From contig NZ_PJRS01000041.1 of the NCBI RefSeq assembly GCF_002858925.1, positions 1 to 64,000 of the forward strand: a stretch of 64,000 nucleotides of DNA, in the 5' to 3' direction. The notes beneath the pieces are model-generated. The model was not told the DNA's origin. It saw only the letters and a list, made by a program, of their open reading frames with translations, and did no database searches. The position numbers were made by a program, and so were the translations under genes. The DNA is from Caulobacter zeae (GTDB lineage: Bacteria; Pseudomonadota; Alphaproteobacteria; Caulobacterales; Caulobacteraceae). Position 1 is the stretch's first letter, and every line of letters starts with the position of its first letter. Positions 1-64,000 of this stretch are shown piece by piece.

Positions 1-34
1 GTCCAGAACCCTCCCTCACGATACATACCCCTGC

Positions 35-111
<77 letters not shown>

Positions 112-124
112 AATTCTTCTACGT

Positions 125-153
125 AAAGCCCCCAGTCCAAAGCTGGGGGCTTT
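125..153 (+). terminator. Intrinsic terminator after tRNA-fMet
   Basis: An 11-bp stem (125-135 with 143-153, core GCCCCCAG/CTGGGGGC) with a 7-base loop lies 14 bases after the encoded CCA. The 3' arm ends in TTT followed by CGTCGTTTC, so the U-tract is short. It separates the tRNA from the fucose operon. Confidence 0.75.
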
Positions 154-206
154 CGTCGTTTCGGGATCTGTTTTCGACCTGGCGGCGTCGCTTCGTGTTG
201 CCTGAC

Positions 207-240
207 CGATTTCATATTTGACGATCTAGTTCATATATGA
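207..240 (+). promoter_or_regulatory. Candidate tandem operator upstream of the fucose permease operon
   Basis: Two near-identical copies of TTCATATWTGA occur at 211-221 and 230-240, starts 19 bp apart (about two helical turns). The second contains the perfect palindrome TCATATATGA at 231-240. AT-rich sequence stands out here against GC-rich surroundings. A related CGATTTCATA sequence (207-216) recurs in the promoter of the opposing catabolic operon at 11458-11467 on the minus strand. Binding by the locus's IclR regulator is an inference. Confidence 0.45.
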
Positions 241-292
241 TGCCTTGTCGGCAGGCGCTCCGTCAGAGGGCGCGGCCGGGAGGAGACGTCTC

Positions 293-1606
293 ATGACCCA
301 GGACCCCACAGCACGCGATTCAAGAGGCCGGGAGGGCCTCGCGCCGCTGGTGCTGATCGTCGCGCTGTTCTTTCTGTGGGGCGTGGCCAACAACCTCAAC
401 GACGTGCTGATCCCGCACCTGAAGAAGGCCTTCTTCCTCACCGACCTGCAGTCCGGCCTGGTGCAGTCGGCCTTCTATCTGGGCTACTTCTTCCTGGCCC
501 TGCCGGCGGGCCTCCTGATGCGCCGCTACGGCTACAAGGCCGCCGTGATCGTGGGCCTTGTGCTGTTCGGGGCGGGGGCGCTGCTGTTCTGGCCGGCGGC
601 CGAGCTGCGCCGCTACGAGCTGTTCCTGAGCGCGCTGTTCGTCATCGCCTCGGGCCTGGCGTTCCTGGAGACCTCGGCCAATCCGCTGATCACCGTGCTG
701 GGGGATCCGGCCAAGGCCGAACAGCGGCTGAACCTGGCCCAGGCCTTCAATCCGCTGGGCGCGATCACCGCCGTGGTGGTCGGCCGCCAGTTCATCCTGT
801 CGGGCGTGGAGCCGACGAAAGCCGAATTCGCGGCCATGACGCCGGCGCAGCTGTCGGCCTTCCAGGCCGCCGAGGCGCAGTCGACCCAGATCCCGTACCT
901 GATCATCGCCGCCGTGGTGCTGACCTGGGCGCTGCTGGTGGCCTTCACCCGCTTTCCGGTCCAGGCCAGCCGTCCGAGCGCCGACGCGCCGGAAGACAAG
1001 GCCGACAAGCCGATCCTTGGCCTGTTCTCGCGCCCGCGCTTCCTGTTCGGGGTGGCGGCGCAGTTCTTCTATGTCGGCGCCCAGGTGGGCGTGTGGAGCT
1101 ACATGATCCGCTACGGCCAGGACCAGGTTCCGGGCATGGGCGAGAAGACGGCGGCGGCCTATCTGTCGTGGTCGCTGGTCGGCTTCATGGCCGGACGCTT
1201 CGCCGGCACGGCCTTGATGAGCCGGGTCGATCCCTCGCGGCTGATGGCGCTGTTCGCCGCCGCCAACGTGGCCTTGACCCTGGTGGCCGTGTCGGTCGGC
1301 GGGCGCACCGGCCTGCTGGCCCTGGCGGCCACCAGCTTCTTCATGTCGATCATGTTCCCGACCATCTTCGCCAGCTCTCTCAAGGGTCTGGGGCCGCTGA
1401 CCAAGACCGGCTCGTCGTTCCTGGTGATGAGCATCGTCGGCGGGGCGGTGCTGCCGGCGGCGATGGGCGCGCTGTCGGACGCCAGCTCGATCCGGACGGC
1501 GATCCTCGTGCCCTGCGCCTGCTTCGCCGTGGTCGGCCTGTTCGCGATCACCGCCCGCCGGCGCGAGGTGAGCGCCCACGACGCCGTTCTGGTCGGAGGC
1601 CACTGA
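293..1606 (+). CDS. fucP: L-fucose:proton symporter, FucP-type MFS permease
   Basis: A 437-residue protein of the FHS/FucP branch of the major facilitator superfamily, expected to bring L-fucose across the inner membrane with protons. The N-terminal segment FLWGVANNLNDVLIPHLKK and the LETSANPLI motif around residues 120-130 are typical of FucP/GluP proteins. About twelve hydrophobic segments run through the sequence. The ATG at 293 is chosen over an upstream TTG at 245 because GGAGGAG lies about 8 bases before it. It begins an operon with the dehydrogenase (2-base gap), lactonase and IclR regulator. Neighbouring L-fucose enzymes favour fucose over other hexoses, though close relatives carry glucose, galactose or other sugars. 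Confidence 0.88.
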   Translation: MTQDPTARDSRGREGLAPLVLIVALFFLWGVANNLNDVLIPHLKKAFFLTDLQSGLVQSAFYLGYFFLALPAGLLMRRYGYKAAVIVGLVLFGAGALLFWPAAELRRYELFLSALFVIASGLAFLETSANPLITVLGDPAKAEQRLNLAQAFNPLGAITAVVVGRQFILSGVEPTKAEFAAMTPAQLSAFQAAEAQSTQIPYLIIAAVVLTWALLVAFTRFPVQASRPSADAPEDKADKPILGLFSRPRFLFGVAAQFFYVGAQVGVWSYMIRYGQDQVPGMGEKTAAAYLSWSLVGFMAGRFAGTALMSRVDPSRLMALFAAANVALTLVAVSVGGRTGLLALAATSFFMSIMFPTIFASSLKGLGPLTKTGSSFLVMSIVGGAVLPAAMGALSDASSIRTAILVPCACFAVVGLFAITARRREVSAHDAVLVGGH

Positions 1607-1608
1607 GG

Positions 1609-2622
1609 ATGATGGACGTTCTGGTCTGCGCGGCGCCGGGCGAGCTGGTGCTCGAGCGGAGGCCGACGCCGACGCCTGGCCCGGACGAGGTGCTGTTGCG
1701 TGTGCGCAGGGTAGGGGTGTGCGGCACCGACATGCACATCTATCGCGGCACCCAGCCCTACCTGTCCTATCCCCGGGTGATGGGCCACGAGCTGTCGGGC
1801 GAGGTCGTGTCGGCGCCAGCGGGCGGCGGCCTGGCGCCAGGCGACCATGCCTATGTCATGCCTTACCTGTCGTGCGGGACGTGCGCGGCCTGCGCCAAGG
1901 GCAAGACCAACTGCTGCATGAACATCCGGGTGCTGGGCGTGCACATGGACGGAGGGCTGGCCGAGTACCTGGCCGTGCCGCAGGGTTTCGTGCGCAAGGT
2001 CGAGGGCGTGGGCCTGGACGAGGCGGCCATGGTCGAGTTCCTGGCCATCGGCGCCCACGCCGTGCGGCGGGCACGGATCGAGCCGGGGCAGAGCGCCCTG
2101 GTGGTCGGGGCGGGGCCGATCGGCATCGCCGCGGCCCTGTTCGCCCGGCTGGCCGGGGCGCGGGTGACGGTGCTGGACGGCCGCGAGGACCGGCTGGGGT
2201 TCTGCGCCGAGCACCTGGGCGTCGAGCGGACGCTGACGGTCGGCGAGGATACGGCGCAAGCGCTGTCGACCCTGACCGACGGCGCGTTCTTCGACGTGGT
2301 GTTCGACGCCACCGGCAATCCGGCGGCCATGCAGCAGGGGTTCGCCTATGTCGGCCACGGCGGCAGCTATGTGCTGATATCGGTGGTGGCGGCCGACATC
2401 ACCTTTTCCGACCCGGAGTTCCACAAGCGCGAGATGTCGCTGCTGGGCAGCCGCAACGCCACGATCGAGGACTTCGACCACGTGCTGGCGGCGATCCGCG
2501 CGGGCCTGGTGCCGACGGCGGCGCTGAACAGTCACAGGGCCGACCTGCGGGATCTGGCGCAGGCCCTGTCGGGCTGGATGGAGCCGTCGGCCGGGGTGAT
2601 CAAGGCCATCGTCGCGTGCTGA
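1609..2622 (+). CDS. Zinc-dependent alcohol/sugar dehydrogenase (MDR family)
   Basis: A 337-residue medium-chain dehydrogenase. Catalytic-zinc residues are visible at C38 (GVCGTD) and H60-E61 (GHE). The structural-zinc cysteines are C89, C92, C95 and C103. The Rossmann glycine motif VVGAGPIG lies near residue 165. It resembles L-gulonate/galactitol-phosphate/threonine dehydrogenase-type polyol oxidoreductases. The start at 1609 lies two bases after the permease stop, and its 3' end overlaps the lactonase start. It is one of three oxidoreductases in the locus, so it may oxidise L-fucose itself, a keto-deoxy intermediate, or a side substrate such as L-galactose; the sequence does not settle which. 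Confidence 0.85.
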   Translation: MMDVLVCAAPGELVLERRPTPTPGPDEVLLRVRRVGVCGTDMHIYRGTQPYLSYPRVMGHELSGEVVSAPAGGGLAPGDHAYVMPYLSCGTCAACAKGKTNCCMNIRVLGVHMDGGLAEYLAVPQGFVRKVEGVGLDEAAMVEFLAIGAHAVRRARIEPGQSALVVGAGPIGIAAALFARLAGARVTVLDGREDRLGFCAEHLGVERTLTVGEDTAQALSTLTDGAFFDVVFDATGNPAAMQQGFAYVGHGGSYVLISVVAADITFSDPEFHKREMSLLGSRNATIEDFDHVLAAIRAGLVPTAALNSHRADLRDLAQALSGWMEPSAGVIKAIVAC

Positions 2623-3419
2623 TCGACGCCCACTGCCACGTCTGGCGGATCGGACGGAACGACCATGAATGGCCTGCGGCGGACCTGCCGGCGATCCATC
2701 GTGATTTCGGGCTGGACGACCTGCGCGCGGCGGGCGGGCCCGATAGCGTGGTGCTGGCGCAGTCGCAGCCGAGCGAGCGCGACACCGCCTGGCTGCTGGA
2801 GCTGGCGGCCGCCGATCCGATTGTACTGGGCGTGGTCGGCTGGACCAACCTGGCCGCGCCAGATGCGCCGGCGAAGATTGCGGCGTTGGCCGGGTATCCC
2901 AAGCTGAAGGGCCTGCGGCCGATGTTGCAGGACCTGGCGTCCGACTGGATCCTGGATCCGGCGTTGGAGCCGGCGATCACGGCGATGGTGGAGGCCGGCT
3001 TGGCCTTTGACGCCCTGGTGCGGCCGCGCCATCTGTCGTCCTTGCTGGCCTTCGTGCGGCGCTGGCCGGAGCTGCGGGTGGTGATCGACCACGGCGGCAA
3101 GCCGGCGATCGGGGAGGGGAGGCTTGATCCCTGGCGGGACGACATCGCCGCCCTCGCCGCCGAGCCGGGCGTGCACTGCAAGCTGTCGGGCCTGCTGACC
3201 GAGGCCGGCGACCGCCCGACCGTAGAGTTGGTCGCGCCCTATGCTGCGCATCTGCTGGAGGTCTTCGGCCCCGAACGGCTGATGTGGGGCAGCGACTGGC
3301 CGGTGCTGAACCTGGCCGGCGACTACGCGGCCTGGCGGGACACGTGCGAGGCCTGGGTCCCGTCGGCCGGGCGAGCGGCGCTATTTGGCGAGACGGCGCG
3401 ACGATTCTATCGCTTATAG
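2616..3419 (+). CDS. Amidohydrolase family sugar lactonase (probable L-fuconolactonase)
   Basis: A 267-residue protein of the COG3618 amidohydrolase-2 family. It starts with the metal-binding DAHCHVW motif at the extreme N-terminus and carries later VIDHGGKP and MWGSDWPV motifs supplying conserved His and Asp. Members hydrolyse 1,4- and 1,5-lactones of L-fucose, L-rhamnose, L-galactose or 2-pyrone-4,6-dicarboxylate. The GTG start at 2616 overlaps the dehydrogenase end by 7 bases, suggesting translational coupling. In this operon the natural role is L-fucono-lactone to L-fuconate, matching the amidohydrolase of the Xanthomonas, Burkholderia and Campylobacter fucose pathways. Confidence 0.85.
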   Translation: MLIDAHCHVWRIGRNDHEWPAADLPAIHRDFGLDDLRAAGGPDSVVLAQSQPSERDTAWLLELAAADPIVLGVVGWTNLAAPDAPAKIAALAGYPKLKGLRPMLQDLASDWILDPALEPAITAMVEAGLAFDALVRPRHLSSLLAFVRRWPELRVVIDHGGKPAIGEGRLDPWRDDIAALAAEPGVHCKLSGLLTEAGDRPTVELVAPYAAHLLEVFGPERLMWGSDWPVLNLAGDYAAWRDTCEAWVPSAGRAALFGETARRFYRL

Positions 3420-3424
3420 AAGCC

Positions 3425-4204
3425 ATGTCCGACGCGCCCGCCAAGAAGCGAGAATATCGCGCTCCCGCCCTGGAAAAGGGCCTCGACGTGCTGGAGCTGC
3501 TGGCCGCGCACCGGGGCGGCCTGACCCTCGCGCAGATCTCGGCGGCGCTCGATCGCTCGTCCAGCGAGCTTTTCCGGATGGTCCAGGTGCTGGAGGCGCG
3601 GGGCTATGTCGGCCGCGCCGCCGACGAGGACGGCCTGGTGCTGACCAACAAGCTGTTCGCCCTGGGCATGACCCGGGCGCCGGCCAAGGACCTTCTGGAA
3701 GCGGCGCTGCCGGAGATGAGGGCCTCGTGCCAGGTCACCGGCCAGTCGTGCCACCTGGCCGTGGCCAGCGGCGACCAGATGGTGGTGGTGGCGCGCATGG
3801 AGGCCCCGGGCGACCAGGGCTATTCGGTGCGCGTGGGCTATCGCCGCAAGATCGTCGAGGCGACCTCGGGCCTCGTCCTGTTCGCCTTCCAGCCTGAGCG
3901 GGTGCGCGAGCGCTGGGGCGCGCAACTGCGCGACGGTGCGACCAAGGCGGCCTGGGAGGCCTTCCTGGCCGCCGCCGCTCAAGCCCGCAAGGACGGCCAT
4001 GTGCAGGCCGCCAGCTACGTGACCTCGGCGGTGATCGACCTGTCGGTGCCGGTTCACGGGGCCGACGGCGTGGTGGCGGCGCTGACCTGCCCCTATGTCG
4101 ACACGCCCAGCGCCATCTCGATGCCCGACACCATCGCCAACCTGCAACGCCACGCCGCCGCCATCAGCGCCGAGATCGGCCCGACGGCGCGCAACGGGAT
4201 CTAG
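3425..4204 (+). CDS. IclR-family transcriptional regulator of the fucose locus
   Basis: A 259-residue IclR protein. The N-terminal winged helix covers about residues 10-75 (EKGLDVLELLAAHRGGLTLAQI then the recognition helix around SSSELFRMVQVLE). The C-terminal effector domain spans about 85-250. It closes the permease operon, starting 5 bases after the lactonase stop. Its stop codon shares four bases (CTAG) with the stop of the opposing operon. IclR-type regulators commonly sense the pathway sugar or an intermediate; the C. jejuni fucose locus also encodes an IclR member. The tandem TTCATATWTGA sites at 211-240 are its most obvious candidate operators. Whether it activates or represses cannot be read from sequence. 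Confidence 0.85.
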   Translation: MSDAPAKKREYRAPALEKGLDVLELLAAHRGGLTLAQISAALDRSSSELFRMVQVLEARGYVGRAADEDGLVLTNKLFALGMTRAPAKDLLEAALPEMRASCQVTGQSCHLAVASGDQMVVVARMEAPGDQGYSVRVGYRRKIVEATSGLVLFAFQPERVRERWGAQLRDGATKAAWEAFLAAAAQARKDGHVQAASYVTSAVIDLSVPVHGADGVVAALTCPYVDTPSAISMPDTIANLQRHAAAISAEIGPTARNGI

Positions 4205-5412
4205 GGAAGCCCAGCCAGATCCCGGTCCATGGCCGCGCCGTCGAAGGGCACGACGATGATCTTGCTGCCATGGCCGTTGTTTCCGGTCTGGTCGTCCTTG
4301 GGCGTGTCGACGACGGCGAAGGTCATAGCGACGACGTGGCCGTTCTCCATCACCACGCCGGGGCGTTCGAGCTTGTTCCAGTTGTTCTTCGTGCCGTCGG
4401 CGTAGCGGATGAAGTCGGCGCCGGGCTCGTAGGCCAGGCCCTGGACGCGCCAGCCGGTGATCCCGTCGCGCGAGACCAGGTGGTAGGCGCGGCGCTCGCG
4501 CCACTGGTTGACGACGATGTGGTAGAGGCCGCCGCTGAACCACAGCACCGGATCCTCGAAGGCGCGCATGTCGCGCTGTGGCACGCCGTCCAGGCCGCGA
4601 TAGACGCTGTCGCCCATCACCGTGTAGGGGCCGAGGATCCCCGTCCTGCTGATCAGGATCTGGCCCGAGCGCGGCACGATCTGGTAGGCGCCGTCGGGGC
4701 GCAGCAGGACGCTGAAATTGGCCGGCTTGGCGGGCGTCGCCGTGGGCGTGTCGCGCAGGGCTGCGTCGCCCGGCGTCTTGACCAGCTGGAAGCGGCTCTG
4801 GTCGAGGCTGATGGTTCCCAGCTGCGTCCAGGGGCCGTCGAGGCTGTCCGACACGAAGACGTCGCCGCCGCGCGTTTCGCTGACCACGACGGCGTAGCGG
4901 CCGTCGTGCAGCTTCAGGGCCGTGACGTTGTGGCCAAGGCCGCCCTGGTTATCGGGCCAGGTCAGGCCGCGGTCGCGATAGGGACCAAAAAGGCTGTCGC
5001 TGATCGCGCTGACCCCCAGGGACCGGCCCCAGGCCTTGTGGCCCAGCGCCTGGTCCCAGCGGCTGGCGAACATGCGGTACTTGCCGTCGGGGCCTTTCAG
5101 GATCTGGCCGTCCCAGTAGTTCCACCGGGCCATCGAGAGGTCTTCGAGGCCGTTGCGGGGATCGCGCGGGCCGACCTCGGCTGCGCCCCAGGCCGTCGTC
5201 GACAGCTTGGCGCGCGGCATGGGCTTGAAGTAGCCGATGAAGGGCTTGGGCCCGAGCGTCGGGACGACTTCCGTTGCAGCGGGGGCGGCCGGGACCTGAG
5301 CCGCCGCGACGGCGGGCAGGGCGACCGGAGCCAGGACCAACGCCGCCGCCAGGGCCAGCATGCTTGAACGCGACGACATCGAGCTACTCCGCTTGAACAC
5401 CTGGCGCGTCAT
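4201..5412 (-). CDS. Secreted five-bladed beta-propeller protein, putative glycoside hydrolase
   Basis: A 403-residue exported protein. The N-terminus has a basic stretch, a hydrophobic core (SSMLALAAALVLAPVALPA) and a likely cleavage site after VAAA, about residue 38. The mature part has repeated propeller-like strands with DGKYRMFASR, GPYTVMGDS, FEDPVLWFSGGLYH and VVNQW elements, reminiscent of GH43/GH117-type glycosidases (clan F/J folds). I cannot assign a family with certainty. The ATG overlaps the upstream fucosidase stop as ATGA; a second ATG eleven codons later would leave a conventional signal peptide. As last gene of the catabolic operon beside a GH95 fucosidase, it probably acts on the same polysaccharide. 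Confidence 0.7.
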   Translation of the reverse strand: MTRQVFKRSSSMSSRSSMLALAAALVLAPVALPAVAAAQVPAAPAATEVVPTLGPKPFIGYFKPMPRAKLSTTAWGAAEVGPRDPRNGLEDLSMARWNYWDGQILKGPDGKYRMFASRWDQALGHKAWGRSLGVSAISDSLFGPYRDRGLTWPDNQGGLGHNVTALKLHDGRYAVVVSETRGGDVFVSDSLDGPWTQLGTISLDQSRFQLVKTPGDAALRDTPTATPAKPANFSVLLRPDGAYQIVPRSGQILISRTGILGPYTVMGDSVYRGLDGVPQRDMRAFEDPVLWFSGGLYHIVVNQWRERRAYHLVSRDGITGWRVQGLAYEPGADFIRYADGTKNNWNKLERPGVVMENGHVVAMTFAVVDTPKDDQTGNNGHGSKIIVVPFDGAAMDRDLAGLP

Positions 5413-7754
5413 GCCCGCTTCAGCACGCCGTCGCGGGCGGCCAGCCGCACGCGCTGGCCCTTCTTGAGGTCGAGATCCAGCGTCGAGCCTGCCAGGACCA
5501 CGGTGTGCCTGCCGGCCTCCTTTGCGGTCAACACGGCCTCGGTCAGCTTGCCGCCGCTCCACCGCACGTCGACGGCGATCGCGCCACGGGCGCGCAGGCC
5601 GGTCATCCGGCCGGTGGGCCAGCTCTTGGGCAGGGCGGGCAGCAGGTAGATGCCGTCGTTGCGGCTTTGCATGACCAGCTCGGTCATGCCCGAGGTCCCG
5701 CCGAAATTGCCGTCGATCTGGAACGGCGGGTGGGCGTCGAACATGTTGGGATAGGTGCGTTCGGGGCCCAGCAACAGCTTGAGAATGCTGTGGGCGCGGT
5801 CGCCGTCGCCCAGGCGGGCCCAGAGGTTCAGGCGCCAGGCGATGGCCCAGCCGGTCGAGAGGTCGCCACGGGTGACCAGCGAGGTCCTGGCGGCCTTGGC
5901 GAGATCCGGCGTGGTGTCGACCGAGATCTGGTCGGACGGGAACAGGCCGTAGAGGTGCGAGACGTGGCGGTGATGGATGTCGTTGGCGTCGGCGTCCCAG
6001 TCCTCCTGCCACTCCTGGAGCTGGCCGTCCTTGCCGATCTTGTAGGGGGCGAGCTTGTCGCGGGCGGCCTTCACCTCAGCGACGAAGGCGGCGTCGGGAC
6101 CGAGAATGGCCTCCGCCTTCAGGCAGTTGTCGAACAGGTCGCGGATGATCGCCTGGTCCATGGTCGGCCCGGCGACCAGGGACGAACCGTGGCCGTGGTT
6201 GTTCTCGGGCGAGATCGACGGGTTGGTGACCAGAACGCCGAATTTCGGGTCGACCACCAGGGTGTCGAGGAAGAAGCGGGCCGAGCCCTTCATCAGCGGA
6301 TAGACGCGGGCCAGGTAGGCCTTGTCGCGGCCGTAGTCGTAGTGGTCCCAGACGTGCTTGCACAGCCAGGCGCCGCCGGTGGGCCAGACGCCGAACTTGG
6401 CGCCGTCGATGGGGCCGGTGGCGCGCCACAGGTCGGTGTTGTGGTGGGTGACCCAGCCGCGCGCGCCGTACATGGCCCTGGCCATGCGCTCGCCGGTCTG
6501 GGCGATGTCGGAAACCAGCGCGATCAGCGGCTCGACCAGTTCGGGCAGGTCGGTCGGCTCGGCCGGCCAGTAGTTCATCTCGGTGTTGATGTTGATCGTG
6601 TACTTGCTGCCCCAGGGGGCGAAGGTCTTGTCGTTCCAGACGCCTTGCAGGTTGGCCGGCTGGCTGCCGGGGCGCGAGCAGGCGATCAGCAGGTAGCGGC
6701 CGTACTGGAAGTACAGCGCCTCCAGCGACGGATCGTCGGTGGTCGGCGACTGCCTGATCCGCTCGTCGGTGGGCAGGAGATCGGCGCGGGTGCGGCCGAA
6801 GTCGACGCTGAAGCGGCGGAAGAGGGCGCGGTGATCGGCCTGGTGCTCGGCCAGGATCTTCGCCCAGGGCTTGCCGGTAAGCGTGGACAGCGTGGCCTTG
6901 TTCAGCGCGACCGGGTCGCCCGAGACGTCGTCATAGCGGCGATAGCTGGTGGCGGCGGCGATCAGCAGCAGCACCTCGTCGGCGCCCTTCACCGACAGCT
7001 TGCCGTCAGCGCCCGAGACCTGGCCGCCCTTGGCGCGGACCTCGACCCGCGTCTCGAAGGTCAGGCGGGCGTCGATGCCCTGCGAGGCCTCGTTCTTGCC
7101 GGCCAGGATCAGGTGCGCGCCTTCCACCGACGAGACCGGCTTGGACTTCAGCGGCGAGCTGAACGACAGGTCGACATCGATCGCGCCCTTGCGGCCGGCG
7201 GTCAGGCGCACGGCGATGACGCCGTCGGGATGGCTGGCGATCACCTCGCGCAGATAGCTGACGCCGCCGGCGGTAAACCGGGTCGTGGTGATCGCACCGT
7301 CGAGGTCGAGGTCGCGGACATAGCCTTCGACGGCGTCGGACAGGCCGGGGAAGTCGAGCTTGAGGTCGCCGATGGTCTGGTAGGACATCTGGCGCTTGGG
7401 CAGGGCCATGAACTTGGCCTCGGCCAGGTCGGTGGCCTTGGCGTAATCGCCGGCGTTTATCAGGCGGCGGATCTCGGGCAGGGCGGCGTTGGCCTCGGGA
7501 TTGATCGGCTCGTAGGGGCCGCCCGCCCACAGGGTGTCTTCGTTCAGTTGCAGGCGTTCGGCCGCCACGCCGCCGAACACCATGGCGCCCAGCTTGCCCG
7601 AGCCGACGGGCAGGGCCTCGACCCATTCCTTGGCCGGCTGGCGATACCACAGGCGCGGGGCGGAGGTCTTGGCCGGCGCGGCGCGCACGGGCGAGGCGGC
7701 GACCAGGGAGGCGCCGGCGGTGGCGGCCAAAGCGGTTCTGCGGGTCACATTCAT
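5409..7754 (-). CDS. GH95 alpha-L-fucosidase, exported
   Basis: A 781-residue protein matching glycoside hydrolase family 95, inverting exo-enzymes that release terminal alpha-1,2-linked L-fucose (some members prefer L-galactose). Visible family motifs are LPVGSGKLGAMVFGG near residue 50, LNEDTLWAGGP, NINTEMNYWPAEPTDLPEL, THHNTDLWRATGP, WPTGGAWLCKHVWDHY, and HVSHLYGLFPSDQI toward the C-terminus. An N-terminal TRRTALAATAGASLVAA segment resembles a Tat signal, implying export folded. Length is usual for the family. It lies 64 bases after the mutarotase gene and overlaps the beta-propeller gene, so the operon couples fucose release with fucose oxidation. Confidence 0.93.
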   Translation of the reverse strand: MNVTRRTALAATAGASLVAASPVRAAPAKTSAPRLWYRQPAKEWVEALPVGSGKLGAMVFGGVAAERLQLNEDTLWAGGPYEPINPEANAALPEIRRLINAGDYAKATDLAEAKFMALPKRQMSYQTIGDLKLDFPGLSDAVEGYVRDLDLDGAITTTRFTAGGVSYLREVIASHPDGVIAVRLTAGRKGAIDVDLSFSSPLKSKPVSSVEGAHLILAGKNEASQGIDARLTFETRVEVRAKGGQVSGADGKLSVKGADEVLLLIAAATSYRRYDDVSGDPVALNKATLSTLTGKPWAKILAEHQADHRALFRRFSVDFGRTRADLLPTDERIRQSPTTDDPSLEALYFQYGRYLLIACSRPGSQPANLQGVWNDKTFAPWGSKYTININTEMNYWPAEPTDLPELVEPLIALVSDIAQTGERMARAMYGARGWVTHHNTDLWRATGPIDGAKFGVWPTGGAWLCKHVWDHYDYGRDKAYLARVYPLMKGSARFFLDTLVVDPKFGVLVTNPSISPENNHGHGSSLVAGPTMDQAIIRDLFDNCLKAEAILGPDAAFVAEVKAARDKLAPYKIGKDGQLQEWQEDWDADANDIHHRHVSHLYGLFPSDQISVDTTPDLAKAARTSLVTRGDLSTGWAIAWRLNLWARLGDGDRAHSILKLLLGPERTYPNMFDAHPPFQIDGNFGGTSGMTELVMQSRNDGIYLLPALPKSWPTGRMTGLRARGAIAVDVRWSGGKLTEAVLTAKEAGRHTVVLAGSTLDLDLKKGQRVRLAARDGVLKRA

Positions 7755-7818
7755 CTTGTCGCCGTGCCTCGTTCTGAACTCGAAAACAATCGTGGTGTCG
7801 GGAAGAGCGGCCGGAAGG

Positions 7819-8163
7819 TCAGGGCTGCTCGGAAAGGGCGAAGATCCGGCGCATGTCGCGCCACTTCTCGTCGGACGCAGAGCCGGGAAGGGGCTTCTGG
7901 AAGGCGGACATCAGCCGCTCCCAGGCCCGGACGTCGCGAGAGTCCATGTCGGCGGCGGCCTTGGCCTGCGGCGAGAAGTCGGGCCCCGCCTCAATGAGCA
8001 TGAACAGCCGGTCCTGGACGCGCCAGATCTCCATCTCGAGGATGCCGGCCGCGCGGATCGACGCGACCACGGGCTCGGGAACCGCGCCGGGGCGGTGCCA
8101 GGCCTCGTAGCGGGCGATCAGGTCGGCGTCGTCCTTGAGGTCGAGGGCGAGGCAGCGGCGCAC
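7819..8163 (-). CDS. L-fucose/L-rhamnose mutarotase (RhaM/DUF718 family)
   Basis: A 114-residue protein of the L-rhamnose mutarotase family (COG3254), dimeric ferredoxin-like proteins that interconvert alpha and beta anomers. The motifs YEAWHRP near residue 20, ILEMEIWRV near 45 and [11 protein letters not shown] near the C-terminus include the conserved His, Tyr and Trp residues. The start codon is GTG, one base after the SDR stop. Proteins of this family serve as L-fucose mutarotases in oxidative fucose pathways, so here it probably supplies the anomer used by the first dehydrogenase. Confidence 0.88.
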
Positions 8164-8164
8164 G

Positions 8165-8893
8165 TCAGTTGATCCAGCCGCCGTCGATGATGTGGATCTG
8201 GCCCGTGGTGAAGGCCGACTCGTCGCTGGCCAGATACAACGCCAGCTGGGCCAGCTCTTCCGGCTTGCCCAGGCGCCCCATCGGCTGGCGGGCGGTGAAG
8301 GCCTTGTGGGCGGCCTCGTAGTCGCCGGTGTCGGCCAGGCGCTGGTTCAGCGACGGCGTGTCGACGGTGCCCGGGCAGATGGCGTTGCAGCGTATCCCCT
8401 GGCCCACGAAGTCGGCGGCCACGGCCTTGGTCAGGCCGATCACCGCGGCCTTGGTGGCGCCGTAGGCGAAGCGACCCGGCACGCCTTTGATCGAGCTGGC
8501 CACCGAGGCCATGTTGACGATCGAGCCGCCGCCGGCCGCCAGCATGGCCGGCAGGAAGGCGCGGATGGCGCGGTACTGGGCCGTGACGTTGAGGTCGTTG
8601 GAGAAGGCCCAGGCCTGTTCGTCACAGTCGAGGATCGTGCCCGAATGGACGTAGCCGGCGCAGTTGAACAGCACGTCGATCGCGCCCAGCTCGGCGGCCA
8701 GGGCGTTGATGGCGTCGGGATCGCGGACGTCGAGCCGGCGGCCTTCGCAGCCTTCGATGCTCGCCAGCAGGTCGGCGTTGAGGTCGGTGGCGATCACCCG
8801 CGCGCCTTCGCGGGCGAAGAGCTCGGCGCTGGCCTTGCCGATGCCCTGGGCGGCGGCCGTGACCAGGGCGGTCTTGCCTGAAAGTCTTCCCAT
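8165..8893 (-). CDS. SDR oxidoreductase, probable 2-keto-3-deoxy-L-fuconate dehydrogenase
   Basis: A 242-residue classical short-chain dehydrogenase. It has the TAAAQGIG cofactor motif (about residues 12-19), NCAG near 80, catalytic Ser, and YGATK near residue 147. The C-terminal IIDGGW is typical. The overall pattern ([50 protein letters not shown]) is very close to the BDH2/2-keto-3-deoxy-L-fuconate dehydrogenase group, which oxidises the C4 hydroxyl of the dehydratase product. It lies 12 bases after the UxaA-type dehydratase, in the correct pathway order. L-fucose dehydrogenase activity, as in Campylobacter FucX, is the alternative. Confidence 0.87.
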
Positions 8894-8905
8894 CGGTGTC
8901 GCCCC

Positions 8906-10114
8906 TTAACTCACGCGTCGCAGCGGCAGGCAGGCCGGACCGATCGGGTCGAAGGCCTTGTAGGTGAGGATGAATTCCTGGTGGCCCAAGGCTTCGGACA
9001 CCGTCCGCGCGCCGCCGGCCACGGCCAGCACCAGGTCGAAGATCTCGTCGCCGACCTCGTCGAGCGTGCCGCGGCCCTCCATGACCCGGCCGGCGTCGAC
9101 GTCCATGTCGCCGGAGAGCTTTCGGTAGGTCTCGGGATTGGCGCAGACCTTGATCACGGGCGAGATCGCCGAGCCCACCACCGAGCCGCGCCCGGTGGTG
9201 AACAGCGTCAAGTGCGCCCCGCAGGCGATCAGCTCGACGATCTCGGCGTTGTCGGAGATGTTGGGAAAGCCGAACCGCGCCTCGCCGTCGGGCACCACGT
9301 CGAGCAGGTAGAGGCCGCCGCTGACCGGCTGGTCGCCGGGCTTGAGGATGCCGACGATCGGGGCCGAGCCGGACTTTGAGTAGGCCCCCATCGACTTTTC
9401 TTCCTGGGTGGTCAGTCCGCCCTCGGCGTTGCCGGGCGCGAAGCTGCCGTAGCCCATGACGGTGTAGTAGGCTTCGGCCTTGCGGACGCTGGCCTCCAGT
9501 TCGATCCCGAGTTCCGGCGTGATCGCGCGATCGGCCATGATCTTCTCGCAACCGACCAGCTCGCCAGTCTCTTCGAATACGCAGGCCGCGCCGGCCGCGC
9601 CCAGGCGGTCGAAGGCCCGGCCGACGGCGGGATTGGCGGTGATCCCGCTGGTGCCGTCCGAGCCGCCGCAGATGGTGCCGATCACCAGTTCGGATACGTC
9701 CATGGGAACGCGCGGAGCCTGGTCGGCAAGGGCCTTCAGGCGGGCCACGGCCTCGACGCCCTTGCGGATCGTCTCGGCGGTGCCGCCGCTTTCCTGGATG
9801 ACCAGCACCTCGACTGGGCGGCCGCTGGCGGCGATCGCGGCGCGCAGGGCCTCGCGGTTGAAGCTCTCGCAGCCCAGAGAGATCAGCAGCACGCCGCCGA
9901 CATTGGGATGCGCGCCGATCGCCTGCATGACCTTCAGCGCATAGGCGTTGGGATAGCAGCCGGGGAAGCCGATCAGGTGGACGTCGGTGTCGTCGCTCTT
10001 GGTCACGATGGCGCGGGCCACGTGGTGGGCGCACTCGACGAGATAGGCCACCGCCACGACGTTGCGGATCCCCTTGCGGCCGTCGGCGCGCAGGTAGCCG
10101 GTGAGCGCGCTCAT
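8906..10114 (-). CDS. UxaA-family dehydratase, large catalytic part (probable L-fuconate dehydratase)
   Basis: A 402-residue protein equivalent to the C-terminal part of altronate/galactarate dehydratases. It opens with the family signature GYLRADGRKGIRN and has FPGCYPNAYA near residue 52, SLGCESFNRE, CGGSDGTSGITANPAVG and EETGELVGCEKI, including conserved metal-binding cysteines. These enzymes use iron (or manganese) to dehydrate sugar acids to 2-keto-3-deoxy acids. The small SAF domain is a separate gene directly upstream, overlapping by ATGA. The same two-gene split occurs in the C. jejuni fucose locus (annotated there as altronate hydrolase N and C parts), so L-fuconate is the likely substrate. 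Confidence 0.88.
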   Translation of the reverse strand: MSALTGYLRADGRKGIRNVVAVAYLVECAHHVARAIVTKSDDTDVHLIGFPGCYPNAYALKVMQAIGAHPNVGGVLLISLGCESFNREALRAAIAASGRPVEVLVIQESGGTAETIRKGVEAVARLKALADQAPRVPMDVSELVIGTICGGSDGTSGITANPAVGRAFDRLGAAGAACVFEETGELVGCEKIMADRAITPELGIELEASVRKAEAYYTVMGYGSFAPGNAEGGLTTQEEKSMGAYSKSGSAPIVGILKPGDQPVSGGLYLLDVVPDGEARFGFPNISDNAEIVELIACGAHLTLFTTGRGSVVGSAISPVIKVCANPETYRKLSGDMDVDAGRVMEGRGTLDEVGDEIFDLVLAVAGGARTVSEALGHQEFILTYKAFDPIGPACLPLRRVS

Positions 10115-10419
10115 GACGGGTCCTCGCCCGTGGCCTGGCCAGTGGCTTGCCGCGTGTGGCTGGCGATGTAGTCGCTCTTCATGTTGTGCATGTGGACGTG
10201 GGCGCCCGGCGGGGCGGCAGCGGTCATCGAGCCAATCGGCGCGCCGTACTTCAGCACCTTGTCGCCGACGGCGAGGGCATGACGGGCGATCTTGTGACCG
10301 ACGGCGACGTCCTGCGGCGCGGCCAGCACCGCGCCGTCGATCTCGATCGCCTGGCCGGACTGGATCGCGGCGGCCAGCACGAGGACGTTGTCGTCCGGAT
10401 GCAGCAGGATCGGTTTCAC
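10111..10419 (-). CDS. UxaA-family SAF-domain small subunit
   Basis: A 102-residue SAF-domain protein corresponding to the N-terminal part of altronate dehydratase. It has DNVLVLAAAIQSGQ near the start, VGHKIARHALAVGDKVLKYGAPIG in the middle, and the AHVHMHNMKSDY segment that carries conserved histidines. The GTG start at 10419 overlaps the aldo/keto reductase stop (GTGA), and its own stop overlaps the start of the large part (ATGA). These overlaps suggest coupled, stoichiometric production of a two-chain dehydratase. Confidence 0.88.
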   Translation of the reverse strand: MKPILLHPDDNVLVLAAAIQSGQAIEIDGAVLAAPQDVAVGHKIARHALAVGDKVLKYGAPIGSMTAAAPPGAHVHMHNMKSDYIASHTRQATGQATGEDPS

Positions 10420-11447
10420 GCGGCGGCTCGCGAGGCGGGCGTCGGCGCGCCTGGATGCAGCAGGCCTTCGGCGCGCAGGTCGCTCCAGAGGGCGGCGGGA
10501 AGCGGGGTCTCCATCCAGGCGATGGCGTCGGCGACCTGGGCCGGGCTGGCCATGCCGGGGATCACGCTGGCCACGGCCGGGTGGGCGAGGGGGAATTGCA
10601 GGGCTGCGGCGGCCAGCGGGACGCCGTGGGCGGCGCAGACCCGGCGCAGGCGCTCGACCCGCGCGATGATCGCCGCGTCGGCTAGGGCGTAATTGTAGTG
10701 GATCGGTCCGCCGGCGGGCGTCTCGACCAGGGCGCCGGAGTTGAACGGGCCGCCGACGATGATCTTCACGCCGCGCTGCTCGCAACGGGGCAGGAAGCCG
10801 TCCAGAGCGGTCTGTTCCAGCAAGGTGTAGCGGCCGGCCAGCAGGAAGACGTCGAAGTCCGCATGGTCCAGGGCCTCGTCGCAAACCGCCTGCTCGTTTA
10901 CGCCCAGGCCGATCGCGCCGACCGCGCCCGCGTCCTTCAGCTCGCGCATGGCCTTGTAGCCGCCGTCCAGGAAGGCGCGCATGTGGTCGGGATGATCTTC
11001 GCCGTGGGTGTCGCGGCCCAGGTCGTGGGCCAGCAGGATGTCGACGCGGTTGCGTTGCAGCCGTTGGAGGCTGGCCTCGAACGACCGCATGACGCCGTCG
11101 TAGCTGTAGTCGAACACCGGCTCGAACGGGGCGGCGTCGACGAAGCCGTGGCGTTCGCGGGCGGGGGAGGCGATAGGCTGCAGCACCCGGCCGACCTTGG
11201 TGGAGATGATGGCGTCACAACCGGCCAGCGCCTCGCCGTGGCGGGTCTCGCTGAGGCCGAAGCCGTAGTGCGGGGCGGTGTCGAAATAGCGGATGCCCGC
11301 GGCCAGGGCCGCGTTGATCACAGCCTGGGCCTGGGTGTCGGAAACGGCGGCGTAGAGGTTGCCCACGGCCGCGCCGCCAAAGCCCAGTCGCGGCAGCCGC
11401 GCCAGGGCCTGCGATCGCTCTTGGGCGACATCCATTCGCGTTTCCAT
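10416..11447 (-). CDS. Aldo/keto reductase, probable L-fucose dehydrogenase
   Basis: A 343-residue AKR of the D-threo-aldose/L-fucose 1-dehydrogenase type. The N-terminus carries LGFGGAAVGNLY, the catalytic Asp is in YFDTAPHYGFGLSE (residues about 54-67), and the NAD(P)-binding segment near the C-terminus includes PAVASVIPGM. Members oxidise L-fucose at C1 to the lactone with NAD(P)+. It is first in the leftward catabolic operon, matching a role as first enzyme. The ATG at 11447 has only a weak ribosome site; an in-frame ATG four codons later is an alternative start. Confidence 0.83.
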   Translation of the reverse strand: METRMDVAQERSQALARLPRLGFGGAAVGNLYAAVSDTQAQAVINAALAAGIRYFDTAPHYGFGLSETRHGEALAGCDAIISTKVGRVLQPIASPARERHGFVDAAPFEPVFDYSYDGVMRSFEASLQRLQRNRVDILLAHDLGRDTHGEDHPDHMRAFLDGGYKAMRELKDAGAVGAIGLGVNEQAVCDEALDHADFDVFLLAGRYTLLEQTALDGFLPRCEQRGVKIIVGGPFNSGALVETPAGGPIHYNYALADAAIIARVERLRRVCAAHGVPLAAAALQFPLAHPAVASVIPGMASPAQVADAIAWMETPLPAALWSDLRAEGLLHPGAPTPASRAAA

Positions 11448-11534
11448 CCCGTTTATTTATGAAATCGATGTTGCTGGTAAAATTCCATCGCTCAGGCAGC
11501 GAGTCAATCGGCCAAGCATCAAGCGCAGCCATCC
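11448..11534 (-). promoter_or_regulatory. Promoter region of the leftward fucose catabolic operon
   Basis: This AT-richer gap lies before the aldo/keto reductase. Read on the minus strand it contains CGATTTCATAAATAA (11453-11467), sharing ten bases with the fucP upstream region, and the quasi-palindrome TGGTAAAATTCCA on the plus strand (11474-11486). The first motif is very close to the start codon, where a bound regulator could block transcription or translation. Operator function is inferred from the shared motif only. Confidence 0.4.
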
Positions 11535-11569
11535 GGCCAAAGAAAAAGGGCCCGCCGTGAAGCGGGCCC
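11535..11569 (-). terminator. Intrinsic terminator of the TonB-receptor gene
   Basis: On the minus strand an 8-bp GGGCCCGC/GCGGGCCC stem (arms 11548-11555 and 11562-11569) with a 6-base loop is followed by TTTTTCTTT. It lies about 28 bases after the receptor stop codon. Confidence 0.85.
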
Positions 11570-11597
11570 AGTCAGGGGAAGCAGGAGAAGAAGGGGT

Positions 11598-14042
11598 CTA
11601 GCGGCGCACGCGCAGGGTGACGCCGAAGGTGCGCGGATCGCCCAGCGAGCCGGTGATCGCGCCGGTGTTCCCCGCGCCCAGCGACAGGTAGTAGAGCTTG
11701 TCGAAGACGTTGCGGCCCCAGACCTGCAGGTCCCAGCTGCCGTCTTCCGCGCCGACGCCGGCGCGCAGGTTCAGCAGGGTGTAGCCCTTGATCTTCGAAT
11801 ATTCCGAGTTCGAGGCGCTGGTGTAGTAGGACGACTTGTAGCTGGCGTCGTAGCCGGCATAGGCCGTCAGGCCATCGCTGCGCCAGGTTCCGGCCGCCTT
11901 GCGATACTCGCCGCCGGTCGAGGCGGCCCACAGCGACGCGCCGGGCAGGCGGCGGCCGGTGAGGTTGCAGTAGGTCGACAGCTGGATCTCGATCGGGCAG
12001 GCGGCCTGCTCGTAGCTGGTGTAGCTGGCGTCGTTGTAGGTGGTCGAACCGTAGAGGGTCAGGCCCTGGATCGGCGCGGCCCGCAGATCCAGCTCGACGC
12101 CGCGGCTGCGCACGCTGCCGGCGTTGGTCAGGTAGCTGGCGTTGTTGATCAGGTTGACGGCGGTGGTCTGGTAGCCGTCGTCGTTCGTCCAGAAGAGCGC
12201 CAGGTTGGCGGTCAGGCGGCGGTCGAACCAGGTGCTCTTCAGGCCCGCCTCGTAGGCGTCGATGGTCTCCGGCGCGATGACCGGATCGACGGCGTTGGCG
12301 CCGGAAGTGTTGATGTTCGACAGGTTCAGGCCGCCGGCCTTGTAGCCCCGGGCGTAGGTCGCATAGACGAGCGGGCCGTTGTCGAAGGTGTAGGCCAGGG
12401 TGACGTTGCCGGTCAGGCTGTCGCCCGAGGTCTTGGACGAGAACGTATTGGCCGCGCCGAAGCGCGCGCGCAGGGTTAGGGCCGTGGCCCGGTCGGCGGC
12501 GCTGAGGCCCGACAGGTCGGCGCCCCAGGCCGTCTGGTCGAACCAGCCGGTCATCTTCTCGTAGGTGTAGCGCAGGCCGCCGGTGATATCGAAGCGGTCG
12601 GTGACGTGCCAGGTGCCTTGCGCGAAGGCCGCCGCGCTGGTGGTCTCGGGGCTGGAGTGGCTGACGATCGAGTAGTTGTTCAGCGCCGCCGCCCGCACCG
12701 TCGCCGAGGCCGCCGCCGGCGCCAGCAGCCAGTCGGCCGCCGCCGGGCCGTAATAGTTGACCGCCTCGGCCTCGAGGTCCTGCCAGAAGTAGTAGAGGCC
12801 CGCGACGTAATCGAGCTTGCGGTCGCCTTCCGAGCGGATGCGCAGTTCCTGGCTGAACTGCTGCTGGTCGTTGTCCTGGTGGGCGTCGATGATCGCCGAG
12901 ACGGTCGTGCCGTCGGCGTCGTTGTGCGGGCGCCAGTGCCAGCCGCGCCAGGCGGTGACCGAGGTGATCGTCGCGTCGGCCAGCTTATAGTCGACGATGG
13001 CCGAGACCCCGCCGTGGGTCTCGAAATAGCTGTTCTTGGTGTTGACCGAGACCCGGCGCGCCTCTGGATCGATCGGCGGCGGCGTGAAGCCGATGCGCGC
13101 CGTGCGGGCCAGGTAGCCGTTCGGATAGGCCGCGCCGCTGTCGGCGTAGTTGGTGAAGAGGCCGGTCAGGACGCTGGCGGCGGTGTTGGAGTACTGCTGG
13201 CCGTAGTCGCCCGAGAGCTTGATGGAGAGGCTTTCGTTCGGCGTCAGCAGGAACTGAACCCGGCCGCCGAAGTCGTGATAATCCTGGGTTTTCGACCCGT
13301 CATAGACGTTGGTCATGTAGCCGCCGCGCTGGGTGTTGGCCAGCGAGACGCGGTAGGCCAGCTTGTCCTCGACGATCGGGCCCGAGGCGATCAGGTGGGC
13401 CTGGAAGTAGTCGTAGTTGCCTCCGGTGACGTCGGCCGAGAACTCCGGCGTGAACTTCGGCTCCTTGGTGGCGATCACGAGGGCGCCGGCCGAGGTGTTC
13501 TTGCCGAAGAGCGTGCCTTGCGGGCCGCGCAGCACCTGGACAGAGTCGAGGTCGGCCAGGTCGAACACCGCCTGGCCCGGACGGCCCAGATAGACCTGGT
13601 CGAGATAGACGCCGACCGCCGATTGCAGGCCGTCGTTATAGACCGAGACGTTGTTGCCCAGGCCGCGGATGTTGATGCTGGTGTTGCGCGGGTTGGTGAC
13701 GCTGACCGACAGGCTGGGCGACAGGGTCTGGAGGTCGCGGACGTTGAAGGCGCGGGCGGCCTCCAGCTGGGCGCCGCCGAAGGCCGAGACGGCGACGGGC
13801 ACGGTCTGGGCGTCCTCGTCGCGGCGGCGGGCGGTGACGACCACGGCGTCGAGGCCCACGGCGTCGTCCGCCGAGGCGGTGGTCGGCTCGGGGCTCGCAG
13901 GCGTCTCGGCGGCGAAGGCGGGCGCGGCGCCGGCCATCAGGGCCACGCACGAGGCGGCCAAGGTCAGGCGGCGAAGCGTCGCGCCGTGGTTGTGGTCACG
14001 GCGAGTATTCGCCTGGTGGATAGAAACGAGTACGCCCGACAT
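11598..14042 (-). CDS. TonB-dependent outer-membrane receptor (putative fucan oligosaccharide transporter)
   Basis: An approximately 814-residue TonB-dependent receptor. A signal sequence (TLRRLTLAASCVALMAGAAPAFA) precedes a TonB-box-like segment LDAVVVTARRRDE. The plug domain follows (INIRGLGNNVSVYNDGLQSAVGVYLDQVYLG; LRGPQGTLFGKN) and then a 22-strand-type barrel ending in a terminal aromatic/Arg strand (GDPRTFGVTLRVRR). The start is uncertain: ATG at 14042 gives a long basic n-region, and other in-frame starts lie upstream. No SusD-like lipoprotein is adjacent, as expected for proteobacterial systems. It is divergent from the sulfatase operon, suggesting import of the polysaccharide fragments those enzymes process. 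Confidence 0.85.
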   Translation of the reverse strand: MSGVLVSIHQANTRRDHNHGATLRRLTLAASCVALMAGAAPAFAAETPASPEPTTASADDAVGLDAVVVTARRRDEDAQTVPVAVSAFGGAQLEAARAFNVRDLQTLSPSLSVSVTNPRNTSINIRGLGNNVSVYNDGLQSAVGVYLDQVYLGRPGQAVFDLADLDSVQVLRGPQGTLFGKNTSAGALVIATKEPKFTPEFSADVTGGNYDYFQAHLIASGPIVEDKLAYRVSLANTQRGGYMTNVYDGSKTQDYHDFGGRVQFLLTPNESLSIKLSGDYGQQYSNTAASVLTGLFTNYADSGAAYPNGYLARTARIGFTPPPIDPEARRVSVNTKNSYFETHGGVSAIVDYKLADATITSVTAWRGWHWRPHNDADGTTVSAIIDAHQDNDQQQFSQELRIRSEGDRKLDYVAGLYYFWQDLEAEAVNYYGPAAADWLLAPAAASATVRAAALNNYSIVSHSSPETTSAAAFAQGTWHVTDRFDITGGLRYTYEKMTGWFDQTAWGADLSGLSAADRATALTLRARFGAANTFSSKTSGDSLTGNVTLAYTFDNGPLVYATYARGYKAGGLNLSNINTSGANAVDPVIAPETIDAYEAGLKSTWFDRRLTANLALFWTNDDGYQTTAVNLINNASYLTNAGSVRSRGVELDLRAAPIQGLTLYGSTTYNDASYTSYEQAACPIEIQLSTYCNLTGRRLPGASLWAASTGGEYRKAAGTWRSDGLTAYAGYDASYKSSYYTSASNSEYSKIKGYTLLNLRAGVGAEDGSWDLQVWGRNVFDKLYYLSLGAGNTGAITGSLGDPRTFGVTLRVRR

Positions 14043-14268
14043 CGCGAGGAGCCCCCATAGACTGCAAGAACAACCGCAGAAAACGACGGCCATTGACGCG
14101 TCGGCGGGCCCTTCGCCGATGCGTCGTCGTTGCGGTGCGGAGGGAGCTTTAAATCCCAACTACTCCGATCGGTATTGCAGAAATTCTCAACAGGGCGTTT
14201 CGAAATTGTCGTAAGAGCGCTCGGAGCCGGAGGCCTTAGGGGGAAGGGAGAACACGAGGGAAAGCGTC
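14043..14268. promoter_or_regulatory. Divergent promoter region between TonB receptor and sulfatase
   Basis: This 226-bp gap holds AT-richer stretches (TTTAAATCCC at 14148, CAGAAATTCTC near 14176, the palindrome TTTCGAAA at 14199-14206) and must drive both directions. The sulfatase has a good ribosome site (GAGGG 8 bases before ATG). I could not identify a confident operator. Confidence 0.4.
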
Positions 14269-16041
14269 ATGAAGACCCATCACACGACCCTGCGCGGACG
14301 GCTTCTGGCCGGCGCCCTGATCGCCGCCACCAGCCTCGCGGGCGGCCTCGCCAGCGCCGCGGAACCTACGGTTCCAGCCGCGACCCGCGCGGTCGAGAAG
14401 CGTCCGAACTTCTTGATCATCGTCGCCGATGACTTGGGCTATTCTGATCTCGGAGCCTTCGGCGGCGAAATCGAGACGCCCAACCTCGACGCCCTGGCCA
14501 AGGCCGGCGTGCGGTTGTCGGGCTTCCACACCGCGCCGACCTGCTCGCCGACCCGCTCGATGCTGATGACGGGGTCCGACAACCACCAGGTGGGCCTGGG
14601 CTCGATGGCCGAGGTGCTGACCCCCGGCCAGAAGGGCAGGCCCGGTTACGAGGGCTATCTCAACGAGCGCTCGGTGACCGTCGCCGAGCTGCTGCGCGAC
14701 GGCGGCTATCGCACCCTGATGGCCGGCAAGTGGCACCTTGGCCTGGCCGACGACCAGTCGCCGACGGCGCGCGGCTTCGAGCGCTCCTACGCCCTGCTGC
14801 AGGGCCTGCAGAACCACTTCGGGGAGGACCAGACCGAGGCTTACAAGGCCGCCGGCGTCGCCTCGACCTTCCGCGAGGACGGCAAGGTCGTGACCTATCC
14901 GAAGGGCGTCTACTCGGCCGACTTCTACGGCGACAAGATGGCCCAGTTCATCCGCGAGGGCGCGGGCGACAGCCGGCCGTTCTTCGCCTACCTGACCTTC
15001 ACCGAGCCGCACTGGCCGCTGCAGGCGCCGCCCGAAACCATCGCCAAGTACAAGGGCCGCTACGACGCCGGCTACGAGGCGCTGCGCGAACAGCGGCTGG
15101 CCAGGCTGAAGGCGCTGCGCCTGGTTCCCAAGGACGTCAAGCCGCACCCGTTCGTCGACACGCCGGCCTGGAGCTCGCTGACGCCTGAGCAGAAGAAGGA
15201 CCAGTCGCGCCGCATGGAGATCTACGCGGCCATGGTCGACCGCATGGACCAGAACATCGGCAAGGTGGTCGCCGCCCTGAAGGCCTCGGGCCAGTACGAC
15301 AACACCGTCATCGTCTTCCTGTCGGACAACGGCGCCGAGGGCAGCCGCATCGACACCATCCGCGGCGTGCCCGATCCGGCCAAGCTGGCGACGCTGCCGG
15401 TCGACAACAGCTTCGACAACCTGGGCGCGGGCTCCTCGCACGTAGGCTACGGCCCCGGCTGGGCGCAGGCGGCCACGGCGCCGACCCGCCAGGTCAAGGG
15501 CTACACCACCGAGGGCGGCATCCACACGCCGGCCATCGTCGAGGGGCCGGGCGTCAAGGGCGACGGCCGCATCGTCGATTCCCTGGCCCACGTGGCCGAC
15601 GTCGAGGCGACGGTGCTGGAACTGGCCGGCGTGAAGCGCCCCGAAACCTATCGCGGCCGCGCGGTGGCCCCCTCGATCGGTCGTTCGTGGGTTCCTGCGC
15701 TTGCCAGCGCCGACGCCGGTGTGCGCGGCCCGCAGGACCTGGTGGCCTGGGAGCTGTTCTTCCGCCGCGCCGTGCGCCAGGGCGACTGGAAGGCGGTCTA
15801 CCTGCCGTCGGCCCCGGGCGGGGCGGCCTATTCCCGCGAAGCCGTGCTGCCGGCCAACTGGCAGCTCTTCAACCTCAAGAGCGACCCGGCCGAGGCCGTC
15901 GACCTGGCGTCCAGTCAACCCGACAAGCTGAAGGAGCTGGTCGAGGCCTGGAACCGCTACGCCGCCCAGAACGGCGTGGTCCTGCCGCCGCCGCAGCCGG
16001 CCGCCGGTGCGGCCGCGCCCGCAAAGTCCGGCGCGCGCTGA
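14269..16041 (+). CDS. Secreted type I sulfatase (arylsulfatase family)
   Basis: A 590-residue exported sulfatase. A signal peptide occupies residues 1-30 (cleavage near ASA/AE). The metal-binding VADDLGYSD has D54-D55. The modification motif C92-S-P-T-R96 marks Cys92 as the residue converted to formylglycine. Further motifs are GKWHLG near 160 and LSDNGAEG near 345. Sulfatases of this class hydrolyse sulfate esters on carbohydrates or aryl groups. The gene is immediately followed, with overlapping TGATG, by its presumed activating enzyme. In a fucosidase/fucose locus, desulfation of a sulfated fucan or similar glycan is the likely job, but the substrate cannot be read from sequence. Confidence 0.92.
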   Translation: MKTHHTTLRGRLLAGALIAATSLAGGLASAAEPTVPAATRAVEKRPNFLIIVADDLGYSDLGAFGGEIETPNLDALAKAGVRLSGFHTAPTCSPTRSMLMTGSDNHQVGLGSMAEVLTPGQKGRPGYEGYLNERSVTVAELLRDGGYRTLMAGKWHLGLADDQSPTARGFERSYALLQGLQNHFGEDQTEAYKAAGVASTFREDGKVVTYPKGVYSADFYGDKMAQFIREGAGDSRPFFAYLTFTEPHWPLQAPPETIAKYKGRYDAGYEALREQRLARLKALRLVPKDVKPHPFVDTPAWSSLTPEQKKDQSRRMEIYAAMVDRMDQNIGKVVAALKASGQYDNTVIVFLSDNGAEGSRIDTIRGVPDPAKLATLPVDNSFDNLGAGSSHVGYGPGWAQAATAPTRQVKGYTTEGGIHTPAIVEGPGVKGDGRIVDSLAHVADVEATVLELAGVKRPETYRGRAVAPSIGRSWVPALASADAGVRGPQDLVAWELFFRRAVRQGDWKAVYLPSAPGGAAYSREAVLPANWQLFNLKSDPAEAVDLASSQPDKLKELVEAWNRYAAQNGVVLPPPQPAAGAAAPAKSGAR

Positions 16042-16961
16042 TGCGGCGCGGCCTTCCTGGTGCAGCGGCGGTGGTCGCCCTGGTCGCGGGCCTTGCGGCC
16101 GGCGGCTTCACGACCGCCGATCCGGCGGGCGTCGAGGTCGCGGCGATCCGCGCCGCGCCCGCGGGCGCCTGCAAGGCCCAGGAAGGCCGCGCCTTCATTC
16201 CCGCCGGCGAGGTGTCGCTGGGCGAGGACGGTCCGGGGCGGCCGGGCAAGGCGGTGAAGGTCGAGGGCTTCTGGCTCGATCGCCACGAGGTGACCAACCG
16301 CCAGTTCGCCGCCTTCGTCGACGCCACCGGCTACGTCACGCAGGGCGAGCGCGACGGGGCCTCGGCGGTGTTCGTCCAGCCCGAGCACCTGTCGGGCATG
16401 GACGACGCCGGCCAATGGTGGAAGCTGGTCCGCAAGGCTAGCTGGCGCCGTCCCCACGGCGGCGGGGCCGATGACCTGGCCCATGCCGACGAGCCGGTGG
16501 TGCACGTGGCCTATGCCGATGCGGCCGCCTACGCCCGCTGGGCCGGGGGGCGCCTGCCCACCGAAGCCGAGTGGGAGCGGGCCGCCCGCGGCGACCAGTC
16601 GGGCCCGCGCGCACCGCAGGCCTGGGCCTATGACGACGACGGCAAGCCCACCGCCAACACCTGGCAGGGCGAGTTCCCGCTGGCCCAGAGCAACGAAGAT
16701 CACTTCACGGGCCTAGCGCCGGTCGGCTGCTTTTCGCCTAACGCCTTCGGCCTGGTCGACATGATCGGCAACGTCTGGGAGTGGACGGCCAGTCCCGCCG
16801 GAACCTCGGGCGTCGAGCGCCTGATCAAGGGCGGCTCGTTCCTCTGCGCCTTCAACTACTGCGCCAACTTCCGCCCCGCCGCCTGGCAGGCCCAGGAGGA
16901 GGGGATCGGAACCTCGCACGTCGGGTTCCGGGTGGCGTACGAGAAACCCTCCCTCTCTTAA
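16041..16961 (+). CDS. Formylglycine-generating enzyme (sulfatase-modifying factor), exported
   Basis: A 306-residue FGE-sulfatase domain protein with an N-terminal hydrophobic export signal (residues about 5-22). Family motifs are FWLDRHEVTNRQFAAFV, PVVHVAYADAAAYARWAG, RLPTEAEWERAARG, NVWEWT near 245, and GGSFLCAFNYC near 265. C269 and C274 have the five-residue spacing of the copper-binding cysteine pair of aerobic FGEs. It converts the sulfatase Cys92 to formylglycine using oxygen. The ATG overlaps the sulfatase stop, so the two are co-translated. A signal on both proteins implies that modification could take place outside the cytoplasm. Confidence 0.92.
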   Translation: MRRGLPGAAAVVALVAGLAAGGFTTADPAGVEVAAIRAAPAGACKAQEGRAFIPAGEVSLGEDGPGRPGKAVKVEGFWLDRHEVTNRQFAAFVDATGYVTQGERDGASAVFVQPEHLSGMDDAGQWWKLVRKASWRRPHGGGADDLAHADEPVVHVAYADAAAYARWAGGRLPTEAEWERAARGDQSGPRAPQAWAYDDDGKPTANTWQGEFPLAQSNEDHFTGLAPVGCFSPNAFGLVDMIGNVWEWTASPAGTSGVERLIKGGSFLCAFNYCANFRPAAWQAQEEGIGTSHVGFRVAYEKPSLS

Positions 16962-16977
16962 AGAGAGAGGGATTTCT
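16941..16977. terminator. Bidirectional terminator overlapping two convergent stop codons
   Basis: A perfect 8-bp stem (CCCTCTCT 16951-16958, AGAGAGGG 16964-16971) has the TAA stops of the FGE gene (16959-16961) and the GH43 gene (16958-16960 on the minus strand) in or beside its loop. GAGAAA at 16941 and TTTCTC at 16973 can lengthen the helix. There is no strong T-tract on either side. Confidence 0.55.
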
Positions 16978-17989
16978 CGTCCCCGTCCAAATCCACTCGC
17001 TGCCGCACGATTTCCAGTCGGTCGCCCGCGTCGCGCATCTCGTAGAGCTTGCCCCGGGCGTTCTTGAATGGGCGGTGGACCACCATCATCAATTGGCCGT
17101 CGAAGCGGGTGAACAGCATGCCGTGGCCGCTGTCGTGGCGGACCAGCGGCGGCAGTTGCTCCCACGGTCCCTCGATCGTTCCGCTCTTTGAGCGCGCCTG
17201 CGACTGGACGTAGCCGTTCTTGTCGTAGCTGGACCACAGCATCAGCAACTGGCCCGTCATGGTCGTGAAGAGCTGCGGGCCGTCGGTGACATAGGCGAGG
17301 TCACCTTCCGGCTGCGTCTTGCCGTCGGCCCACGGCGCCTGGCTGGCGGTGAAGAGTGTGCGGGACGGGCCGGCGGCGGCCAGATCGTCGGTCAGGGGCA
17401 GGGCCTCGATCGCACCGTCGCCCACCTGCAGCCACTCGCGCGAATAGACGTACAAGGGCCGCCCGTCGGGAGCGACGTAGAGCGTGCCGTCCAGGGTCAT
17501 CAGCGCTTTCGGCGCGACCGGCTCGCCGCCTCGGACCACGGTGAACGGCCCCTCCGGACTGTCGGCCATGGCCAGGATCGTGCCGCGCCGGTAGGGCTTG
17601 CGCCGGCCGGCCGGCGGCAGCAGGGCGGCCTCGTCGTGGAAGGTGGCGAAGAGGAACCAGCGGCCCCGCCACTGGTGCACTTCCGGCGCCCAGGCTCCGC
17701 CCTTGAACCAGGCGTCAGTAGGCGCCGAGAACACGCAGCGCGGCTTTTCCCAATCCAGCAGATCGCGGCTGACGTACATCATCGTGCCCAGGCCCGGCGT
17801 TCCGCTCAGACGGGCGATGTTGGAGGTGTAGAGCCGGTAGAGGCCCGCCTTCTGGTCGGCGATCATGAACGGGTCGTGCAGCGGCATGTTCGGCAGGCGC
17901 AGCATCGGTTCGGCGCGGACGGCGGCGGGCGCCAGCGCCAGGGCGGCGGCCCCGAGCGCCAGCGCCCGTCGCGAGGTGTCGATGGGCAT
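16958..17989 (-). CDS. GH43-family glycoside hydrolase, exported
   Basis: A 343-residue GH43-like beta-propeller. An SRRALALGAAALALAPAAVRA leader resembles a Tat signal. MPLHDPFMIAD near residue 35 supplies the usual catalytic-base Asp, and GAWAPEVHQWRGRWFLFATF is typical of clan GH-F. TLDGTLYV near 165 gives the pKa-modulating Asp. The general-acid position, usually Glu in an EGP motif, reads TDGP here, so activity or the acid assignment needs care. GH43 enzymes include arabinofuranosidases, xylosidases and galactosidases. The gene converges on the FGE gene with overlapping stops. Confidence 0.8.
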   Translation of the reverse strand: MPIDTSRRALALGAAALALAPAAVRAEPMLRLPNMPLHDPFMIADQKAGLYRLYTSNIARLSGTPGLGTMMYVSRDLLDWEKPRCVFSAPTDAWFKGGAWAPEVHQWRGRWFLFATFHDEAALLPPAGRRKPYRRGTILAMADSPEGPFTVVRGGEPVAPKALMTLDGTLYVAPDGRPLYVYSREWLQVGDGAIEALPLTDDLAAAGPSRTLFTASQAPWADGKTQPEGDLAYVTDGPQLFTTMTGQLLMLWSSYDKNGYVQSQARSKSGTIEGPWEQLPPLVRHDSGHGMLFTRFDGQLMMVVHRPFKNARGKLYEMRDAGDRLEIVRQRVDLDGDEKSLSL

Positions 17990-18111
17990 GCTTCCTCCGG
18001 GCGACGCGATACGAAGCGCGATCTAGGAAGACATGGCGGCGCTTTGCAACGGCGAGGGCAGGGGGCAAGCTGGCGGCGTTGTCGTGGTGTGCGGCAAAGG
18101 TCGTGCTGGCC

Positions 18112-18145
18112 TATCGGTATTTTAGGGCATAAACCTCGACCGATA
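18112..18145. promoter_or_regulatory. Inverted repeat upstream of the biotin carboxylase gene
   Basis: TATCGGT (18112-18118) and ACCGATA (18139-18145) form a perfect 7-bp inverted repeat with a 20-bp spacer that itself has partial symmetry. It lies about 55-90 bases before the TTG start and is a plausible operator. No regulator is encoded next to it. Confidence 0.4.
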
Positions 18146-18200
18146 ACGAAGCATGCGACAAAGGCAGGCCCGAAACTGTCTTGTCCCGAGGAGGAACGCG

Positions 18201-20165
18201 TTGATCGAGTCGGTTCTGATCGCCAATCGCGGCGAGATCGCGCGCCGGATCATCCGCACCGCGCGCGAGATGGGCGTGCGCACCATCGCCGTCCATTCGG
18301 AGGCCGACAGCCACGCTCCGTTCGTGATGGAGGCCGACATGGCCATCCTGATCGGCGGCTCGCCGGCCCGTGAAAGCTATCTCGACCCGGCCAAGATCCT
18401 GGCCGCCGCGCGCCAGACCGGCGCCGAGGCGATCCACCCCGGCTACGGCTTCCTGTCGGAAAATGCCGACTTCGCCCAGGCGGTGATCGATGCAGGGCTC
18501 GTCTGGATCGGGCCGCCGCCGTCGGCGATCCGCGCCATGGGCCTGAAGGACGCCGCCAAGAAGGTCATGATCGAGGCCGGCGTACCGACCACGCCCGGCT
18601 ATCTGGGCGATGACCAGTCGGTCGAGCGGCTGACCGCCGAAGCCGCCAAGATCGGCTTCCCCGTGCTGATCAAGGCCGTGGCCGGCGGCGGCGGCAAGGG
18701 CATGCGCAAGGTCGACCGGGCCGAAGACTTCGTCGAGGCCCTGGGCTCGTGCCGTCGCGAGGCCGCCGCCAGCTTCGGCGACGACCGCGTGCTGCTGGAA
18801 AAGTACGTCACCAGCCCGCGCCATATCGAGGTGCAGGTGTTCGGCGACCAGTTCGGCGACGTCGTGCACCTGTTCGAGCGCGACTGTTCGTTGCAGCGCC
18901 GCCACCAGAAGGTCATCGAGGAGGCTCCGGCCCCCGGCATGGACGAGGAGACGCGTGAGGCGGTGTGCGGCGCGGCCGTGCGCGCGGCCCAGGCCGTCGG
19001 CTATGTGGGCGCGGGCACGGTGGAATTCATCGCCGACGCCAGCGAGGGCCTGCGCGCCGACCGCATCTGGTTCATGGAGATGAACACCCGTCTGCAGGTC
19101 GAGCACCCGGTCACCGAGATGGTCACCGGCCAGGACCTGGTGGAATGGCAGTTGCGAGTCGCCTCGGGCGAGCCTCTCCCGCTGGCCCAGGACGAGATCG
19201 AGCTGCGAGGCTGGGCCATGGAGGCGCGCCTCTATGCCGAGAACCCGGCCACCGGATTCCTGCCCTCGACCGGTCCGCTGAAGCATTTCCGCCTGCCCGA
19301 GGGCGACGTGCGCGTCGACAGCGCGGTGGAGGAGGGCGGCGAGGTCACGCCCTTCTATGATCCGATGATCGCCAAGCTGATCGCCCACGGCGTCGACCGC
19401 GAGGACGCGGCCCATCGCCTGGCCGAGGCCTGCAAGCTGGTCGAGGTCTACCCCGTGAAGACCAACGCCGCCTTCCTGGCCGCCTGCGCCAGCCATCCGG
19501 ACTTCGTCGAGGGCGCGATCGACACCGGCTTCATCGCCGCGCGGCTGGACGAACTGATCGAACGCCAGTTCTCGGACGCCCCGACCCTGGCCGCGATCGG
19601 CCAGCGGCTGGAGACCTTCATGGCCGCCGACCAGCCCAAGGCCGATCCTTGGGCCAGCGCGCCTTCGCGCCTGCTCGGCTTCCGCATGGGCGCGCCGCGC
19701 GCGGCCATGGCGCTGCCGCTGACCGTGGACGGCGCCAAGGTTCCGCTGCGCGTGGGCCTGGTGACTGGCGCCGGCGACGACTGGTCGTGGGACATCACCG
19801 TGGAGGACGGCCGACCGCTCGACGACGTCGACGTGCTGCCCGGCGTCTACGGCCGCGATCCGCTCTATGTGTTCGAGGGCGGCGACGTGCGTGAGTTCGA
19901 CTTCGCGCCCCAGGTCGGCGGCGGCGCCCATGGCGGGGCCTCGGACGGGGCGATCCTGTCGCCGATGCCCGGCAAGGTGGTGTCCGTGGCGGTTTCGGCC
20001 GGCCAGTCCGTGACCAAGGGCCAGACCCTGCTGGTGCTGGAAGCCATGAAGATGGAGCACGCCCTGGCCGCGCCGTTCGACGGCGTGGTCGGCGAGCTGT
20101 CGGCCGTGGCCGGCGGCCAGGTGGCCGAGGGCGTGGTGCTGGCGCGGCTGGAGGCGTCGGCCTGA
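18201..20165 (+). CDS. mccA: Biotin carboxylase/biotin carrier subunit of an acyl-CoA carboxylase (probably methylcrotonyl-CoA carboxylase alpha)
   Basis: A 654-residue protein. The biotin carboxylase N-domain starts at SVLIANRGEIARRIIRTARE, the ATP-grasp domain has KAVAGGGGKGMR near 165 and EMNTRLQVEHPVTE near 290, and the biotinyl domain has EAMKMEH near the C-terminus. GWAMEARLYAENPATGFLPSTG is closer to methylcrotonyl- than propionyl-CoA carboxylase alpha chains. The TTG start at 18201 is favoured: GAGGAGGA lies 5 bases before it, and it begins directly at the conserved domain. No carboxyltransferase beta subunit or leucine-degradation gene is next to it, so the partner must be elsewhere, and substrate assignment is tentative. 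Confidence 0.85.
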   Translation: MIESVLIANRGEIARRIIRTAREMGVRTIAVHSEADSHAPFVMEADMAILIGGSPARESYLDPAKILAAARQTGAEAIHPGYGFLSENADFAQAVIDAGLVWIGPPPSAIRAMGLKDAAKKVMIEAGVPTTPGYLGDDQSVERLTAEAAKIGFPVLIKAVAGGGGKGMRKVDRAEDFVEALGSCRREAAASFGDDRVLLEKYVTSPRHIEVQVFGDQFGDVVHLFERDCSLQRRHQKVIEEAPAPGMDEETREAVCGAAVRAAQAVGYVGAGTVEFIADASEGLRADRIWFMEMNTRLQVEHPVTEMVTGQDLVEWQLRVASGEPLPLAQDEIELRGWAMEARLYAENPATGFLPSTGPLKHFRLPEGDVRVDSAVEEGGEVTPFYDPMIAKLIAHGVDREDAAHRLAEACKLVEVYPVKTNAAFLAACASHPDFVEGAIDTGFIAARLDELIERQFSDAPTLAAIGQRLETFMAADQPKADPWASAPSRLLGFRMGAPRAAMALPLTVDGAKVPLRVGLVTGAGDDWSWDITVEDGRPLDDVDVLPGVYGRDPLYVFEGGDVREFDFAPQVGGGAHGGASDGAILSPMPGKVVSVAVSAGQSVTKGQTLLVLEAMKMEHALAAPFDGVVGELSAVAGGQVAEGVVLARLEASA

Positions 20166-20172
20166 AGGCCGA

Positions 20173-20281
20173 CCCCCTCCGGCCCTTCGGGCCACCTCCC
20201 CCAGAGGGGGAGGATCCAAGAGCGGCCGCGTCAAGAAGATGCTCCCCCTCTGGGGGAGCTGTCGCGGAGCGACTGAGGGGG
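20173..20281. repeat. Palindromic intergenic repeat, A/B type
   Basis: Two imperfect palindromic units face each other. Unit A is 20173-20214 (CCCCCTCC, GGCCCTTCGGGCC hairpin, then CTCCCCCAGAGGGGGAG). Unit B is 20241-20281 (GCTCCCCCTCTGGGGGAGC, then a GTCGCGGAGCGAC hairpin). The same pair recurs reverse-complemented at 48303-48400. It fills the gap between convergent mccA and antiporter genes. Confidence 0.8.
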
Positions 20282-20292
20282 CCGCGCAGCGG

Positions 20293-21594
20293 CTAAGCCG
20301 GCGCCCTCGCCAGTTCGCTGTCCTCGTCGTCGCTTTCGTCGAGGGCGCCCAGCTCGCCGCGGGCGCGGGCGGCCTTGCCGTAGAGGATCTCGAACAGCGG
20401 GCTGGCCATCAGGGTGGTGATGATCGCCATCAGCACCAGCATCGAGAACAGCGCCGGGCCGATGATGCCCTTCTGCAGGCCGATGTTGATGATAATCAGC
20501 TCCATCAGGCCGCGGGCGTTCATCAGGGCGCCGATGCCGCAGGCGGTGGCGTTGTCCTGGCCGGTGAGGCGCGCGGCGGCCCAGCAGGCGCCGCCCTTGG
20601 CCAGGATCGAGCCGGCCAGGATCACCAGGGTCACGGCGACCAGGCTGACGCTGTTGACCATGGTCAGCTGGGTGTGCAGCCCCGAGAAGGTGAAGAACAT
20701 CGGCAGCAGCAGTACGACCGCGAACGGCTCCAACTGCTTCTTGACCTCGCGGCTCAGCACGCCGCGCGGCAGCACCGTGCCCAGGATGAAGCCGCCGAAC
20801 ACCGCGTGGATGCCGACCGCGTCCATGGCCCAGGCGCTGAGCATGAACAGCATGACCACCACGCCCAGGATGTTGGGCGTGACCTTGCCTTCGCGTTCGG
20901 CCCAGCGGCCCAGCGGAGCCAGGAGCTTGGGGCCCAGGGTGACCATGAAGGCGACGAAGACCGCGCCGCCGACGATGGCCTTGATCGCCACGGCCGGTCC
21001 GCCGCCGAAGGTGGCCAGCACGATGGCCAGCACCGTCCAGGCGCCGGCGTCGTCGATGGCGCCGGCCGACAGCGAAAGCGTGCCGAGCGGAGTCTTCGAG
21101 AGGCCGCGCTCGTGGATGATGCGGGCCAGCATCGGGAAGGCGGTGATCGAGATCGCCGCGCCCATGAACAGCGTGGCCTGGAAGGTGTCGATGCCCTTGC
21201 CGAACAGGCCAAGGCTCAGCAGCCAGGGCGCGATGGCCACGGCCACCAGGAACGGCGCGGCCATGCCCGACAGCGACACGGCCGCCGCGCTCTTGGCGTT
21301 GCTCTTGAAGTGGTCGGCCTGGAAGCCAAGGCCCACCAGGAACATGTAGAGGCCCACACCCATCTGGGCGCCGACATAGAGGACGCTCTTGGAGTCCTTG
21401 GGGAACAGCATGTGCTGGATGTCCGGCGCCAGCAGGCCGAACAGCGACGGCCCCAGCAGGACGCCGGCGATCATCTCGCCCACCACCTGGGGCTGGCCCA
21501 GGTACTTTTTCGCGAGCCAGCCGACCAGGCGGCTGACGGCGATGATCACGAACATCTGTAGAAAGAAGACAACGCTGAGCTCAGCAGCCGTCAT
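20293..21594 (-). CDS. CPA2-family monovalent cation:proton antiporter
   Basis: A 433-residue integral membrane protein with about twelve hydrophobic segments. Conserved features of the CPA2/Kef group are GEMIAGVLLGPSLFG near residue 40, a long helix with SITAFPMLARII, and the ion-binding SAGAIDDAGAW motif around 170. No RCK/TrkA-N domain follows; the protein ends in an acidic tail (DESDDED). It probably exchanges Na+ or K+ for H+. It stands alone, convergent with mccA across the repeat. Confidence 0.88.
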   Translation of the reverse strand: MTAAELSVVFFLQMFVIIAVSRLVGWLAKKYLGQPQVVGEMIAGVLLGPSLFGLLAPDIQHMLFPKDSKSVLYVGAQMGVGLYMFLVGLGFQADHFKSNAKSAAAVSLSGMAAPFLVAVAIAPWLLSLGLFGKGIDTFQATLFMGAAISITAFPMLARIIHERGLSKTPLGTLSLSAGAIDDAGAWTVLAIVLATFGGGPAVAIKAIVGGAVFVAFMVTLGPKLLAPLGRWAEREGKVTPNILGVVVMLFMLSAWAMDAVGIHAVFGGFILGTVLPRGVLSREVKKQLEPFAVVLLLPMFFTFSGLHTQLTMVNSVSLVAVTLVILAGSILAKGGACWAAARLTGQDNATACGIGALMNARGLMELIIINIGLQKGIIGPALFSMLVLMAIITTLMASPLFEILYGKAARARGELGALDESDDEDSELARAPA

Positions 21595-21762
21595 GGTCCC
21601 GTTCCCCCGAAATCGCGCCGTCCTTCGACGGTCGGCGTCTCTTCCCTTGATGCTCCGATATCACCGGTCTGGAACCGGACCTAGATGTTAAATGATAGCG
21701 TTGTCACGTCGACGGCGAAGGCTGGCGCTTGCGCCGTGGTTGGAGCGCGCTACATCGGCTGC

Positions 21763-22161
21763 ATGGCTCTGCACATGATCAAGCTGGTCGTCGGCTGCGA
21801 CACGATCGACGACCTCGTCGCCTGGCACAAGGAAGGCCATCCCTGGGTGATGCATACCCGCATGACCCCCAAGCGGATCGACGAGATCCTCGACGGCGGC
21901 TCGCTGTATCGGGTGTTCAAGGGCCAGGTGCTGTGCCGCCAGACGATCCTGGCCATCGACACGGTGGGCGAGGGGCAGAATGCGCGCTGCGAGGTGACGG
22001 TGGATCCGGCCATCGTCCGCGTCGCGCCCCAGCCGCGCCGGGCCTTCCAGGGCTGGCGCTATCTGAAGCCCGAGGACGCGCCGCCCGACCTGACAGAGGG
22101 CGAGGCCGCCGACCTGCCGCCGGAACTGGCTCGCCAACTCCGGGAGCTTGGCGCCTGGTGA
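21763..22161 (+). CDS. DUF1489-family protein
   Basis: A 132-residue soluble protein matching the alphaproteobacterial DUF1489 family: MIKLVVGCDTIDDLVAWH at the start, THTRMTPKR-like HTRMTPKRIDEILDGGSLYRVFKGQVLCRQ in the middle, FQGWRYL toward the end. Function is unknown. No strong ribosome site is visible; the ATG four codons later (MIKLVV) is an alternative. It is divergent from the antiporter gene. Confidence 0.78.
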   Translation: MALHMIKLVVGCDTIDDLVAWHKEGHPWVMHTRMTPKRIDEILDGGSLYRVFKGQVLCRQTILAIDTVGEGQNARCEVTVDPAIVRVAPQPRRAFQGWRYLKPEDAPPDLTEGEAADLPPELARQLRELGAW

Positions 22162-22228
22162 TCGCTTAGCGGATCATCAACCGAGGCGTGAGACGATCCT
22201 CGCTCGACCTTCTTCAGGGAGAGCGAAG

Positions 22229-22318
22229 ATGCGACTGGCCTATATGGCGCTCGGCATGGGTCTGCTGTTCCTGGCGATGATGATCGCCGTCGGCATCGCG
22301 CTGGTGGCGAAGGCCTAG
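22229..22318 (+). CDS. Small membrane protein (29 aa), hypothetical
   Basis: ATG at 22229 is preceded by AGGGAGA at a good distance and opens a 29-codon frame that is almost entirely one hydrophobic helix (MALGMGLLFLAMMIAVGIAL) with a basic residue at each end. It ends in TAG, and a terminator hairpin starts at the last base of the stop. Ribosome site, composition and terminator placement together suggest a real small gene, but I recognise no family. Confidence 0.5.
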   Translation: MRLAYMALGMGLLFLAMMIAVGIALVAKA

Positions 22319-22337
22319 GGGCGCCTTCAGGCGCCCC
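22318..22337. terminator. Terminator hairpin between the small ORF and panC
   Basis: GGGGCGCC and GGCGCCCC form a perfect 8-bp stem with a TTCA tetraloop. It starts at the stop codon of the 29-aa frame and ends 4 bases before the panC stop, so it could serve both strands, although T-tracts are short. Confidence 0.65.
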
Positions 22338-22341
22338 CATT

Positions 22342-23193
22342 TCACGCGCCCATGTTGTCGATCAGCCGGGTCTTGCCCAGCCAGGCGGCCGCCAGCAGGC
22401 GCGGCCTTGCGCCAGAGGGCAGGGCGTCGGGGCCCAGGCGCGACAGGTCGTCGGCGTCGCGGAAATCGAAATAGTCCACCTGCCGGAAGCCGGCGGCCTC
22501 GAGCGCGGCCTTGCCGGCGGCTTCGGCGGTCTCGACGCGTTCGCCGGCCTGCACGGCGGCGATGGCGGCCTTCATGGCGTTGGGCAGGGCCACGGCGGCG
22601 GCGCGTTCCTCGGTCGACAGGTAGGCGTTGCGCGATGAGAGGGCCAGGCCATCCTCGGCCCGGGCGGTCGGAGCGCCGACGATCTCGACGGGAAGGTCGA
22701 GGTCGCGGGTTACGCGGCGAATGACCTGGAGCTGCTGGTAGTCCTTCTCGCCGAAGACGGCGATGTCCGGCTCCGCCTGGATCAGCAGCTTGGTGACGAC
22801 GGTGGCCACGCCGCCGAAGAACTGCGGGCGGGCCGCGCCTTCCAGCGGCTCGGACACGCCCGTCAGGTTGATCGTGGTCGAGAAGCCCTGCGGGTACATC
22901 TCGGCGGCGTTGGGGGCGAACAGCAGGTCGCAGCCGGCGCTTTCCAGCAGCTGGGCGTCGCGGGTTTCGCCGCGCGGATAGGCGTCGAAGTCCTCGTGCG
23001 GGGCGAACTGCTTGGGATTGACGAAGACGCTGGCCACGGTGCGCTTGACCTTGGTCTGGGCCAGGCGGACGAGCGACAGGTGGCCGTCGTGCAGCGCGCC
23101 CATGGTCGGGATCAGGCCCACCTGCTCGCCGGCGGCTTTCCAGGCGCGGACCTGCTCACGCAATTCGGCGACGGTGCGGACGATACGGGTCAT
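22342..23193 (-). CDS. panC: Pantothenate synthetase
   Basis: A 283-residue enzyme joining pantoate and beta-alanine with ATP, the last step of pantothenate synthesis, in the cytoplasm. The nucleotide-binding IPTMGALHDGHLSLV motif is near residue 30. Further motifs are SVFVNPKQFAP near 60, VFGEKDYQQL near 150 and LALSSRNAYLS near 185. Length is normal for PanC. The ATG at 23193 begins the conserved N-terminus; an upstream in-frame TTG would add nine residues. It is divergent from mipZ. Confidence 0.95.
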   Translation of the reverse strand: MTRIVRTVAELREQVRAWKAAGEQVGLIPTMGALHDGHLSLVRLAQTKVKRTVASVFVNPKQFAPHEDFDAYPRGETRDAQLLESAGCDLLFAPNAAEMYPQGFSTTINLTGVSEPLEGAARPQFFGGVATVVTKLLIQAEPDIAVFGEKDYQQLQVIRRVTRDLDLPVEIVGAPTARAEDGLALSSRNAYLSTEERAAAVALPNAMKAAIAAVQAGERVETAEAAGKAALEAAGFRQVDYFDFRDADDLSRLGPDALPSGARPRLLAAAWLGKTRLIDNMGA

Positions 23194-23396
23194 GTCGGGG
23201 GAGACTCTGTTGCGACGCAAAAACGAGCGTTCGGACGCGCGGCTTATGGCCGATATGGGACAGCGGGTCCACCTGCGACACCGAGTCTGTGGACGCAGGG
23301 CGCCATAAGATTGACGCTAGGAGCGCGCAGGGCGTTTCATGCGCGTTAAGATTTTGGTTAGATTCGCCCGAGTCGGCGGAACGAAGGATGAAGCCT
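23194..23396. promoter_or_regulatory. panC/mipZ divergent promoter region with four GANTC sites
   Basis: GANTC, the CcrM methylation target, occurs at 23203-23207 (GACTC), 23283-23287 (GAGTC), 23361-23365 (GATTC) and 23370-23374 (GAGTC). The last two lie 23-36 bases before the mipZ ATG. TTAA-N8-TTAG at 23346-23361 resembles, with wrong spacing, the CtrA site TTAA-N7-TTAA. In Caulobacter, mipZ is known as a GcrA- and methylation-dependent gene, and GcrA itself is encoded at 63364-63894. Confidence 0.6.
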
Positions 23397-24233
23397 ATGG
23401 CCGAAACGCGCGTGATCGTCGTCGGCAACGAAAAGGGCGGGGCCGGCAAGTCCACCATCGCGATGCACCTGATGACGTCGCTGCTGTACGGCGGCGCCCG
23501 GGTCGCGATCATGGACCTGGACCTGCGCCAGTGCACCAGCATGCGGTTCTGCGAGAACCGCGCGGCCTGGCTGGCCGGCAACGACGTCAAGCTGCCGATG
23601 CCGCAGACCTTCCGTCTCAGCGACGACGACATCGCCCTGGCGGCGGCGTCGGAGGCCGAGCAGGTGGCCGCGTTCGAGAAGGCCTTCCTGGCCGCGCGCG
23701 AGGTCGCCGACTTCGTGCTGATCGACACCCCCGGGGGCGACACCCAGATCACCCGCATGGCCCACGGCCTGGCCGACCTGATCGTCACGCCGATGAACGA
23801 CAGCTTCGTCGACTTCGACATGCTGGGCCACGTCGACCCGGTGACCATGGAGCTGCAGAAGCCCAGCCTCTATTCCCAGACGGTGTGGGAGGCCCGCAAG
23901 GCCCGCGCCATGGCCGGCCAGCGCCAGCCGCTGGACTGGGTGGTGCTGCGCAATCGCCTGGCCACCACCGAAGCCCGTAACCGCAAGCGCCTGGAAGACC
24001 GCCTGACGGCCCTGGCCAAGCGCGTGGGCTTCCGCATGGGCCCCGGCCTGCGCGACCGCGTGATCTATCGCGAGCTGTTCCCGTTCGGCCTGACCATCGC
24101 CGACCTGTCGACCCAGGTCCGCCCGGTGCCGGTGTCGTTGCAGCACCTGGCCGCGCGCCAGGAACTGCGAGCCCTGATGCACTCGCTTGGCCTGGCCGCC
24201 TTCTCGGGCGAAACTCTGCTCGCCGCCCAGTAA
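23397..24233 (+). CDS. mipZ: Division-plane positioning ATPase MipZ
   Basis: A 278-residue ParA/MinD-superfamily ATPase. The deviant Walker A NEKGGAGKST covers residues 11-20 with K13 and K18, and D42 falls in the MDLDLRQ switch-like strand. All three are positions known to matter in C. crescentus MipZ. The protein forms a bipolar gradient by binding ParB at the poles and DNA as a dimer, and it inhibits FtsZ polymerisation away from midcell. The ATG at 23397 is chosen because GAAGGA lies 8 bases upstream and MAETRVIVVGNEKGG is the expected N-terminus; an ATG three codons earlier lacks spacing. A J-domain gene follows after 27 bases. Confidence 0.96.
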   Translation: MAETRVIVVGNEKGGAGKSTIAMHLMTSLLYGGARVAIMDLDLRQCTSMRFCENRAAWLAGNDVKLPMPQTFRLSDDDIALAAASEAEQVAAFEKAFLAAREVADFVLIDTPGGDTQITRMAHGLADLIVTPMNDSFVDFDMLGHVDPVTMELQKPSLYSQTVWEARKARAMAGQRQPLDWVVLRNRLATTEARNRKRLEDRLTALAKRVGFRMGPGLRDRVIYRELFPFGLTIADLSTQVRPVPVSLQHLAARQELRALMHSLGLAAFSGETLLAAQ

Positions 24234-24260
24234 TCCGCTGGGGCGGCGCCGGGGCCGCGC

Positions 24261-24692
24261 ATGCTGTTCTATCTGATCCTCGGCGCGGTGGTCGTCGCCT
24301 GGCTGCTGTGGGGCAAGCATAAGCCGCTGCTGGCCGGCGAAGGCTGGCGCATCGGCGCGGGCGTCATGTCGGCCGCCGCCTTCGCCGGCGCGGCCTATAC
24401 CGGCATTCGCAGCCAGTGGCCGGTGGCCATCGCCCTGGGCGTGATCGGCCTGTGGTGCGCCACCTCGGCCCGCCAGCGGCCGGTGGTCCGCAAGGTCGCC
24501 GAGCCTGGCAAGGCCGAACTTTCCGCCAACGAGGCCCGCTCGATCCTCGGCGTCGACGCCAAGGCCGGCCCCGACGAGATCCAGGCCGCCTACGCCCGCC
24601 TGATCCGCCTGGCCCATCCCGACAAGGGCGGCACGGCGGGCCTGGCGGCGCAGCTCAACGCGGCGCGAGACCGGCTGCTGAAGGGGCGGTGA
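24261..24692 (+). CDS. Membrane-anchored J-domain protein
   Basis: A 143-residue protein with two hydrophobic helices near the N-terminus (about 2-17 and 35-65). A C-terminal J domain spans about 85-140 with the diagnostic HPD in LAHPDKGG. This Tim14-like layout is common in alphaproteobacteria downstream of mipZ. It probably recruits and stimulates DnaK at the inner membrane; the client is unknown. It ends just before a strong bidirectional terminator. Confidence 0.88.
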   Translation: MLFYLILGAVVVAWLLWGKHKPLLAGEGWRIGAGVMSAAAFAGAAYTGIRSQWPVAIALGVIGLWCATSARQRPVVRKVAEPGKAELSANEARSILGVDAKAGPDEIQAAYARLIRLAHPDKGGTAGLAAQLNAARDRLLKGR

Positions 24693-24709
24693 GGGCCACG
24701 CACGGCCAA

Positions 24710-24750
24710 AGAAAAAGCCGGCGACCGCGAGGTCGCCGGCTTCTCTGTTT
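24710..24750. terminator. Bidirectional terminator
   Basis: A perfect 10-bp stem GCCGGCGACC/GGTCGCCGGC (24717-24726 and 24731-24740) with a GCGA tetraloop has AAAGAAAAA on its left and TTCTCTGTTT on its right. It can end both the J-domain and the carboxypeptidase transcripts. Confidence 0.88.
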
Positions 24751-24766
24751 CTAGCTCCAGGCCGGA

Positions 24767-26077
24767 TCAGCGCGGGGCGATGACCATGCAGGGCTGGCGC
24801 TTGGCGGTGATCGCCGAGCAGGCCGCGCGGGCGGCGTCGGCGGTCATGCCCTGGAACTGGGCGCGGAAGGCGCCGCCGGCAGCGCTGACCACGGCGCCCT
24901 CGGCGTCGGCCACGGCCTTGGCGAAGCGATCGCGGACGATGCCCAGCTGCTTGTTGGCCAGGCTCTTGGACTGGAAGGCGCCGACCTGGACGCTCCATTC
25001 GCCCTTGGCCTTCTTCGGAGCCGGCTTGGCGGCGTCCTTGGCGGCCTTGAGGGTGGGGGAGACCTTCACCGGGGCGGGCTTGGGGTTGTCGGTCAGCACG
25101 ATCTTCAGGCCGGCCTGGTCGCCGTCGCCCTCTTCCGAGGAGGGGCGCATGATCGGGCCGGTCGGATCTTCTTCGTACAGGTTGGCGGCGATGCTGGTGC
25201 GCTCTCCGTGCGAGCGACGGCGCATCACGTCGAAGCCGGTGGTCAGCAGGTCTTCCATGTTGTTGTCGCGCCAGGCGGTCGACGAGCCGCCCAGGACCAC
25301 GGCGATCAGGCGGCGGCCGTCACGCACGGCCGAGCCGGCGAGATTGTAGCCGGACGCATTGGTGTAGCCGGTCTTCAGGCCGTCGAAGCCTTCCATGCTG
25401 GAGAGCAGGCGGTTGTGGCCGCGGACGTAGCCGCCGCGGAACTCGAAGCCCTTGAGGCTGAAGTAGGAATAATACTGCGGGAAGTCGCGCATCGTGGCGC
25501 GCGACAGGATGGCCAGGTCGCGCGCGGTGCTGATCTGGCGGCTGTCGGGCAGGCCCGAAGCGTTGACGAAGCGGGTGTTACGCATGCCCAGCTCCTGGCC
25601 CCGCAGGGTCATCAGTGCGGCGAAGCGGCTTTCGCTGCCGCCCAGCTTCTCGGCCATGGCGGTGGCGATGTCGTTGGCCGACTTAACGGCCATGGCGCGA
25701 ATCGCCTCGTCGACGCTGAGGCTGTCGCCCGGACGCAGGCCCATCTTGGTGGGGGCCTGAGCGGCGGCGCGCGGCGAGATCGGCACGCGGTCGGTCAGCT
25801 TCAGGCGGCCTTCGCTGAGCGCCTCGAAGGTGAGGTACAGCGTCATCACCTTGGTGACCGAGGCCGGATAGCGCGGGCTGTCGGCGCGCTTGTCGTACAG
25901 AACCTCGCCCGAGTTGGCGTCGATCACGATGGCCGCGTACTTGGGTTCTGCGGCGTTCAGCTGCAGGTACGGGATCTGGGCCGAAGCGACGGTGGGAGCT
26001 GCGACGCCAACCAGCGAAGCCGCGGCGAGGCCGGCGGCGACGAGGAGGCGACGGGCGGATTTAAGCTTGGCGAACAT
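24767..26077 (-). CDS. D-alanyl-D-alanine carboxypeptidase (S11) with C-terminal SPOR domain
   Basis: A 436-residue periplasmic penicillin-binding protein. A signal sequence covers about residues 8-33. The catalytic triad motifs are S73-V-T-K76, S133-A-N135 and K235-T-G237. After a Pro/Lys-rich linker, a SPOR domain (about 360-436, starting GEWSVQVGAFQSK) should bind denuded septal peptidoglycan. The enzyme trims the terminal D-Ala from stem peptides, and the SPOR tail suggests targeting to the division site. The start is chosen as the ATG giving a compact signal peptide; two in-frame ATGs lie upstream. Confidence 0.92.
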   Translation of the reverse strand: MFAKLKSARRLLVAAGLAAASLVGVAAPTVASAQIPYLQLNAAEPKYAAIVIDANSGEVLYDKRADSPRYPASVTKVMTLYLTFEALSEGRLKLTDRVPISPRAAAQAPTKMGLRPGDSLSVDEAIRAMAVKSANDIATAMAEKLGGSESRFAALMTLRGQELGMRNTRFVNASGLPDSRQISTARDLAILSRATMRDFPQYYSYFSLKGFEFRGGYVRGHNRLLSSMEGFDGLKTGYTNASGYNLAGSAVRDGRRLIAVVLGGSSTAWRDNNMEDLLTTGFDVMRRRSHGERTSIAANLYEEDPTGPIMRPSSEEGDGDQAGLKIVLTDNPKPAPVKVSPTLKAAKDAAKPAPKKAKGEWSVQVGAFQSKSLANKQLGIVRDRFAKAVADAEGAVVSAAGGAFRAQFQGMTADAARAACSAITAKRQPCMVIAPR

Positions 26078-26412
26078 GCGACAAACGTCCGTCATTTGAA
26101 CTGAGCGGTTCCGCACCGCCACACGCGTGAGAGCTAGCATGCGCGTTGTCGCCTTACGCCAAAGTAAACAACTGGTGAGCGATTTCGCCGCACATTAAGA
26201 TAAAACTTAGGCGTTGCGGCAACGCTTCGCTCGGCATGCGGTCAGGGTACGGAGCAGCTTCACCTAGGGTTATGGTGCGCTGCACAAAATCGTTTGACTG
26301 CTGCACTGCAACATGAGAAAACCATGTCGTCCCAACGCATGGCGCGGGATCGCGGCTTGAAACCCTAACAAGGTCGCGTCGTCCCACCATGACCCGCCCA
26401 GGAGCCCTCCCC
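26078..26412. promoter_or_regulatory. Divergent promoter region between carboxypeptidase and phasin
   Basis: This 335-bp gap has no convincing gene. It contains a GCGTTGC/GCAACGC inverted repeat near 26211 and CTGCTGCACTGCAAC at 26298-26312, which resembles TGC/GCA-rich PhaR repressor sites in front of alphaproteobacterial phasin genes. The phasin ribosome site GGAG lies about 8 bases before its ATG. Confidence 0.4.
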
Positions 26413-26847
26413 ATGGCCGTCACCGAGACCCTGAAGAGCACCGTCGAGCAATACTCCACCGCCAGCAACCAGGCGTTCAAGGACGGTGTCGACAAGTCCC
26501 TCGCCGCCCTGGCCGAAGCCAACACCCATTCCAAGAAGAACCTCGAAGCCGTGGTCGCCTCGGTGACCGCCGCGACCAAGGGCGCCGAAGCCCTGGGCGC
26601 CGAGGCCTTCGCCTACTCGAAGAAGGCCGCCGAGGATCAAGTCGCCGCGGCCAAGGCCCTGGCCGGCGCCAAGAGCGTGCAGGAAGCCGTCGAGCTTCAG
26701 ACCGCCTGGGCCAAGTCGGCTTTGGAAGCCTACATCGCCCAGCTGAGCAAGGCCTCGGAGATCGTCTCGGCCTCGATCAAGGACTCGGTGAAGCCGCTGA
26801 ACGAGCGCGTCACCGCCACGGTCGAGAAGTTCCAGGCCGCTCGCTAA
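26413..26847 (+). CDS. Phasin (polyhydroxyalkanoate granule-associated protein)
   Basis: A 144-residue, almost wholly alpha-helical, Ala/Lys/Glu-rich protein of the Phasin_2 type (YSTASNQAFKDGVDKSLAALAEA; QTAWAKSALEAYIAQLSKASEIVSASIKDSVKPLNERV). Phasins coat PHA granules and limit their size. The ATG at 26413 has AGGAG upstream and avoids the eight extra residues of an earlier start. Highly biased codon use and the stack of terminators after it suggest strong expression. Confidence 0.9.
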   Translation: MAVTETLKSTVEQYSTASNQAFKDGVDKSLAALAEANTHSKKNLEAVVASVTAATKGAEALGAEAFAYSKKAAEDQVAAAKALAGAKSVQEAVELQTAWAKSALEAYIAQLSKASEIVSASIKDSVKPLNERVTATVEKFQAAR

Positions 26848-26858
26848 TTCGAAATTCG

Positions 26859-27024
26859 GAACGGCCCCGCTTGCGGGCCGTTTCCAAGTCTACCCAGCCT
26901 TCAGGCTCGGACCTCGCGGTTCGGGCCTTTTTTCTTGTGTGCCTTGGCCCGGACCCCGGGTCCGGGCCTTTTTTCTTGTGTGCCTTGGCCCGGACCCCGC
27001 GTCCGGGCCTTTTTTCTTGTGTGA
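26859..27024 (+). terminator. Array of four intrinsic terminators, three in a 41-bp tandem repeat
   Basis: The first hairpin is AACGGCCC/GGGCCGTT around 26862-26883. Three further terminators follow with exact 41-bp spacing: GGGCC plus six T and CTTGTGTG begins at 26923, 26964 and 27005. The second and third copies carry near-identical GGCCCGGAC/GTCCGGGCC stems; the first is diverged (26904-26927). All are oriented to stop transcription from the phasin gene before the RidA-like gene. Confidence 0.85.
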
Positions 27025-27070
27025 AGGCGCGCCCTTGCTAAGCATGCGCTCTCGGTAAGGGAGCGTTTGA

Positions 27071-27529
27071 ATGTCGAAGGTGGAAGAGCGTCTGGCGGGC
27101 CTGGGGATCACGCTGCCGCAGCCGGTGGCGCCGGTGGCCAACTACGTGCCGTTCGTGCGCTCGGGCAATCTCGTCCACATCTCGGGCCAGATCTCAATCG
27201 ATCCGGCCGGCGGCATCAAGGGCACGGTCGGCGTCGACGTCGACCTGGAGACCGCCCAGAAGGCCGCGCGCCTGTGCGGCGTCAACCTGCTGGCCCAGAT
27301 CAAGGCCGCGGTCGGCGACCTCGACAAGGTGGCCCGGGTGGTCAAGCTGGGCGGCTTCGTGCAGGCCGGCCCCGACTTCATCGACATTCCCAAGGTCATC
27401 AACGGCTGCTCGGACCTGATGGTCGAGGTGTTCGGCGACGCCGGCCGCCACGCCCGCTCGGCCGTGGGCGTCTACAAGCTGCCGCTGGGCTTCGCCGTCG
27501 AGGTCGACGCGGTGGTGGAGGTCTTCTGA
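27071..27529 (+). CDS. RidA/YjgF-family protein
   Basis: A 152-residue member of the RidA superfamily, longer-type subgroup (MSKVEERLAGLGITLPQP, VRSGNLVHISGQ, ARLCGVNLLAQIKAAVGDLDKVARVVKLGGFV, ARSAVGVYKLPLGFAVEVDAVVEV). RidA proper deaminates reactive enamine/imine intermediates; its key Arg normally lies in the segment reading HARSAVGV, where Arg is present. Substrate is unknown for this subgroup. The ribosome site is AAGGGA. The stop overlaps the phosphodiesterase start. Confidence 0.88.
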   Translation: MSKVEERLAGLGITLPQPVAPVANYVPFVRSGNLVHISGQISIDPAGGIKGTVGVDVDLETAQKAARLCGVNLLAQIKAAVGDLDKVARVVKLGGFVQAGPDFIDIPKVINGCSDLMVEVFGDAGRHARSAVGVYKLPLGFAVEVDAVVEVF

Positions 27530-28302
27530 TGCGCGCGCGTCCGCGGCCCGGGACCGAGGTGTTCGGCGAAGCGTGGGAGCGCCTCTTCGATCCGCCGATC
27601 GCGCACCGGGGCCTGTGGACGCCGGGCGGCGCGCCCGAGAACTCGCTGGCCGCTTTCCAGGCCGCTTGCGCGAAAGGTTACTCCATCGAGCTGGACGTCC
27701 AGCTGACGGCCGATGGCCAGGCGGTGGTCTTCCACGACGATCGCCTCGAGCGCCTGACGGGCGTGGAAGGCCGACTGCGCGATCACACCGCCGCCGAACT
27801 CTCCGCCATGAAGCTGTCGGGCACGGACGAGACCATCCCGACCCTGGCCGACGCCCTGGCGGTGATCGGTCACCGGGCCATGGTCCAGATCGAGCTCAAG
27901 ACCCCGTTCGGCGAGGTGGGCGAACTGGAGAAGAAGGTCTCGGAGATCCTGATCGACCACAATGGTCCGATCGCCGTGATCGGCTTCAACCCGTACTCCC
28001 ACGCCTGGTTCGCCGATCACAATCCGCAGGTTCTGCGCGGACTGGATTCCTACAGCTGGAACGACGAGAACGCTCGCAAGCTGGCGCCCGAGCTGCGCAA
28101 GTCGCTGGCGGCCCTGGAGCAGGTGGAGTTGGCGCGTCCGGACTTCCTCGCGTTGGGGCTCGACATGTTGCCCAGCCCGCGCGCCGACGTCTTCCGCGCC
28201 AAGGGCATGCCCATCGTCGCCTGGACGGTGCGCTCGCCCGAGCAGTGGGACGCTGTTTCCGACCATTGCGACAACCTGATCTTCGAGGGCTTCGCTGCGT
28301 GA
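27529..28302 (+). CDS. Glycerophosphodiester phosphodiesterase family protein
   Basis: A 257-residue GDPD TIM-barrel enzyme. Motifs are IAHRGLW near residue 23, APENSLAAF, IELDVQLTADGQAVVFHDD (metal/catalytic Glu, Asp and His) and a C-terminal VAWTVRSPEQWDAV. The family hydrolyses glycerophosphodiesters to glycerol-3-phosphate plus an alcohol. No signal peptide is seen, so it is probably cytoplasmic. ATG overlaps the preceding stop by one base, and its stop overlaps the next gene's GTG. Confidence 0.9.
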   Translation: MRARPRPGTEVFGEAWERLFDPPIAHRGLWTPGGAPENSLAAFQAACAKGYSIELDVQLTADGQAVVFHDDRLERLTGVEGRLRDHTAAELSAMKLSGTDETIPTLADALAVIGHRAMVQIELKTPFGEVGELEKKVSEILIDHNGPIAVIGFNPYSHAWFADHNPQVLRGLDSYSWNDENARKLAPELRKSLAALEQVELARPDFLALGLDMLPSPRADVFRAKGMPIVAWTVRSPEQWDAVSDHCDNLIFEGFAA

Positions 28303-29459
28303 GTTCGCTTAAGGCGGAGGTCCGCATCCACCGCCGCATCGCCGACATCGGCCAGGAAGCATGGGACGCCTGCGCCGGGGCTTCCGGCGACCCCTTCGTC
28401 AGCTTCGACTTCCTCGACATCCTCGAAGAGAGCGGCTGCGCGGGTGATCGCACCGGCTGGGCGCCGCACCATGTCAGCGTCTCCGATACGGACGGGCGCA
28501 TCGCCGGGGTGATGCCGCTCTATCTGAAGAACCACAGCCAGGGCGAATACGTCTTCGACCACGCCTGGGCCGACGCCTACGAGCGGGCGGGGGGCAGCTA
28601 TTATCCCAAGCTCCAGTGCTCGGCGCCGTTTTCGCCGGTGACCGGGCCGCGCCTGATCGCCCGGCCGGACGTCGATCCGGACGAGGCGCGCTCGGCCCTG
28701 CTGGGCGGGGCGCTGACCCTGTGCGAGCGCATCGGCGCCTCGTCGCTGCACGTGACCTTCCCGACCGAAGACGAATGGGACTGGATGGGCGATCGGGGCC
28801 TGCTGCGGCGGCAGGATCAGCAGTATCACTGGGAAAACGCCGGCTACGCCACGTTCGACGACTTCCTGGCGGCCCTGTCCTCCAACCGCCGCAAGACGAT
28901 CCGCCGCGAGCGTCGCGACGCCCAGGACGGGCTCGAGATCGTGGCCCTGAGCGGCGACCAGCTGACCCACGAGCACTGGGACGCCTTCTTCGGCTTCTAC
29001 ATGGACACCGGCGGCCGCAAGTGGGGCCGGCCGTACCTGAACCGCCGCTTCTTCTCGCTGCTGCAGGAGCGGATGGCCGACAAGGTGCTGCTGATCCTGG
29101 CCCGCCGGCCGGGCGGGCCGCGGATCGCCGGCGCGCTGAACCTGCTCGGCCGCGACTGCCTCTACGGCCGCCACTGGGGCTGCACCGAGGATGTGCCGTT
29201 CCTGCACTTCGAGCTCTGCTACTACCAGGCCATCGAGCACGCGATCCGGCTGGGCCTGCCGCGCGTCGAGGCCGGCGCCCAGGGGCAGCATAAGATCGCC
29301 CGCGGCTACCTGCCCAGCGCCGTCTACTCCGCCCACTGGATCGCCGACCCGGCCCTGCGCGAGCCGGTCGCCCGCTACCTGGAGCGCGAGCGAGAGGCGG
29401 TGACGGAAGACATGGCGATGCTCACCGAGGAGTATTCGCCCTTCCGGCACGAGGGCTAG
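28299..29459 (+). CDS. GNAT-fold N-acyltransferase of the DUF482/COG3146 family
   Basis: A 386-residue protein of the family annotated as peptidogalycan biosynthesis/N-acyltransferase. Conserved parts are DPFVSFDFLDILEESGC, FDHAWADAYERAGGSYYPKLQCSAPFSPVTGPRL, FLAALSSNRRKTIRRERR, and GAQGQHKIARGYLPSAVYSAHW. The GTG start overlaps the GDPD stop (GTGA). The fold resembles FemABX and GNAT acyltransferases; the true substrate is not established. The three genes 27071-29459 form a tight operon. Confidence 0.85.
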   Translation: MSSLKAEVRIHRRIADIGQEAWDACAGASGDPFVSFDFLDILEESGCAGDRTGWAPHHVSVSDTDGRIAGVMPLYLKNHSQGEYVFDHAWADAYERAGGSYYPKLQCSAPFSPVTGPRLIARPDVDPDEARSALLGGALTLCERIGASSLHVTFPTEDEWDWMGDRGLLRRQDQQYHWENAGYATFDDFLAALSSNRRKTIRRERRDAQDGLEIVALSGDQLTHEHWDAFFGFYMDTGGRKWGRPYLNRRFFSLLQERMADKVLLILARRPGGPRIAGALNLLGRDCLYGRHWGCTEDVPFLHFELCYYQAIEHAIRLGLPRVEAGAQGQHKIARGYLPSAVYSAHWIADPALREPVARYLEREREAVTEDMAMLTEEYSPFRHEG

Positions 29460-29474
29460 GGGCGCTTTCCCTGG

Positions 29475-29960
29475 CTAATGCAGGCTGACCTCGGCCACCT
29501 TGTTGCGATAGTCGCGCTTGGGGTCTTGGCCCAGCATCAGCTTCATGCCGGCGAACAGGCTGCTTTCGTTGCGCCAGATGCGGGCGTGCTCGGGGTCGAA
29601 GCGCAGTAGGCGAAGCGTCGGATCGGTCTTGCCGGTGAACCAGGCGGCCACGAACGGGCTCCAAAGGCCGTCGATGGCCTGGCGGTCATTGTCGATCCGC
29701 AGGCGGCCGTCGATCTCGGCGAACAGGTCGTGACCCTTCGAGGAAAAGTGCATCACCGCGTCGCGCTCGCGATCGAGGGCCGCGACCATGTCGCAGTCTG
29801 CGGATGTGAAGATCCAAAGCGGGCCGCCTTGCTCGCTTTCCATCAGGGCGGTCATCGGTTGGCAGTGGCCGCCCTCGACATCGCGCAGGCCCAGCATGAC
29901 GGTGCGGTCGGTCTTGAGGGCTTTCCAGAACTTGGCGGTTAGATCGGTTTCCTTGGACAT
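29475..29960 (-). CDS. Pyridoxamine 5'-phosphate oxidase-like (general stress protein 26 type)
   Basis: A 161-residue FMN-binding split-barrel protein: FWKALKTDRTVMLGL at the start, PLWIFTSADCDMVAAL, and WSPFVAAWFTGKTDPTLRLLRFDPEHARIW. These proteins bind flavin and are linked to stress, but physiological reactions are rarely known. A strong ribosome site GGGAGGA precedes the ATG. It converges on the acyltransferase gene with a 15-base gap. Confidence 0.87.
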   Translation of the reverse strand: MSKETDLTAKFWKALKTDRTVMLGLRDVEGGHCQPMTALMESEQGGPLWIFTSADCDMVAALDRERDAVMHFSSKGHDLFAEIDGRLRIDNDRQAIDGLWSPFVAAWFTGKTDPTLRLLRFDPEHARIWRNESSLFAGMKLMLGQDPKRDYRNKVAEVSLH

Positions 29961-30011
29961 GGTCTTGTCCTCCCGCCGTCAAAACGTGGCCGCGCCTGGC
30001 GCCGTTCCCCG

Positions 30012-30602
30012 TCAGGAGCGGTCCCATGCCGCTTTCAGCAGCGCCTTGACCTCGTCGTCGACCTCGGCCGGCGAGGCGAGGGCAAGCCTGGCCTTCAGCC
30101 GCTCGGACCAGCTCTCGTTCTTCGGCTCGGAGAGGCGGGGGGAGGCGTCGGGCGTCAGGGCCAGGCCCAGCGACACCGTTCCGCCCTTCACGGGCCTTGC
30201 GGCCGCGAACTGCACCTTGCCCGACCAGGCGGTGAAGGCCTTGCGCTGGCCGGTGACGAGGCCCGGGAGATCGGCCACGGTCGTCTCGATCGCCGCCAGG
30301 ATCGCGGTGGAGGCCGGGTCGGTCCACAGCGCCGCGCGCAGGCCCTCGGCGTCGTCCCAGCCCAACTCCGACGGGAAGGCCACGCCCAGGATATGGGCGG
30401 CGCGGTTCACGCCCAGGCCGTGATTGACCTTCAGCCAGTCGACGCGGGCCTTGGGTCTGGTCTCCTGGCAGTCGCGGCGGACTATCTCGACCCACTGCTC
30501 CAGGGTCTTGCCGGTGTCGCGTTCCAGGCTGGCCTGCACAGAGGCGAACCATTTCTTCTGGCGTTCGGTCAGGCCCTGGCCCGTCTCGTCGCTCTTGCCC
30601 AC
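30012..30602 (-). CDS. DUF4287/DUF5655 domain protein
   Basis: A 196-residue soluble protein. The DUF4287-like part lies in the first half (ASLERDTGKTLEQWVEIVRRD, ARVDWLKVNHGLGVNRAAHIL), and a DUF5655-like part follows (QRKAFTAWSGKVQFAAARPVKGGTVSLGLAL). Function is unknown; DUF5655 domains resemble DNA- or ligand-binding modules. The GTG start at 30602 is chosen for GGGAGGG about 9 bases upstream and because no ATG begins the conserved region. Confidence 0.75.
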   Translation of the reverse strand: MGKSDETGQGLTERQKKWFASVQASLERDTGKTLEQWVEIVRRDCQETRPKARVDWLKVNHGLGVNRAAHILGVAFPSELGWDDAEGLRAALWTDPASTAILAAIETTVADLPGLVTGQRKAFTAWSGKVQFAAARPVKGGTVSLGLALTPDASPRLSEPKNESWSERLKARLALASPAEVDDEVKALLKAAWDRS

Positions 30603-30656
30603 GCTTGCGCACCCTCCCTGGTTTGCTAGAGCCTGTCCCACGCAATGGAGACGACC

Positions 30657-31088
30657 ATGAGCCTTCACGGAACCTACGACCCGGACAACATCTTCGCCAA
30701 GATCGTTCGCGGCGAGATCCCGAGCGTGAAGGTCTTCGAGGACGACGAGGTCATGGCTTTCATGGACGCCTTTCCGCAGTCGCGCGGCCATCTGCTGGTG
30801 ATCTCCAAGACCTCCAAGGCGCGCAATGTGCTGGAGGCCGAGCCCAAGACCCTGGGCCGGCTGATCGGCGCGGTGCAGAAGGCGACCCGGGCGGTGACGC
30901 AGGCCCTCAAGCCCGACGGCGTGGTCGTCACCCAGTTCAACGGCGCCCCGGCCGGCCAGACCGTGTTCCACCTGCATTTCCACGTCATCCCTCGCTACGA
31001 GGGCGAGGCCCTGGGCCGTCACGGCGGCGGCATGGCCGATGTCGAGGACCTGAAGGCCCTGGCCGCCAAGATCAGCGCGGCGCTCTGA
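30657..31088 (+). CDS. HIT-family nucleotide-binding hydrolase
   Basis: A 143-residue histidine-triad protein. IFAKIVRGEIPSVKVFEDD at the start, GHLLVISK near 50 and the catalytic triad HLHFHVIP near 113-120 are diagnostic. HIT enzymes hydrolyse or transfer nucleoside phosphoramidates and adenylates. The ATG at 30657 has GGAG 7 bases upstream; an ATG four codons earlier overlaps that site and is less likely. It is divergent from the DUF4287 gene. Confidence 0.92.
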   Translation: MSLHGTYDPDNIFAKIVRGEIPSVKVFEDDEVMAFMDAFPQSRGHLLVISKTSKARNVLEAEPKTLGRLIGAVQKATRAVTQALKPDGVVVTQFNGAPAGQTVFHLHFHVIPRYEGEALGRHGGGMADVEDLKALAAKISAAL

Positions 31089-31140
31089 AGCTTCAGGTTG
31101 CCGCGTCCCGCGAACCTCGCCATACGGGGGCGGGGGCTGC

Positions 31141-31431
31141 ATGAAACTTCATCCGATCACCTGGATCCTGCTTGGGTCGGCCGGCGTGCAGTTGGCCGTC
31201 CTGGGGCTTCACGTCCTCGGCGTCGCCCAGGCGGCCGGCGAGGCGTCGCAACTGGTGACCTCGGCGGGCTACGAACCGGACATCCTACAGGCCTGGCTCG
31301 GTCGGTCGCTGGGGGAGGTGTTGCAGCGCCTCGGCATGATCGTGGTCAATGCCGGTCTGGCCGCCTGGGTCGAGTTTCTGGCCCGCACCTACCGAGATCT
31401 ACGCGCGACGAACGCGCTGGGAGACGCTTGA
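31141..31431 (+). CDS. Hypothetical two-helix membrane protein
   Basis: A 96-residue protein with hydrophobic segments at about 5-30 and 62-80 separated by a loop (QLVTSAGYEPDILQAWLGRSLGEVLQ). I recognise no family. Its stop overlaps the start of the next small membrane protein (TTGATG), so the two probably form a pair. Confidence 0.65.
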   Translation: MKLHPITWILLGSAGVQLAVLGLHVLGVAQAAGEASQLVTSAGYEPDILQAWLGRSLGEVLQRLGMIVVNAGLAAWVEFLARTYRDLRATNALGDA

Positions 31432-31727
31432 TGCCCGACGCCCTGGACGCCCCTGCCGATCACGCCTCCGCGTTCTTTCGCCGCCTGCATCCGGTGACCC
31501 GCATCGTCGCGGCCGCTGGCCTCGTCAGCTTCTGCGGCGACATGATGCAGTTGGTCGGCATCGTCTCGGCGTTCCAGCATGGAGCGGCGGCTCAGCCGAT
31601 GGGCGTCACGATCGCGGGGTTCCTGACCAGCCTCGGCTATTCGATCGGCTATGTCGGCGCCGCCGCGACGGTGGAGTACCTGTTCCGCATCTGGCGCGAA
31701 GTGAAGGCGATCCGGGAGCGCGGCTGA
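31431..31727 (+). CDS. Hypothetical membrane protein
   Basis: A 98-residue protein with hydrophobic stretches around 22-48 and 55-82 and a basic C-terminus (RIWREVKAIRERG). It is translationally coupled to the preceding gene through a one-base overlap. No recognised domain. Confidence 0.65.
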   Translation: MPDALDAPADHASAFFRRLHPVTRIVAAAGLVSFCGDMMQLVGIVSAFQHGAAAQPMGVTIAGFLTSLGYSIGYVGAAATVEYLFRIWREVKAIRERG

Positions 31728-31938
31728 CCCGCGACGTCGGCGAGGCCGATAGCCGGTCGGCAAACGGTCCCGTCATCCCGACCAAAGGCGCGTGTCAGAG
31801 GCGAGGGAGCCGGAACTTCTCGCGCTTACGCTCCCCGGAGCGACGCGAGGCCCCGGCGATCGGCTTGGCCGCAGCCTAGGCCGTAAGCTTATACGTCATC
31901 GAAAATCAGGGCGGCGCGAGCGGCGGTGGCGGTCCCTG
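31728..31938. other. Non-coding stretch
   Basis: I see no supportable gene, repeat or strong terminator between the membrane-protein pair and the coiled-coil pseudogene. Short open frames here lack ribosome sites and family resemblance. Confidence 0.5.
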
Positions 31939-32269
31939 CTACGGCAGCAGCTTGATCAGCGCGGTCGAGATCGACACCAGCACCGCCATGCCGCCCAGCA
32001 GCGCCCAGCCCTGGAGCCGGATCTTCTCGCTGAGGTCGGCGCAGATGCGGGCCTCGGTCAGGGCGATCTCGCTACGAACCTGAGCGATCTCGCTCTTGAG
32101 CTGTCTTGGTCGCCAGAAGTCCCGAACGGGTCGCCAACTCACTGATGTCTGGAAGCATTGTCGTCTGCTGCACCAGTTCCACGACAGCCTCGGCTGCACG
32201 CGCTTCCATCCCCGCTTCACGTAGGCGCTTTGAAGCGCTCAGGGTGTCGAAAGGGATGTTGCTGATGAA
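31939..32269 (-). pseudogene. Frameshifted coiled-coil/TM protein remnant (DUF1640-like)
   Basis: On the minus strand one frame reads NIPFDTLSASKRLREAGM, then a coiled-coil-forming AEAVVELVQQ segment and SGLLATKTA, and hits a stop. In the neighbouring frame, from about 32103, LKSEIAQVRSEIALTEAR continues as a coiled coil and ends in a membrane helix (GWALLGGMAVLVSISTALIKLL). Joined, the two halves have the usual order of DUF1640/CCDC90-like proteins: N-terminal FDT motif, coiled coil, C-terminal TM helix. A net frameshift near 32100-32104 separates them. No good start codon remains before the first half, so this looks decayed. Confidence 0.7.
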
Positions 32270-32392
32270 CTCACGCTACTCGTTTGTTCTTGTTTTGTCT
32301 ACCCCCCCCTCGCGTGAGCCGGGGCGAACCTTTCCGGCCCTGAGGCTTTCCCCTTCCAAAGCCTAGCTTCAGCGGCCGGCGAAGGACAGCGA

Positions 32393-32830
32393 ATGACCGA
32401 TCCCCTGGCACGGCGCGGCCTCTATCGTCTGATCTATGCTAGCCGGGCGGCCGATCCGGCGGCCATCGACGAGACCCTGCGGGCGGTGGTCGCCAGCTCG
32501 ATCCAGAACAATCGCATCGACGACATCACCGGTTTCCTGGCGGCCGGGGAGGGGCGGTTCCTGCAGGTGCTTGAAGGGCCGGGCCAGACGGTCGCTCAGG
32601 CCTATGAACGGATCGGCGCAGATCCGCGCCATGACGAGATCGTGCTTATCGCCGACGGTCCGGCCGAGCGACGACTGTTCAGCGATTGGAACATGGGCCA
32701 GCGGCGGTTGGCGGCCGAGGACGCCTCGGCCCTTTCGGAGGTGGGGCTGGAGCACTTCACGCCGGCGGGCCTGGACGAGGAGCGGGCGATCCGCCTGCTG
32801 TCGCTGCTGGGCGCGCGCCACCTGCGCTAG
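32393..32830 (+). CDS. Short BLUF-domain blue-light sensor
   Basis: A 145-residue PixD-like BLUF protein that binds FAD non-covalently. Photocycle residues are in place: Y15 in RLIYAS, N39-N40 before ITGF, Q58 in FLQVLEG, and the Trp/Met pair in DWNMG near residue 99. About 50 residues follow the BLUF core, as in short stand-alone members that signal through partner proteins. No obvious partner is adjacent. A strong terminator follows the stop. Confidence 0.92.
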   Translation: MTDPLARRGLYRLIYASRAADPAAIDETLRAVVASSIQNNRIDDITGFLAAGEGRFLQVLEGPGQTVAQAYERIGADPRHDEIVLIADGPAERRLFSDWNMGQRRLAAEDASALSEVGLEHFTPAGLDEERAIRLLSLLGARHLR

Positions 32831-32831
32831 A

Positions 32832-32866
32832 CAAGAAAAAGGCCCGGAGCGCTCCGGGCCTTTTCC
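32832..32866. terminator. Bidirectional terminator between BLUF gene and clpA
   Basis: A perfect 20-bp palindrome at 32841-32860 (GGCCCGGAGC half-site) is flanked by AAGAAAAA on the left and TTTT on the right. It can end both convergent transcripts. Confidence 0.88.
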
Positions 32867-32887
32867 ATTCTCAACAGGCCTTGAGCC

Positions 32888-35209
32888 TTACTCGGCCAGG
32901 GCCGGCTCCTCGGCGTCGTCCGACTTGCCGGACTTGCCTTCCGAGGCGCTTTCGATCTCGAAGCCGATCTTGCCGTTCTCGAGCACCACCTTGACGTGGC
33001 CCCCGCGGACGAGGCGGCCGAACAGGATGTCGTCGGCCAGCGGCTTCTTGATGTGCTCCTGGATGACCCGGGCCAGCGGACGGGCGCCGTAGAGCTCGTC
33101 GAAGCCGTTCTTGGCCAGCCAGTCGGCCGCGTCGTCGGCCAGTTCGATCGTGATGTTGCGGTCGGCGAGTTGCGCCTCCAGCTGCATGACGAACTTCTGG
33201 ACGACTTGGCGGATGATCTCCGGCGTCAGCGGCTTGAAGGCCACGGTCGCATCCAGGCGGTTGCGGAACTCCGGCGTGAACAGGCGCTTGAGGGCTGCCT
33301 CTTCCTCGCCTTCGACCTTGGAGCGGCCGAAGCCGATCGACTGCCGCTGGGCGTCCGAGGCGCCCGCATTGGTGGTCATGATGAGGACCACGTTGCGGAA
33401 GTCGACCTTCTTGCCGTTGCTGTCGGTGAGCGTCCCGTTGTCCATCACCTGCAGCAGGATGTTGTAGACATCCCCGTGCGCCTTCTCGATTTCGTCGAGC
33501 AGGACGACGGCGTGCGGGTGCTGGTCGACCGCGTCGGTCAGCTGACCACCCTGGTCGAAGCCGACATAGCCGGGAGGGGCGCCGATCAGGCGGCTCACGG
33601 TATGGCGCTCCATGTATTCCGACATGTCGAAGCGCAGCATCTCGATGCCGAGCGTCGAGGCCAGTTGCTTGGCCGCTTCGGTCTTGCCGACGCCGGTGGG
33701 ACCACTGAACAGATACGAGCCGATCGGCTTGTTCGGTTCGCGCAGGCCGGCGCGGGCCAGCTTCATGGCGGCGGACAGCTGGCTCAGGGCCTCGTCCTGG
33801 CCGAACACCGCGCGCTTCAGGTCGGCTTCGAGTTCCTTGAGGGCCTCGGTGTCCGACTTGCTGACCGACTTGGGCGGGATGCGGGCGATCTTGGCGACGA
33901 CGGCCTCGATCTCCTTGACGCCGATGGTCTTCTTGCGGCGGCTTTCCGGCAGCAGCATCTGGCCCGCGCCCGCCTCGTCGATCACGTCGATCGCCTTGTC
34001 GGGCAGCTTGCGGTCGGTGATGTACTTGGCCGACAGCTCCACCGCGACCTTCAGGGCCTCGGCGGTGTACTTCAGCTTGTGGAAGTCCTCGTAGTAGGTC
34101 TTCAGGCCCTTGAGGATCTTGATGGTGTCTTCCACCGTCGGCTCGTTCACGTCGATCTTCTGGAAGCGACGGACCAGGGCCCGATCCTTCTCGAAGTGCT
34201 GGCGGAACTCCTTGTAGGTGGTCGATCCCATGCAGCGCAGGCTGCCCGAGGCCAGGGCCGGCTTCAGCAGGTTGGAGGCGTCCATCGCCCCGCCGCTGGT
34301 GGCGCCGGCGCCGATGACGGTGTGGATCTCGTCGATGAACAGCACCGCGTTCGGGTGGTTCTCGAGTTCCTTGACCACCTGCTTGACGCGTTCCTCGAAG
34401 TCGCCGCGATAGCGGGTGCCGGCCAGCAGCGCGCCCATGTCGAGCGAGTAGATGGTGGCTTCCGCCAGGACTTCGGGGACCTGGTGGGTGATGATCTTGC
34501 GCGCCAGGCCTTCGGCGATGGCGGTCTTGCCGACGCCGGGATCGCCCACGAGCAGCGGGTTGTTCTTGGTGCGGCGGCACAGGATCTGGATCGCGCGTTC
34601 CACTTCGTTCGCGCGGCCGATCAGCGGGTCGACCTTGCCCTGGCGGGCCTTTTCGTTGAGGTCGACGCAGTAGGCCTCGAGGGCTTCGCCGCCGGTCTTG
34701 GTGTTGGGCTTTTCCTGATCTTCCTCGACCGCGGTCGCGCCCTTGGCGGCCTTGGGCTCCGAAGCGCCGGCCTTCTTGGCGATGCCGTGGGCGATGAAGT
34801 TCACCGCGTCGTACCGCGTCATGTCCTGCTCCTGCAGGAAGTAGGCGGCGTGGCTCTCGCGTTCGGAGAAGATGGCGACCAGGACGTTGGCGCCGGTCAC
34901 TTCCTCGCGGCCGGACGACTGGACGTGGATCACGGCGCGCTGGATCACGCGCTGGAAGCCCGCCGTGGGCTTGGCGTCCTCCTCGTCGTCGACCACCAGC
35001 GAGGAGAGTTCGACGTCGAGATAGTTGACCAGGCTCTTCTTCAGGGCGGTCAGGTCTACGTCGCAGGCGCGCATGACGCCGGCGGCGTCGTCGTCGTCGG
35101 TCAGCGACAACAGAAGGTGTTCGAGGGTCGCGTACTCATGCTTTCGCTGATTGGCGTACGCGACGGCGCGATGCAGGGATTCTTCGAGAGGACGCGAAAA
35201 AGAGGGCAA
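32888..35209 (-). CDS. clpA: ATP-dependent Clp protease ATP-binding subunit ClpA
   Basis: A 773-residue AAA+ unfoldase. The Clp N-domain covers about 1-145 ([19 protein letters not shown]). D1 has Walker [10 protein letters not shown] near 205, and D2 has [10 protein letters not shown] near 485. The ClpP-contacting region lies near the end of D2. It unfolds substrates, including N-degron proteins brought by ClpS, into ClpP. The TTG start at 35209 is favoured because GAGGAG lies 7 bases before it and the conserved N-terminus starts there; the only upstream ATG lies inside clpS. The gap to clpS is 11 bases. Confidence 0.96.
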
Positions 35210-35220
35210 GGGGAGGCTCC

Positions 35221-35547
35221 TCAATCCTTTTCCATGGTGCACTGCAGCGGGTGCTGATGTCTGCGGGCTGAGTCGATCACCTGGGCGACTTTGGTCTCGG
35301 CGACTTCGTAGGTGAAAACACCACAGACGCCGACGCCGTTCTGGTGAACGTGCAACATGATCCGTGTCGCGTCTTCGCGCGACTTGTTGAAGAACCGTTC
35401 GAGCACGTAAACGACGAACTCCATGGGGGTGTAGTCGTCGTTCAGGATCAGTACGCGATAAAGCGAGGGCTTCTGCGTCTTCGGCTTCACTTCCGTGACG
35501 ACCGAAGAGCCCGCGCCTGTATTTCCGCCTTGCTTTCGCTCGGCCAT
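35221..35547 (-). CDS. clpS: ATP-dependent Clp protease adaptor ClpS
   Basis: A 108-residue adaptor that binds destabilising N-terminal residues and delivers them to ClpA. A flexible N-terminal tail (about 1-30) precedes the core [24 protein letters not shown], with the degron-pocket Asn-Asp-Asp segment and the [23 protein letters not shown] region. The ATG at 35547 has GGGAGAAAG upstream; an earlier frame extension has no support. It is the first gene of the clpS-clpA operon. Confidence 0.96.
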
Positions 35548-35805
35548 CGACCGCTTTCTCCCGGCGGGAAGCAAATCACCCGCCTTCATGAATTAGATAT
35601 GGAAAAGCGGCGGCTTTGGAAGAGGCCGCCGCCCGACTGCGCCGCTTTAGCACAGGGGCGCCATCGAAATCGGCTTCACGTTTGGGAGAGCGGCGAAGGT
35701 GGCCGGTGCGTTCCCGCGGCGAGGCTGCGAAATGGTGTGCGGCGCGTTGTCGCGCAAGGGGGAGGGGTTATCCGCAGACGCATGATGCGCGGACGTGGCC
35801 GCACC
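35548..35805. other. clpS upstream region
   Basis: About 260 bases with no gene. It includes an AT-rich spot (ATGAATTAGATATGG near 35588) and a GGCGGC...GCCGCC hairpin around 35610-35630, and should contain the clpS promoter. Confidence 0.4.
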
Positions 35806-35932
35806 TGGAGGAACCTCCCCCCGTGGGGGAGGAGATCGCGCAGCGATCGGAGGGGGAGGACGGCAAACGCCCTGAAAGCTGAAACCAGCCCCCCACCGGC
35901 CCTCCGGGCCGCCTCCCCCACAGGGGGAGGGT
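35806..35932. repeat. Palindromic intergenic repeat, A/B type variant
   Basis: Two GC-rich palindromic units (35806-35858 with CTCCCCCCGTGGGGGAG and GATCGCGCAGCGATC; 35889-35932 with CCGGCCCTCCGGGCC and CTCCCCCACAGGGGGAG) flank a short spacer. It is related to the elements at 20173, 48303 and 57392. It lies between the clpS upstream region and the 3' end of the RNA methyltransferase gene. Confidence 0.72.
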
Positions 35933-35940
35933 CTCTGAAA

Positions 35941-36732
35941 TCAGCCCGTCACCGTGTAGATCATGATCCCGGTGGCCACGGACAGGTTCAGGCTGTCGGC
36001 GCGGCCGCGCATGGGGATCTTGACGTTGACGTCGCAGGCGGCCGCCAGTTCGGGCGGCAGGCCCTGCTGCTCGTTGCCCATCAGGATCAGCGACGGCTTC
36101 ACGTAGTCGGCGCTCTTGTGGTCGACGGTGGCGGTCAGCAGGGTGCCGACCACGCTGCCGGGCCATTCCTCGCGCCAGGCCAGGAACTCCTGAACGCTGG
36201 CCTTGGCGATCTTGACGGCGAAGACCGAGCCCATGGTCGCGCGCACGCCTTCCACCGAATAGGGATCCACGCAGTCGCCGACCAGGATCACCCCACCGGC
36301 GCCGGCCGCGTCGGCCGTGCGGATGATGGTGCCCAGATTGCCCGGGTCGCGGACGGCTTGGAGGGCCACCCAGCAGTCTGCGCTCCGCGGCACGATGGCC
36401 GACAGCGGCGTGTAGACCTGGCGGAAGACGCCGACCACCGCTTGGGGGTTATCGCGGCGCGAGACCTTCTCGAGGATCTCGCGGTTGACCTCGATCACCT
36501 CGCCGCCGGCGGCGGCGCAAGCCTTGGCGGCCTTTTGCAGCATCGGGTGGTCGGCCGCGTCGGGGCCGTACATCAGGATCTTGGGCGCGTGGCCGCAGTC
36601 GATCGCCTCGATGACGATCTTCAGGCCCTCGGCCAGGAACAGGCCGCTGTCCTCGCGCTCTTTGCGCATGTGCAGGGCGCGGACGGCCTTCACCGTGGCG
36701 TTGGTCAGGGAGGTGACGGTCTTGACGCTCAT
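35941..36732 (-). CDS. SPOUT (TrmH/SpoU) family RNA 2'-O-methyltransferase
   Basis: A 263-residue protein with an N-terminal substrate-binding domain (VKAVRALHMRKEREDSGLFLAEGLKIV) and the SPOUT knot. Knot motif 1 is RDPGNLGTIIRTADAAG, motif 2 is LILMGNEQQGLP and motif 3 is IPMRGRADSLNLSVATGI. Members methylate ribose in rRNA or tRNA using SAM; the specific site is not known. It starts 8 bases after a second RNA methyltransferase-type gene, making a two-gene unit. Confidence 0.9.
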   Translation of the reverse strand: MSVKTVTSLTNATVKAVRALHMRKEREDSGLFLAEGLKIVIEAIDCGHAPKILMYGPDAADHPMLQKAAKACAAAGGEVIEVNREILEKVSRRDNPQAVVGVFRQVYTPLSAIVPRSADCWVALQAVRDPGNLGTIIRTADAAGAGGVILVGDCVDPYSVEGVRATMGSVFAVKIAKASVQEFLAWREEWPGSVVGTLLTATVDHKSADYVKPSLILMGNEQQGLPPELAAACDVNVKIPMRGRADSLNLSVATGIMIYTVTG

Positions 36733-36740
36733 CTTCTCTC

Positions 36741-37652
36741 TCAAGCCTCCGACGACCAGCGGGCGAAGAACGACAGGCCGATCTGGCGGTCGCCCTTGTC
36801 TTCCACGAGCGACAACTCGCCCCAGTCGATGACGCCGGCGCGGCCGTCCAGCGCCTGGGTCAGCAGGCCCGACATGGCCGCGCCCGAGACGCGGGCGGCA
36901 TAGGCGTTCATCAGCAGGAAGTCGGCGTCCTCGGCCAGCAGCGCCGCGCAGTCGGCGGCGAGCGCCGGCAGGTCCTCGAACAGGCGCCAGACCTCGCCGT
37001 CGGGACCGCGGCCGAACTTCGGCGGGTCCAGGATGATGCCGTCATAGACATTGCCGCGACGCACTTCGCGGGCGACGAAGCGACGGGCGTCCTCGACGAT
37101 CCAGCGGATGGGCTTGTCGGCGAGGCCGGCGAAGGCGGCGTTCTCGCGCGCGAAGCCGACCGACTTCTTGGAAGCGTCGACGTGGGTGACGTGCGCCCCG
37201 GCCGCCGCGCAGACGAGGCTCGCCACGCCCGTATAGCCGAACAGGTTCAGGATCTTGGGCTGGCGGCCGCGCGCCTTGATGAAGGCGCGAACGCGTTCGT
37301 CCTGCCAGGCCCAGTTGGCGGCCTGCTCGGGGAAGAAGGCCAAGTGGCGGAACGGCGTGAACTGGCAGTGAAATTTCGCTTCGCCCCAAGCCAGGTCGAA
37401 CTTTTCGATCGGCTTGCCGCGGAAGCGCCAGCGACCGGCCTCGTCCTCGTCGGAGGGATCGAACACGGCGTCTGCCTCGTCCCAGGCGCTGGCGGGCAGG
37501 CGCGGCTCCCAGAAGCACTGGGGTTCCGGGCGGACGACGGTGTAGCGGCCGTAGCGCTCCAGCTTCTTGCCGCGCCCGCTGTCGAGCAGGGCGTAGTCGG
37601 CCCAGCCGGTGGTGCGCATGACGAGGGGAGAGGCGGCGATGGTCGGGTGCAT
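36741..37652 (-). CDS. Class I SAM-dependent methyltransferase, RlmI-like
   Basis: A 303-residue methyltransferase. An N-terminal region contains GRGKKLERYGRYTVVRPEPQ, a Rossmann core starts ILNLFGYTGVASLVCAAAGAHVTHVDASKKS (motif I and II near 155-185), and the catalytic DPPKFGRG is near 225. This arrangement matches the COG1092-like 23S rRNA cytosine methyltransferase group, although an N-terminal PUA domain is not obvious. It is probably cytoplasmic RNA modification. The ATG at 37652 precedes the conserved region; upstream frame extension overlaps the next gene and is rejected. Confidence 0.85.
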   Translation of the reverse strand: MHPTIAASPLVMRTTGWADYALLDSGRGKKLERYGRYTVVRPEPQCFWEPRLPASAWDEADAVFDPSDEDEAGRWRFRGKPIEKFDLAWGEAKFHCQFTPFRHLAFFPEQAANWAWQDERVRAFIKARGRQPKILNLFGYTGVASLVCAAAGAHVTHVDASKKSVGFARENAAFAGLADKPIRWIVEDARRFVAREVRRGNVYDGIILDPPKFGRGPDGEVWRLFEDLPALAADCAALLAEDADFLLMNAYAARVSGAAMSGLLTQALDGRAGVIDWGELSLVEDKGDRQIGLSFFARWSSEA

Positions 37653-37669
37653 GGCCTCGCCATACGCGC

Positions 37670-39082
37670 TCAGGCCAAGCGTCGTCCAGCCCGAGGCGCA
37701 TGCGGGGTCTTGTCCCAGTGGTGCGGACGGCGCACGAACTGCCACAGCGCATGGCATCCGGCCCAACCTTGCAACAGCCAGATCAGGGGCAGGCCCAGCA
37801 GGTCCAGCGCCTTGGCCCGGCCGCCCGCGCGCTGTCTGCCGACCGCGGCGGCGATGGCCGAACCCATCCAGGCGTAGCCGAAGAGCACCAGGCCCGCTCC
37901 GTCGAGCACGGCCTGGCCGTCCGGCGCCAGGTCCAGCAGGATCATCAGCACCACCCCCGCGAAGATCGGTGCGTGCAGGTGCGTGGAGACCAGCGACAGG
38001 AAGAGGGTCAGGAACAGCGCCAGGGCCACGCGTGGCCGTCGGGCGGCCGGGCCGCGCAGATGCACGAGCAGAGTCGCCAGGTGCCCCTTGATCCAGCGCG
38101 CCCGCTGCGGCCGCCAGGCCTTCCAGGTGGTCGGGGCGGTTTCCAGCGTCGGCCGGTCGATGACGTCGAGCCCGTAGCCAGCCGCCGCCAGCCGAAAGCC
38201 GACGTCGGCGTCTTCGGTCACATTGAAGGCGTCCCACCCGCCGACGGCGCGCAGGGGCCCGGTCTTGAAGTGATTGCTGGTGCCGCCCAGCGGAAAGGCC
38301 AGCCGCCAGCGGGCCAGGGCCGGCAGCAGCACTTCGAAGTGGGCGGCGTACTCCTGCTGGAACTGGCGGGGCAGAAGGCCCGAAATGGCCGGAATCTCGA
38401 TCCTCAGCGGCGCCTGCAGGCACGCCAGCGGCGCTGGACCCGCGGCGAAGCGGGCGGCGGCCTCGCGCAGTTGGCCCGGATCGGGCGCGTCCTCGGCGTC
38501 ATAGATGACGAGCAATTCGCCGCGCGCCCGCTCCAGGGCGTGGTTGCAGGCCTTTGGCTTCGTCTTGGGGCCGCTCGGCGGCACGATCAGCACCTGGACG
38601 AAGGCCGGCAGGTCCAGCGCGTAAAAGGCCGCGATGGTCTCGGCGTCGTCGGCTTCCAGCACGACCAGGGCCTGAAGCTGGTCGCGCGGATAGTCCAGGC
38701 GATCGAGACTGGCGACGAGCTCGGCCGCGACGGAGGCTTCCTTGTAGAGCGGCGCCAGCACCGTGTAGGCGGGCAGGGCGTGATCGGGCAGGGGCGGGGT
38801 TGCGGTTACGCGGCGAGGCGTGAGGGCCGCGACCAGCCGCAGTGTGGCCAGCAGCGCGAAGAGCACGAGGCCCGTCCATCGTAGACCGTCAAGCGTTGGG
38901 CCGGGCGCGAGCGTGATCCCAACGCCCAGCCCCAAGCCTGCCAACACCAGCATGCCGCCCTGAGCGGGGCTCAGCCGCCTGTGTGCGCCGTCGGTGATAG
39001 GAAACGGCGCGACGAGCGGCGGATCTGGCAGGACAGCATGGTCCAGCCCATCGACGTGCAGCCGCCGCTCCTCGCGCGCCAT
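37670..39082 (-). CDS. Membrane glycosyltransferase family 2 (cellulose synthase-like)
   Basis: A 470-residue processive-type GT2. Two N-terminal TM segments (about 40-90) precede the catalytic domain with VLAPLYKE, VLEADD, DAED, TEDADVG and the QRARW signature (residues about 105-345). Three to four C-terminal TM segments follow. These residues bind UDP-sugar and metal and define polymer-forming synthases such as those for beta-glucans or other exopolysaccharides. No PilZ domain or export gene is present nearby. The start has GAGGGG a few bases upstream. Confidence 0.87.
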   Translation of the reverse strand: MAREERRLHVDGLDHAVLPDPPLVAPFPITDGAHRRLSPAQGGMLVLAGLGLGVGITLAPGPTLDGLRWTGLVLFALLATLRLVAALTPRRVTATPPLPDHALPAYTVLAPLYKEASVAAELVASLDRLDYPRDQLQALVVLEADDAETIAAFYALDLPAFVQVLIVPPSGPKTKPKACNHALERARGELLVIYDAEDAPDPGQLREAAARFAAGPAPLACLQAPLRIEIPAISGLLPRQFQQEYAAHFEVLLPALARWRLAFPLGGTSNHFKTGPLRAVGGWDAFNVTEDADVGFRLAAAGYGLDVIDRPTLETAPTTWKAWRPQRARWIKGHLATLLVHLRGPAARRPRVALALFLTLFLSLVSTHLHAPIFAGVVLMILLDLAPDGQAVLDGAGLVLFGYAWMGSAIAAAVGRQRAGGRAKALDLLGLPLIWLLQGWAGCHALWQFVRRPHHWDKTPHAPRAGRRLA

Positions 39083-39246
39083 GTCGCCCCCTCAGCTTGG
39101 CTTTTCAGCGAGAGCGACTCGATAAACTCAACCATAAAGTGTCAAATAGAAAAATACGCGTTCTACGTAAAACGGTGTTCCGCTTGTCGGCTCTGGGTGA
39201 TTCCCGTTTAGTGTCAGGTCGGGGAAGAGGGAGGAAGTACCGTATC

Positions 39247-39885
39247 GTGACCGTCGCGTTGAAGAAGCCGCCCAGGTCCGCCCGCAAGCCCAAGGGCGAT
39301 GGCCACATGCGCCGGGGCGAAATCCTGGCCGCCGCCGAGAAGATCTTCATCGCCGAGGGCTACGCCGGGGCGACGATCCGCAAGATCGCCGACGCCGTGG
39401 GCGTGTCCTCGACCGCGCTCTACATGCACTTCCGCGACAAGGACCAGATCCTGCTCGAGATCGGCAAGGAGGCCATCGAGAAGCTGCTGTCGATCAATGT
39501 CGCCCTGTCGCAGGAGCCGATCGACGCGGTCGAGAAGGTGCGGCGGATGCTCGACGCCTACATGCGCTTCGCCTTCGACAATCCCAACACCTACCAGCTG
39601 GTGTTCTGCGGCTCGAACGAGGCGATCTCGATCGAGAAGCAGCAGGCGGTGTCGGATCTCGGCGACCGCTGCTTCGACGAGTTCAGCGGCCCTATCCGCG
39701 AGATCGCCGCCGCCGGCCGCCTGAAGACCGGCACCGCCGAGAGCGCCGCCCAGGTGCTGTGGGCCGCCTGCCACGGCATCGTCTCGCTGGTCATCACCAA
39801 GCCCAGCCGCAACTGGGCGCCGGCCGAGGAACTGATGCAGGTCACGCTGGACGGGGTGATGCACGGGCTGATCGCCGACAGGTAG
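39247..39885 (+). CDS. TetR-family transcriptional regulator
   Basis: A 212-residue TetR protein. A basic N-terminal tail precedes the HTH (RGEILAAAEKIFIAEGYAGATIRKIADAVGVSSTALYMHFRDKDQILLEI, about 25-75). The ligand domain resembles the TetR_C_33-type segment (FDNPNTYQLVFCGS). The GTG at 39247 has GGGAGGAAG about 9 bases upstream and is preferred; an internal ATG before MRRGEIL would remove the tail. It is divergent from the glycosyltransferase gene, which it may control. Confidence 0.87.
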   Translation: MTVALKKPPRSARKPKGDGHMRRGEILAAAEKIFIAEGYAGATIRKIADAVGVSSTALYMHFRDKDQILLEIGKEAIEKLLSINVALSQEPIDAVEKVRRMLDAYMRFAFDNPNTYQLVFCGSNEAISIEKQQAVSDLGDRCFDEFSGPIREIAAAGRLKTGTAESAAQVLWAACHGIVSLVITKPSRNWAPAEELMQVTLDGVMHGLIADR

Positions 39886-40030
39886 CAGCCCGCGCCGATG
39901 GGCGACAAACGGTCGCACCTGCCGAATTTCCCCGCAGCGCCAGGAGCTTAGCCGCTGCGTGCAAATACAACGCTGTTCGATGGCCTGGCGGTGGTAGCGG
40001 GTTAACCCTTGGGCCCTAGAGCCCCGCCGC

Positions 40031-41314
40031 ATGAGCAGACTTCATGTTGTGTGTGCGGGCCTTGCGGCCCTGGCCTGGGCGAGCGGTGCGAGCGCGCAGG
40101 AGGCGTCGCTGCTGGACGCGGTCAAGGCCGGCAAGCCGCTGCTGGAAATCCGCGCCCGCTACGAGCGCTACGACCAGACCAAGACCGCCACCCTGCGCAA
40201 CAACGCCGAAGGCACGACGGTGCGCACGCGCTTCGGCTGGGAGACCAGCGCCTGGCATGACGTGAAGGCCGTGATCGAGTTCGACGACGTCCGCCGTATC
40301 GGCCCCGAGCACTTCGCGATCACCACGCCGGGCGTCTCCATCCCGCTGAACGGCGCCGACAAGGCCCGCTTCCCGGCGATCAACGACCCGAACGTCACCG
40401 AGGTGAACCGCGCCCAGCTGCAATGGACGCCGAGCAAGGCGCTGCAACTGACCGCCGGCCGCCAGAAGATCCAGTTCGACGACCAGCGCTTCGTCGCCGC
40501 CGCCGCCTGGCGCCAGGACGAGCAGACCTATGACGGCCTGCGCGCCGACCTGTCGCTGAGCCGGTTCAAGGGAACCTATGTCTATGTCACCCGGGTCAAC
40601 CGGGCCCTGGGCGAGCGCCGCGACTGGGACAGCGACAGCCACTTCGTCAACGCCAGCTGGACCTTTTCCGAGGCGTTGAAGGCCACGGGCTTCGTCTACG
40701 CCCTGGATTTCTCGGATTCGCCGCTGAACACCTCGATCACCAAGGGCGCGCGGGCGGTCGGCAAGGCCAGGGCCGGCGCCTACACCCTGAACTATTCGGC
40801 CGGCTTCGCCCGCCAGAGCGACTATCACCGCGCCACCGCCGACTATGAGCTCGACTATCTGGGCGGCGAGATCGCGGCCACGCGCGGCATCTACACGGCC
40901 CAGCTCGGCTACCACACGCTGGAGGGCGACGGCGTGCGCGGCTTCGGCGCGCCGCTGGGCGCGGCCCACGGCTTCTACGGTTGGGCCGACGCCTGGTCGT
41001 CGCTGGGCGGCAACAAGAGCTTTTCCGACGGCCTGGACGACCTGAACTTCACCGTCACGCTGAAGCCGAAGATCAAGGTGCGCAACTTCTCCAGCCCCGA
41101 GCTCCTGGTCCGCTACCACGACTTCGACGACGACCGGACGGGCGCGGATCTGGGCCACGAATGGAACGCCCAGCTGACGGCGACCATCGCCCCGAAGCTG
41201 TCGGCCCAGCTGAAGTACGCCGGTTTCGACCGGGTCTCGAGCGTGCCGAGCGGCACCCCGGCGCCGCCCGCGTCGCGCAAGAAGGTGTGGTTCACCCTCG
41301 AGTACAAGCTCTGA
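40031..41314 (+). CDS. Outer-membrane porin, alginate-export-like family (paralog 1)
   Basis: A 427-residue exported beta-barrel. The signal peptide is 1-22 (cleavage ASA/QE), and the barrel has the alginate-export/AlgE-like pattern: YERYDQ, RFGWETSAWHDVKAVIEFDDVRR, TEVNRAQLQWTPSKALQLTAGRQKIQFDDQRFV, and a terminal strand ending FTLEYKL. It is about half identical by eye to the next porin (41615-42982). Since the pair flanks a nitrate-type leader and precedes nrtABD, it may be a diffusion channel for nitrate or other small anions. Confidence 0.82.
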   Translation: MSRLHVVCAGLAALAWASGASAQEASLLDAVKAGKPLLEIRARYERYDQTKTATLRNNAEGTTVRTRFGWETSAWHDVKAVIEFDDVRRIGPEHFAITTPGVSIPLNGADKARFPAINDPNVTEVNRAQLQWTPSKALQLTAGRQKIQFDDQRFVAAAAWRQDEQTYDGLRADLSLSRFKGTYVYVTRVNRALGERRDWDSDSHFVNASWTFSEALKATGFVYALDFSDSPLNTSITKGARAVGKARAGAYTLNYSAGFARQSDYHRATADYELDYLGGEIAATRGIYTAQLGYHTLEGDGVRGFGAPLGAAHGFYGWADAWSSLGGNKSFSDGLDDLNFTVTLKPKIKVRNFSSPELLVRYHDFDDDRTGADLGHEWNAQLTATIAPKLSAQLKYAGFDRVSSVPSGTPAPPASRKKVWFTLEYKL

Positions 41315-41476
41315 GATCGTCCGTAGCGAGAGGAGGGCGCCCGGTTTGCGGGCGCCGCCCAAGTCTTGGGCGCCGTGCTGCTGCGCAAAAGTGGGCGCCG
41401 CCCCTGCGAAACGACCGATAACGACGGTTTGTCGATTGCCGTCCCCCGGCGGTCGGTGCGTCCCTGATCACCGACA
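41315..41476 (+). other. Inter-porin region with GC-rich hairpins
   Basis: An 8-bp hairpin (41336-41343 with 41349-41356, loop GTTTG) follows the first porin but lacks a T-tract. A short palindrome GCCCAAG-T-CTTGGGC lies at 41357-41371. GGGCGCCGCCC is directly repeated at 41350 and 41393. These could attenuate read-through or bind a regulator; no gene is visible. Confidence 0.4.
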
Positions 41477-41595
41477 CGCGGGGCAACGACGTTCCGCGAC
41501 GGGCCGCAAGGCCCTGACGCCGACGACGGGGTCGGCGACTGTTTTGGACAACGACGTCCGGAGGGGGCTCACGCCCTCGCCGGGCGTTTTTTTTT
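41477..41595 (+). promoter_or_regulatory. ANTAR/NasT-type antitermination leader
   Basis: Hairpin P1 has an 8-bp stem (41477-41484 with 41491-41498) closing the hexaloop AACGAC. Two GC hairpins follow (41501-41514; 41518-41537). Hairpin P2 (41544-41549 with 41556-41561) closes an identical AACGAC loop. Both loops have A at position 1 and G at position 4, the signature bound by ANTAR-domain antiterminators such as NasR and NasT. The 3' arm of P2 (GTCCGG) overlaps the 5' arm of a terminator (41558-41568 with 41573-41583, then nine T), so P2 and the terminator exclude each other. The controlled genes are a porin and nrtABD. nasT itself is not in the window. Confidence 0.75.
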
Positions 41596-41614
41596 GGCCT
41601 TAAGGGGAAGAGGC

Positions 41615-42982
41615 ATGAACACGAAGAGGGCCGGGCTCACGCTCGGCACCGGGCTCGCGGCGCTGCTGTGGGCATCGGGAACGCACGCCCAGACGACAGT
41701 CGAAACCGCACCGCCGGCCGCCGAGCCGGAAGCCGTTGCGGAGCCGGCCGAACCGCCGCCTCCGCCCGCGCCGCCGCCGACCTTCAGCGACCAGGTGCTG
41801 GCCGGCAAGCCGATCTTCGAGGTGCGGGCGCGCTACGAGACGGTCGACCAGGCCAATCTGCGCGAACGGGCCAACGCCTACACGGTGCGCACCCGGCTCG
41901 GCTGGGAAACCGGCGACTTCCACGGTCTCAAGGGCCTGATCGAGTTCGAGGACGTTCGCCAGATCGGCCCCGAGCACTACGCCGTCAACGTGCCCGGCGC
42001 GACCACGCCGCCGCTGAACGGCGCCGACAAGGCCCGCTATCCGATCGTCAACGACCCCGACGTCACCGAGGTCAACCGCGCCCAGGTGACCTGGACGCCG
42101 AGCGCCGCATTACAGGTCACGGCGGGCCGCCAGCGCATCGTGCTGGACGACCAGCGCTTCGTCGGCGGCGTCGCCTGGCGCCAGGACGAGCAGACCTTCG
42201 ACGGCGTTCGCGCCGACTTCGCGGCGGGCCGGGTGAAGGGAACCTACGCCTACCTCACCCACGTCAACCGCATCCTGGGCGAACTGCGTGACTGGGACAG
42301 CGACAGCCACCTGGCGAACGTCACCTGGTCGCCGGCCGAGGCGCTGCGCCTGCAGGGCTTCGTCTACGCGCTGGACTTCGGCAACTCGCCGATCAACTCG
42401 TCGATCACCAAGGGCGCCAAGGCCTCGGGCAAGACCTGGCTTGGCCTCTACCAGGTGGCTTACGGCGCGACCTTCGCCCGCCAGAGCGACTGGCACGGCA
42501 ATACGCCCAGCTATGACCTTGACTATCTCGCGGGCGAGGTCGCGGGGACCTTCGACATCTACACCGCCCGCTTGGCCTACGAGCAACTGGAAGGCGATGG
42601 AACGCGGGGCTTCACCACGCCGCTGGGCACGGTGCACGCTTTCAACGGCTGGTCGGACTCGTGGGTCTCGCCCGGCGGCAACAAGAGCTTCGCCGACGGC
42701 CTGAAGGACCTGAACCTCGGCCTCAACGTCAAGCCGCGCTTCAAGAAGACCTACTTCTTCAACAGCGACATCCTGGTCCGCTACCACGACTTCGACGACC
42801 AGCGCACGGGCGCTGATCTCGGCCACGAGTGCGAGGTCCAGCTGACCGCGGCGATCACGCCCAAGCTGAGCCTGCTGGTGAAGTACGCCGACTTCCAGCG
42901 CGAGACGACCGTGCCGGCCGGGACCCTGGCCCCGCCGGCTTCGCGGGCCAAGGCCTGGTTCTCCCTCGAATACAAGCTGTGA
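41615..42982 (+). CDS. Outer-membrane porin, alginate-export-like family (paralog 2), nitrate operon
   Basis: A 455-residue exported barrel paralogous to the preceding porin. The signal peptide ends near residue 26 (THA/QT), followed by a Pro/Glu-rich spacer (PPPPPAPPP) absent in paralog 1. Shared blocks are EVRARYETVDQ, RLGWETGDFHGLKGLIEFEDVRQIGPEHY, TEVNRAQVTWTPSAALQVTAGRQ, VRYHDFDDQRTGADLGHE and SLEYKL at the end. The ribosome site AAGGGGAAGAGG lies directly after the leader terminator. Only 8 bases separate it from nrtA, so it is probably the outer-membrane entry for nitrate. Confidence 0.84.
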   Translation: MNTKRAGLTLGTGLAALLWASGTHAQTTVETAPPAAEPEAVAEPAEPPPPPAPPPTFSDQVLAGKPIFEVRARYETVDQANLRERANAYTVRTRLGWETGDFHGLKGLIEFEDVRQIGPEHYAVNVPGATTPPLNGADKARYPIVNDPDVTEVNRAQVTWTPSAALQVTAGRQRIVLDDQRFVGGVAWRQDEQTFDGVRADFAAGRVKGTYAYLTHVNRILGELRDWDSDSHLANVTWSPAEALRLQGFVYALDFGNSPINSSITKGAKASGKTWLGLYQVAYGATFARQSDWHGNTPSYDLDYLAGEVAGTFDIYTARLAYEQLEGDGTRGFTTPLGTVHAFNGWSDSWVSPGGNKSFADGLKDLNLGLNVKPRFKKTYFFNSDILVRYHDFDDQRTGADLGHECEVQLTAAITPKLSLLVKYADFQRETTVPAGTLAPPASRAKAWFSLEYKL

Positions 42983-42990
42983 GCCCGATC

Positions 42991-44295
42991 ATGACCAAGA
43001 CCGACAAGACCGCTCTCCAGCAGGGCGTCTCCATGGGCGTTTCTCGGCGCACGGCCCTGATCGGGGCCGCCGCCACCATGGCCGCCGTCAAGGCCGCGTT
43101 CCCGGCCGGGGCCCACGCCGCCGGCGCGGGGCCCGAGACCGCCAAGGCGCGCCTGGGCTTCATCGCCCTGACGGACAGCTCCCCCCTGATCATCGCCAAG
43201 GAGCGGGGCTTCTTCGCCAAGCACGGCCTGCCCGACGTCGAGGTGGTCAAGCAGGCCTCGTGGGCCGCCACCCGCGACAACCTGGTGCTGGGCGCGGGCG
43301 GCGGCGGTATCGACGGCGCGCACATTCTTTCGCCCATGCCTTTGCAGTTCACCCTCGGCGTCCAGACCGGCGGCAAGCCGCTGCCGATGTACGTGCTGGC
43401 CAGGCTCAACACCAACGGCCAGGCGATCTCGGTCGGCAATGACCTGAAGGCGGTGAAGGTGGGCCTGAGCGCCGCCGGGGCCAAGGCCAAGTTCGCCCAG
43501 CTGAAGGCCTCGGGCAACATCGCCAAGGTGGCCATGACCTTCCGGGGCGGGACCCACGACCTGTGGGTTCGCTACTGGCTGGCCGCGGCGGGCATCAATC
43601 CCGACCTCGACGTCTCGACCATCGTCATCCCGCCGCCGCAGATGGTGGCCAACCTCAAGGCCGGCACCCAGGACGCCTTCTGCGTGGGCGAGCCGTGGAA
43701 CGGCCAGACCGTCAACCAGCGCATCGGCTACACCGCCACGACCACCAGCGAGCTCTGGATGAACCATCCGGAAAAGGCGCTGGGCATGCGGGCCGACTGG
43801 GTCGATCGCTATCCGCGCGCCGCCCAGGCCGTGACCGCCGCCGTGCTCGAGGCCCAGATGTGGTGCGACAAGCCGGCCAACAAGGCGGCCATGTGCTCGA
43901 TCGTCTCGGGGCGGCAGTACATCAACGTGCCGATGGGCGACATCCTGCCCCGCCAGCAGGGCGTCATAGACTATGGCGACGGCCGCAAGGTCTCAGGCTC
44001 GCCCCACGTCATGAAGTTCTGGGCCGATAACGCCAGCTTCCCCTTCAAGTCGCACGACCTGTGGTTCGTCACCGAGAACATCCGCTGGGGCGTGATCGGG
44101 CAGGGGGTCAACAAGCAGGCCCTCGTCAACAAGGTCAACCGCGCCGACATCTGGCGCGCCGCCGCCAAGTCCATCGGCCAGAGCGGTCCCGCCGGCGACA
44201 GCCGCGGCCCCGAACGTTTCTTCGATGGCAAGGTGTTCGATCCGGCCAATCCGGGCGCGTACCTCGCCAGCCAGCCCATCAAGAAACTCGCCTGA
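42991..44295 (+). CDS. nrtA: Nitrate ABC transporter substrate-binding protein NrtA
   Basis: A 434-residue CmpA/NrtA-family binding protein. GVSRRTALIGAAATMAAVKAAF is a Tat-type leader (a start at the internal ATG 43033 would give it directly). The mature domain opens ARLGFIALTDSSPLIIAKERGFFAKHGL and has SWAATRDNLVLG and GAHILSPMPLQFTLG, typical of nitrate/bicarbonate binders. CmpA is cyanobacterial bicarbonate transport; with the ANTAR leader and no carbon-concentrating genes, nitrate is preferred. Confidence 0.9.
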   Translation: MTKTDKTALQQGVSMGVSRRTALIGAAATMAAVKAAFPAGAHAAGAGPETAKARLGFIALTDSSPLIIAKERGFFAKHGLPDVEVVKQASWAATRDNLVLGAGGGGIDGAHILSPMPLQFTLGVQTGGKPLPMYVLARLNTNGQAISVGNDLKAVKVGLSAAGAKAKFAQLKASGNIAKVAMTFRGGTHDLWVRYWLAAAGINPDLDVSTIVIPPPQMVANLKAGTQDAFCVGEPWNGQTVNQRIGYTATTTSELWMNHPEKALGMRADWVDRYPRAAQAVTAAVLEAQMWCDKPANKAAMCSIVSGRQYINVPMGDILPRQQGVIDYGDGRKVSGSPHVMKFWADNASFPFKSHDLWFVTENIRWGVIGQGVNKQALVNKVNRADIWRAAAKSIGQSGPAGDSRGPERFFDGKVFDPANPGAYLASQPIKKLA

Positions 44296-44309
44296 GGAAG
44301 GATCTCCCG

Positions 44310-45242
44310 ATGACCTATCCCAAGCCCGACTTCGCCGAGGCCGCGCCTGTCGCGGCCCCGGTGAAGGCCCAGGTTGCGGTCGCCTCGCCGGCAACGGCGT
44401 CGGCGACGGCGGCCGCGCCGGCCGCTCCGAAGATCCCCGGAGCGGCCGGCCTCGGTCGCAAGGCGAAGGCGCTCGCCGCCGCCGTCGTCCCGCCGGTCCT
44501 GACCCTGCTGGCGGTGATGGCGCTGTGGCAGGGGCTTTGCGGCGACTCCTACGAGGGTTTGCCGTCGCCCTCGCGGATCTGGCTGGAGTCCAAGGAGCTG
44601 ATCGTCGATCCGGTCTATGACCGGGGCGGGGTCGACAAGGGCCTGTTCTGGCACGTGCTGACCAGCCTGAAGCGCGTGGCCTTCGGCTTCTCGATCTCGG
44701 CGGTGGTCGGCATCGGCCTGGGCGTGCTGATCGGCGCCAACCGCTGGGCCCACCGGGGCCTGGATCCGATCTTCCAGGTTCTGCGCACCGTGCCGCCCCT
44801 GGCCTGGCTGCCGATCTCGCTGGCGGCCTTCCACGAGGCCAATCCGTCGGCCCTGTTCGTGATCTTCGTCACCTCGATCTGGCCGATTATCATCAACACC
44901 GCCGTCGGCGTGCGAAACATCCCCGAGGACTATCGCAACGTCGCCCGCGTGCTGCGGCTGTCGCCGATCGAATACTTCTTCAAGATCCTGCTGCCCTCGA
45001 CCACGCCCTACATCTTCACGGGGCTGCGCATCGGGGTGGGCATGAGCTGGTTGGCCATCGTCGCCTCGGAAATGCTGCTGGGCGGCGTCGGCGTCGGCTT
45101 CTTCATCTGGGACCAGTACAACGCCTCGCGCATCTCCGACATTGTCGTGGCCCTGGCGTGGGTGGGCCTGACGGGCTTCTTCCTAGACCGCATTGTCGCC
45201 CTCCTGGGCCGCATCGTCTCCCGTGGCAACGCTGCGGCTTGA
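44310..45242 (+). CDS. nrtB: Nitrate ABC transporter permease NrtB
   Basis: A 310-residue inner-membrane permease. An Ala/Pro-rich cytoplasmic N-terminus (about 1-45) precedes about six TM helices. The EAA-like coupling loop (NVARVLRLSPIEYFFKILLPSTTPYIFTGLRIG) contacts the ATPase. LRTVPPLAWLPISL and WPIIINTAVGVRNIPEDY match NrtB. The ribosome site is GAGGAAGGA. It lies between nrtA and the ATPase. Confidence 0.92.
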   Translation: MTYPKPDFAEAAPVAAPVKAQVAVASPATASATAAAPAAPKIPGAAGLGRKAKALAAAVVPPVLTLLAVMALWQGLCGDSYEGLPSPSRIWLESKELIVDPVYDRGGVDKGLFWHVLTSLKRVAFGFSISAVVGIGLGVLIGANRWAHRGLDPIFQVLRTVPPLAWLPISLAAFHEANPSALFVIFVTSIWPIIINTAVGVRNIPEDYRNVARVLRLSPIEYFFKILLPSTTPYIFTGLRIGVGMSWLAIVASEMLLGGVGVGFFIWDQYNASRISDIVVALAWVGLTGFFLDRIVALLGRIVSRGNAAA

Positions 45243-45256
45243 GAAGGACAAGCATC

Positions 45257-46042
45257 ATGGGCAAGGCCTATCTTTCCATCGAGAACCTCGGCGTCACCTT
45301 CGGGCACGGCGCCGGCGCTTCCGAAGTGCTGCGCGGCGTCGAGCTTCAGGTGGCCAAGGGCGAGTTCGTTTCGATCATCGGCCATTCGGGCTGTGGCAAG
45401 TCCACCCTGCTGAACGTGGTGGCGGGCCTCGTGCCGGCTACGACCGGCGCGGTGATCCTGGACCGCGAGGCCGTTTCCGCGCCGGGGCCCGAGCGTGCTG
45501 TGGTGTTCCAGAACCACTCGCTGCTGCCGTGGCTGTCGGTGCGCGAGAACGTGCAGCTGGCGGTCGACAAGGTGTTCGCCGGCCAGAAGTCGGCGGCCGA
45601 GCGCCGCGACTGGACGCTGCACAACCTCGACCTCGTCAAGATGTCCCACGCCGTCGACAAGCGGCCGTCCGAGATCTCCGGCGGCATGAAGCAGCGGGTC
45701 GGCATCGCCCGGGCCCTGGCCATGCAGCCCAAGGTGCTGCTGCTGGACGAGCCGTTCGGGGCGCTGGACGCCCTGACCCGCGCCCACCTGCAGGACAGCG
45801 TCATGGAGATCCAGGCCAGCCTCAACAACACCGTGCTGATGGTCACCCACGACGTCGACGAGGCCGTGCTGCTGTCAGACCGCATCGTGATGATGACCAA
45901 CGGCCCGCGCGCCACGATCGGCGAGGTGCGCCCCATCGACCTGGCCAGGCCGCGTGATCGCCTGGCCGTGGCCGAGGACACGTCCTACGTCCACGCCCGC
46001 GCGACGGTGATCGAGTTCCTGTACGCGCGGCGGGCGGCTTAG
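45257..46042 (+). CDS. nrtD: Nitrate ABC transporter ATP-binding protein NrtD
   Basis: A 261-residue ABC ATPase. Walker A is GHSGCGKST near residue 45, the signature is ISGGMKQRVGIARAL near 140, Walker B is VLLLDEPFGALDALTR, and the switch His is in MVTHDVDEAV. The single ABC domain corresponds to NrtD rather than the NrtC fusion with an NrtA-like domain. The ribosome site is GAGAAGGA. Last gene of the operon. Confidence 0.92.
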   Translation: MGKAYLSIENLGVTFGHGAGASEVLRGVELQVAKGEFVSIIGHSGCGKSTLLNVVAGLVPATTGAVILDREAVSAPGPERAVVFQNHSLLPWLSVRENVQLAVDKVFAGQKSAAERRDWTLHNLDLVKMSHAVDKRPSEISGGMKQRVGIARALAMQPKVLLLDEPFGALDALTRAHLQDSVMEIQASLNNTVLMVTHDVDEAVLLSDRIVMMTNGPRATIGEVRPIDLARPRDRLAVAEDTSYVHARATVIEFLYARRAA

Positions 46043-46071
46043 AGCGTATCGATATTCAAGGTTCGGGCGTG

Positions 46072-46164
46072 GTCCTCGTCCTTCGACAAGCTCAGGATGA
46101 GGACCATTTACAGGTCCAGCGCGTAGAAAAACCTCTTCCTGAGCCTGTCGAAGGACGAGGTTTT
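46072..46164. repeat. Palindromic repeat, CCTTCGACAAGCTCAGG family
   Basis: A hairpin unit GTCCTCGTCCTTCGACAAG...ATGAGGAC (46072-46104) is followed by a second inverted unit with CCTGAGCCTGTCGAAGGACG (46139-46158). A related pair lies at 59932-60023. It fills the convergent gap between nrtD and the GntR gene. Confidence 0.75.
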
Positions 46165-46192
46165 CGTCTCAGATCCCGAATGTCGATCAGCC

Positions 46193-46834
46193 CTAGGCCG
46201 GCAACTGCTGGCGCAGGTCGGCCAGGGTGCCCTCGATGTGCTCGGCGAGCAGCGTCTCCACCCGGGTCGCGTCGCCGGCCTTCCAGGCGTCGAGGATGGC
46301 GCGGTGCTCGCGGCTGGCGCGTTCGTCGCGGCCGAAGGGCTCCAGGTGGATGCGCACATAGCGCTCCGACAGGATCTGCAACCGCTCGACCAACTGGCTG
46401 GTGATGTGGCCGCCGGGCCGGACCAGGGCCATGTGGAAGGCGCGGTTGCAGGTCACGGGGTCGCCCTGCGGCTTGCCCAGTTCCGCCTCCAGCGCCGCCA
46501 GCGCCGTTTCGGCCCGCAGGTGGTCGTCGGGAACCGCGTTCAGGGCGGCGTCGGCCGCCGCGCCCGGTTCCAGCTTCAGGCGCAGGGCGAAGACCTCGCT
46601 GGCCTCCTGCGTCGAGGCCTGGCGCACCACGTAGCCCTTGTTGGGATAGGAGCTCAGCAGGCCGTCCTGCTCCAGCCGGCCCAGGGCCTCGCGCAGCGGA
46701 ATCTTCGACACCCCCAGCTCGGCGGCGATGGTGTCCTGCCTCACCGCCGTTCCGGGCGGCATGTCGCCTGTGAGGATCCTGCGTCTTACGATCTCGTAGG
46801 TCTGATCGGACAGGGTGCGGACGACGATACTCAT
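46193..46834 (-). CDS. GntR-family (FadR/FCD subgroup) transcriptional regulator
   Basis: A 213-residue regulator. The winged helix is at about 5-70 (TYEIVRRRILTGDMPPGTAVRQDTIAAELGVSKIPLREALGRLEQDGLL), and the all-helical FCD domain (about 80-210) has candidate metal-binding residues in NRAFHMALV, LVERL and EHRAILDAW. It probably senses a small carboxylate. It is divergent from the M24 peptidase gene, its most likely target. Confidence 0.88.
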   Translation of the reverse strand: MSIVVRTLSDQTYEIVRRRILTGDMPPGTAVRQDTIAAELGVSKIPLREALGRLEQDGLLSSYPNKGYVVRQASTQEASEVFALRLKLEPGAAADAALNAVPDDHLRAETALAALEAELGKPQGDPVTCNRAFHMALVRPGGHITSQLVERLQILSERYVRIHLEPFGRDERASREHRAILDAWKAGDATRVETLLAEHIEGTLADLRQQLPA

Positions 46835-47082
46835 GCGCTGTGAACTGAGCCCCAGTTCGGCGCCCCCGCGCCGAGATGGCCCGTATACCAGAATATGCCG
46901 GGCCTCGGATTAAACCTCAGACATATCGAGGCGCGGGGAAAGCCGGCTAGGATGTATCCGCGCGATCGATCCGGAAGCTGACGCATTCGGCGGCGACATC
47001 GCCCGTCCGACGGCCCGCGAATCCGGCGATCCTGCGCGCTTCGACATCGACCGGCCGACCGGGACAAGACGAGGAACACCGC
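46835..47082. promoter_or_regulatory. GntR/M24 peptidase divergent promoter region
   Basis: A 248-bp gap without a gene. CCGTATACCAGAATATGCC (46881-46899) has weak dyad symmetry (GTATAC, ATATGC) and is the best candidate for a GntR-type operator. AT content peaks around 46907-46930. Confidence 0.35.
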
Positions 47083-48291
47083 ATGACCCTGGGCGTGGGC
47101 GGATCGACCATGGCCGCCGAGCTGGCCGGCCTTTCGCTGCGGGCGGGCCGTCCGCCGGCGATCGGCGCGGCCGAGTACGAAGCGCGCCTGGAGAAGGCGA
47201 GGGGGCTGACCCGGGCCCTGGGCGCAGACGCCCTGCTGATCGGGGCCGGCGCCTCGCTGCGCTATTTCACCGGCGTGCCGTGGGGCGCGACCGAGCGCCT
47301 CGTCGCCCTGCTGCTGCCGGTGACCGGCGCGCCGGTGATGATCTGTCCGGGCTTCGAGCTGGGGTCTCTGCAGGCCGACCTGAAGATCGAGGTCGAGATC
47401 CGCCTGTGGCAGGAGCACGAGAGCCCCGCCGCCCTGGTCGGCCGGTCGCTGGCGGAACTGGGCGTCGACGCCCTGGCGCTCGACCCCGCCGCGCCGTTCT
47501 CGTTGTTCTCGGCCCTGCGCGACGCCGCGCCGTCGCTGTCGGTGAAGGACGCCGGAGCTGTGGTCGACGGCTGCCGGGGCGTGAAGTCGCAGGCCGAACT
47601 GGCCTTGCTGCGCTACGCCAAGGCCATCACCCTGGATGTCCACCGCCGGGCCGGCGCGGTGCTGTCGCCAGGCGTCCGCGCCAGCGAGGTCAAGCGCTTC
47701 ATCGACGAAGCCCATCGCGCGGCCAGCGGCGGCGGATCGACCTTCTGCGCCGTGCAGTTCGGCGAGGCCACGGCCTATCCGCACGGCCTGCCGGGCGACC
47801 AGGAACTGGCCGAGGGCGATCTCGTGCTGATCGACACTGGCTGCCAGGTCGAGGGCTACCAGGCCGACATCACCCGCACCTATGTGTTCGGAACGCCGTC
47901 GGCCGAGCATCGCCGGATCTGGGAGATCGAGCACGAGGCGCAAGGCGCGGCCTTCGACGCCGTCCGTCCGGGGCTGCCGTGCGAGACCATCGACGCGGCC
48001 GCCCGCCAGGTGCTCGAGCGCCATGGCCTGGGCCCCGACTACGCCCTGCCGGGCCTGCCGCACCGCACCGGCCACGGCATCGGCCTGTCGATCCACGAGG
48101 GCCCCTACCTCGTGCGCGGCGACGCCACGCCGCTGGCGCCGGGCATGTGCTTTTCCAACGAGCCGATGATCGTCATCCCCGGCCGCTTCGGCGTGCGCCT
48201 GGAGGACCACATGTATGTGACCGAGGACGGCGCGGCCTGGTTCACCCCGCCGTCGCCGTCGATCGACGACCCGTTCGGGTTGAAGAGGTAG
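47083..48291 (+). CDS. M24-family metallopeptidase (Xaa-Pro aminopeptidase-like)
   Basis: A 402-residue creatinase/prolidase-fold enzyme. An N-terminal creatinase-like domain covers about 1-165. The pita-bread catalytic domain has the five metal ligands: Asp in LIDTG, Asp in ADITRTY, His in RTGHGIGLSIHE, Glu in SNEPM and Glu in RLEDH. It probably removes N-terminal residues before proline or hydrolyses a related amide. There is no signal peptide. The ribosome site GAGGA precedes the ATG. Confidence 0.9.
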   Translation: MTLGVGGSTMAAELAGLSLRAGRPPAIGAAEYEARLEKARGLTRALGADALLIGAGASLRYFTGVPWGATERLVALLLPVTGAPVMICPGFELGSLQADLKIEVEIRLWQEHESPAALVGRSLAELGVDALALDPAAPFSLFSALRDAAPSLSVKDAGAVVDGCRGVKSQAELALLRYAKAITLDVHRRAGAVLSPGVRASEVKRFIDEAHRAASGGGSTFCAVQFGEATAYPHGLPGDQELAEGDLVLIDTGCQVEGYQADITRTYVFGTPSAEHRRIWEIEHEAQGAAFDAVRPGLPCETIDAAARQVLERHGLGPDYALPGLPHRTGHGIGLSIHEGPYLVRGDATPLAPGMCFSNEPMIVIPGRFGVRLEDHMYVTEDGAAWFTPPSPSIDDPFGLKR

Positions 48292-48302
48292 GGCGCGAAG
48301 AA

Positions 48303-48400
48303 CCCCCTCAGTCGCTCCGCGACAGCTCCCCCAGAGGGGGAGCATCTGAAGCGCCAGATCCTCCCCCTCTGGGGGAGGTGGCCCGAAGGGCCGGAGGGGG
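48303..48400. repeat. Palindromic intergenic repeat, B/A orientation
   Basis: Unit B (48303-48343, CAGTCGCTCCGCGACAG then CTCCCCCAGAGGGGGAG) and unit A inverted (48357-48400, CTCCCCCTCTGGGGGAG then GGCCCGAAGGGCC) are separated by 13 bases. This is the reverse complement of the arrangement at 20173-20281. It sits between convergent M24 and M49-like genes. Confidence 0.8.
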
Positions 48401-48413
48401 CCGCCGCAGGCGG

Positions 48414-49934
<1,521 letters not shown>

Positions 49935-50001
49935 GTAGAAGGCCTTGCGGATGAAGCGAGGCCTTCGCTTACACCCGCCTTGGGGCGAAGACGAGGCGCA
50001 G

Positions 50002-50202
50002 CTAGAAGCGCCGCCGCTTCAGGGAGGCGAAGGCGTCCAGCATCACCGCGGCCAGGTGGCTCTGGTTGCGGGCGAAGGTCGGATCCTCGGCCTGGCCCGA
50101 CAGGTTCATGCCGTCGGGGCGGGTGACGCTCCAGGTATAGCGGCCGGCGGCGATGTCGAGTTCGACCTGGCAGTCGGAGGCGGGCGGGGCGGCGGTCAGC
50201 AT
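50002..50202 (-). CDS. Small hypothetical protein (66 aa)
   Basis: A 66-residue soluble protein (CQVELDIAAGRYTWSVTRPDGMNLSGQ; ARNQSHLAAVMLDAFASLKRRRF) with a good AGGAG ribosome site before its ATG. No recognised domain. It lies between the peptidase and the sensor kinase in the same orientation. Confidence 0.65.
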   Translation of the reverse strand: MLTAAPPASDCQVELDIAAGRYTWSVTRPDGMNLSGQAEDPTFARNQSHLAAVMLDAFASLKRRRF

Positions 50203-50294
50203 GGAAGATCTCCTGGCCGGTAAGGCGTGATCGACACCCTACGGACGACGTGCGGCGCCCTGATGGACCCTGTGTGGAGATTTCGTGCAGATGA

Positions 50295-51917
50295 TCAGGC
50301 GGTCGGTAGCGACAGGGTGAAGCGCGCCCCGCCGGGGTCGGCGACATAGGCTGCGTCGCCGCCATGGGCGCGGGCCAGGGAACGGGCGATCGACAGGCCA
50401 AGTCCCGTTCCGCCTTCGGCCCGGCGCGTGGTGAAGAAAGGCTCAAACAGCCGGGCGGCGTCGGCCTGCGGGACCCCCGGTCCGTCGTCGGCGACCACCA
50501 GCACCACGGCCGCGCCGCGGTCGTGCCCGCTGATCACCACCTTGGCGGCGCCGGCCTGGCGGCTGTTCTCGACCAGCACGGTCAGCACCGTCTCGATCAT
50601 CGCCAGCGGGGCGGCGACGGGCGGCAGGTCGGCGGGCAGGTCGCTGGCGACTGCGAAAGCAGGGGTCGAGAGCGCCGCCGCGACGGTCTTGGCGGCGGCG
50701 GCGGGGACTGCGGCGACCCCGGCCTCGGGCGTGGCCATGTCGGCGCGGGCCAGTTCCAAGAGCCGCCCGACCAGGGCTGACAGCCGGGCGCTGTCGGCGG
50801 CGATGTTCGCGAGAAAGCGCTCGCGCTCGGCCTGGCTCATGGTCGGATAGTGATCCTGCAACAGCTCGATGGCGCCGCGCACCCCGGCCAGCGGCGTCTT
50901 GAACTCGTGGCTCAGCGCGGCGGCGAAGTCGCGCAGATAGCGCGAGCGCTTGTCGATCGCCTCGGACATGGCCCGGAAGTCGTCGTAAAGGGCCTGGATC
51001 TCGATGGCGGCCGTGCGCGGCGTCTCGAGCGGCTCGCCCCGGCCCGTGGCCATGGCCCGGGTGGCGGCGCTGAGCTGCTCGATCGGCCGGGTCACCCCGC
51101 GCGAGACCAGGCCCGCCAGGCCGAACAGCACCACCAGAATGACGCCGGCGCCCAGCAGCAGCTTGCCGCGATCCTCGTGCAGCCCCTTGAACAGGCCGCG
51201 CGGCGAGCGCGACAGCAGCAGAACCCCCACCGTCCTGCCGCCGACCTCGACGGGGCGGGCGTGGTGCAGGCGCACGGCCGAGGCCCGGCTGAACAGCTCC
51301 CAGATCGAGCGCTGGCGGTACTGGCCGTTGCGGCGCAGCACGGTCTCGGGCCGGCCCGCCAGGGCCTCGCGCACCTCGGGCAGGGCAGACAGGTCGCCGC
51401 CCGCGCCCAGGCCCCGCACCACGCGCCCCTGCGCATCGGTCAGGACGATGGCGGCCAGGGTGCTGCGGGTGGTGTCAGCGAAGATGTGGTCCAGGCGGGC
51501 GGCGGCGAGGGCGGCGTCCGCCTGCGGGGGCGTCGCGCTCGACGCAGGCGACGGGCGCTCGGGCAGGATCCGGGCGGCCGACAGGTCGATGCTCGGCCGC
51601 TCCGGGCGATAATAGGAAGGGTCCTCGGGATCGGGGCGCGGTGCGGTGGTGGGCGGTGGCGCGCCAGGCCAAAGCGCGGTCGCCGTGGCGGCCAGGGCCG
51701 CGCCCTGAGCGGCCAGTTCGGCCTCGGTCTGGCGCACCAGGGTGTTCTCGTAGCTGCGCAGGAACACCCCGCCGATCGCCGGCATGCAGGCGGCGAACAG
51801 CAGCACCGCCAGCAGGATGCTGCGCAGCCGCAGCGCCGGCCAGCGCCGCTTGACTGCGTCCTTCCAGGCGCCCAGCGCGGCGATCACGCCCCGGCGCTCT
51901 GGCTTGAGCCCTGGCAC
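50295..51917 (-). CDS. Two-component sensor histidine kinase (CreC-like)
   Basis: A 540-residue kinase. A first TM segment (about 32-52) is followed by a periplasmic sensor region with a long Pro-rich stretch, a second TM (about 255-275), HAMP (about 275-330), HisKA with ALSHEFKTPLAG, and HATPase with VENSRQ, DDGPGV and GGTGLGLSIA. The GTG start lies inside the 3' end of the regulator gene, a 34-base overlap that indicates co-expression. The signal is unknown. Confidence 0.9.
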   Translation of the reverse strand: MPGLKPERRGVIAALGAWKDAVKRRWPALRLRSILLAVLLFAACMPAIGGVFLRSYENTLVRQTEAELAAQGAALAATATALWPGAPPPTTAPRPDPEDPSYYRPERPSIDLSAARILPERPSPASSATPPQADAALAAARLDHIFADTTRSTLAAIVLTDAQGRVVRGLGAGGDLSALPEVREALAGRPETVLRRNGQYRQRSIWELFSRASAVRLHHARPVEVGGRTVGVLLLSRSPRGLFKGLHEDRGKLLLGAGVILVVLFGLAGLVSRGVTRPIEQLSAATRAMATGRGEPLETPRTAAIEIQALYDDFRAMSEAIDKRSRYLRDFAAALSHEFKTPLAGVRGAIELLQDHYPTMSQAERERFLANIAADSARLSALVGRLLELARADMATPEAGVAAVPAAAAKTVAAALSTPAFAVASDLPADLPPVAAPLAMIETVLTVLVENSRQAGAAKVVISGHDRGAAVVLVVADDGPGVPQADAARLFEPFFTTRRAEGGTGLGLSIARSLARAHGGDAAYVADPGGARFTLSLPTA

Positions 51918-52597
51918 GGGCCGAGGCGATATCCGACGCCGGGACGGGTCTCGATCAGGTCGACGCCGCCCAGCTTGGCGAACTTGGCCCGCAGGTTGCG
52001 CACGTGGCTGTCGATGGTGCGGTCGGTCAGCGCGAAGCCGGGGCCGCGCAGGCGGTCGATGATGGCGTCGCGGCTGAATACCCGGCGGGGCGCGCTGGCC
52101 AGGGTCCAGAGGATGCCGAACTCGGTGACGGTCAGCGTCGCCTCGTCGCCTGCCCAGGCCGCCCGCCAGGCGTCGGCCTCCAGGCTGAGGCGGCCGTGGC
52201 TGACCAGCTTGGGCTCCTCGACCGGCGCGGCGGCGCTGGCGCGGCGCAGGATCGCGCTGACCCTGGCCGTGACCTCGCGCGGGCTGAACGGCTTGACCAC
52301 GTAGTCGTCGGCGCCCAACTCGATCCCCAGCACCCGGTCGATCTCGTCGTCGCGCGACGACAGCAGCAGCACCGGAAGTTGGCCCTCGGCGCGGATCTTG
52401 CGGCAGACGTCCAGGCCGTTCAGGCGCGGCATGTTGATGTCCAGCACCACCAGCGCCGGCTTGTGGGCCGCGATCGCCTCCAGCGCCGCCTCGCCGTCGG
52501 CGGCCTCGACCGTGGCGTAGCCGGCCTTGCCCAGGGCGAAGGCCAGCAGCTCGCGGATGTGCGGCTCGTCGTCGACGATCAGGATCGGCTGAGTCAT
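51884..52597 (-). CDS. OmpR-family response regulator (CreB-like)
   Basis: A 237-residue regulator. The receiver domain has DDE acidic residues near 10, phospho-acceptor Asp in LVVLDINMP near 53, and the KPF lysine near 103. The winged-helix DNA-binding domain (about 135-230) has LTVTEFGILWTLA and TIDSHVRNLRAKF. It pairs with the overlapping sensor kinase. The start is the ATG of MTQPILIVDDE. Confidence 0.92.
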   Translation of the reverse strand: MTQPILIVDDEPHIRELLAFALGKAGYATVEAADGEAALEAIAAHKPALVVLDINMPRLNGLDVCRKIRAEGQLPVLLLSSRDDEIDRVLGIELGADDYVVKPFSPREVTARVSAILRRASAAAPVEEPKLVSHGRLSLEADAWRAAWAGDEATLTVTEFGILWTLASAPRRVFSRDAIIDRLRGPGFALTDRTIDSHVRNLRAKFAKLGGVDLIETRPGVGYRLGPCQGSSQSAGA

Positions 52598-52698
52598 GGC
52601 GCAGATGTTCCGCTTGCGACGCCTCGGGTCAACGGCGGGCAATAGCCGTTGTGCGTGCAGAGCCTGCGGACCGCGCCGTGCAGATCCCGTGCAGACAT

Positions 52699-52728
52699 AA
52701 AAAAGGGCGGCGCGAGATCGCGCCGCCC
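52699..52728 (-). terminator. Intrinsic terminator of the small heat-shock gene
   Basis: On the minus strand an 11-bp stem (GGGCGGCGCGA/TCGCGCCGCCC, arms 52705-52715 and 52718-52728) is followed by TTTTTT. It lies about 45 bases after the hsp20 stop. Confidence 0.88.
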
Positions 52729-52774
52729 GAAAGTCGGAGGGGAATTCAGAGAGAGAGAAAACGGTCGGTCGCGG

Positions 52775-53233
52775 TTAGGCGGCCTTTTCGCCTTCGATCA
52801 CGGCGGTGTCGGCGCCGGTGCTGATCGGGATGCTGCGAGGCTTGAGGGCTTCCGGCAGTTCGCGCTTGAGCGAGATGGCCAGCAGGCCGTCGGCCAGGGC
52901 CGCGTCGGTCACCACCACGTAGTCGGCCAGCTGGAAGCGGCGGTCGAAATTGCGCTCGGCGAGGCCGCGATGCAGGTAGCGCTTGGTCTCGTCGTTGGCC
53001 GCCTTGCGGCCCGAGACGGTCAGCAGGCCTTCCTTGGCTTCGATCGACAGCTCTTCCGGCTTGAAGCCGGCGACGGCGATCTCGATGCGGTAGGAATTCT
53101 CGTCGGTGCGCTCGATGTTGTAGGGCGGATAGCCGGAGGCGGCTTCGGTCTTGGCGGCGGCGTCGAGTTGCGCGGCCAGGCGGTCGAAGCCGACGAGCGA
53201 GCGGTACAGGGGCGACAGGTCGATAGTACGCAT
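52775..53233 (-). CDS. Small heat-shock protein, Hsp20/IbpA type
   Basis: A 152-residue alpha-crystallin chaperone. N-terminus MRTIDLSPLYRSLVGFDRL is typical of IbpA-like proteins. The crystallin domain spans about 38-128 (YPPYNIERTDENSYRIEIAVAGFKPEELSI, LLTVSGRK, YLHRGLAERNFDRRFQL, GLLAISLKRELPEALKPRSIPI). The C-terminal IPI supplies the I-x-I anchor. It holds aggregating proteins for refolding. An RNA thermometer hairpin covers its ribosome site. Confidence 0.95.
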   Translation of the reverse strand: MRTIDLSPLYRSLVGFDRLAAQLDAAAKTEAASGYPPYNIERTDENSYRIEIAVAGFKPEELSIEAKEGLLTVSGRKAANDETKRYLHRGLAERNFDRRFQLADYVVVTDAALADGLLAISLKRELPEALKPRSIPISTGADTAVIEGEKAA

Positions 53234-53241
53234 AAGTGTAG

Positions 53242-53263
53242 AACCTTCTCTTCAAGCAAGGTT
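53242..53263 (-). promoter_or_regulatory. ROSE-like RNA thermometer hairpin at the hsp20 ribosome site
   Basis: On the minus strand AACCTT pairs with AAGGTT; the 3' arm carries the Shine-Dalgarno AGAAGG ten bases before the ATG. The 5' arm continues CTTGCTT, matching the conserved TTGCT of ROSE elements, with a G opposite the SD guanine as in known ROSE structures. Heat melting would free the site. Upstream sequence to about 53330 can form more hairpins but the leader's 5' end is unknown. Confidence 0.65.
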
Positions 53264-53519
53264 GCAGTCAGTGTTCGAACCTTCGACGACCCGAAATCGG
53301 CCTCGTCTGTGATCCGGAAGGCCCGGCTGTCCAGCGCCTTCGGTTGAATAGTTGGGAGGTCGTTTTTCGACTTCAAGGGGTGCGGCGTTTTTGAATGCAG
53401 CCATCGCCCATCGTGGCTGATGCAAGCTGGACGGGCGAGAGGCCGGGCGGGCCGGAATCGCTTGATCGACCGCCACCCAAGGTTAAGGTCCGTCACCTCG
53501 ACGACGACGGAGACACACC

Positions 53520-54362
53520 ATGCCCGCCCGCCGCCACCTGCTGATCCTGGCCGCCGCCGCGGCCCTTGTTCCCGCCACCGGCGCCCTTGCCGCCGACGCC
53601 GCCCTGAAGGCGGCCGTGGCCTCGCCGGACCGCACGCCGGCCAGCGTCGCCCGCGACGGCGCCCGCCATCCCTACGAGAGCCTGGCGTTCTGGGGCCTCA
53701 AGCCCGGCCAGACCGTCATCGAGGTCTCGCCCGGCGGCGGCTACTGGACCGAGATCCTCGCGCCCTACGCCAAGGCTACGAAGGGGACCTATGTCGCCGG
53801 CGTCGCCGACCTGGCCAATCCCAAGCTGTCGGAAGGCGCCCGCAAGGGCCGCGCGGCTTTCGAGGCCCGCTTCGCCGACGAGGCCAAGTACGGCAAGGTC
53901 AAGTTCGTCGACTTCGGACCCGTCGCCGCGCCGCTGGGCGCGCCGGGCTCGGCCGACGTGGTGCTGACCGCCCGCAACGTCCACAACTGGACCGGCCGTC
54001 CGGGCGAGGTCGACAAGATCTTCGCCGACTTCTTCGCCGTGCTGAAGCCGGGCGGCGTGCTGGCCATCGAGGAGCACCGCGCCGAGCCGGCCGACGAGAA
54101 GAGCCCCGGCGCGGGCGGCTACATGGCCACCTCGACCGTTGTGGCCATCGCCGAGAAGGCCGGCTTCAAGCTCGACGCCAAGTCCGAGATCAACGCCAAC
54201 CCCAAGGACACCAAGGACCACCCCTTCGGCGTCTGGACCCTGCCGCCCACCCGCCAGTCGGCGCCGTCGGGCCAGCCGGCCGATCCCAACTTCGACCGCG
54301 CCAAGTACGACGCCATCGGCGAGAGCGACCGCATGACCCTGCGCTTCAAGAAGCCGGCGTGA
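53520..54362 (+). CDS. Exported methyltransferase-fold protein (COG4798-like), paralog 1
   Basis: A 280-residue protein with a cleavable signal (ALAADA, about 24-26). The class I methyltransferase core has VIEVSPGGGYWTEILAPYA (motif I, about 66-84), ADVVLTARNVHNW (motif IV-like), and LKPGGVLAIEEHR (post-motif). The conserved tail SEINANPKDTKDHPFGVWTL ends the protein. Export of a SAM-type enzyme is odd because SAM is cytoplasmic. Function is unknown. A terminator follows at 54388. Confidence 0.82.
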   Translation: MPARRHLLILAAAAALVPATGALAADAALKAAVASPDRTPASVARDGARHPYESLAFWGLKPGQTVIEVSPGGGYWTEILAPYAKATKGTYVAGVADLANPKLSEGARKGRAAFEARFADEAKYGKVKFVDFGPVAAPLGAPGSADVVLTARNVHNWTGRPGEVDKIFADFFAVLKPGGVLAIEEHRAEPADEKSPGAGGYMATSTVVAIAEKAGFKLDAKSEINANPKDTKDHPFGVWTLPPTRQSAPSGQPADPNFDRAKYDAIGESDRMTLRFKKPA

Positions 54363-54387
54363 TCGGGCGTCGCCGTTTGGACCCGGA

Positions 54388-54411
54388 GCCCGCGTTCCGC
54401 GGGCGTCTTTT
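54388..54411 (+). terminator. Intrinsic terminator between the two methyltransferase-fold genes
   Basis: GCCCGCG (54388-54394) and CGCGGGC (54398-54404) form a perfect 7-bp stem with a TTC loop, followed by GTCTTTT. It would limit co-transcription of the two paralogs. Confidence 0.75.
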
Positions 54412-54440
54412 GGTCAAGGTCGCGGTCTAGGCTGGGATCC

Positions 54441-55361
54441 ATGCGTAACGGGGGATCGATGGACCCAGTCTCTTCCTGGTCGCGTCGCGGCCTGCTCGTC
54501 GCCGCCGGTGCGGCGGGCCTCGTCGGCTGCGGCCGCAAGAAGGACGAACCGGCCGCCAAGGCCGAGGCGCCCAAGCCCGCCGCCGCCAAGGGCGGGGCGT
54601 CCACCCTGGCCGGCGCCGTGGCCGGTGATTGGCGCAGCAGCGCCGACAAGGCCCGCGACGCCTGGCGTCATCCGGTGCAGAGCCTGGAGTTCTGGGAAAT
54701 CCAGCCCGGCCAGACCGTGGTCGAGTTCTGGCCCGGCGCGGGCTGGTACTCCGACATCCTGGCGCCGTTCCTGGCCTCGACCGGGGGCAAGCTCTACGAA
54801 GCGGTGCTCGAGGCCGACCCGGCCGATCCGGCCGCCGCCGAGATCGTCGCCGCTTACCGTCGCAAGCTGGAGGCCAAGCCGAAGCTCTACGGCAAGGTCG
54901 ACATCACCACCTTCGGCCGCGGCAGCGGCCCCGTGGCGCCGGCCGGAACCGCCGACCGCGTGCTGTTCCTGCGCAACCTGCACAACTGGATGGCCGGCGG
55001 CATCGCCGAGAAGGCCTTCAAGGACGCCCTGGCGGCGCTGAAGCCGGGCGGCATTCTCGGCGTCGAGGAGCACCGGGGCGAGCCCGGTCGCGTGCAGGAC
55101 GTGCTGGCCGCCGACGGCTATGTGCAGCAGGCCTATGTCGAGCAACTGGCCAAGGAGGCCGGCTTTGTCCTGGCCGGGTCCAGCGAGATCAACGCCAACC
55201 CCAAGGACACCAAGGACCACCCGTTCGGCGTCTGGACGCTGCCGCCGACCCGCCTGTCGGCGCCGCGCGGCGAGCCGGCCGAGCCCGATTTCGATCACGC
55301 CAAGTACGACGCCATAGGGGAGAGCGACCGCATGACCCTCAAGTTCGTGAAGCCGAAGTGA
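54441..55361 (+). CDS. Lipoprotein methyltransferase-fold protein (COG4798-like), paralog 2
   Basis: A 306-residue paralog of the preceding gene. The leader SRRGLLVAAGAAGLVGC combines a Tat-like twin arginine with a lipobox Cys (about residue 30). Motif I reads VVEFWPGAGWYSDILAPFL, with LKPGGILGVEEHRGE later, and the C-terminal 60 residues are nearly the same as in paralog 1. An internal ATG at 54459 is an alternative start. Like its neighbour it would sit outside the cytoplasm; SAM-independent function or a degenerate site is possible. Confidence 0.82.
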   Translation: MRNGGSMDPVSSWSRRGLLVAAGAAGLVGCGRKKDEPAAKAEAPKPAAAKGGASTLAGAVAGDWRSSADKARDAWRHPVQSLEFWEIQPGQTVVEFWPGAGWYSDILAPFLASTGGKLYEAVLEADPADPAAAEIVAAYRRKLEAKPKLYGKVDITTFGRGSGPVAPAGTADRVLFLRNLHNWMAGGIAEKAFKDALAALKPGGILGVEEHRGEPGRVQDVLAADGYVQQAYVEQLAKEAGFVLAGSSEINANPKDTKDHPFGVWTLPPTRLSAPRGEPAEPDFDHAKYDAIGESDRMTLKFVKPK

Positions 55362-56026
55362 GCGCCCGCATCGCGCGGTGCGCGCTGGTCGCCGCGGCCC
55401 TGGCCCTGGTCGCCGGTTCGGCGGCCCTGGCCCAGGGCTCCAAGATCGCTCCGGCCGACAAGGTGTTCGCCTATCTGGAGAACTTCCTGAAGGTGCCCGC
55501 GCAGGAGCGGGCGCGCACCCGGGTCGCCTACGCCCTCAGCCGTGACGGCAAGCCGGCGGCCGGCCTGAAGGCGACGCTGATCGAGACGAGCGGCGCGCGT
55601 ACGCCGCTGCCGATCGGCGCCGACGGCCGCTTCGAGCGCCTGCCGACGCTGGCCCAGCTTCAGGGCGGGGCCAAGATCGAGTTCGAAGCGCCCGCCGACG
55701 CCAAGTTCGGCTCGACGCTGGTCATCGAGCCGGTGCTGAAACCGGCGGCCGAGTACGAGGTCGCCGAGCTGAAGACCGTGCTCGACTCGACCAACGGCGT
55801 CATCGGCAAGGCGGCGGGCCCCATGGCCATGCTGGCTCCGAAGATGACGGGTTTCGGCTTTGCGGGGGCTGCGAGCGGCGTCGTGATCGGCGCCGACGGC
55901 AAGTCGCAATCCCTGCCGTTGTCGGGCAAGACGCCGATCCTGCGCCTGGCCGACTTCAAGGGCGCGACCCGCGTGCGGTTGTCCGGAACCCCTGCGCGGG
56001 TGGGTTTCATCCAGAGCAAAAAATAG
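55358..56026 (+). CDS. Hypothetical exported protein
   Basis: A 222-residue protein with a signal peptide (about 1-26, ALA/QG). The mature part (ADKVFAYLENFLKVPAQERARTRVAYALSRDGKPA) has no recognised domain but looks beta-rich. The GTG start overlaps the stop of the lipoprotein gene (GTGA), so the two are probably produced together. Confidence 0.72.
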   Translation: MSARIARCALVAAALALVAGSAALAQGSKIAPADKVFAYLENFLKVPAQERARTRVAYALSRDGKPAAGLKATLIETSGARTPLPIGADGRFERLPTLAQLQGGAKIEFEAPADAKFGSTLVIEPVLKPAAEYEVAELKTVLDSTNGVIGKAAGPMAMLAPKMTGFGFAGAASGVVIGADGKSQSLPLSGKTPILRLADFKGATRVRLSGTPARVGFIQSKK

Positions 56027-56135
56027 CGTGGAGAGCGTCTGAACGGTGTTTACTTGCGGCCCGGCTCCGGCCAGGGTGCCCACCAAGTTTTCACGCGCAG
56101 AACGCTCAAGCGCAGAAAAGAGGGAGACAGCGTTT

Positions 56136-56444
56136 ATGGCCACGTTGCAGGAAATCACCGACAAGATCAAAACCGCCGTGGGCGACGACAGCGGCCTGGG
56201 CAAGAGCCTGAAGTTCGACCTGAAGGGCGAAGGCGTCATCCTCATCGACGGCGGCTCGGTCTCGAACGATGACGGCCCGGCCGACCTGACCATGACCCTG
56301 TCGAAGGAAGACTTCCTGGCCATCGGCGCCGGCTCGCTCGACCCGACCATGGCCGTCATGACCGGCAAGCTGAAGCTGTCGGACATGGGCGCGGCGATGG
56401 CGCTGCAGTCCAAGATGGCGGCGCTGTTCTCGAAGCTCCGCTAA
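56136..56444 (+). CDS. SCP2 sterol-binding domain protein
   Basis: A 102-residue stand-alone SCP2 domain: SLKFDLKGEGVILIDGGSVSNDDGPADLTMTLSKEDFLAIGAGSLDPTMAVMTGKLKLSGD-like core ending in ALQSKMAALFSKLR. The fold binds lipids or acyl-CoA in a hydrophobic tunnel. GAGGGAGA gives a good ribosome site. Three bases separate it from the hydrolase gene, linking it to lipid metabolism. Confidence 0.88.
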   Translation: MATLQEITDKIKTAVGDDSGLGKSLKFDLKGEGVILIDGGSVSNDDGPADLTMTLSKEDFLAIGAGSLDPTMAVMTGKLKLSDMGAAMALQSKMAALFSKLR

Positions 56445-56447
56445 GCC

Positions 56448-57392
56448 ATGGGGGAACCTGCGCCGCTGGTCTCGATTCCCGAGGCGCCGGTTCCCGACCA
56501 CGGCCAGGCCGAATGGTTTTCCGGCGCGGATGGGGCGACCCTCCGCGCCGCTTTATTTTCGCCCGTGGGCGAAGCTCGTGGTTCGGTGGTGGTCAGCCCC
56601 GGCCGAAGCGAGCCGATCGAGAAATACTACGAGGTCGTCGACGACCTGCTGGCGCGGGGCTTCGTCGTCCTGGTGCACGACTGGCGAGGGCAGGGGCTCT
56701 CGCACCGGGCCTTGCCCGATCGCCTGAAGGGCCATGCGGCCGGCTTCCATGATTTCGTCGGCGACTACCAGGCCCTGCTGGCGGCCTTCGAGACTCGTCT
56801 GCCCAAGCCCTGGATCGCCCTGGGGCACTCGATGGGCGGCTGCCTGACCAGCCTCGTCCTGGCCCATGGCGAGACGCGGTTCTCCGCCTGCGTGCTGTCG
56901 GCCCCGATGCTGGGGCTGAACACCGGCGGCAAGCCGGCCGCCATGGCCCGCGCCCTGGCCTGGCTGGCGGCGCGCACGCCGTTGCGCGGCGGTTACGTGC
57001 TGGGCGATGTCGGCGATCCCTTCAAGCACGTCTTCCCGCAGGACGCCCTGACTCACGACGCGGCCCGCTACGCCCGCCATCAGGCCCAGATCCGGGCCTG
57101 CCCGGACATCGCGCTGGGCGGCATCACCTGGGGCTGGACCGATTTCGCCTTTTCCGCCTGCGAGTGGCTGGTCCGCTCCAAGGGCGTGGAAGCCATCACC
57201 ATCCCGGTGACCATCGTCGGCGCCGGGGTCGACACCCGTGTCCTGACCTCGGCCCAGAAGGCCATCGCCGCCCGCATCCCCAAGGGCCGCTATGTCGAGA
57301 TCGAGGACGCCTTCCACGAGATCCTGATCGAGACCGACGACCGCCGCGCGCGGTTCTGGGCGGCTTTTGATGAGACGGTGGCAGGCCTCTAG
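56448..57392 (+). CDS. Alpha/beta hydrolase, monoacylglycerol lipase/lysophospholipase-like
   Basis: A 314-residue serine hydrolase. The oxyanion segment VVSPGRSEPIEKYYEVVDDLLARGF is followed by DWRGQGLSHR and the nucleophile elbow GHSMGG (Ser near residue 128). The acid Asp is probably in VGAGVDTRV and the His in EDAFHEIL near the end. No signal peptide. It resembles the PldB/Hydrolase_4 family. Confidence 0.88.
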   Translation: MGEPAPLVSIPEAPVPDHGQAEWFSGADGATLRAALFSPVGEARGSVVVSPGRSEPIEKYYEVVDDLLARGFVVLVHDWRGQGLSHRALPDRLKGHAAGFHDFVGDYQALLAAFETRLPKPWIALGHSMGGCLTSLVLAHGETRFSACVLSAPMLGLNTGGKPAAMARALAWLAARTPLRGGYVLGDVGDPFKHVFPQDALTHDAARYARHQAQIRACPDIALGGITWGWTDFAFSACEWLVRSKGVEAITIPVTIVGAGVDTRVLTSAQKAIAARIPKGRYVEIEDAFHEILIETDDRRARFWAAFDETVAGL

Positions 57393-57525
57393 ATCCTCCC
57401 CCTCTGGGGGAGGTGGCCCGGAGGGCCGGAGGGGGACGTCTTCAGCTTTCGAGGCGGCAGCGGGCTCATCAGCCACCCCCCCCCTCCGTCGGCTTCGCCG
57501 ACACCTCCCCCAGAGGGGGAGGATC
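57392..57525. repeat. Palindromic intergenic repeat, A/A' variant
   Basis: An inverted A unit (57392-57435, CTCCCCCTCTGGGGGAG with GGCCCGGAGGGCC) and a variant unit (about 57475-57525, GTCGGCTTCGCCGAC with CTCCCCCAGAGGGGGAG) enclose about 40 bases. It lies between the convergent hydrolase and hisN genes; the A unit begins at the last base of the hydrolase stop. Confidence 0.78.
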
Positions 57526-57533
57526 TTTGGCTC

Positions 57534-58373
57534 TTATTTCGCAGACCGCTTCAGCGCCACGAGCGCCTCGTCCAGGACGCGCTGGTCGCCGGCGATGGCC
57601 ATCTGGCCGCCGTGCTGGCCGACCGGCGCGCCGCGCCAGTCGGTGACGACGCCGCCGGCGCCTTCGATCAGGGGGATGGCGGCCTCGACGTCCCAGCTCT
57701 TGAGACCGGCTTCGATGACCATGTCCATCGTGCCGGCCGCGACCATGGCGTAGGCGTAGGCGTCGCAGCCCAGGCGGGCCAGCTTGGCGGCCGCGCGCAC
57801 CTGGCGCCAGGCCCCCAGTTCGGCGCCGTCGAAGCAGGCTTCAGGATCGGTGGTGGCGATGATGGCGTCGGTCAGCACGGCGCAGGGACGCACGCGCAGG
57901 GCCTTTTCGCCGCCGCGCGACAGCAGGCGCGAGCCCAGGGCGGGCGAGCCGACATAGAGTTCGCCGATATAGGGCTGGCCGATCGAACCTAGAACGGGAC
58001 GGCCCTGATGGCGCAGGCCGATCAGAGTGGTCCACAGCGGCAGGCCCGAGATGAAGGCGCGCGTGCCGTCGACGGGATCCAGCACCCAGACGAACTCGGC
58101 GTCCGGGCGGTCCTCGCCGTATTCCTCGCCGATCACGCCGTGCTCGGGAAAGCGCTCGGCGATCAGCTTGCGGATGGCCGCTTCGGCGCCGCGGTCGGCC
58201 TCGGTGACGGGATCGAACGCCGCGTGGGTGTCGCGCGGCAGGTTCTTGCCGGCCGCCTTGTCTTCGAGCCCGTGGTCGGACCGGAACAGCGGCAGGATCG
58301 CTCCTGCGGAGGCGCTGTTGAGCTCGACGATGAAGGCGTCGAGGGCGGCGAGGCGATCGGCGGAGAGCGTCAT
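57534..58373 (-). CDS. hisN: Histidinol-phosphatase of the inositol monophosphatase family
   Basis: A 279-residue IMPase-fold enzyme. Metal and substrate motifs are DPVTEADRGAE near 53, GVIGEEYG near 78, WVLDPVDGTRAFISGLP near 95 and LKSWDVEAAIPLIEGAGG near 225. The DGTRAFI variant (rather than DGT.NF) is typical of HisN, which dephosphorylates L-histidinol phosphate. General inositol-phosphatase activity is the alternative. Confidence 0.88.
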   Translation of the reverse strand: MTLSADRLAALDAFIVELNSASAGAILPLFRSDHGLEDKAAGKNLPRDTHAAFDPVTEADRGAEAAIRKLIAERFPEHGVIGEEYGEDRPDAEFVWVLDPVDGTRAFISGLPLWTTLIGLRHQGRPVLGSIGQPYIGELYVGSPALGSRLLSRGGEKALRVRPCAVLTDAIIATTDPEACFDGAELGAWRQVRAAAKLARLGCDAYAYAMVAAGTMDMVIEAGLKSWDVEAAIPLIEGAGGVVTDWRGAPVGQHGGQMAIAGDQRVLDEALVALKRSAK

Positions 58374-58426
58374 GGGCGCAGGCTTTAGCCCGCCTTGGCC
58401 CAGGACGCTACTCCACTGAAGCCGGC

Positions 58427-58819
58427 TCAGGCTTCGAGTTGCTCGACGCCGTTCAGCGACTTGGCCAGGTCCAGCAGCCGGCGGCGCGGACGCTCGCCCA
58501 GCAGGTAGTAGGCCCGGATCAGGTCGATCGTCTCCTTGCGGGCGAACATCTCGCCGCCTTCGGAGTCGTTGCTGGCCGTCGGTGCGGTGTCGCGAGCGAC
58601 CGCCGACAGGCCGTCATAGAAGTAGCCGACCGGCACTTCCAGCGCCTCGGACAGCTGCCACAGGCGGGCGGCCGAGATGCGGTTGGCGCCGCATTCGTAC
58701 TTCTGGATCTGCTGGAAGCGCACGCCGACGGCGCCGGCCAGTTGCTGCTGGGTCAGGCCGAGCAGCCGGCGACGGCGGCGAAGACGCTTGCCCAGGTGAG
58801 TGTCGATGTCGTTGCCCAT
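58427..58819 (-). CDS. XRE-family helix-turn-helix regulator
   Basis: A 130-residue DNA-binding protein. The HTH spans about 9-65 (LGKRLRRRRRLLGLTQQQLAGAVGVRFQQIQKYECGANRISAARLWQLSEAL) and is followed by FYDGL and a helical tail (ETIDLIRAYYLLGERPRRRLLDLAKSL). This compact form is very common in alphaproteobacteria. Target unknown. It lies upstream of hisN in the same orientation with a 53-base gap. Confidence 0.88.
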   Translation of the reverse strand: MGNDIDTHLGKRLRRRRRLLGLTQQQLAGAVGVRFQQIQKYECGANRISAARLWQLSEALEVPVGYFYDGLSAVARDTAPTASNDSEGGEMFARKETIDLIRAYYLLGERPRRRLLDLAKSLNGVEQLEA

Positions 58820-58983
58820 GATGTGGACCCTTGACCCCCGATGGCTTTTCCCCCGTCCCGAAACGGAACGGTCTGCCCTGACAGCCGCAAGTCGCGCGCC
58901 AAGCGAAGCTCGCTCGCCCGACGGGATCGGGAAGCGCCGGCGCCACAGTTCCGCCGCCGGCCAAGTCGAGCTAGTAAGGGCCG

Positions 58984-59919
58984 ATGTCCAACGACCGTGT
59001 TTCCCCCACCCAAGACTTCCTCTGGCGCCTCGAGGCGTTCGGCTATGACCTGTTCATGGGTCTGTTCCGGCTCCTGGGCGTGGATGCGGCCTCGGCCCTG
59101 GGCGGGTGGTTTGGGCGCACGTTCGGACCGCTGAGCGGCGCCCACAAGGTGGCCGACCGCAACCTGCGGCTGGCGTTCCCGCAAAAGGACGCCGCCTGGC
59201 GCGCCGACATGCTGCGCCGGCAGTGGGACGGCCTTGGGCGCACGTTCGGCGAGTTCCCGCTGATGGACAAGCTGTTGCCCTCCACGGGCCGGGTCGAGGT
59301 GGTGGGCGCCGAGCGCCTGGCCCAGATCGCCCGCGACAGCGAGCCTGTGGTGTTCGTTTCGGGCCACCTGTCGAACTGGGAAGTGATGCCGGCGGCGATC
59401 GTCGATTCCGGCGTCACCTGCCAGATGACCTATCGCGCGGCCAACAACCCCTACATCGACGAGCGTATCAAGAAGAGCCGCTTCCGCTACGGCGTACGCC
59501 TGTTCGCCCCCAAGGGCGGCGATGGCGCGCGCGAACTGCTGGACGCCATGAAGCGCGGCGAGTCGGTGGCTCTGATGAACGACCAGAAGTTCAACGGCGG
59601 AGTCGCCGCTCCATTCTTCGGCCACGACTCGCGCACCGCGCCGGGGCCCACGCGCCTGGCCATCCGTTTCGGCACGGTGCTGCAGCCGATGTCGGTGCAG
59701 CGCACCAAGGGCGCGCACTTCCGCGCCGTGGTCCACGATCCGATCATCCCGCCCAGCACCGGCGATCGCAGCGCCGACATCGAGGCCGGCGTGCGCATGG
59801 TCAATGCCTTCATGGAAGACCGCATCCGCGAGCGCCCGGAAGAGTGGTTCTGGGTCCACCGCCGCTGGCCCAACGAGGTCTATGCGGCGCTGCTGGCGGG
59901 CGAGATCAGCACGAACTGA
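58984..59919 (+). CDS. LpxL/HtrB-type lipid A biosynthesis acyltransferase
   Basis: A 311-residue inner-membrane acyltransferase that adds a secondary acyl chain to the lipid A precursor. One hydrophobic segment lies near 20-45. The catalytic HxxxxE motif is in SGHLSNWEVMP (about residue 125), with GVRLFAPKGGDGARELLDAMKRGESVALMNDQKFNGG and APFFGHDSRTAPGPTRLA after it. The C-terminal WFWVHRRWP is diagnostic. It is divergent from the XRE gene. Confidence 0.92.
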   Translation: MSNDRVSPTQDFLWRLEAFGYDLFMGLFRLLGVDAASALGGWFGRTFGPLSGAHKVADRNLRLAFPQKDAAWRADMLRRQWDGLGRTFGEFPLMDKLLPSTGRVEVVGAERLAQIARDSEPVVFVSGHLSNWEVMPAAIVDSGVTCQMTYRAANNPYIDERIKKSRFRYGVRLFAPKGGDGARELLDAMKRGESVALMNDQKFNGGVAAPFFGHDSRTAPGPTRLAIRFGTVLQPMSVQRTKGAHFRAVVHDPIIPPSTGDRSADIEAGVRMVNAFMEDRIRERPEEWFWVHRRWPNEVYAALLAGEISTN

Positions 59920-59931
59920 GGCGCGCTCTGC

Positions 59932-60023
59932 GTCCTCCTCGCCCTTCGACGGGCTCAGGGTGAGGAAGAGGGCGGGCGTCGCGGTCGAAACCTCATTCCG
60001 AGCCTGTCGAAGGACGAGGTTTC
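59932..60023. repeat. Palindromic repeat, CCTTCGAC-GGGCTCAGG family
   Basis: A hairpin unit (59932-59967, CCTCGCCCTTCGACGGGCTC...GTGAGG) and an inverted unit (about 59988-60020, CCGAGCCTGTCGAAGGACG) are related to the pair at 46072-46164. It fills the convergent gap between the acyltransferase and response-regulator genes. Confidence 0.75.
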
Positions 60024-60029
60024 GCGCCC

Positions 60030-60536
60030 CTAAAGCTCGATCGCGCCCTTGTCGGTGCCTCGACGGAACGGGCCGCCGTAGTGCGGGTCCTGGCGGCGGC
60101 GGCGGCAGGGGCCGAAATAGTCGCCGCTGCGGATGAATGGCCGCGGCTTGAAGATCACCATGTCGATGCGGTCGAGCAGCGAGCGGGCCGTGACCGGCTT
60201 GACGACGATCTCGGTGACGCCGGCGTCACGGGCCTCGAACACCCGGTGCCGCTCGGCGAAGCCCGTCAGCATGATGATCGGCAGGAACGGGTCGGGGCTG
60301 TCGGGCGAATTGCGCACCAGCTGGGTGAACTGCACCCCGTCCAGCGGCGACATCTTGAAGTCGACGATGGCGATGTCGATCTGGCGATCCTTCAGGATCT
60401 GCAGGCCCTCGGCGCCGTCGATCGCCTCATGCACATGGCGCACGCCGACCCCTTTCAGGATCGTGCTGACGATCGCCCGCATGTGGTGGTTATCGTCCAC
60501 CAGGAGGAAACGGAGCTTGTCGAGCACCGCGGACAT
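60030..60536 (-). CDS. Single-domain response regulator with a basic C-terminal tail
   Basis: A 168-residue CheY-like protein. Acidic D14-D15, phospho-acceptor D59 (IVDFKMSPLDG), Thr in IMLTGF and Lys in VVKPV are all present. After the receiver (about 130) a tail RPFIRSGDYFGPCRRRRQDP follows, seen in an alphaproteobacterial subgroup; its role is unknown. No kinase gene is adjacent. Confidence 0.87.
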   Translation of the reverse strand: MSAVLDKLRFLLVDDNHHMRAIVSTILKGVGVRHVHEAIDGAEGLQILKDRQIDIAIVDFKMSPLDGVQFTQLVRNSPDSPDPFLPIIMLTGFAERHRVFEARDAGVTEIVVKPVTARSLLDRIDMVIFKPRPFIRSGDYFGPCRRRRQDPHYGGPFRRGTDKGAIEL

Positions 60537-60642
60537 GCGGGATTACGCCTCATACGCGAGTTTCAAAAGCGGGGCTGGGGATAACCATAACCGAGCGGGC
60601 CTGTCGATAGGGGGTGTCCCGAAATGGTCAAGTTTGATCGCG

Positions 60643-61485
60643 TCACTGTCGCATTCCTGCGTCAACGACCCACAGGCTGGGATCGAGATTGCGGTCGCGC
60701 CACTTGAGGCGCCAGCACAGGTGCGGGCCGGTGGCGCGGCCTTCCTTGCCGACCGCGCCGATGCCCTGGCCCTGGGCCAGCCGCTGGCCGGCGGCCACGT
60801 CGACGCGTGAGAGGTGCAGGTAGGCGCTGATCAGGCCCTGGCCGTGATCGATCAGGACCAGGCCGCCCTCGAAGTGCAGGCCGGTCTCGGCGAAGGCGAC
60901 GACGCCGGCCGCCGGGGCGACCACCGGCGTTCCCACCGGCGCAGCCAGGTCCACGCCGTAGTGCGGCCGCTTGGGCTCGCCGTTGAGGATCCGCTGGCCG
61001 CCGAACCGCGACGAGCGCCGCGTGGCCTTCACCGGCCAGATGAAGCCCGTGCGGAAGAAGTCGCCGTCGACACGGCTGGAAAAGCCCGCGGCCTTGCGCG
61101 CGCCCTCTGCGGCGATGCGGGCCAGGAGGGCCGGGTCTTCCGGAGAGACCTGCGACGGCGGCAGGCCGTCGATGCGCTGGATGTCGAAGGTCCCCGGCGC
61201 GATCGCCACGCGGTGGCTGGCCGAGCCGTCCGGCGTCTGGACGGTGATCTCGGCGCTGGGCGGGGCGTCGCGGTCGAAGCCGACGACGAACCAGCCGTCG
61301 GCCGAGGCCTGGGTGGCGGGGGCTCCATCGACCAGCACCTCGGCGCGTGGCGCGGTGCGGCCCAGGGCATAGCCGCCCTGTTCGAGGCGGCCGTTCAGCA
61401 CCAGTCCCGGCGCCGCGGCGGCGGCGGGGAAGGCGAGGGGAGCGACGCCGCCGACGAAGGCTGCGAGAAGCGACCTGCGGTTCAG
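60643..61485 (-). CDS. M23-family (LytM) metallopeptidase, exported, probable CTG start
   Basis: A 280-residue protein. The leader NRRSLLAAFVGGVAPLAFPAAAAA resembles a Tat signal. A beta-rich middle region is followed by the M23 domain (about 175-270), with HYGVDLAAPVGTPVVAPAAG, GLVLIDHG, SAYLHLS and GPHLCW carrying metal and catalytic residues. It should cleave peptidoglycan cross-bridges or activate amidases. No ATG, GTG or TTG precedes the signal; CTG at 61485 overlaps the preceding stop (CTGA) with AGGAG 8 bases upstream. Confidence 0.85.
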   Translation of the reverse strand: MNRRSLLAAFVGGVAPLAFPAAAAAPGLVLNGRLEQGGYALGRTAPRAEVLVDGAPATQASADGWFVVGFDRDAPPSAEITVQTPDGSASHRVAIAPGTFDIQRIDGLPPSQVSPEDPALLARIAAEGARKAAGFSSRVDGDFFRTGFIWPVKATRRSSRFGGQRILNGEPKRPHYGVDLAAPVGTPVVAPAAGVVAFAETGLHFEGGLVLIDHGQGLISAYLHLSRVDVAAGQRLAQGQGIGAVGKEGRATGPHLCWRLKWRDRNLDPSLWVVDAGMRQ

Positions 61486-61700
61486 GCCTTGGTCTCCTGC
61501 CAGCGCTTCAGCGCTTCCTTCGGCGTGGCGTAGGCTTCCTGCAGCTCGGGGTTCCAGTAGCGCAGGGCCTCCAGCGGGATCTTCGCGCCGGTGACGGCGC
61601 AGACCACGTACTGGCCGGGCTGGAGCACGGCGAAGTCGCCGTCGCCATAGTGCAGGACGGCCAGGCCGGATTTTCCGAGGTCGCGATCGTAAGCGTTCAT
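61482..61700 (-). CDS. DUF2093 family protein
   Basis: A 72-residue protein of DUF2093: AVLHYGDGDFAVLQPGQYVVCAVTGAKIPLEALRYWNPELQEAY, with the conserved Cys and ITxEQLRYWS-like segment. Function unknown; found across alphaproteobacteria beside xseA and peptidase genes. It overlaps the M23 gene and lies just after xseA. Confidence 0.85.
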   Translation of the reverse strand: MNAYDRDLGKSGLAVLHYGDGDFAVLQPGQYVVCAVTGAKIPLEALRYWNPELQEAYATPKEALKRWQETKA

Positions 61701-61727
61701 GGGACTCTTCTACGCCAATCGGTGCGT

Positions 61728-63284
61728 CTAGAACAGGTCGCCCTGAGAGGACGGGGGCGAAGGCGGCGGCGCGGGTTTCGGGCGCGGCGCGGGCCTGGGC
61801 GCCGCCGTCGCGACCGGCGCGGGCGGGGGAGGCGGCGGCGTGGCGCCTTCGCCGTCGATCACCGCGTCGCGCTCGCCGAGCTTGAACTTCAGGTTCACGC
61901 GCTCGCCGGCGGTCAGGTCGGCGGCCGAGCGGGCCAGGGTCCCGTCCATCTTCCGCACCAAGGCAAAGCCCAGCTCCAGCGGACGCTCGGGGTTCAGCGA
62001 CTGGCGCAGCTTGTCCAGGCCCGCCAGGCGGTCGGCCTCGCGGTCGAGGCGTCGGCGGGCCACGGCGTTGAGGCGATCCCACAGGGCCGGCAGGCGGGCG
62101 TGCTGGGCGGCGCGCTCGGGCGCGCGGCGGGCGGCCAGGTCTAGGCGGCGGGAGAGGTCGGACAGGCGCTCGCCCTTGGCCTGGCGCTGGCGGGCCAGGG
62201 CCTCGGGCGACAGGCGGGCGGTGATCTTCAGGAGGTCCTGGGCGTGGACCGAGGTGTTGCGCTCGAGCGCCGCGTCCAGGCGGCCGGCGGCGATGTCGAA
62301 CCGCTGCTGGGCCAGCGCCAAGAGGTCGTTGGGCCTGGGCAGCCCACGGGCGGCCGCCTGAAGCCGCGTGCGGCGTTCCTCGACCACCCGGCCGGCGCAG
62401 CGCGACAGGCGGCGGTCGTAGTCGGAGACAAGGCCCCGCAGTTCGGCCAGCACGGGCGTCGCCATTTCGGCGGCCGCCGTCGGGGTGGGCGCGCGGCGGT
62501 CGGAGACGAAGTCGATCAGGGTGGTGTCGGTCTCGTGGCCGACGGCCGAAATCAGCGGGATCGTCCCTTCGGCCACCGTGCGGGCCAGGGCCTCGTCGTT
62601 GAAGGCCCAGAGGTCCTCGACCGAGCCGCCGCCGCGGGCGACAATCAGGATGTCGGGACGGGGAACCGGACCGCCGGGCGCGAGCGCGTTGAAGCCGCGG
62701 ATGGCGCCGGCCACCTGGCCGGCGGCGGCGTCGCCCTGCACGACCACCGGCCAGACGATGACCCGGCAGGGCCAGCGGTCGCGAATGCGGTGCAGGATGT
62801 CGCGGATCACCGCGCCGGTGGGGCTGGTGATCACGCCGACCACGGCCGGCATCGAGGGCAGGGGCCGCTTGCGTTCGGGCGCGAACAGGCCCTCGCCGGC
62901 CAGCTTAGCCTTCAGTCGCTCCAACTGGGCGAGCAGGGCGCCGACGCCGGCGGCCTCCATGCTGTCGATGACGATCTGGTAGCGAGAGCCGGCCGGGTAG
63001 GTGGTGATCTTGCCGGTGACGATGACCTCGAGCCCGTGCTCGGGCCGCACGCCCAGGCCCCGCACATTGCCCTTCCAGACCACCCCGTCGATGGCGGCCT
63101 TGTCGTCCTTGATGGTCAGGTAGACATGGCCGTTGGAGTGGTGGGTGACCTTGGAGAGCTCGCCGCGCAGCCGCACGAAGCCGTAGCGGTCTTCGAGGGT
63201 GCGCTTCAGCGCGAAGGCCAGTTCCGAGACGGAATAGGCGGGCGCGTTGGAATCGGGGGCGAGGTCGGTCATCGGAGACAACAT
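61728..63284 (-). CDS. xseA: Exodeoxyribonuclease VII large subunit
   Basis: A 518-residue nuclease subunit. The OB-fold domain (about 15-120: [48 protein letters not shown]) precedes the catalytic domain with [35 protein letters not shown] and [30 protein letters not shown] long coiled coil and a Pro-rich C-terminal tail (PPPPPAP) follow. With XseB it degrades single-stranded DNA to oligonucleotides. ATG at 63284 has GGGAGG 5 bases upstream; ATG at 63272 is the alternative. Confidence 0.95.
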
Positions 63285-63286
63285 AA

Positions 63287-63313
63287 AGCCCTCCCCGCGG
63301 AACGGGGAGGGCT
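63287..63313 (-). terminator. Hairpin between gcrA and xseA
   Basis: On the minus strand AGCCCTCCCCG pairs with CGGGGAGGGCT (11 bp, 5-base loop), followed by TTTATGTT. It can act as a weak gcrA terminator and also holds the GGGAGG ribosome site of xseA in its 3' arm. Confidence 0.65.
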
Positions 63314-63363
63314 GCATGGCGAGAGCGCCTTGTCGACGCCTCTCTTCTTATCGGTGGCTGGCG

Positions 63364-63894
63364 CTAGATGTAGCGGCGCAGCGAGCGGGCGAGCTCGGTG
63401 GCGCCGCCCTTTTTCTTGGTCGATTGCTGCGGCTGGTAGGCCACCCGGGCGTGCTCGACGCAGTAGGGGCCTTCCGACGAGCGGCGGCCGCAGAAGGTGA
63501 AGCTGTCCGACGACGGGTCGCCGATCGGCCACTTGCACATGTGGGCGCCCAGGGTCAGCACGGTGGCCGAGCCGGGGGCTTCGTTGCGCAGGATCGGCAT
63601 CGAGGGCTGGGCCTGGACCGGAACCGGGGCCGGAGCGACCGGCTCGGCGGCGACCACGCGGCGCGGCGCGGCCGGGATCGTCGAGGCGGCGGCCGGACGA
63701 GCCGGGCGCGGAGCCTTGAAGGCCGGACGGGCCGGTTGCGACGGCGCGGCGCGACCCGACAGGCCCAGGCGATGGACCTTGCCGATCACGGCGTTGCGGG
63801 TGACCCCGCCCAGTTGTTTGGCGATCTGGCTGGCCGAGAGGCCGTCCAGCCAAAGCTTTTTCAGGGTGGTGACCCGTTCGTCAGTCCAGCTCAT
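63364..63894 (-). CDS. gcrA: Cell-cycle regulator GcrA
   Basis: A 176-residue transcription factor. The N-terminal HTH (MSWTDERVTTLKKLWLDGLSA, then SQIAKQLGG-VTRNAVIGKVHRLGL) binds DNA at methylated GANTC-containing promoters and is nearly invariant in the family. An Ala/Pro linker (about 48-105) leads to a C-terminal RNA polymerase sigma70-contact region with CKWPIGDPSSDSFTFCGRR and YCVEH, cysteines and histidine suited to zinc. It activates division and replication genes in S phase; mipZ in this window is a known type of target. Confidence 0.96.
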   Translation of the reverse strand: MSWTDERVTTLKKLWLDGLSASQIAKQLGGVTRNAVIGKVHRLGLSGRAAPSQPARPAFKAPRPARPAAASTIPAAPRRVVAAEPVAPAPVPVQAQPSMPILRNEAPGSATVLTLGAHMCKWPIGDPSSDSFTFCGRRSSEGPYCVEHARVAYQPQQSTKKKGGATELARSLRRYI

Positions 63895-64000
63895 GGCCCA
63901 TCTCCGCCTAAAATCCGGGCCATGACGAGAAACCCCACCTCGCCATCGCCCTACATCTGGTGTACAGACCGCCCCGCCGGCGGCTGACCTACCAGATAGT
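63895..64000. other. gcrA upstream region at window edge
   Basis: This contains the gcrA 5' region on the minus strand. A 21-codon plus-strand frame at 63922-63987 has no supporting ribosome site. Nothing else can be assigned before the window ends. Confidence 0.4.

What the first reader, a model, noticed from the sequence alone, without database searches (positions are those of the whole stretch)
245..17989. A complete-looking fucan/L-fucose utilisation island with Campylobacter-like catabolic genes
Seen: FucP, amidohydrolase lactonase, IclR regulator, DUF718 mutarotase, SDR and a split UxaA dehydratase. This is the same unusual set found in the C. jejuni fucose locus. Here they are joined to a GH95 fucosidase, a beta-propeller putative glycosidase, a TonB receptor, a sulfatase with its activating enzyme and a GH43. 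Inference: the island takes a sulfated fucose-containing polysaccharide from outer-membrane import through to 2-keto-3-deoxy-fuconate in a freshwater/soil alphaproteobacterium.
Basis: partly seen in the sequence, partly recalled or inferred. Interest (0 to 1): 0.75.

Follow-up and report, generated by a model that had tools for sequence, protein, structure and literature searches.

The report
Soil Caulobacter fucose-eating genes, mostly known
This stretch of a Caulobacter chromosome carries a largely known set of genes for breaking down the plant sugar L-fucose, next to an apparently separate sulfate-related gene pair, and its missing last enzyme is probably supplied by the cell's rhamnose pathway.

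Summary
The genes are real: 15 intact genes at 293-17989, in the same order in four same-genus genomes (C. radicis, C. endophyticus BI, C. sp. 602-2, one unnamed). The interpretation needs correcting.

It is a route III (oxidative) L-fucose pathway, not the Campylobacter aldolase route: the SDR matches L-2-keto-3-deoxyfuconate 4-dehydrogenase and keeps nine active-site residues; no aldolase is in the island.

(2) The chain stops one enzyme short. The hydrolase gene fucG sits between SDR and mutarotase in C. radicis and strain T5M6 but is absent here and in 13 of 20 other clusters. The probable substitute is a 62%-identical 2,4-didehydro-3-deoxy-L-rhamnonate hydrolase in an L-rhamnose cluster on contig C3, because both pathways reach the same diketo acid.

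(3) "Sulfated fucan" is weakly supported. The sulfatase is closest to Pseudomonas arylsulfatase AtsA; the TonB-sulfatase pair occurs elsewhere without fucose genes, and a conserved terminator lies between TonB and the fucose operon. The GH95 is closest to a Xanthomonas xyloglucan fucosidase.

(4) The 402-aa protein is a predicted five-bladed propeller, itself under every Pfam cut-off.

The parts
211..241 (+). Two palindrome-like sites (TTCATATTTGAC, TTCATATATGAT) upstream of fucP; candidate operator of the IclR regulator
   Evidence: 3 sites with up to 2 mismatches in 64 kb (expected 0.11), at 211, 230 and 11452; pattern read off this site, so only 11452 is independent. Pair kept upstream of fucP in 8 of 13 other clusters scanned; one site in 3 more; not in L086 and L087.
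293..1606 (+). FucP, L-fucose:H+ symporter
   Evidence: TIGR00885 418 bits, cut-off 280
1609..2622 (+). Zn-dependent alcohol dehydrogenase (MDR, RspB-like; role unknown)
   Evidence: PF08240/PF00107; PRK10083 182 bits, under cut-off 376; PDB best 4ilk RspB; between FucP and lactonase in 19 of 20 clusters
2616..3419 (+). Amidohydrolase, probable L-fucono-1,5-lactonase (FucB)
   Evidence: PF04909; NF052480 189 bits, under cut-off 400
3425..4204 (+). IclR-family regulator
   Evidence: PF09339, PF01614
4201..5409 (-). 402-aa protein, predicted five-bladed beta-propeller, glycosidase-like, under every Pfam cut-off
   Evidence: AlphaFold2 pLDDT 86.7, pTM 0.83; GH62 23.5, GH117 23.0, GH159 22.9, GH43 22.8 as best Z
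5409..7754 (-). GH95 alpha-L-fucosidase
   Evidence: PF22124 582 bits; best PDB 7kmq, 937 bits; catalytic N/N and D aligned by my reading
7819..8163 (-). L-fucose/L-rhamnose-type mutarotase (DUF718, FucM)
   Evidence: PF05336 79.6 bits
8165..8893 (-). SDR, probable L-2-keto-3-deoxyfuconate 4-dehydrogenase (FucF)
   Evidence: 8xwk 342 bits; R148, R192, R214, W252 and five other residues mutated in the paper kept, by my reading of the alignment
8906..10114 (-). UxaA-type L-fuconate dehydratase, large part (FucC)
   Evidence: PF20629, PF04295; 9 cysteines kept in 23 of 23 sequences
10111..10419 (-). UxaA-type dehydratase, N-terminal small part
   Evidence: TIGR03248 26 bits, weak; beside the large part in 22 of 23 loci, the other (L085) being cut by the contig end
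10416..11447 (-). Aldo-keto reductase, probable L-fucose 1-dehydrogenase (FucA)
   Evidence: PF00248 164 bits; nearest PDB entries are L-galactose dehydrogenases
11452..11463 (+). Third operator-like site, upstream of the AKR operon
11548..11569 (-). Intrinsic terminator-like hairpin after the TonB gene, before the AKR operon
   Evidence: stem, loop and T tail identical in 5 of 5 sequences aligned, window and 4 relatives; -20.2 kcal/mol, z -2.8
11598..14036 (-). TonB-dependent receptor (start uncertain); paired with the sulfatase, probably not part of the fucose module
   Evidence: PF00593, PF07715; pair without fucose genes in the stretches read of L140 and L141
14269..16041 (+). AtsA-like arylsulfatase (CSPTR motif)
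   Evidence: 1hdh 605 bits; carrageenan sulfatases at most 146 bits; motif
16038..16961 (+). Formylglycine-generating (sulfatase-activating) enzyme
   Evidence: PF03781 213 bits; GGSFLCAFNYC motif (that this is the FGE motif is recalled)
16958..17989 (-). GH43 glycosidase, substrate unknown
   Evidence: PF04616 85 bits

Best explanation
Two neighbouring modules. Module 1 (293-11447) is an L-fucose module: a GH95 alpha-L-fucosidase and a secreted propeller protein free fucose from plant cell-wall glycans; FucP imports it; mutarotase, AKR dehydrogenase, lactonase and the split UxaA-type dehydratase give 2-keto-3-deoxy-L-fuconate; the SDR oxidises this at C4. The resulting 2,4-diketo acid is split to pyruvate and L-lactate not by an enzyme of the island but by the hydrolase of the L-rhamnose cluster (G000:C3:61692-62537), whose pathway makes the same intermediate; the lldD gene of that cluster can take on the lactate. 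fucG once lay between SDR and mutarotase and was lost repeatedly. Module 2 (11598-16961, perhaps with the GH43) is a TonB receptor with an AtsA-like sulfatase and its activating enzyme, probably for sulfate esters. Shown: gene content, synteny, presence or absence of fucG, conserved residues, separability of the TonB-sulfatase pair. Inferred: all enzyme activities, the sharing of the hydrolase, the direction loss rather than gain, the plant substrate.
For: SDR: 342 bits to H. huttiense L-KDF dehydrogenase with R148/R192/R214/W252 kept (PMC11199699). fucG in C. radicis and T5M6 between SDR and mutarotase, absent from the window. In-cluster fucG in 7 of 21 clusters on the tree; at least 4 changes. 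All 14 fucG-less genomes on the tree have a hydrolase homologue elsewhere; in 13 of 14 it lies in an 8-gene cluster. In the window genome five genes of that cluster pass NCBIfam cut-offs: L-rhamnonate dehydratase, L-rhamnose mutarotase, L-rhamnose 1-dehydrogenase Lra1, LldD and, for the hydrolase, 2,4-didehydro-3-deoxy-L-rhamnonate hydrolase (521 bits, cut-off 500). The H83/E86 pair is kept in 8 of 8 such hydrolases checked. Precedent in vitro: H. huttiense C785_RS13675 with hydrolase C785_RS20550, related to the route III hydrolase SKA58_03585, turned L-KDF into lactate (data not shown there; PMC6336799). Split UxaA-type L-fuconate dehydratase proposed for P. mimosarum. GH95: 7kmq, the xyloglucan fucosidase XacAfc95, 937 bits. 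L081: GDSL esterase and pectinesterase by GH95; L083: GH2 N-domain protein. Operator-like sites upstream of fucP and AKR, none with up to 2 mismatches upstream of TonB, sulfatase or GH43.
Against: No activity, expression or growth data. H. huttiense KDF dehydrogenase also acts in D-arabinose breakdown, so the SDR does not prove fucose. A second such hydrolase is present in 6 of 7 genomes that keep fucG too, so its presence does not show that it allowed the loss. G032 has only a lone hydrolase. G039, left off the tree (4-kb contig, 87% complete draft), shows no fucG after the SDR and no hydrolase homologue at all. The role of the conserved Zn-ADH is unexplained. The TonB gene stays beside module 1 in 7 of 7 genomes of the window group, which a functional link would also explain, and sister cluster L081 has another TonB receptor next to GH95. 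No operator-like site was found in the 16 kb around the rhamnose cluster.
Confidence: 0.68

Rival explanations
1. One reading: one island for a sulfated fucose polysaccharide; TonB imports fragments, the sulfatase desulfates, GH95 and the propeller cut off fucose.
For: All 15 genes stay adjacent in 4 relatives read in full; the sulfatase and FGE keep their motifs; another TonB receptor lies beside GH95 in L081.
Against: Sulfatase is AtsA-like; TonB-sulfatase pair without fucose genes in G004 and G014; terminator; no second fucosidase or fucanase family found by Pfam among the 15 genes; none of the other 13 FucP-bearing clusters has a sulfatase, FGE, GH43 or propeller homologue in the stretch read.
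Confidence: 0.1
2. The true sugar is L-galactose or D-arabinose (same ring configuration); the RspB-like Zn-ADH could be an L-galactonate 5-dehydrogenase (LgoD-like) or a sugar 1-dehydrogenase.
For: AKR nearest to L-galactose dehydrogenases; UxaA-type enzymes serve D-arabinonate or L-galactonate elsewhere; lgoD lies in Halomonas fucose/fuconate loci (PMC5507952); an MDR L-fucose 1-dehydrogenase is known in Sulfolobus; E. coli FucP also carries L-galactose and D-arabinose (PMC13406643).
Against: GH95 in the same operon here and in or near the cluster in 13 of 20; the close GH95 relative is specific for L-fucose (PMC8245568), though the next, 4ufc at 676 bits, is an L-galactosidase.
Confidence: 0.15
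3. The pathway does not use the C3 hydrolase: KDF is cleaved by an aldolase elsewhere, or another FAH protein does the step.
For: Two DHDPS-family genes and five FAH-family genes in the genome; G039 shows neither fucG nor a close hydrolase.
Against: Neither DHDPS gene is on the island's contig; a KDF 4-dehydrogenase would make an aldolase needless; the other FAH proteins are at most 36% identical to FucG.
Confidence: 0.12

Closest known systems
Non-phosphorylating L-fucose pathway, route III (X. campestris; FucM-A-B-C-F-G in PMC11199699)
   Same: Mutarotase, 1-dehydrogenase, lactonase, dehydratase and KDF 4-dehydrogenase all present by family
   Different: Dehydratase is split UxaA type, not the enolase type of X. 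campestris; FucG absent; extra Zn-ADH
Campylobacter jejuni fuc locus (PMC6946681)
   Different: C. jejuni has DapA, FucX, a second transporter and Cj0489; here KDF dehydrogenase, AKR and Zn-ADH
Paraburkholderia mimosarum L-fucose cluster (PMC6336799)
   Same: Two-gene (heteromeric) UxaA-type L-fuconate dehydratase, proposed there from gene context
   Different: Rest of that cluster not compared here
XacAfc95, GH95 of the Xanthomonas xyloglucan locus (PMC8245568)
   Same: Close GH95 with the same catalytic residues
   Different: Here no GH74, GH31 or GH35 in the island
Pseudomonas aeruginosa arylsulfatase AtsA (1hdh)
   Same: Nearest solved structure, over 529 residues (the names AtsA and P. 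aeruginosa are recalled; one search says Arylsulfatase)
   Different: Here beside a TonB receptor and an FGE; substrate untested

Membership tests
Route III L-fucose pathway | KDF 4-dehydrogenase of the SDR type with substrate arginines and Trp | tested here: met
   342 bits to 8xwk; R148, R192, R214, W252 aligned to identical residues
Route III L-fucose pathway | L-2,4-diketo-3-deoxyfuconate hydrolase (FucG) in the cluster | tested here: not met
   none in the window; present in L019 and L041; nearest in the genome on contig C3, 62%
Route III L-fucose pathway | Mutarotase, 1-dehydrogenase, lactonase, dehydratase, permease | tested here: met
   by family; lactonase and dehydratase under NCBIfam equivalog cut-offs, so substrate not proven
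C. jejuni (aldolase) L-fucose locus | DHDPS-type KDF aldolase in the locus | tested here: not met
   none of 15 genes; two DHDPS genes, contigs C34 and C13
C. jejuni (aldolase) L-fucose locus | FucX-type SDR as L-fucose dehydrogenase | tested here: inconclusive
   6drr, 6ds1 and 4gvx not among the best 60 of 334 hits (60th 117 bits, KDF dehydrogenase 342); no direct comparison made
Sulfated fucan utilisation locus | Fucanase or several fucosidases plus polysaccharide-type sulfatases (definition recalled) | tested here: not met
   one GH95 only (Pfam may lack some fucanase families); sulfatase AtsA-like
GH95 | Catalytic domain and N/N base, D residues | tested here: met
GH43 (for the 402-aa propeller) | Pfam PF04616 over its cut-off | tested here: not met
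   window protein 13 bits, cut-off 32.2; but 8 of 29 family members match PF04616 at E<=0.1, best 3.9e-13, and 2 match GH32N
GH62/GH117/GH159/GH43 fold (for the 402-aa propeller) | Five-bladed propeller fold | tested here: met
   best Z 23.5, 23.0, 22.9 and 22.8 (tied), 8-14% identity for these; no family assigned
Type I sulfatase with FGE | C-x-P-x-R motif and FGE cysteines (motifs recalled) | tested here: met
   CSPTR at 92; GGSFLCAFNYC at 265
L-rhamnose route III cluster (contig C3) | Lra1 dehydrogenase, rhamnonate dehydratase, diketo-rhamnonate hydrolase | tested here: met
   NF053807 459/400, NF011968 766/393, NF053535 521/500 bits over cut-off

The most novel reading that the evidence does not exclude
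In Caulobacter the last enzyme of L-fucose breakdown has been deleted repeatedly from the fucose cluster (7 losses if fucG was never regained), and fucose catabolism has become dependent on the L-rhamnose operon, which makes the same last intermediate: two sugar pathways fused at their tail, with fucose growth needing a gene of another operon. In addition, the 402-aa protein stands for an unnamed propeller glycosidase family shared with Sphingomonas and the Limisphaerales phylum.
Probability: 0.45. Interest if true: 0.5.

Novelty: new member of a known kind. Interest (0 to 1): 0.35.

Why it matters
It places a two-part, UxaA-type L-fucose route in soil and plant-associated alphaproteobacteria, moves the likely source from marine fucan to plant cell-wall fucose, and gives a clean test of whether losing one pathway's last gene ties two sugar operons together. 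It also flags a propeller family worth assaying.

Tried and rejected
Looked for an aldolase end (DHDPS) near the island: none. Tested whether the SDR is the L-fucose dehydrogenase: its best matches are KDF dehydrogenases. A threonine/histidine position once proposed to tell GH95 fucosidase from galactosidase was dropped, since T395H did not change specificity in the Xanthomonas enzyme. First propeller model with 6 close sequences was poor (pLDDT 61) and was not searched. Propeller hits in L015 and L016 match only about 62-67 residues near the N terminus and were dropped. Hydrolase against UxaC: homologues in 19 of 21 UxaC-positive and 18 of 80 UxaC-negative genomes (Fisher p 1.4e-8); the genomes are related and 19 of the 21 are one genus, so this is not a clean test. 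The two UxaC-positive exceptions are G039 (fragment) and G080 (UxaC without a fucose cluster, L094). SDR-mutarotase junctions were read for deletion scars; suggestive only. Sigma-70 scan: 1 found, 1.1 expected. No CAZy library was at hand, so propeller and GH43 were not placed in CAZy. On the tree G047 has 38% of columns and G084 a long branch; supports inside the window group run from 87/86 and 88/78 to 100/99. In G083 the sulfatase (48%) has a TonB protein (30%) on the same strand, not divergent.

Literature, all by passages or listings, no paper read whole: PMC11199699 (outline, first part, passages), PMC6946681, PMC6336799, PMC5507952, PMC8245568, PMC10154630, PMC13406643 (passages). No paper on a Caulobacter L-fucose cluster or on fucose/rhamnose hydrolase sharing was seen in the listings (15 of 74; 15 of 263; 12 of 41; 5 of 5; 12 of 35); subscription papers are not held (Watanabe 2019 Mol Microbiol and Yew 2006 seen only as citations).


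Full report
WHAT IS THERE. The window is the start of contig C24 of a 5.39 Mb genome. Same-genus relatives are Caulobacter: contig lengths of G010, G020, G022 and G004 equal those of records titled C. radicis 695, C. endophyticus BI, C. sp. 602-2 and C. sp. D5. The 15 genes lie in five apparent transcription units: FucP-ZnADH-lactonase-IclR (293-4204, +); AKR-UxaN-UxaC-SDR-mutarotase-GH95-propeller (11447-4201, -); TonB receptor (-); sulfatase-FGE (+); GH43 (-). A strong terminator-like hairpin (11569-11548, -) follows the TonB gene and precedes the AKR operon; stem, loop and T tail are identical in 5 of 5 sequences aligned, the window and four relatives. The scan found 17 terminator-like sites where 7.5 are expected.

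CONSERVATION. All 15 genes are in the same order in G005, G010, G020 and G022; G010 has fucG in addition. T5M6 (L041) and C. endophyticus 774 (L042) show the same order as far as the loci reach; GH43 and FGE are outside them, and in L041 the sulfatase too. A UxaC homologue (E<=1e-60) is in 21 of 101 genomes (own and 100 relatives), 19 of the 21 in the window's genus. I read neighbourhoods in all 21 plus L041 and L042. FucP is in view in 20 of these 23; L085 and L093 are cut by contig ends and L094 has no fucose cluster. Of the 20, Zn-ADH is present in 19 (not L095), and GH95 in or near the cluster in 13. The propeller and the close TonB homologue occur in 7 of 20, the window group only. Among the other 13, none had sulfatase, FGE, GH43 or propeller homologues in the stretch read (tblastn, E<=1e-10, 40% coverage); L095 has a 27% TonB protein, and L081 has a different TonB receptor with an STN domain beside GH95 (similar long frames in L080 and L083 were not scanned).

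PATHWAY. The SDR is the KDF 4-dehydrogenase type: 342 bits to H. huttiense 8xwk against 117 bits at rank 60, with all nine residues that were mutated in that enzyme kept by my reading of the alignment. PMC11199699 (abstract, introduction and passages seen) gives the order FucM-A-B-C then FucF-G (route 3) or aldolase FucH (route 1). The C. jejuni locus (PMC6946681, passages) has DapA and FucX; the window has no DapA. The split UxaA-type dehydratase is known: P. mimosarum was proposed to have a heteromeric L-fuconate dehydratase (PMC6336799, passages). The AKR is nearest to L-galactose dehydrogenases, so it is the likely 1-dehydrogenase; the Zn-ADH has no firm role.

THE MISSING LAST STEP. In C. 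radicis (L019:10754-11605) and T5M6 (L041:6286-7131) a FAH-family gene lies between SDR and mutarotase; in the window, L017, L020, L021 and L042 the SDR stop runs almost directly into the mutarotase start. Over 21 clusters on a tree of five concatenated proteins, 7 have fucG and 14 do not; at least 4 changes are needed, 7 if only losses are allowed (the 7 is my count on the printed tree). The window genome's nearest FAH protein is 62% identical to FucG (C3:61692-62537). It lies in an 8-gene cluster in which five products pass NCBIfam cut-offs: L-rhamnose mutarotase, L-rhamnonate dehydratase, L-rhamnose 1-dehydrogenase Lra1, LldD, and the FAH protein itself as 2,4-didehydro-3-deoxy-L-rhamnonate hydrolase (521 bits, cut-off 500); the amidohydrolase is under its cut-off, and the IclR and the other SDR (38% to the window's) were not in that scan. 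All 14 fucG-less genomes on the tree have such a FAH homologue; its neighbourhood is the same 8-gene cluster in 13 of 14, G032 having a lone gene. PMC11199699 states that the rhamnose route gives the same diketo acid; PMC6336799 reports lactate from L-KDF with C785_RS13675 and hydrolase C785_RS20550 of H. huttiense (data not shown there).

WHICH POLYSACCHARIDE. The GH95 is closest to XacAfc95 of the Xanthomonas xyloglucan locus (937 bits; 676 for an L-galactosidase). In sister clusters GH95 sits by a GDSL esterase and a pectinesterase (PF01095, L081) and a GH2 N-domain protein (L083). The sulfatase is AtsA-like (605 bits; another arylsulfatase 242; carrageenan sulfatases up to 146). A sulfatase homologue (E<=1e-150) is in 8 of 101 genomes; in G004 and G014, which have no UxaC match, it is divergent from a TonB homologue (87% and 70%) with no fucose gene in the stretch read; the G004 contig ends inside the sulfatase gene. 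In G083 the arrangement differs. Operator-like sites occur 3 times in 64 kb (expected 0.11), upstream of fucP (2) and AKR (1), none upstream of TonB, sulfatase or GH43; the pattern was taken from the fucP sites.

THE PROPELLER PROTEIN. No Pfam or NCBIfam match at E<=0.001. Relatives: 9 loci in genome contigs (6 Caulobacter, 2 Sphingomonas, 1 Limisphaerales) and 13 of 288 genomes of the last one's phylum; one is fused to CBM96, another lies near a GH31. Of 29 members 8 match GH43 at E<=0.1, best 3.9e-13, so it borders on GH43; a profile of the 29 finds GH43 structures at best E 4.7e-4. With 29 sequences AlphaFold2 gave pLDDT 86.7 and pTM 0.83; GH62, GH117, GH159 and GH43 propellers match at tied Z of 22.8-23.5 (Foldseek best E 1.4e-10). 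It is likely a glycosidase; in G004 it stands away from any fucose gene in the 17 kb read.

VERDICT. A real, conserved, mostly known L-fucose module with a missing last enzyme, beside a separable sulfatase module.

Noticed in passing
window 35-111: tRNA-Met at the contig end; in the complete relative G005 it lies about 3.4 kb from tRNA-Ala and tRNA-Ile genes, so the contig may have broken in an rRNA operon (not checked for rRNA).
   Followed up: partly
L032:1794-5585 (G000:C3): 1263-aa protein with a GH43-like N-terminal part and a GH35 beta-galactosidase, beside the rhamnose cluster.
   Followed up: no
L107, L108, L112 (G045, G007, G057): A second FucG-like gene (71-75% identical), in L108 and L112 next to a 70-72% SDR: perhaps a further fucose-type cluster of different make-up.
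   Followed up: no
L058 (G010:C42:117719-118567): A further FucG homologue in C. radicis with an in-frame TGA, perhaps a pseudogene.
   Followed up: no
L119, L129, L133, L136, L139 (G140:C12 and C2): One genome of the Limisphaerales phylum carries six propeller-family copies.
   Followed up: no
window 16947-16972: Bidirectional terminator-like hairpin between the convergent FGE and GH43 genes.
   Followed up: no
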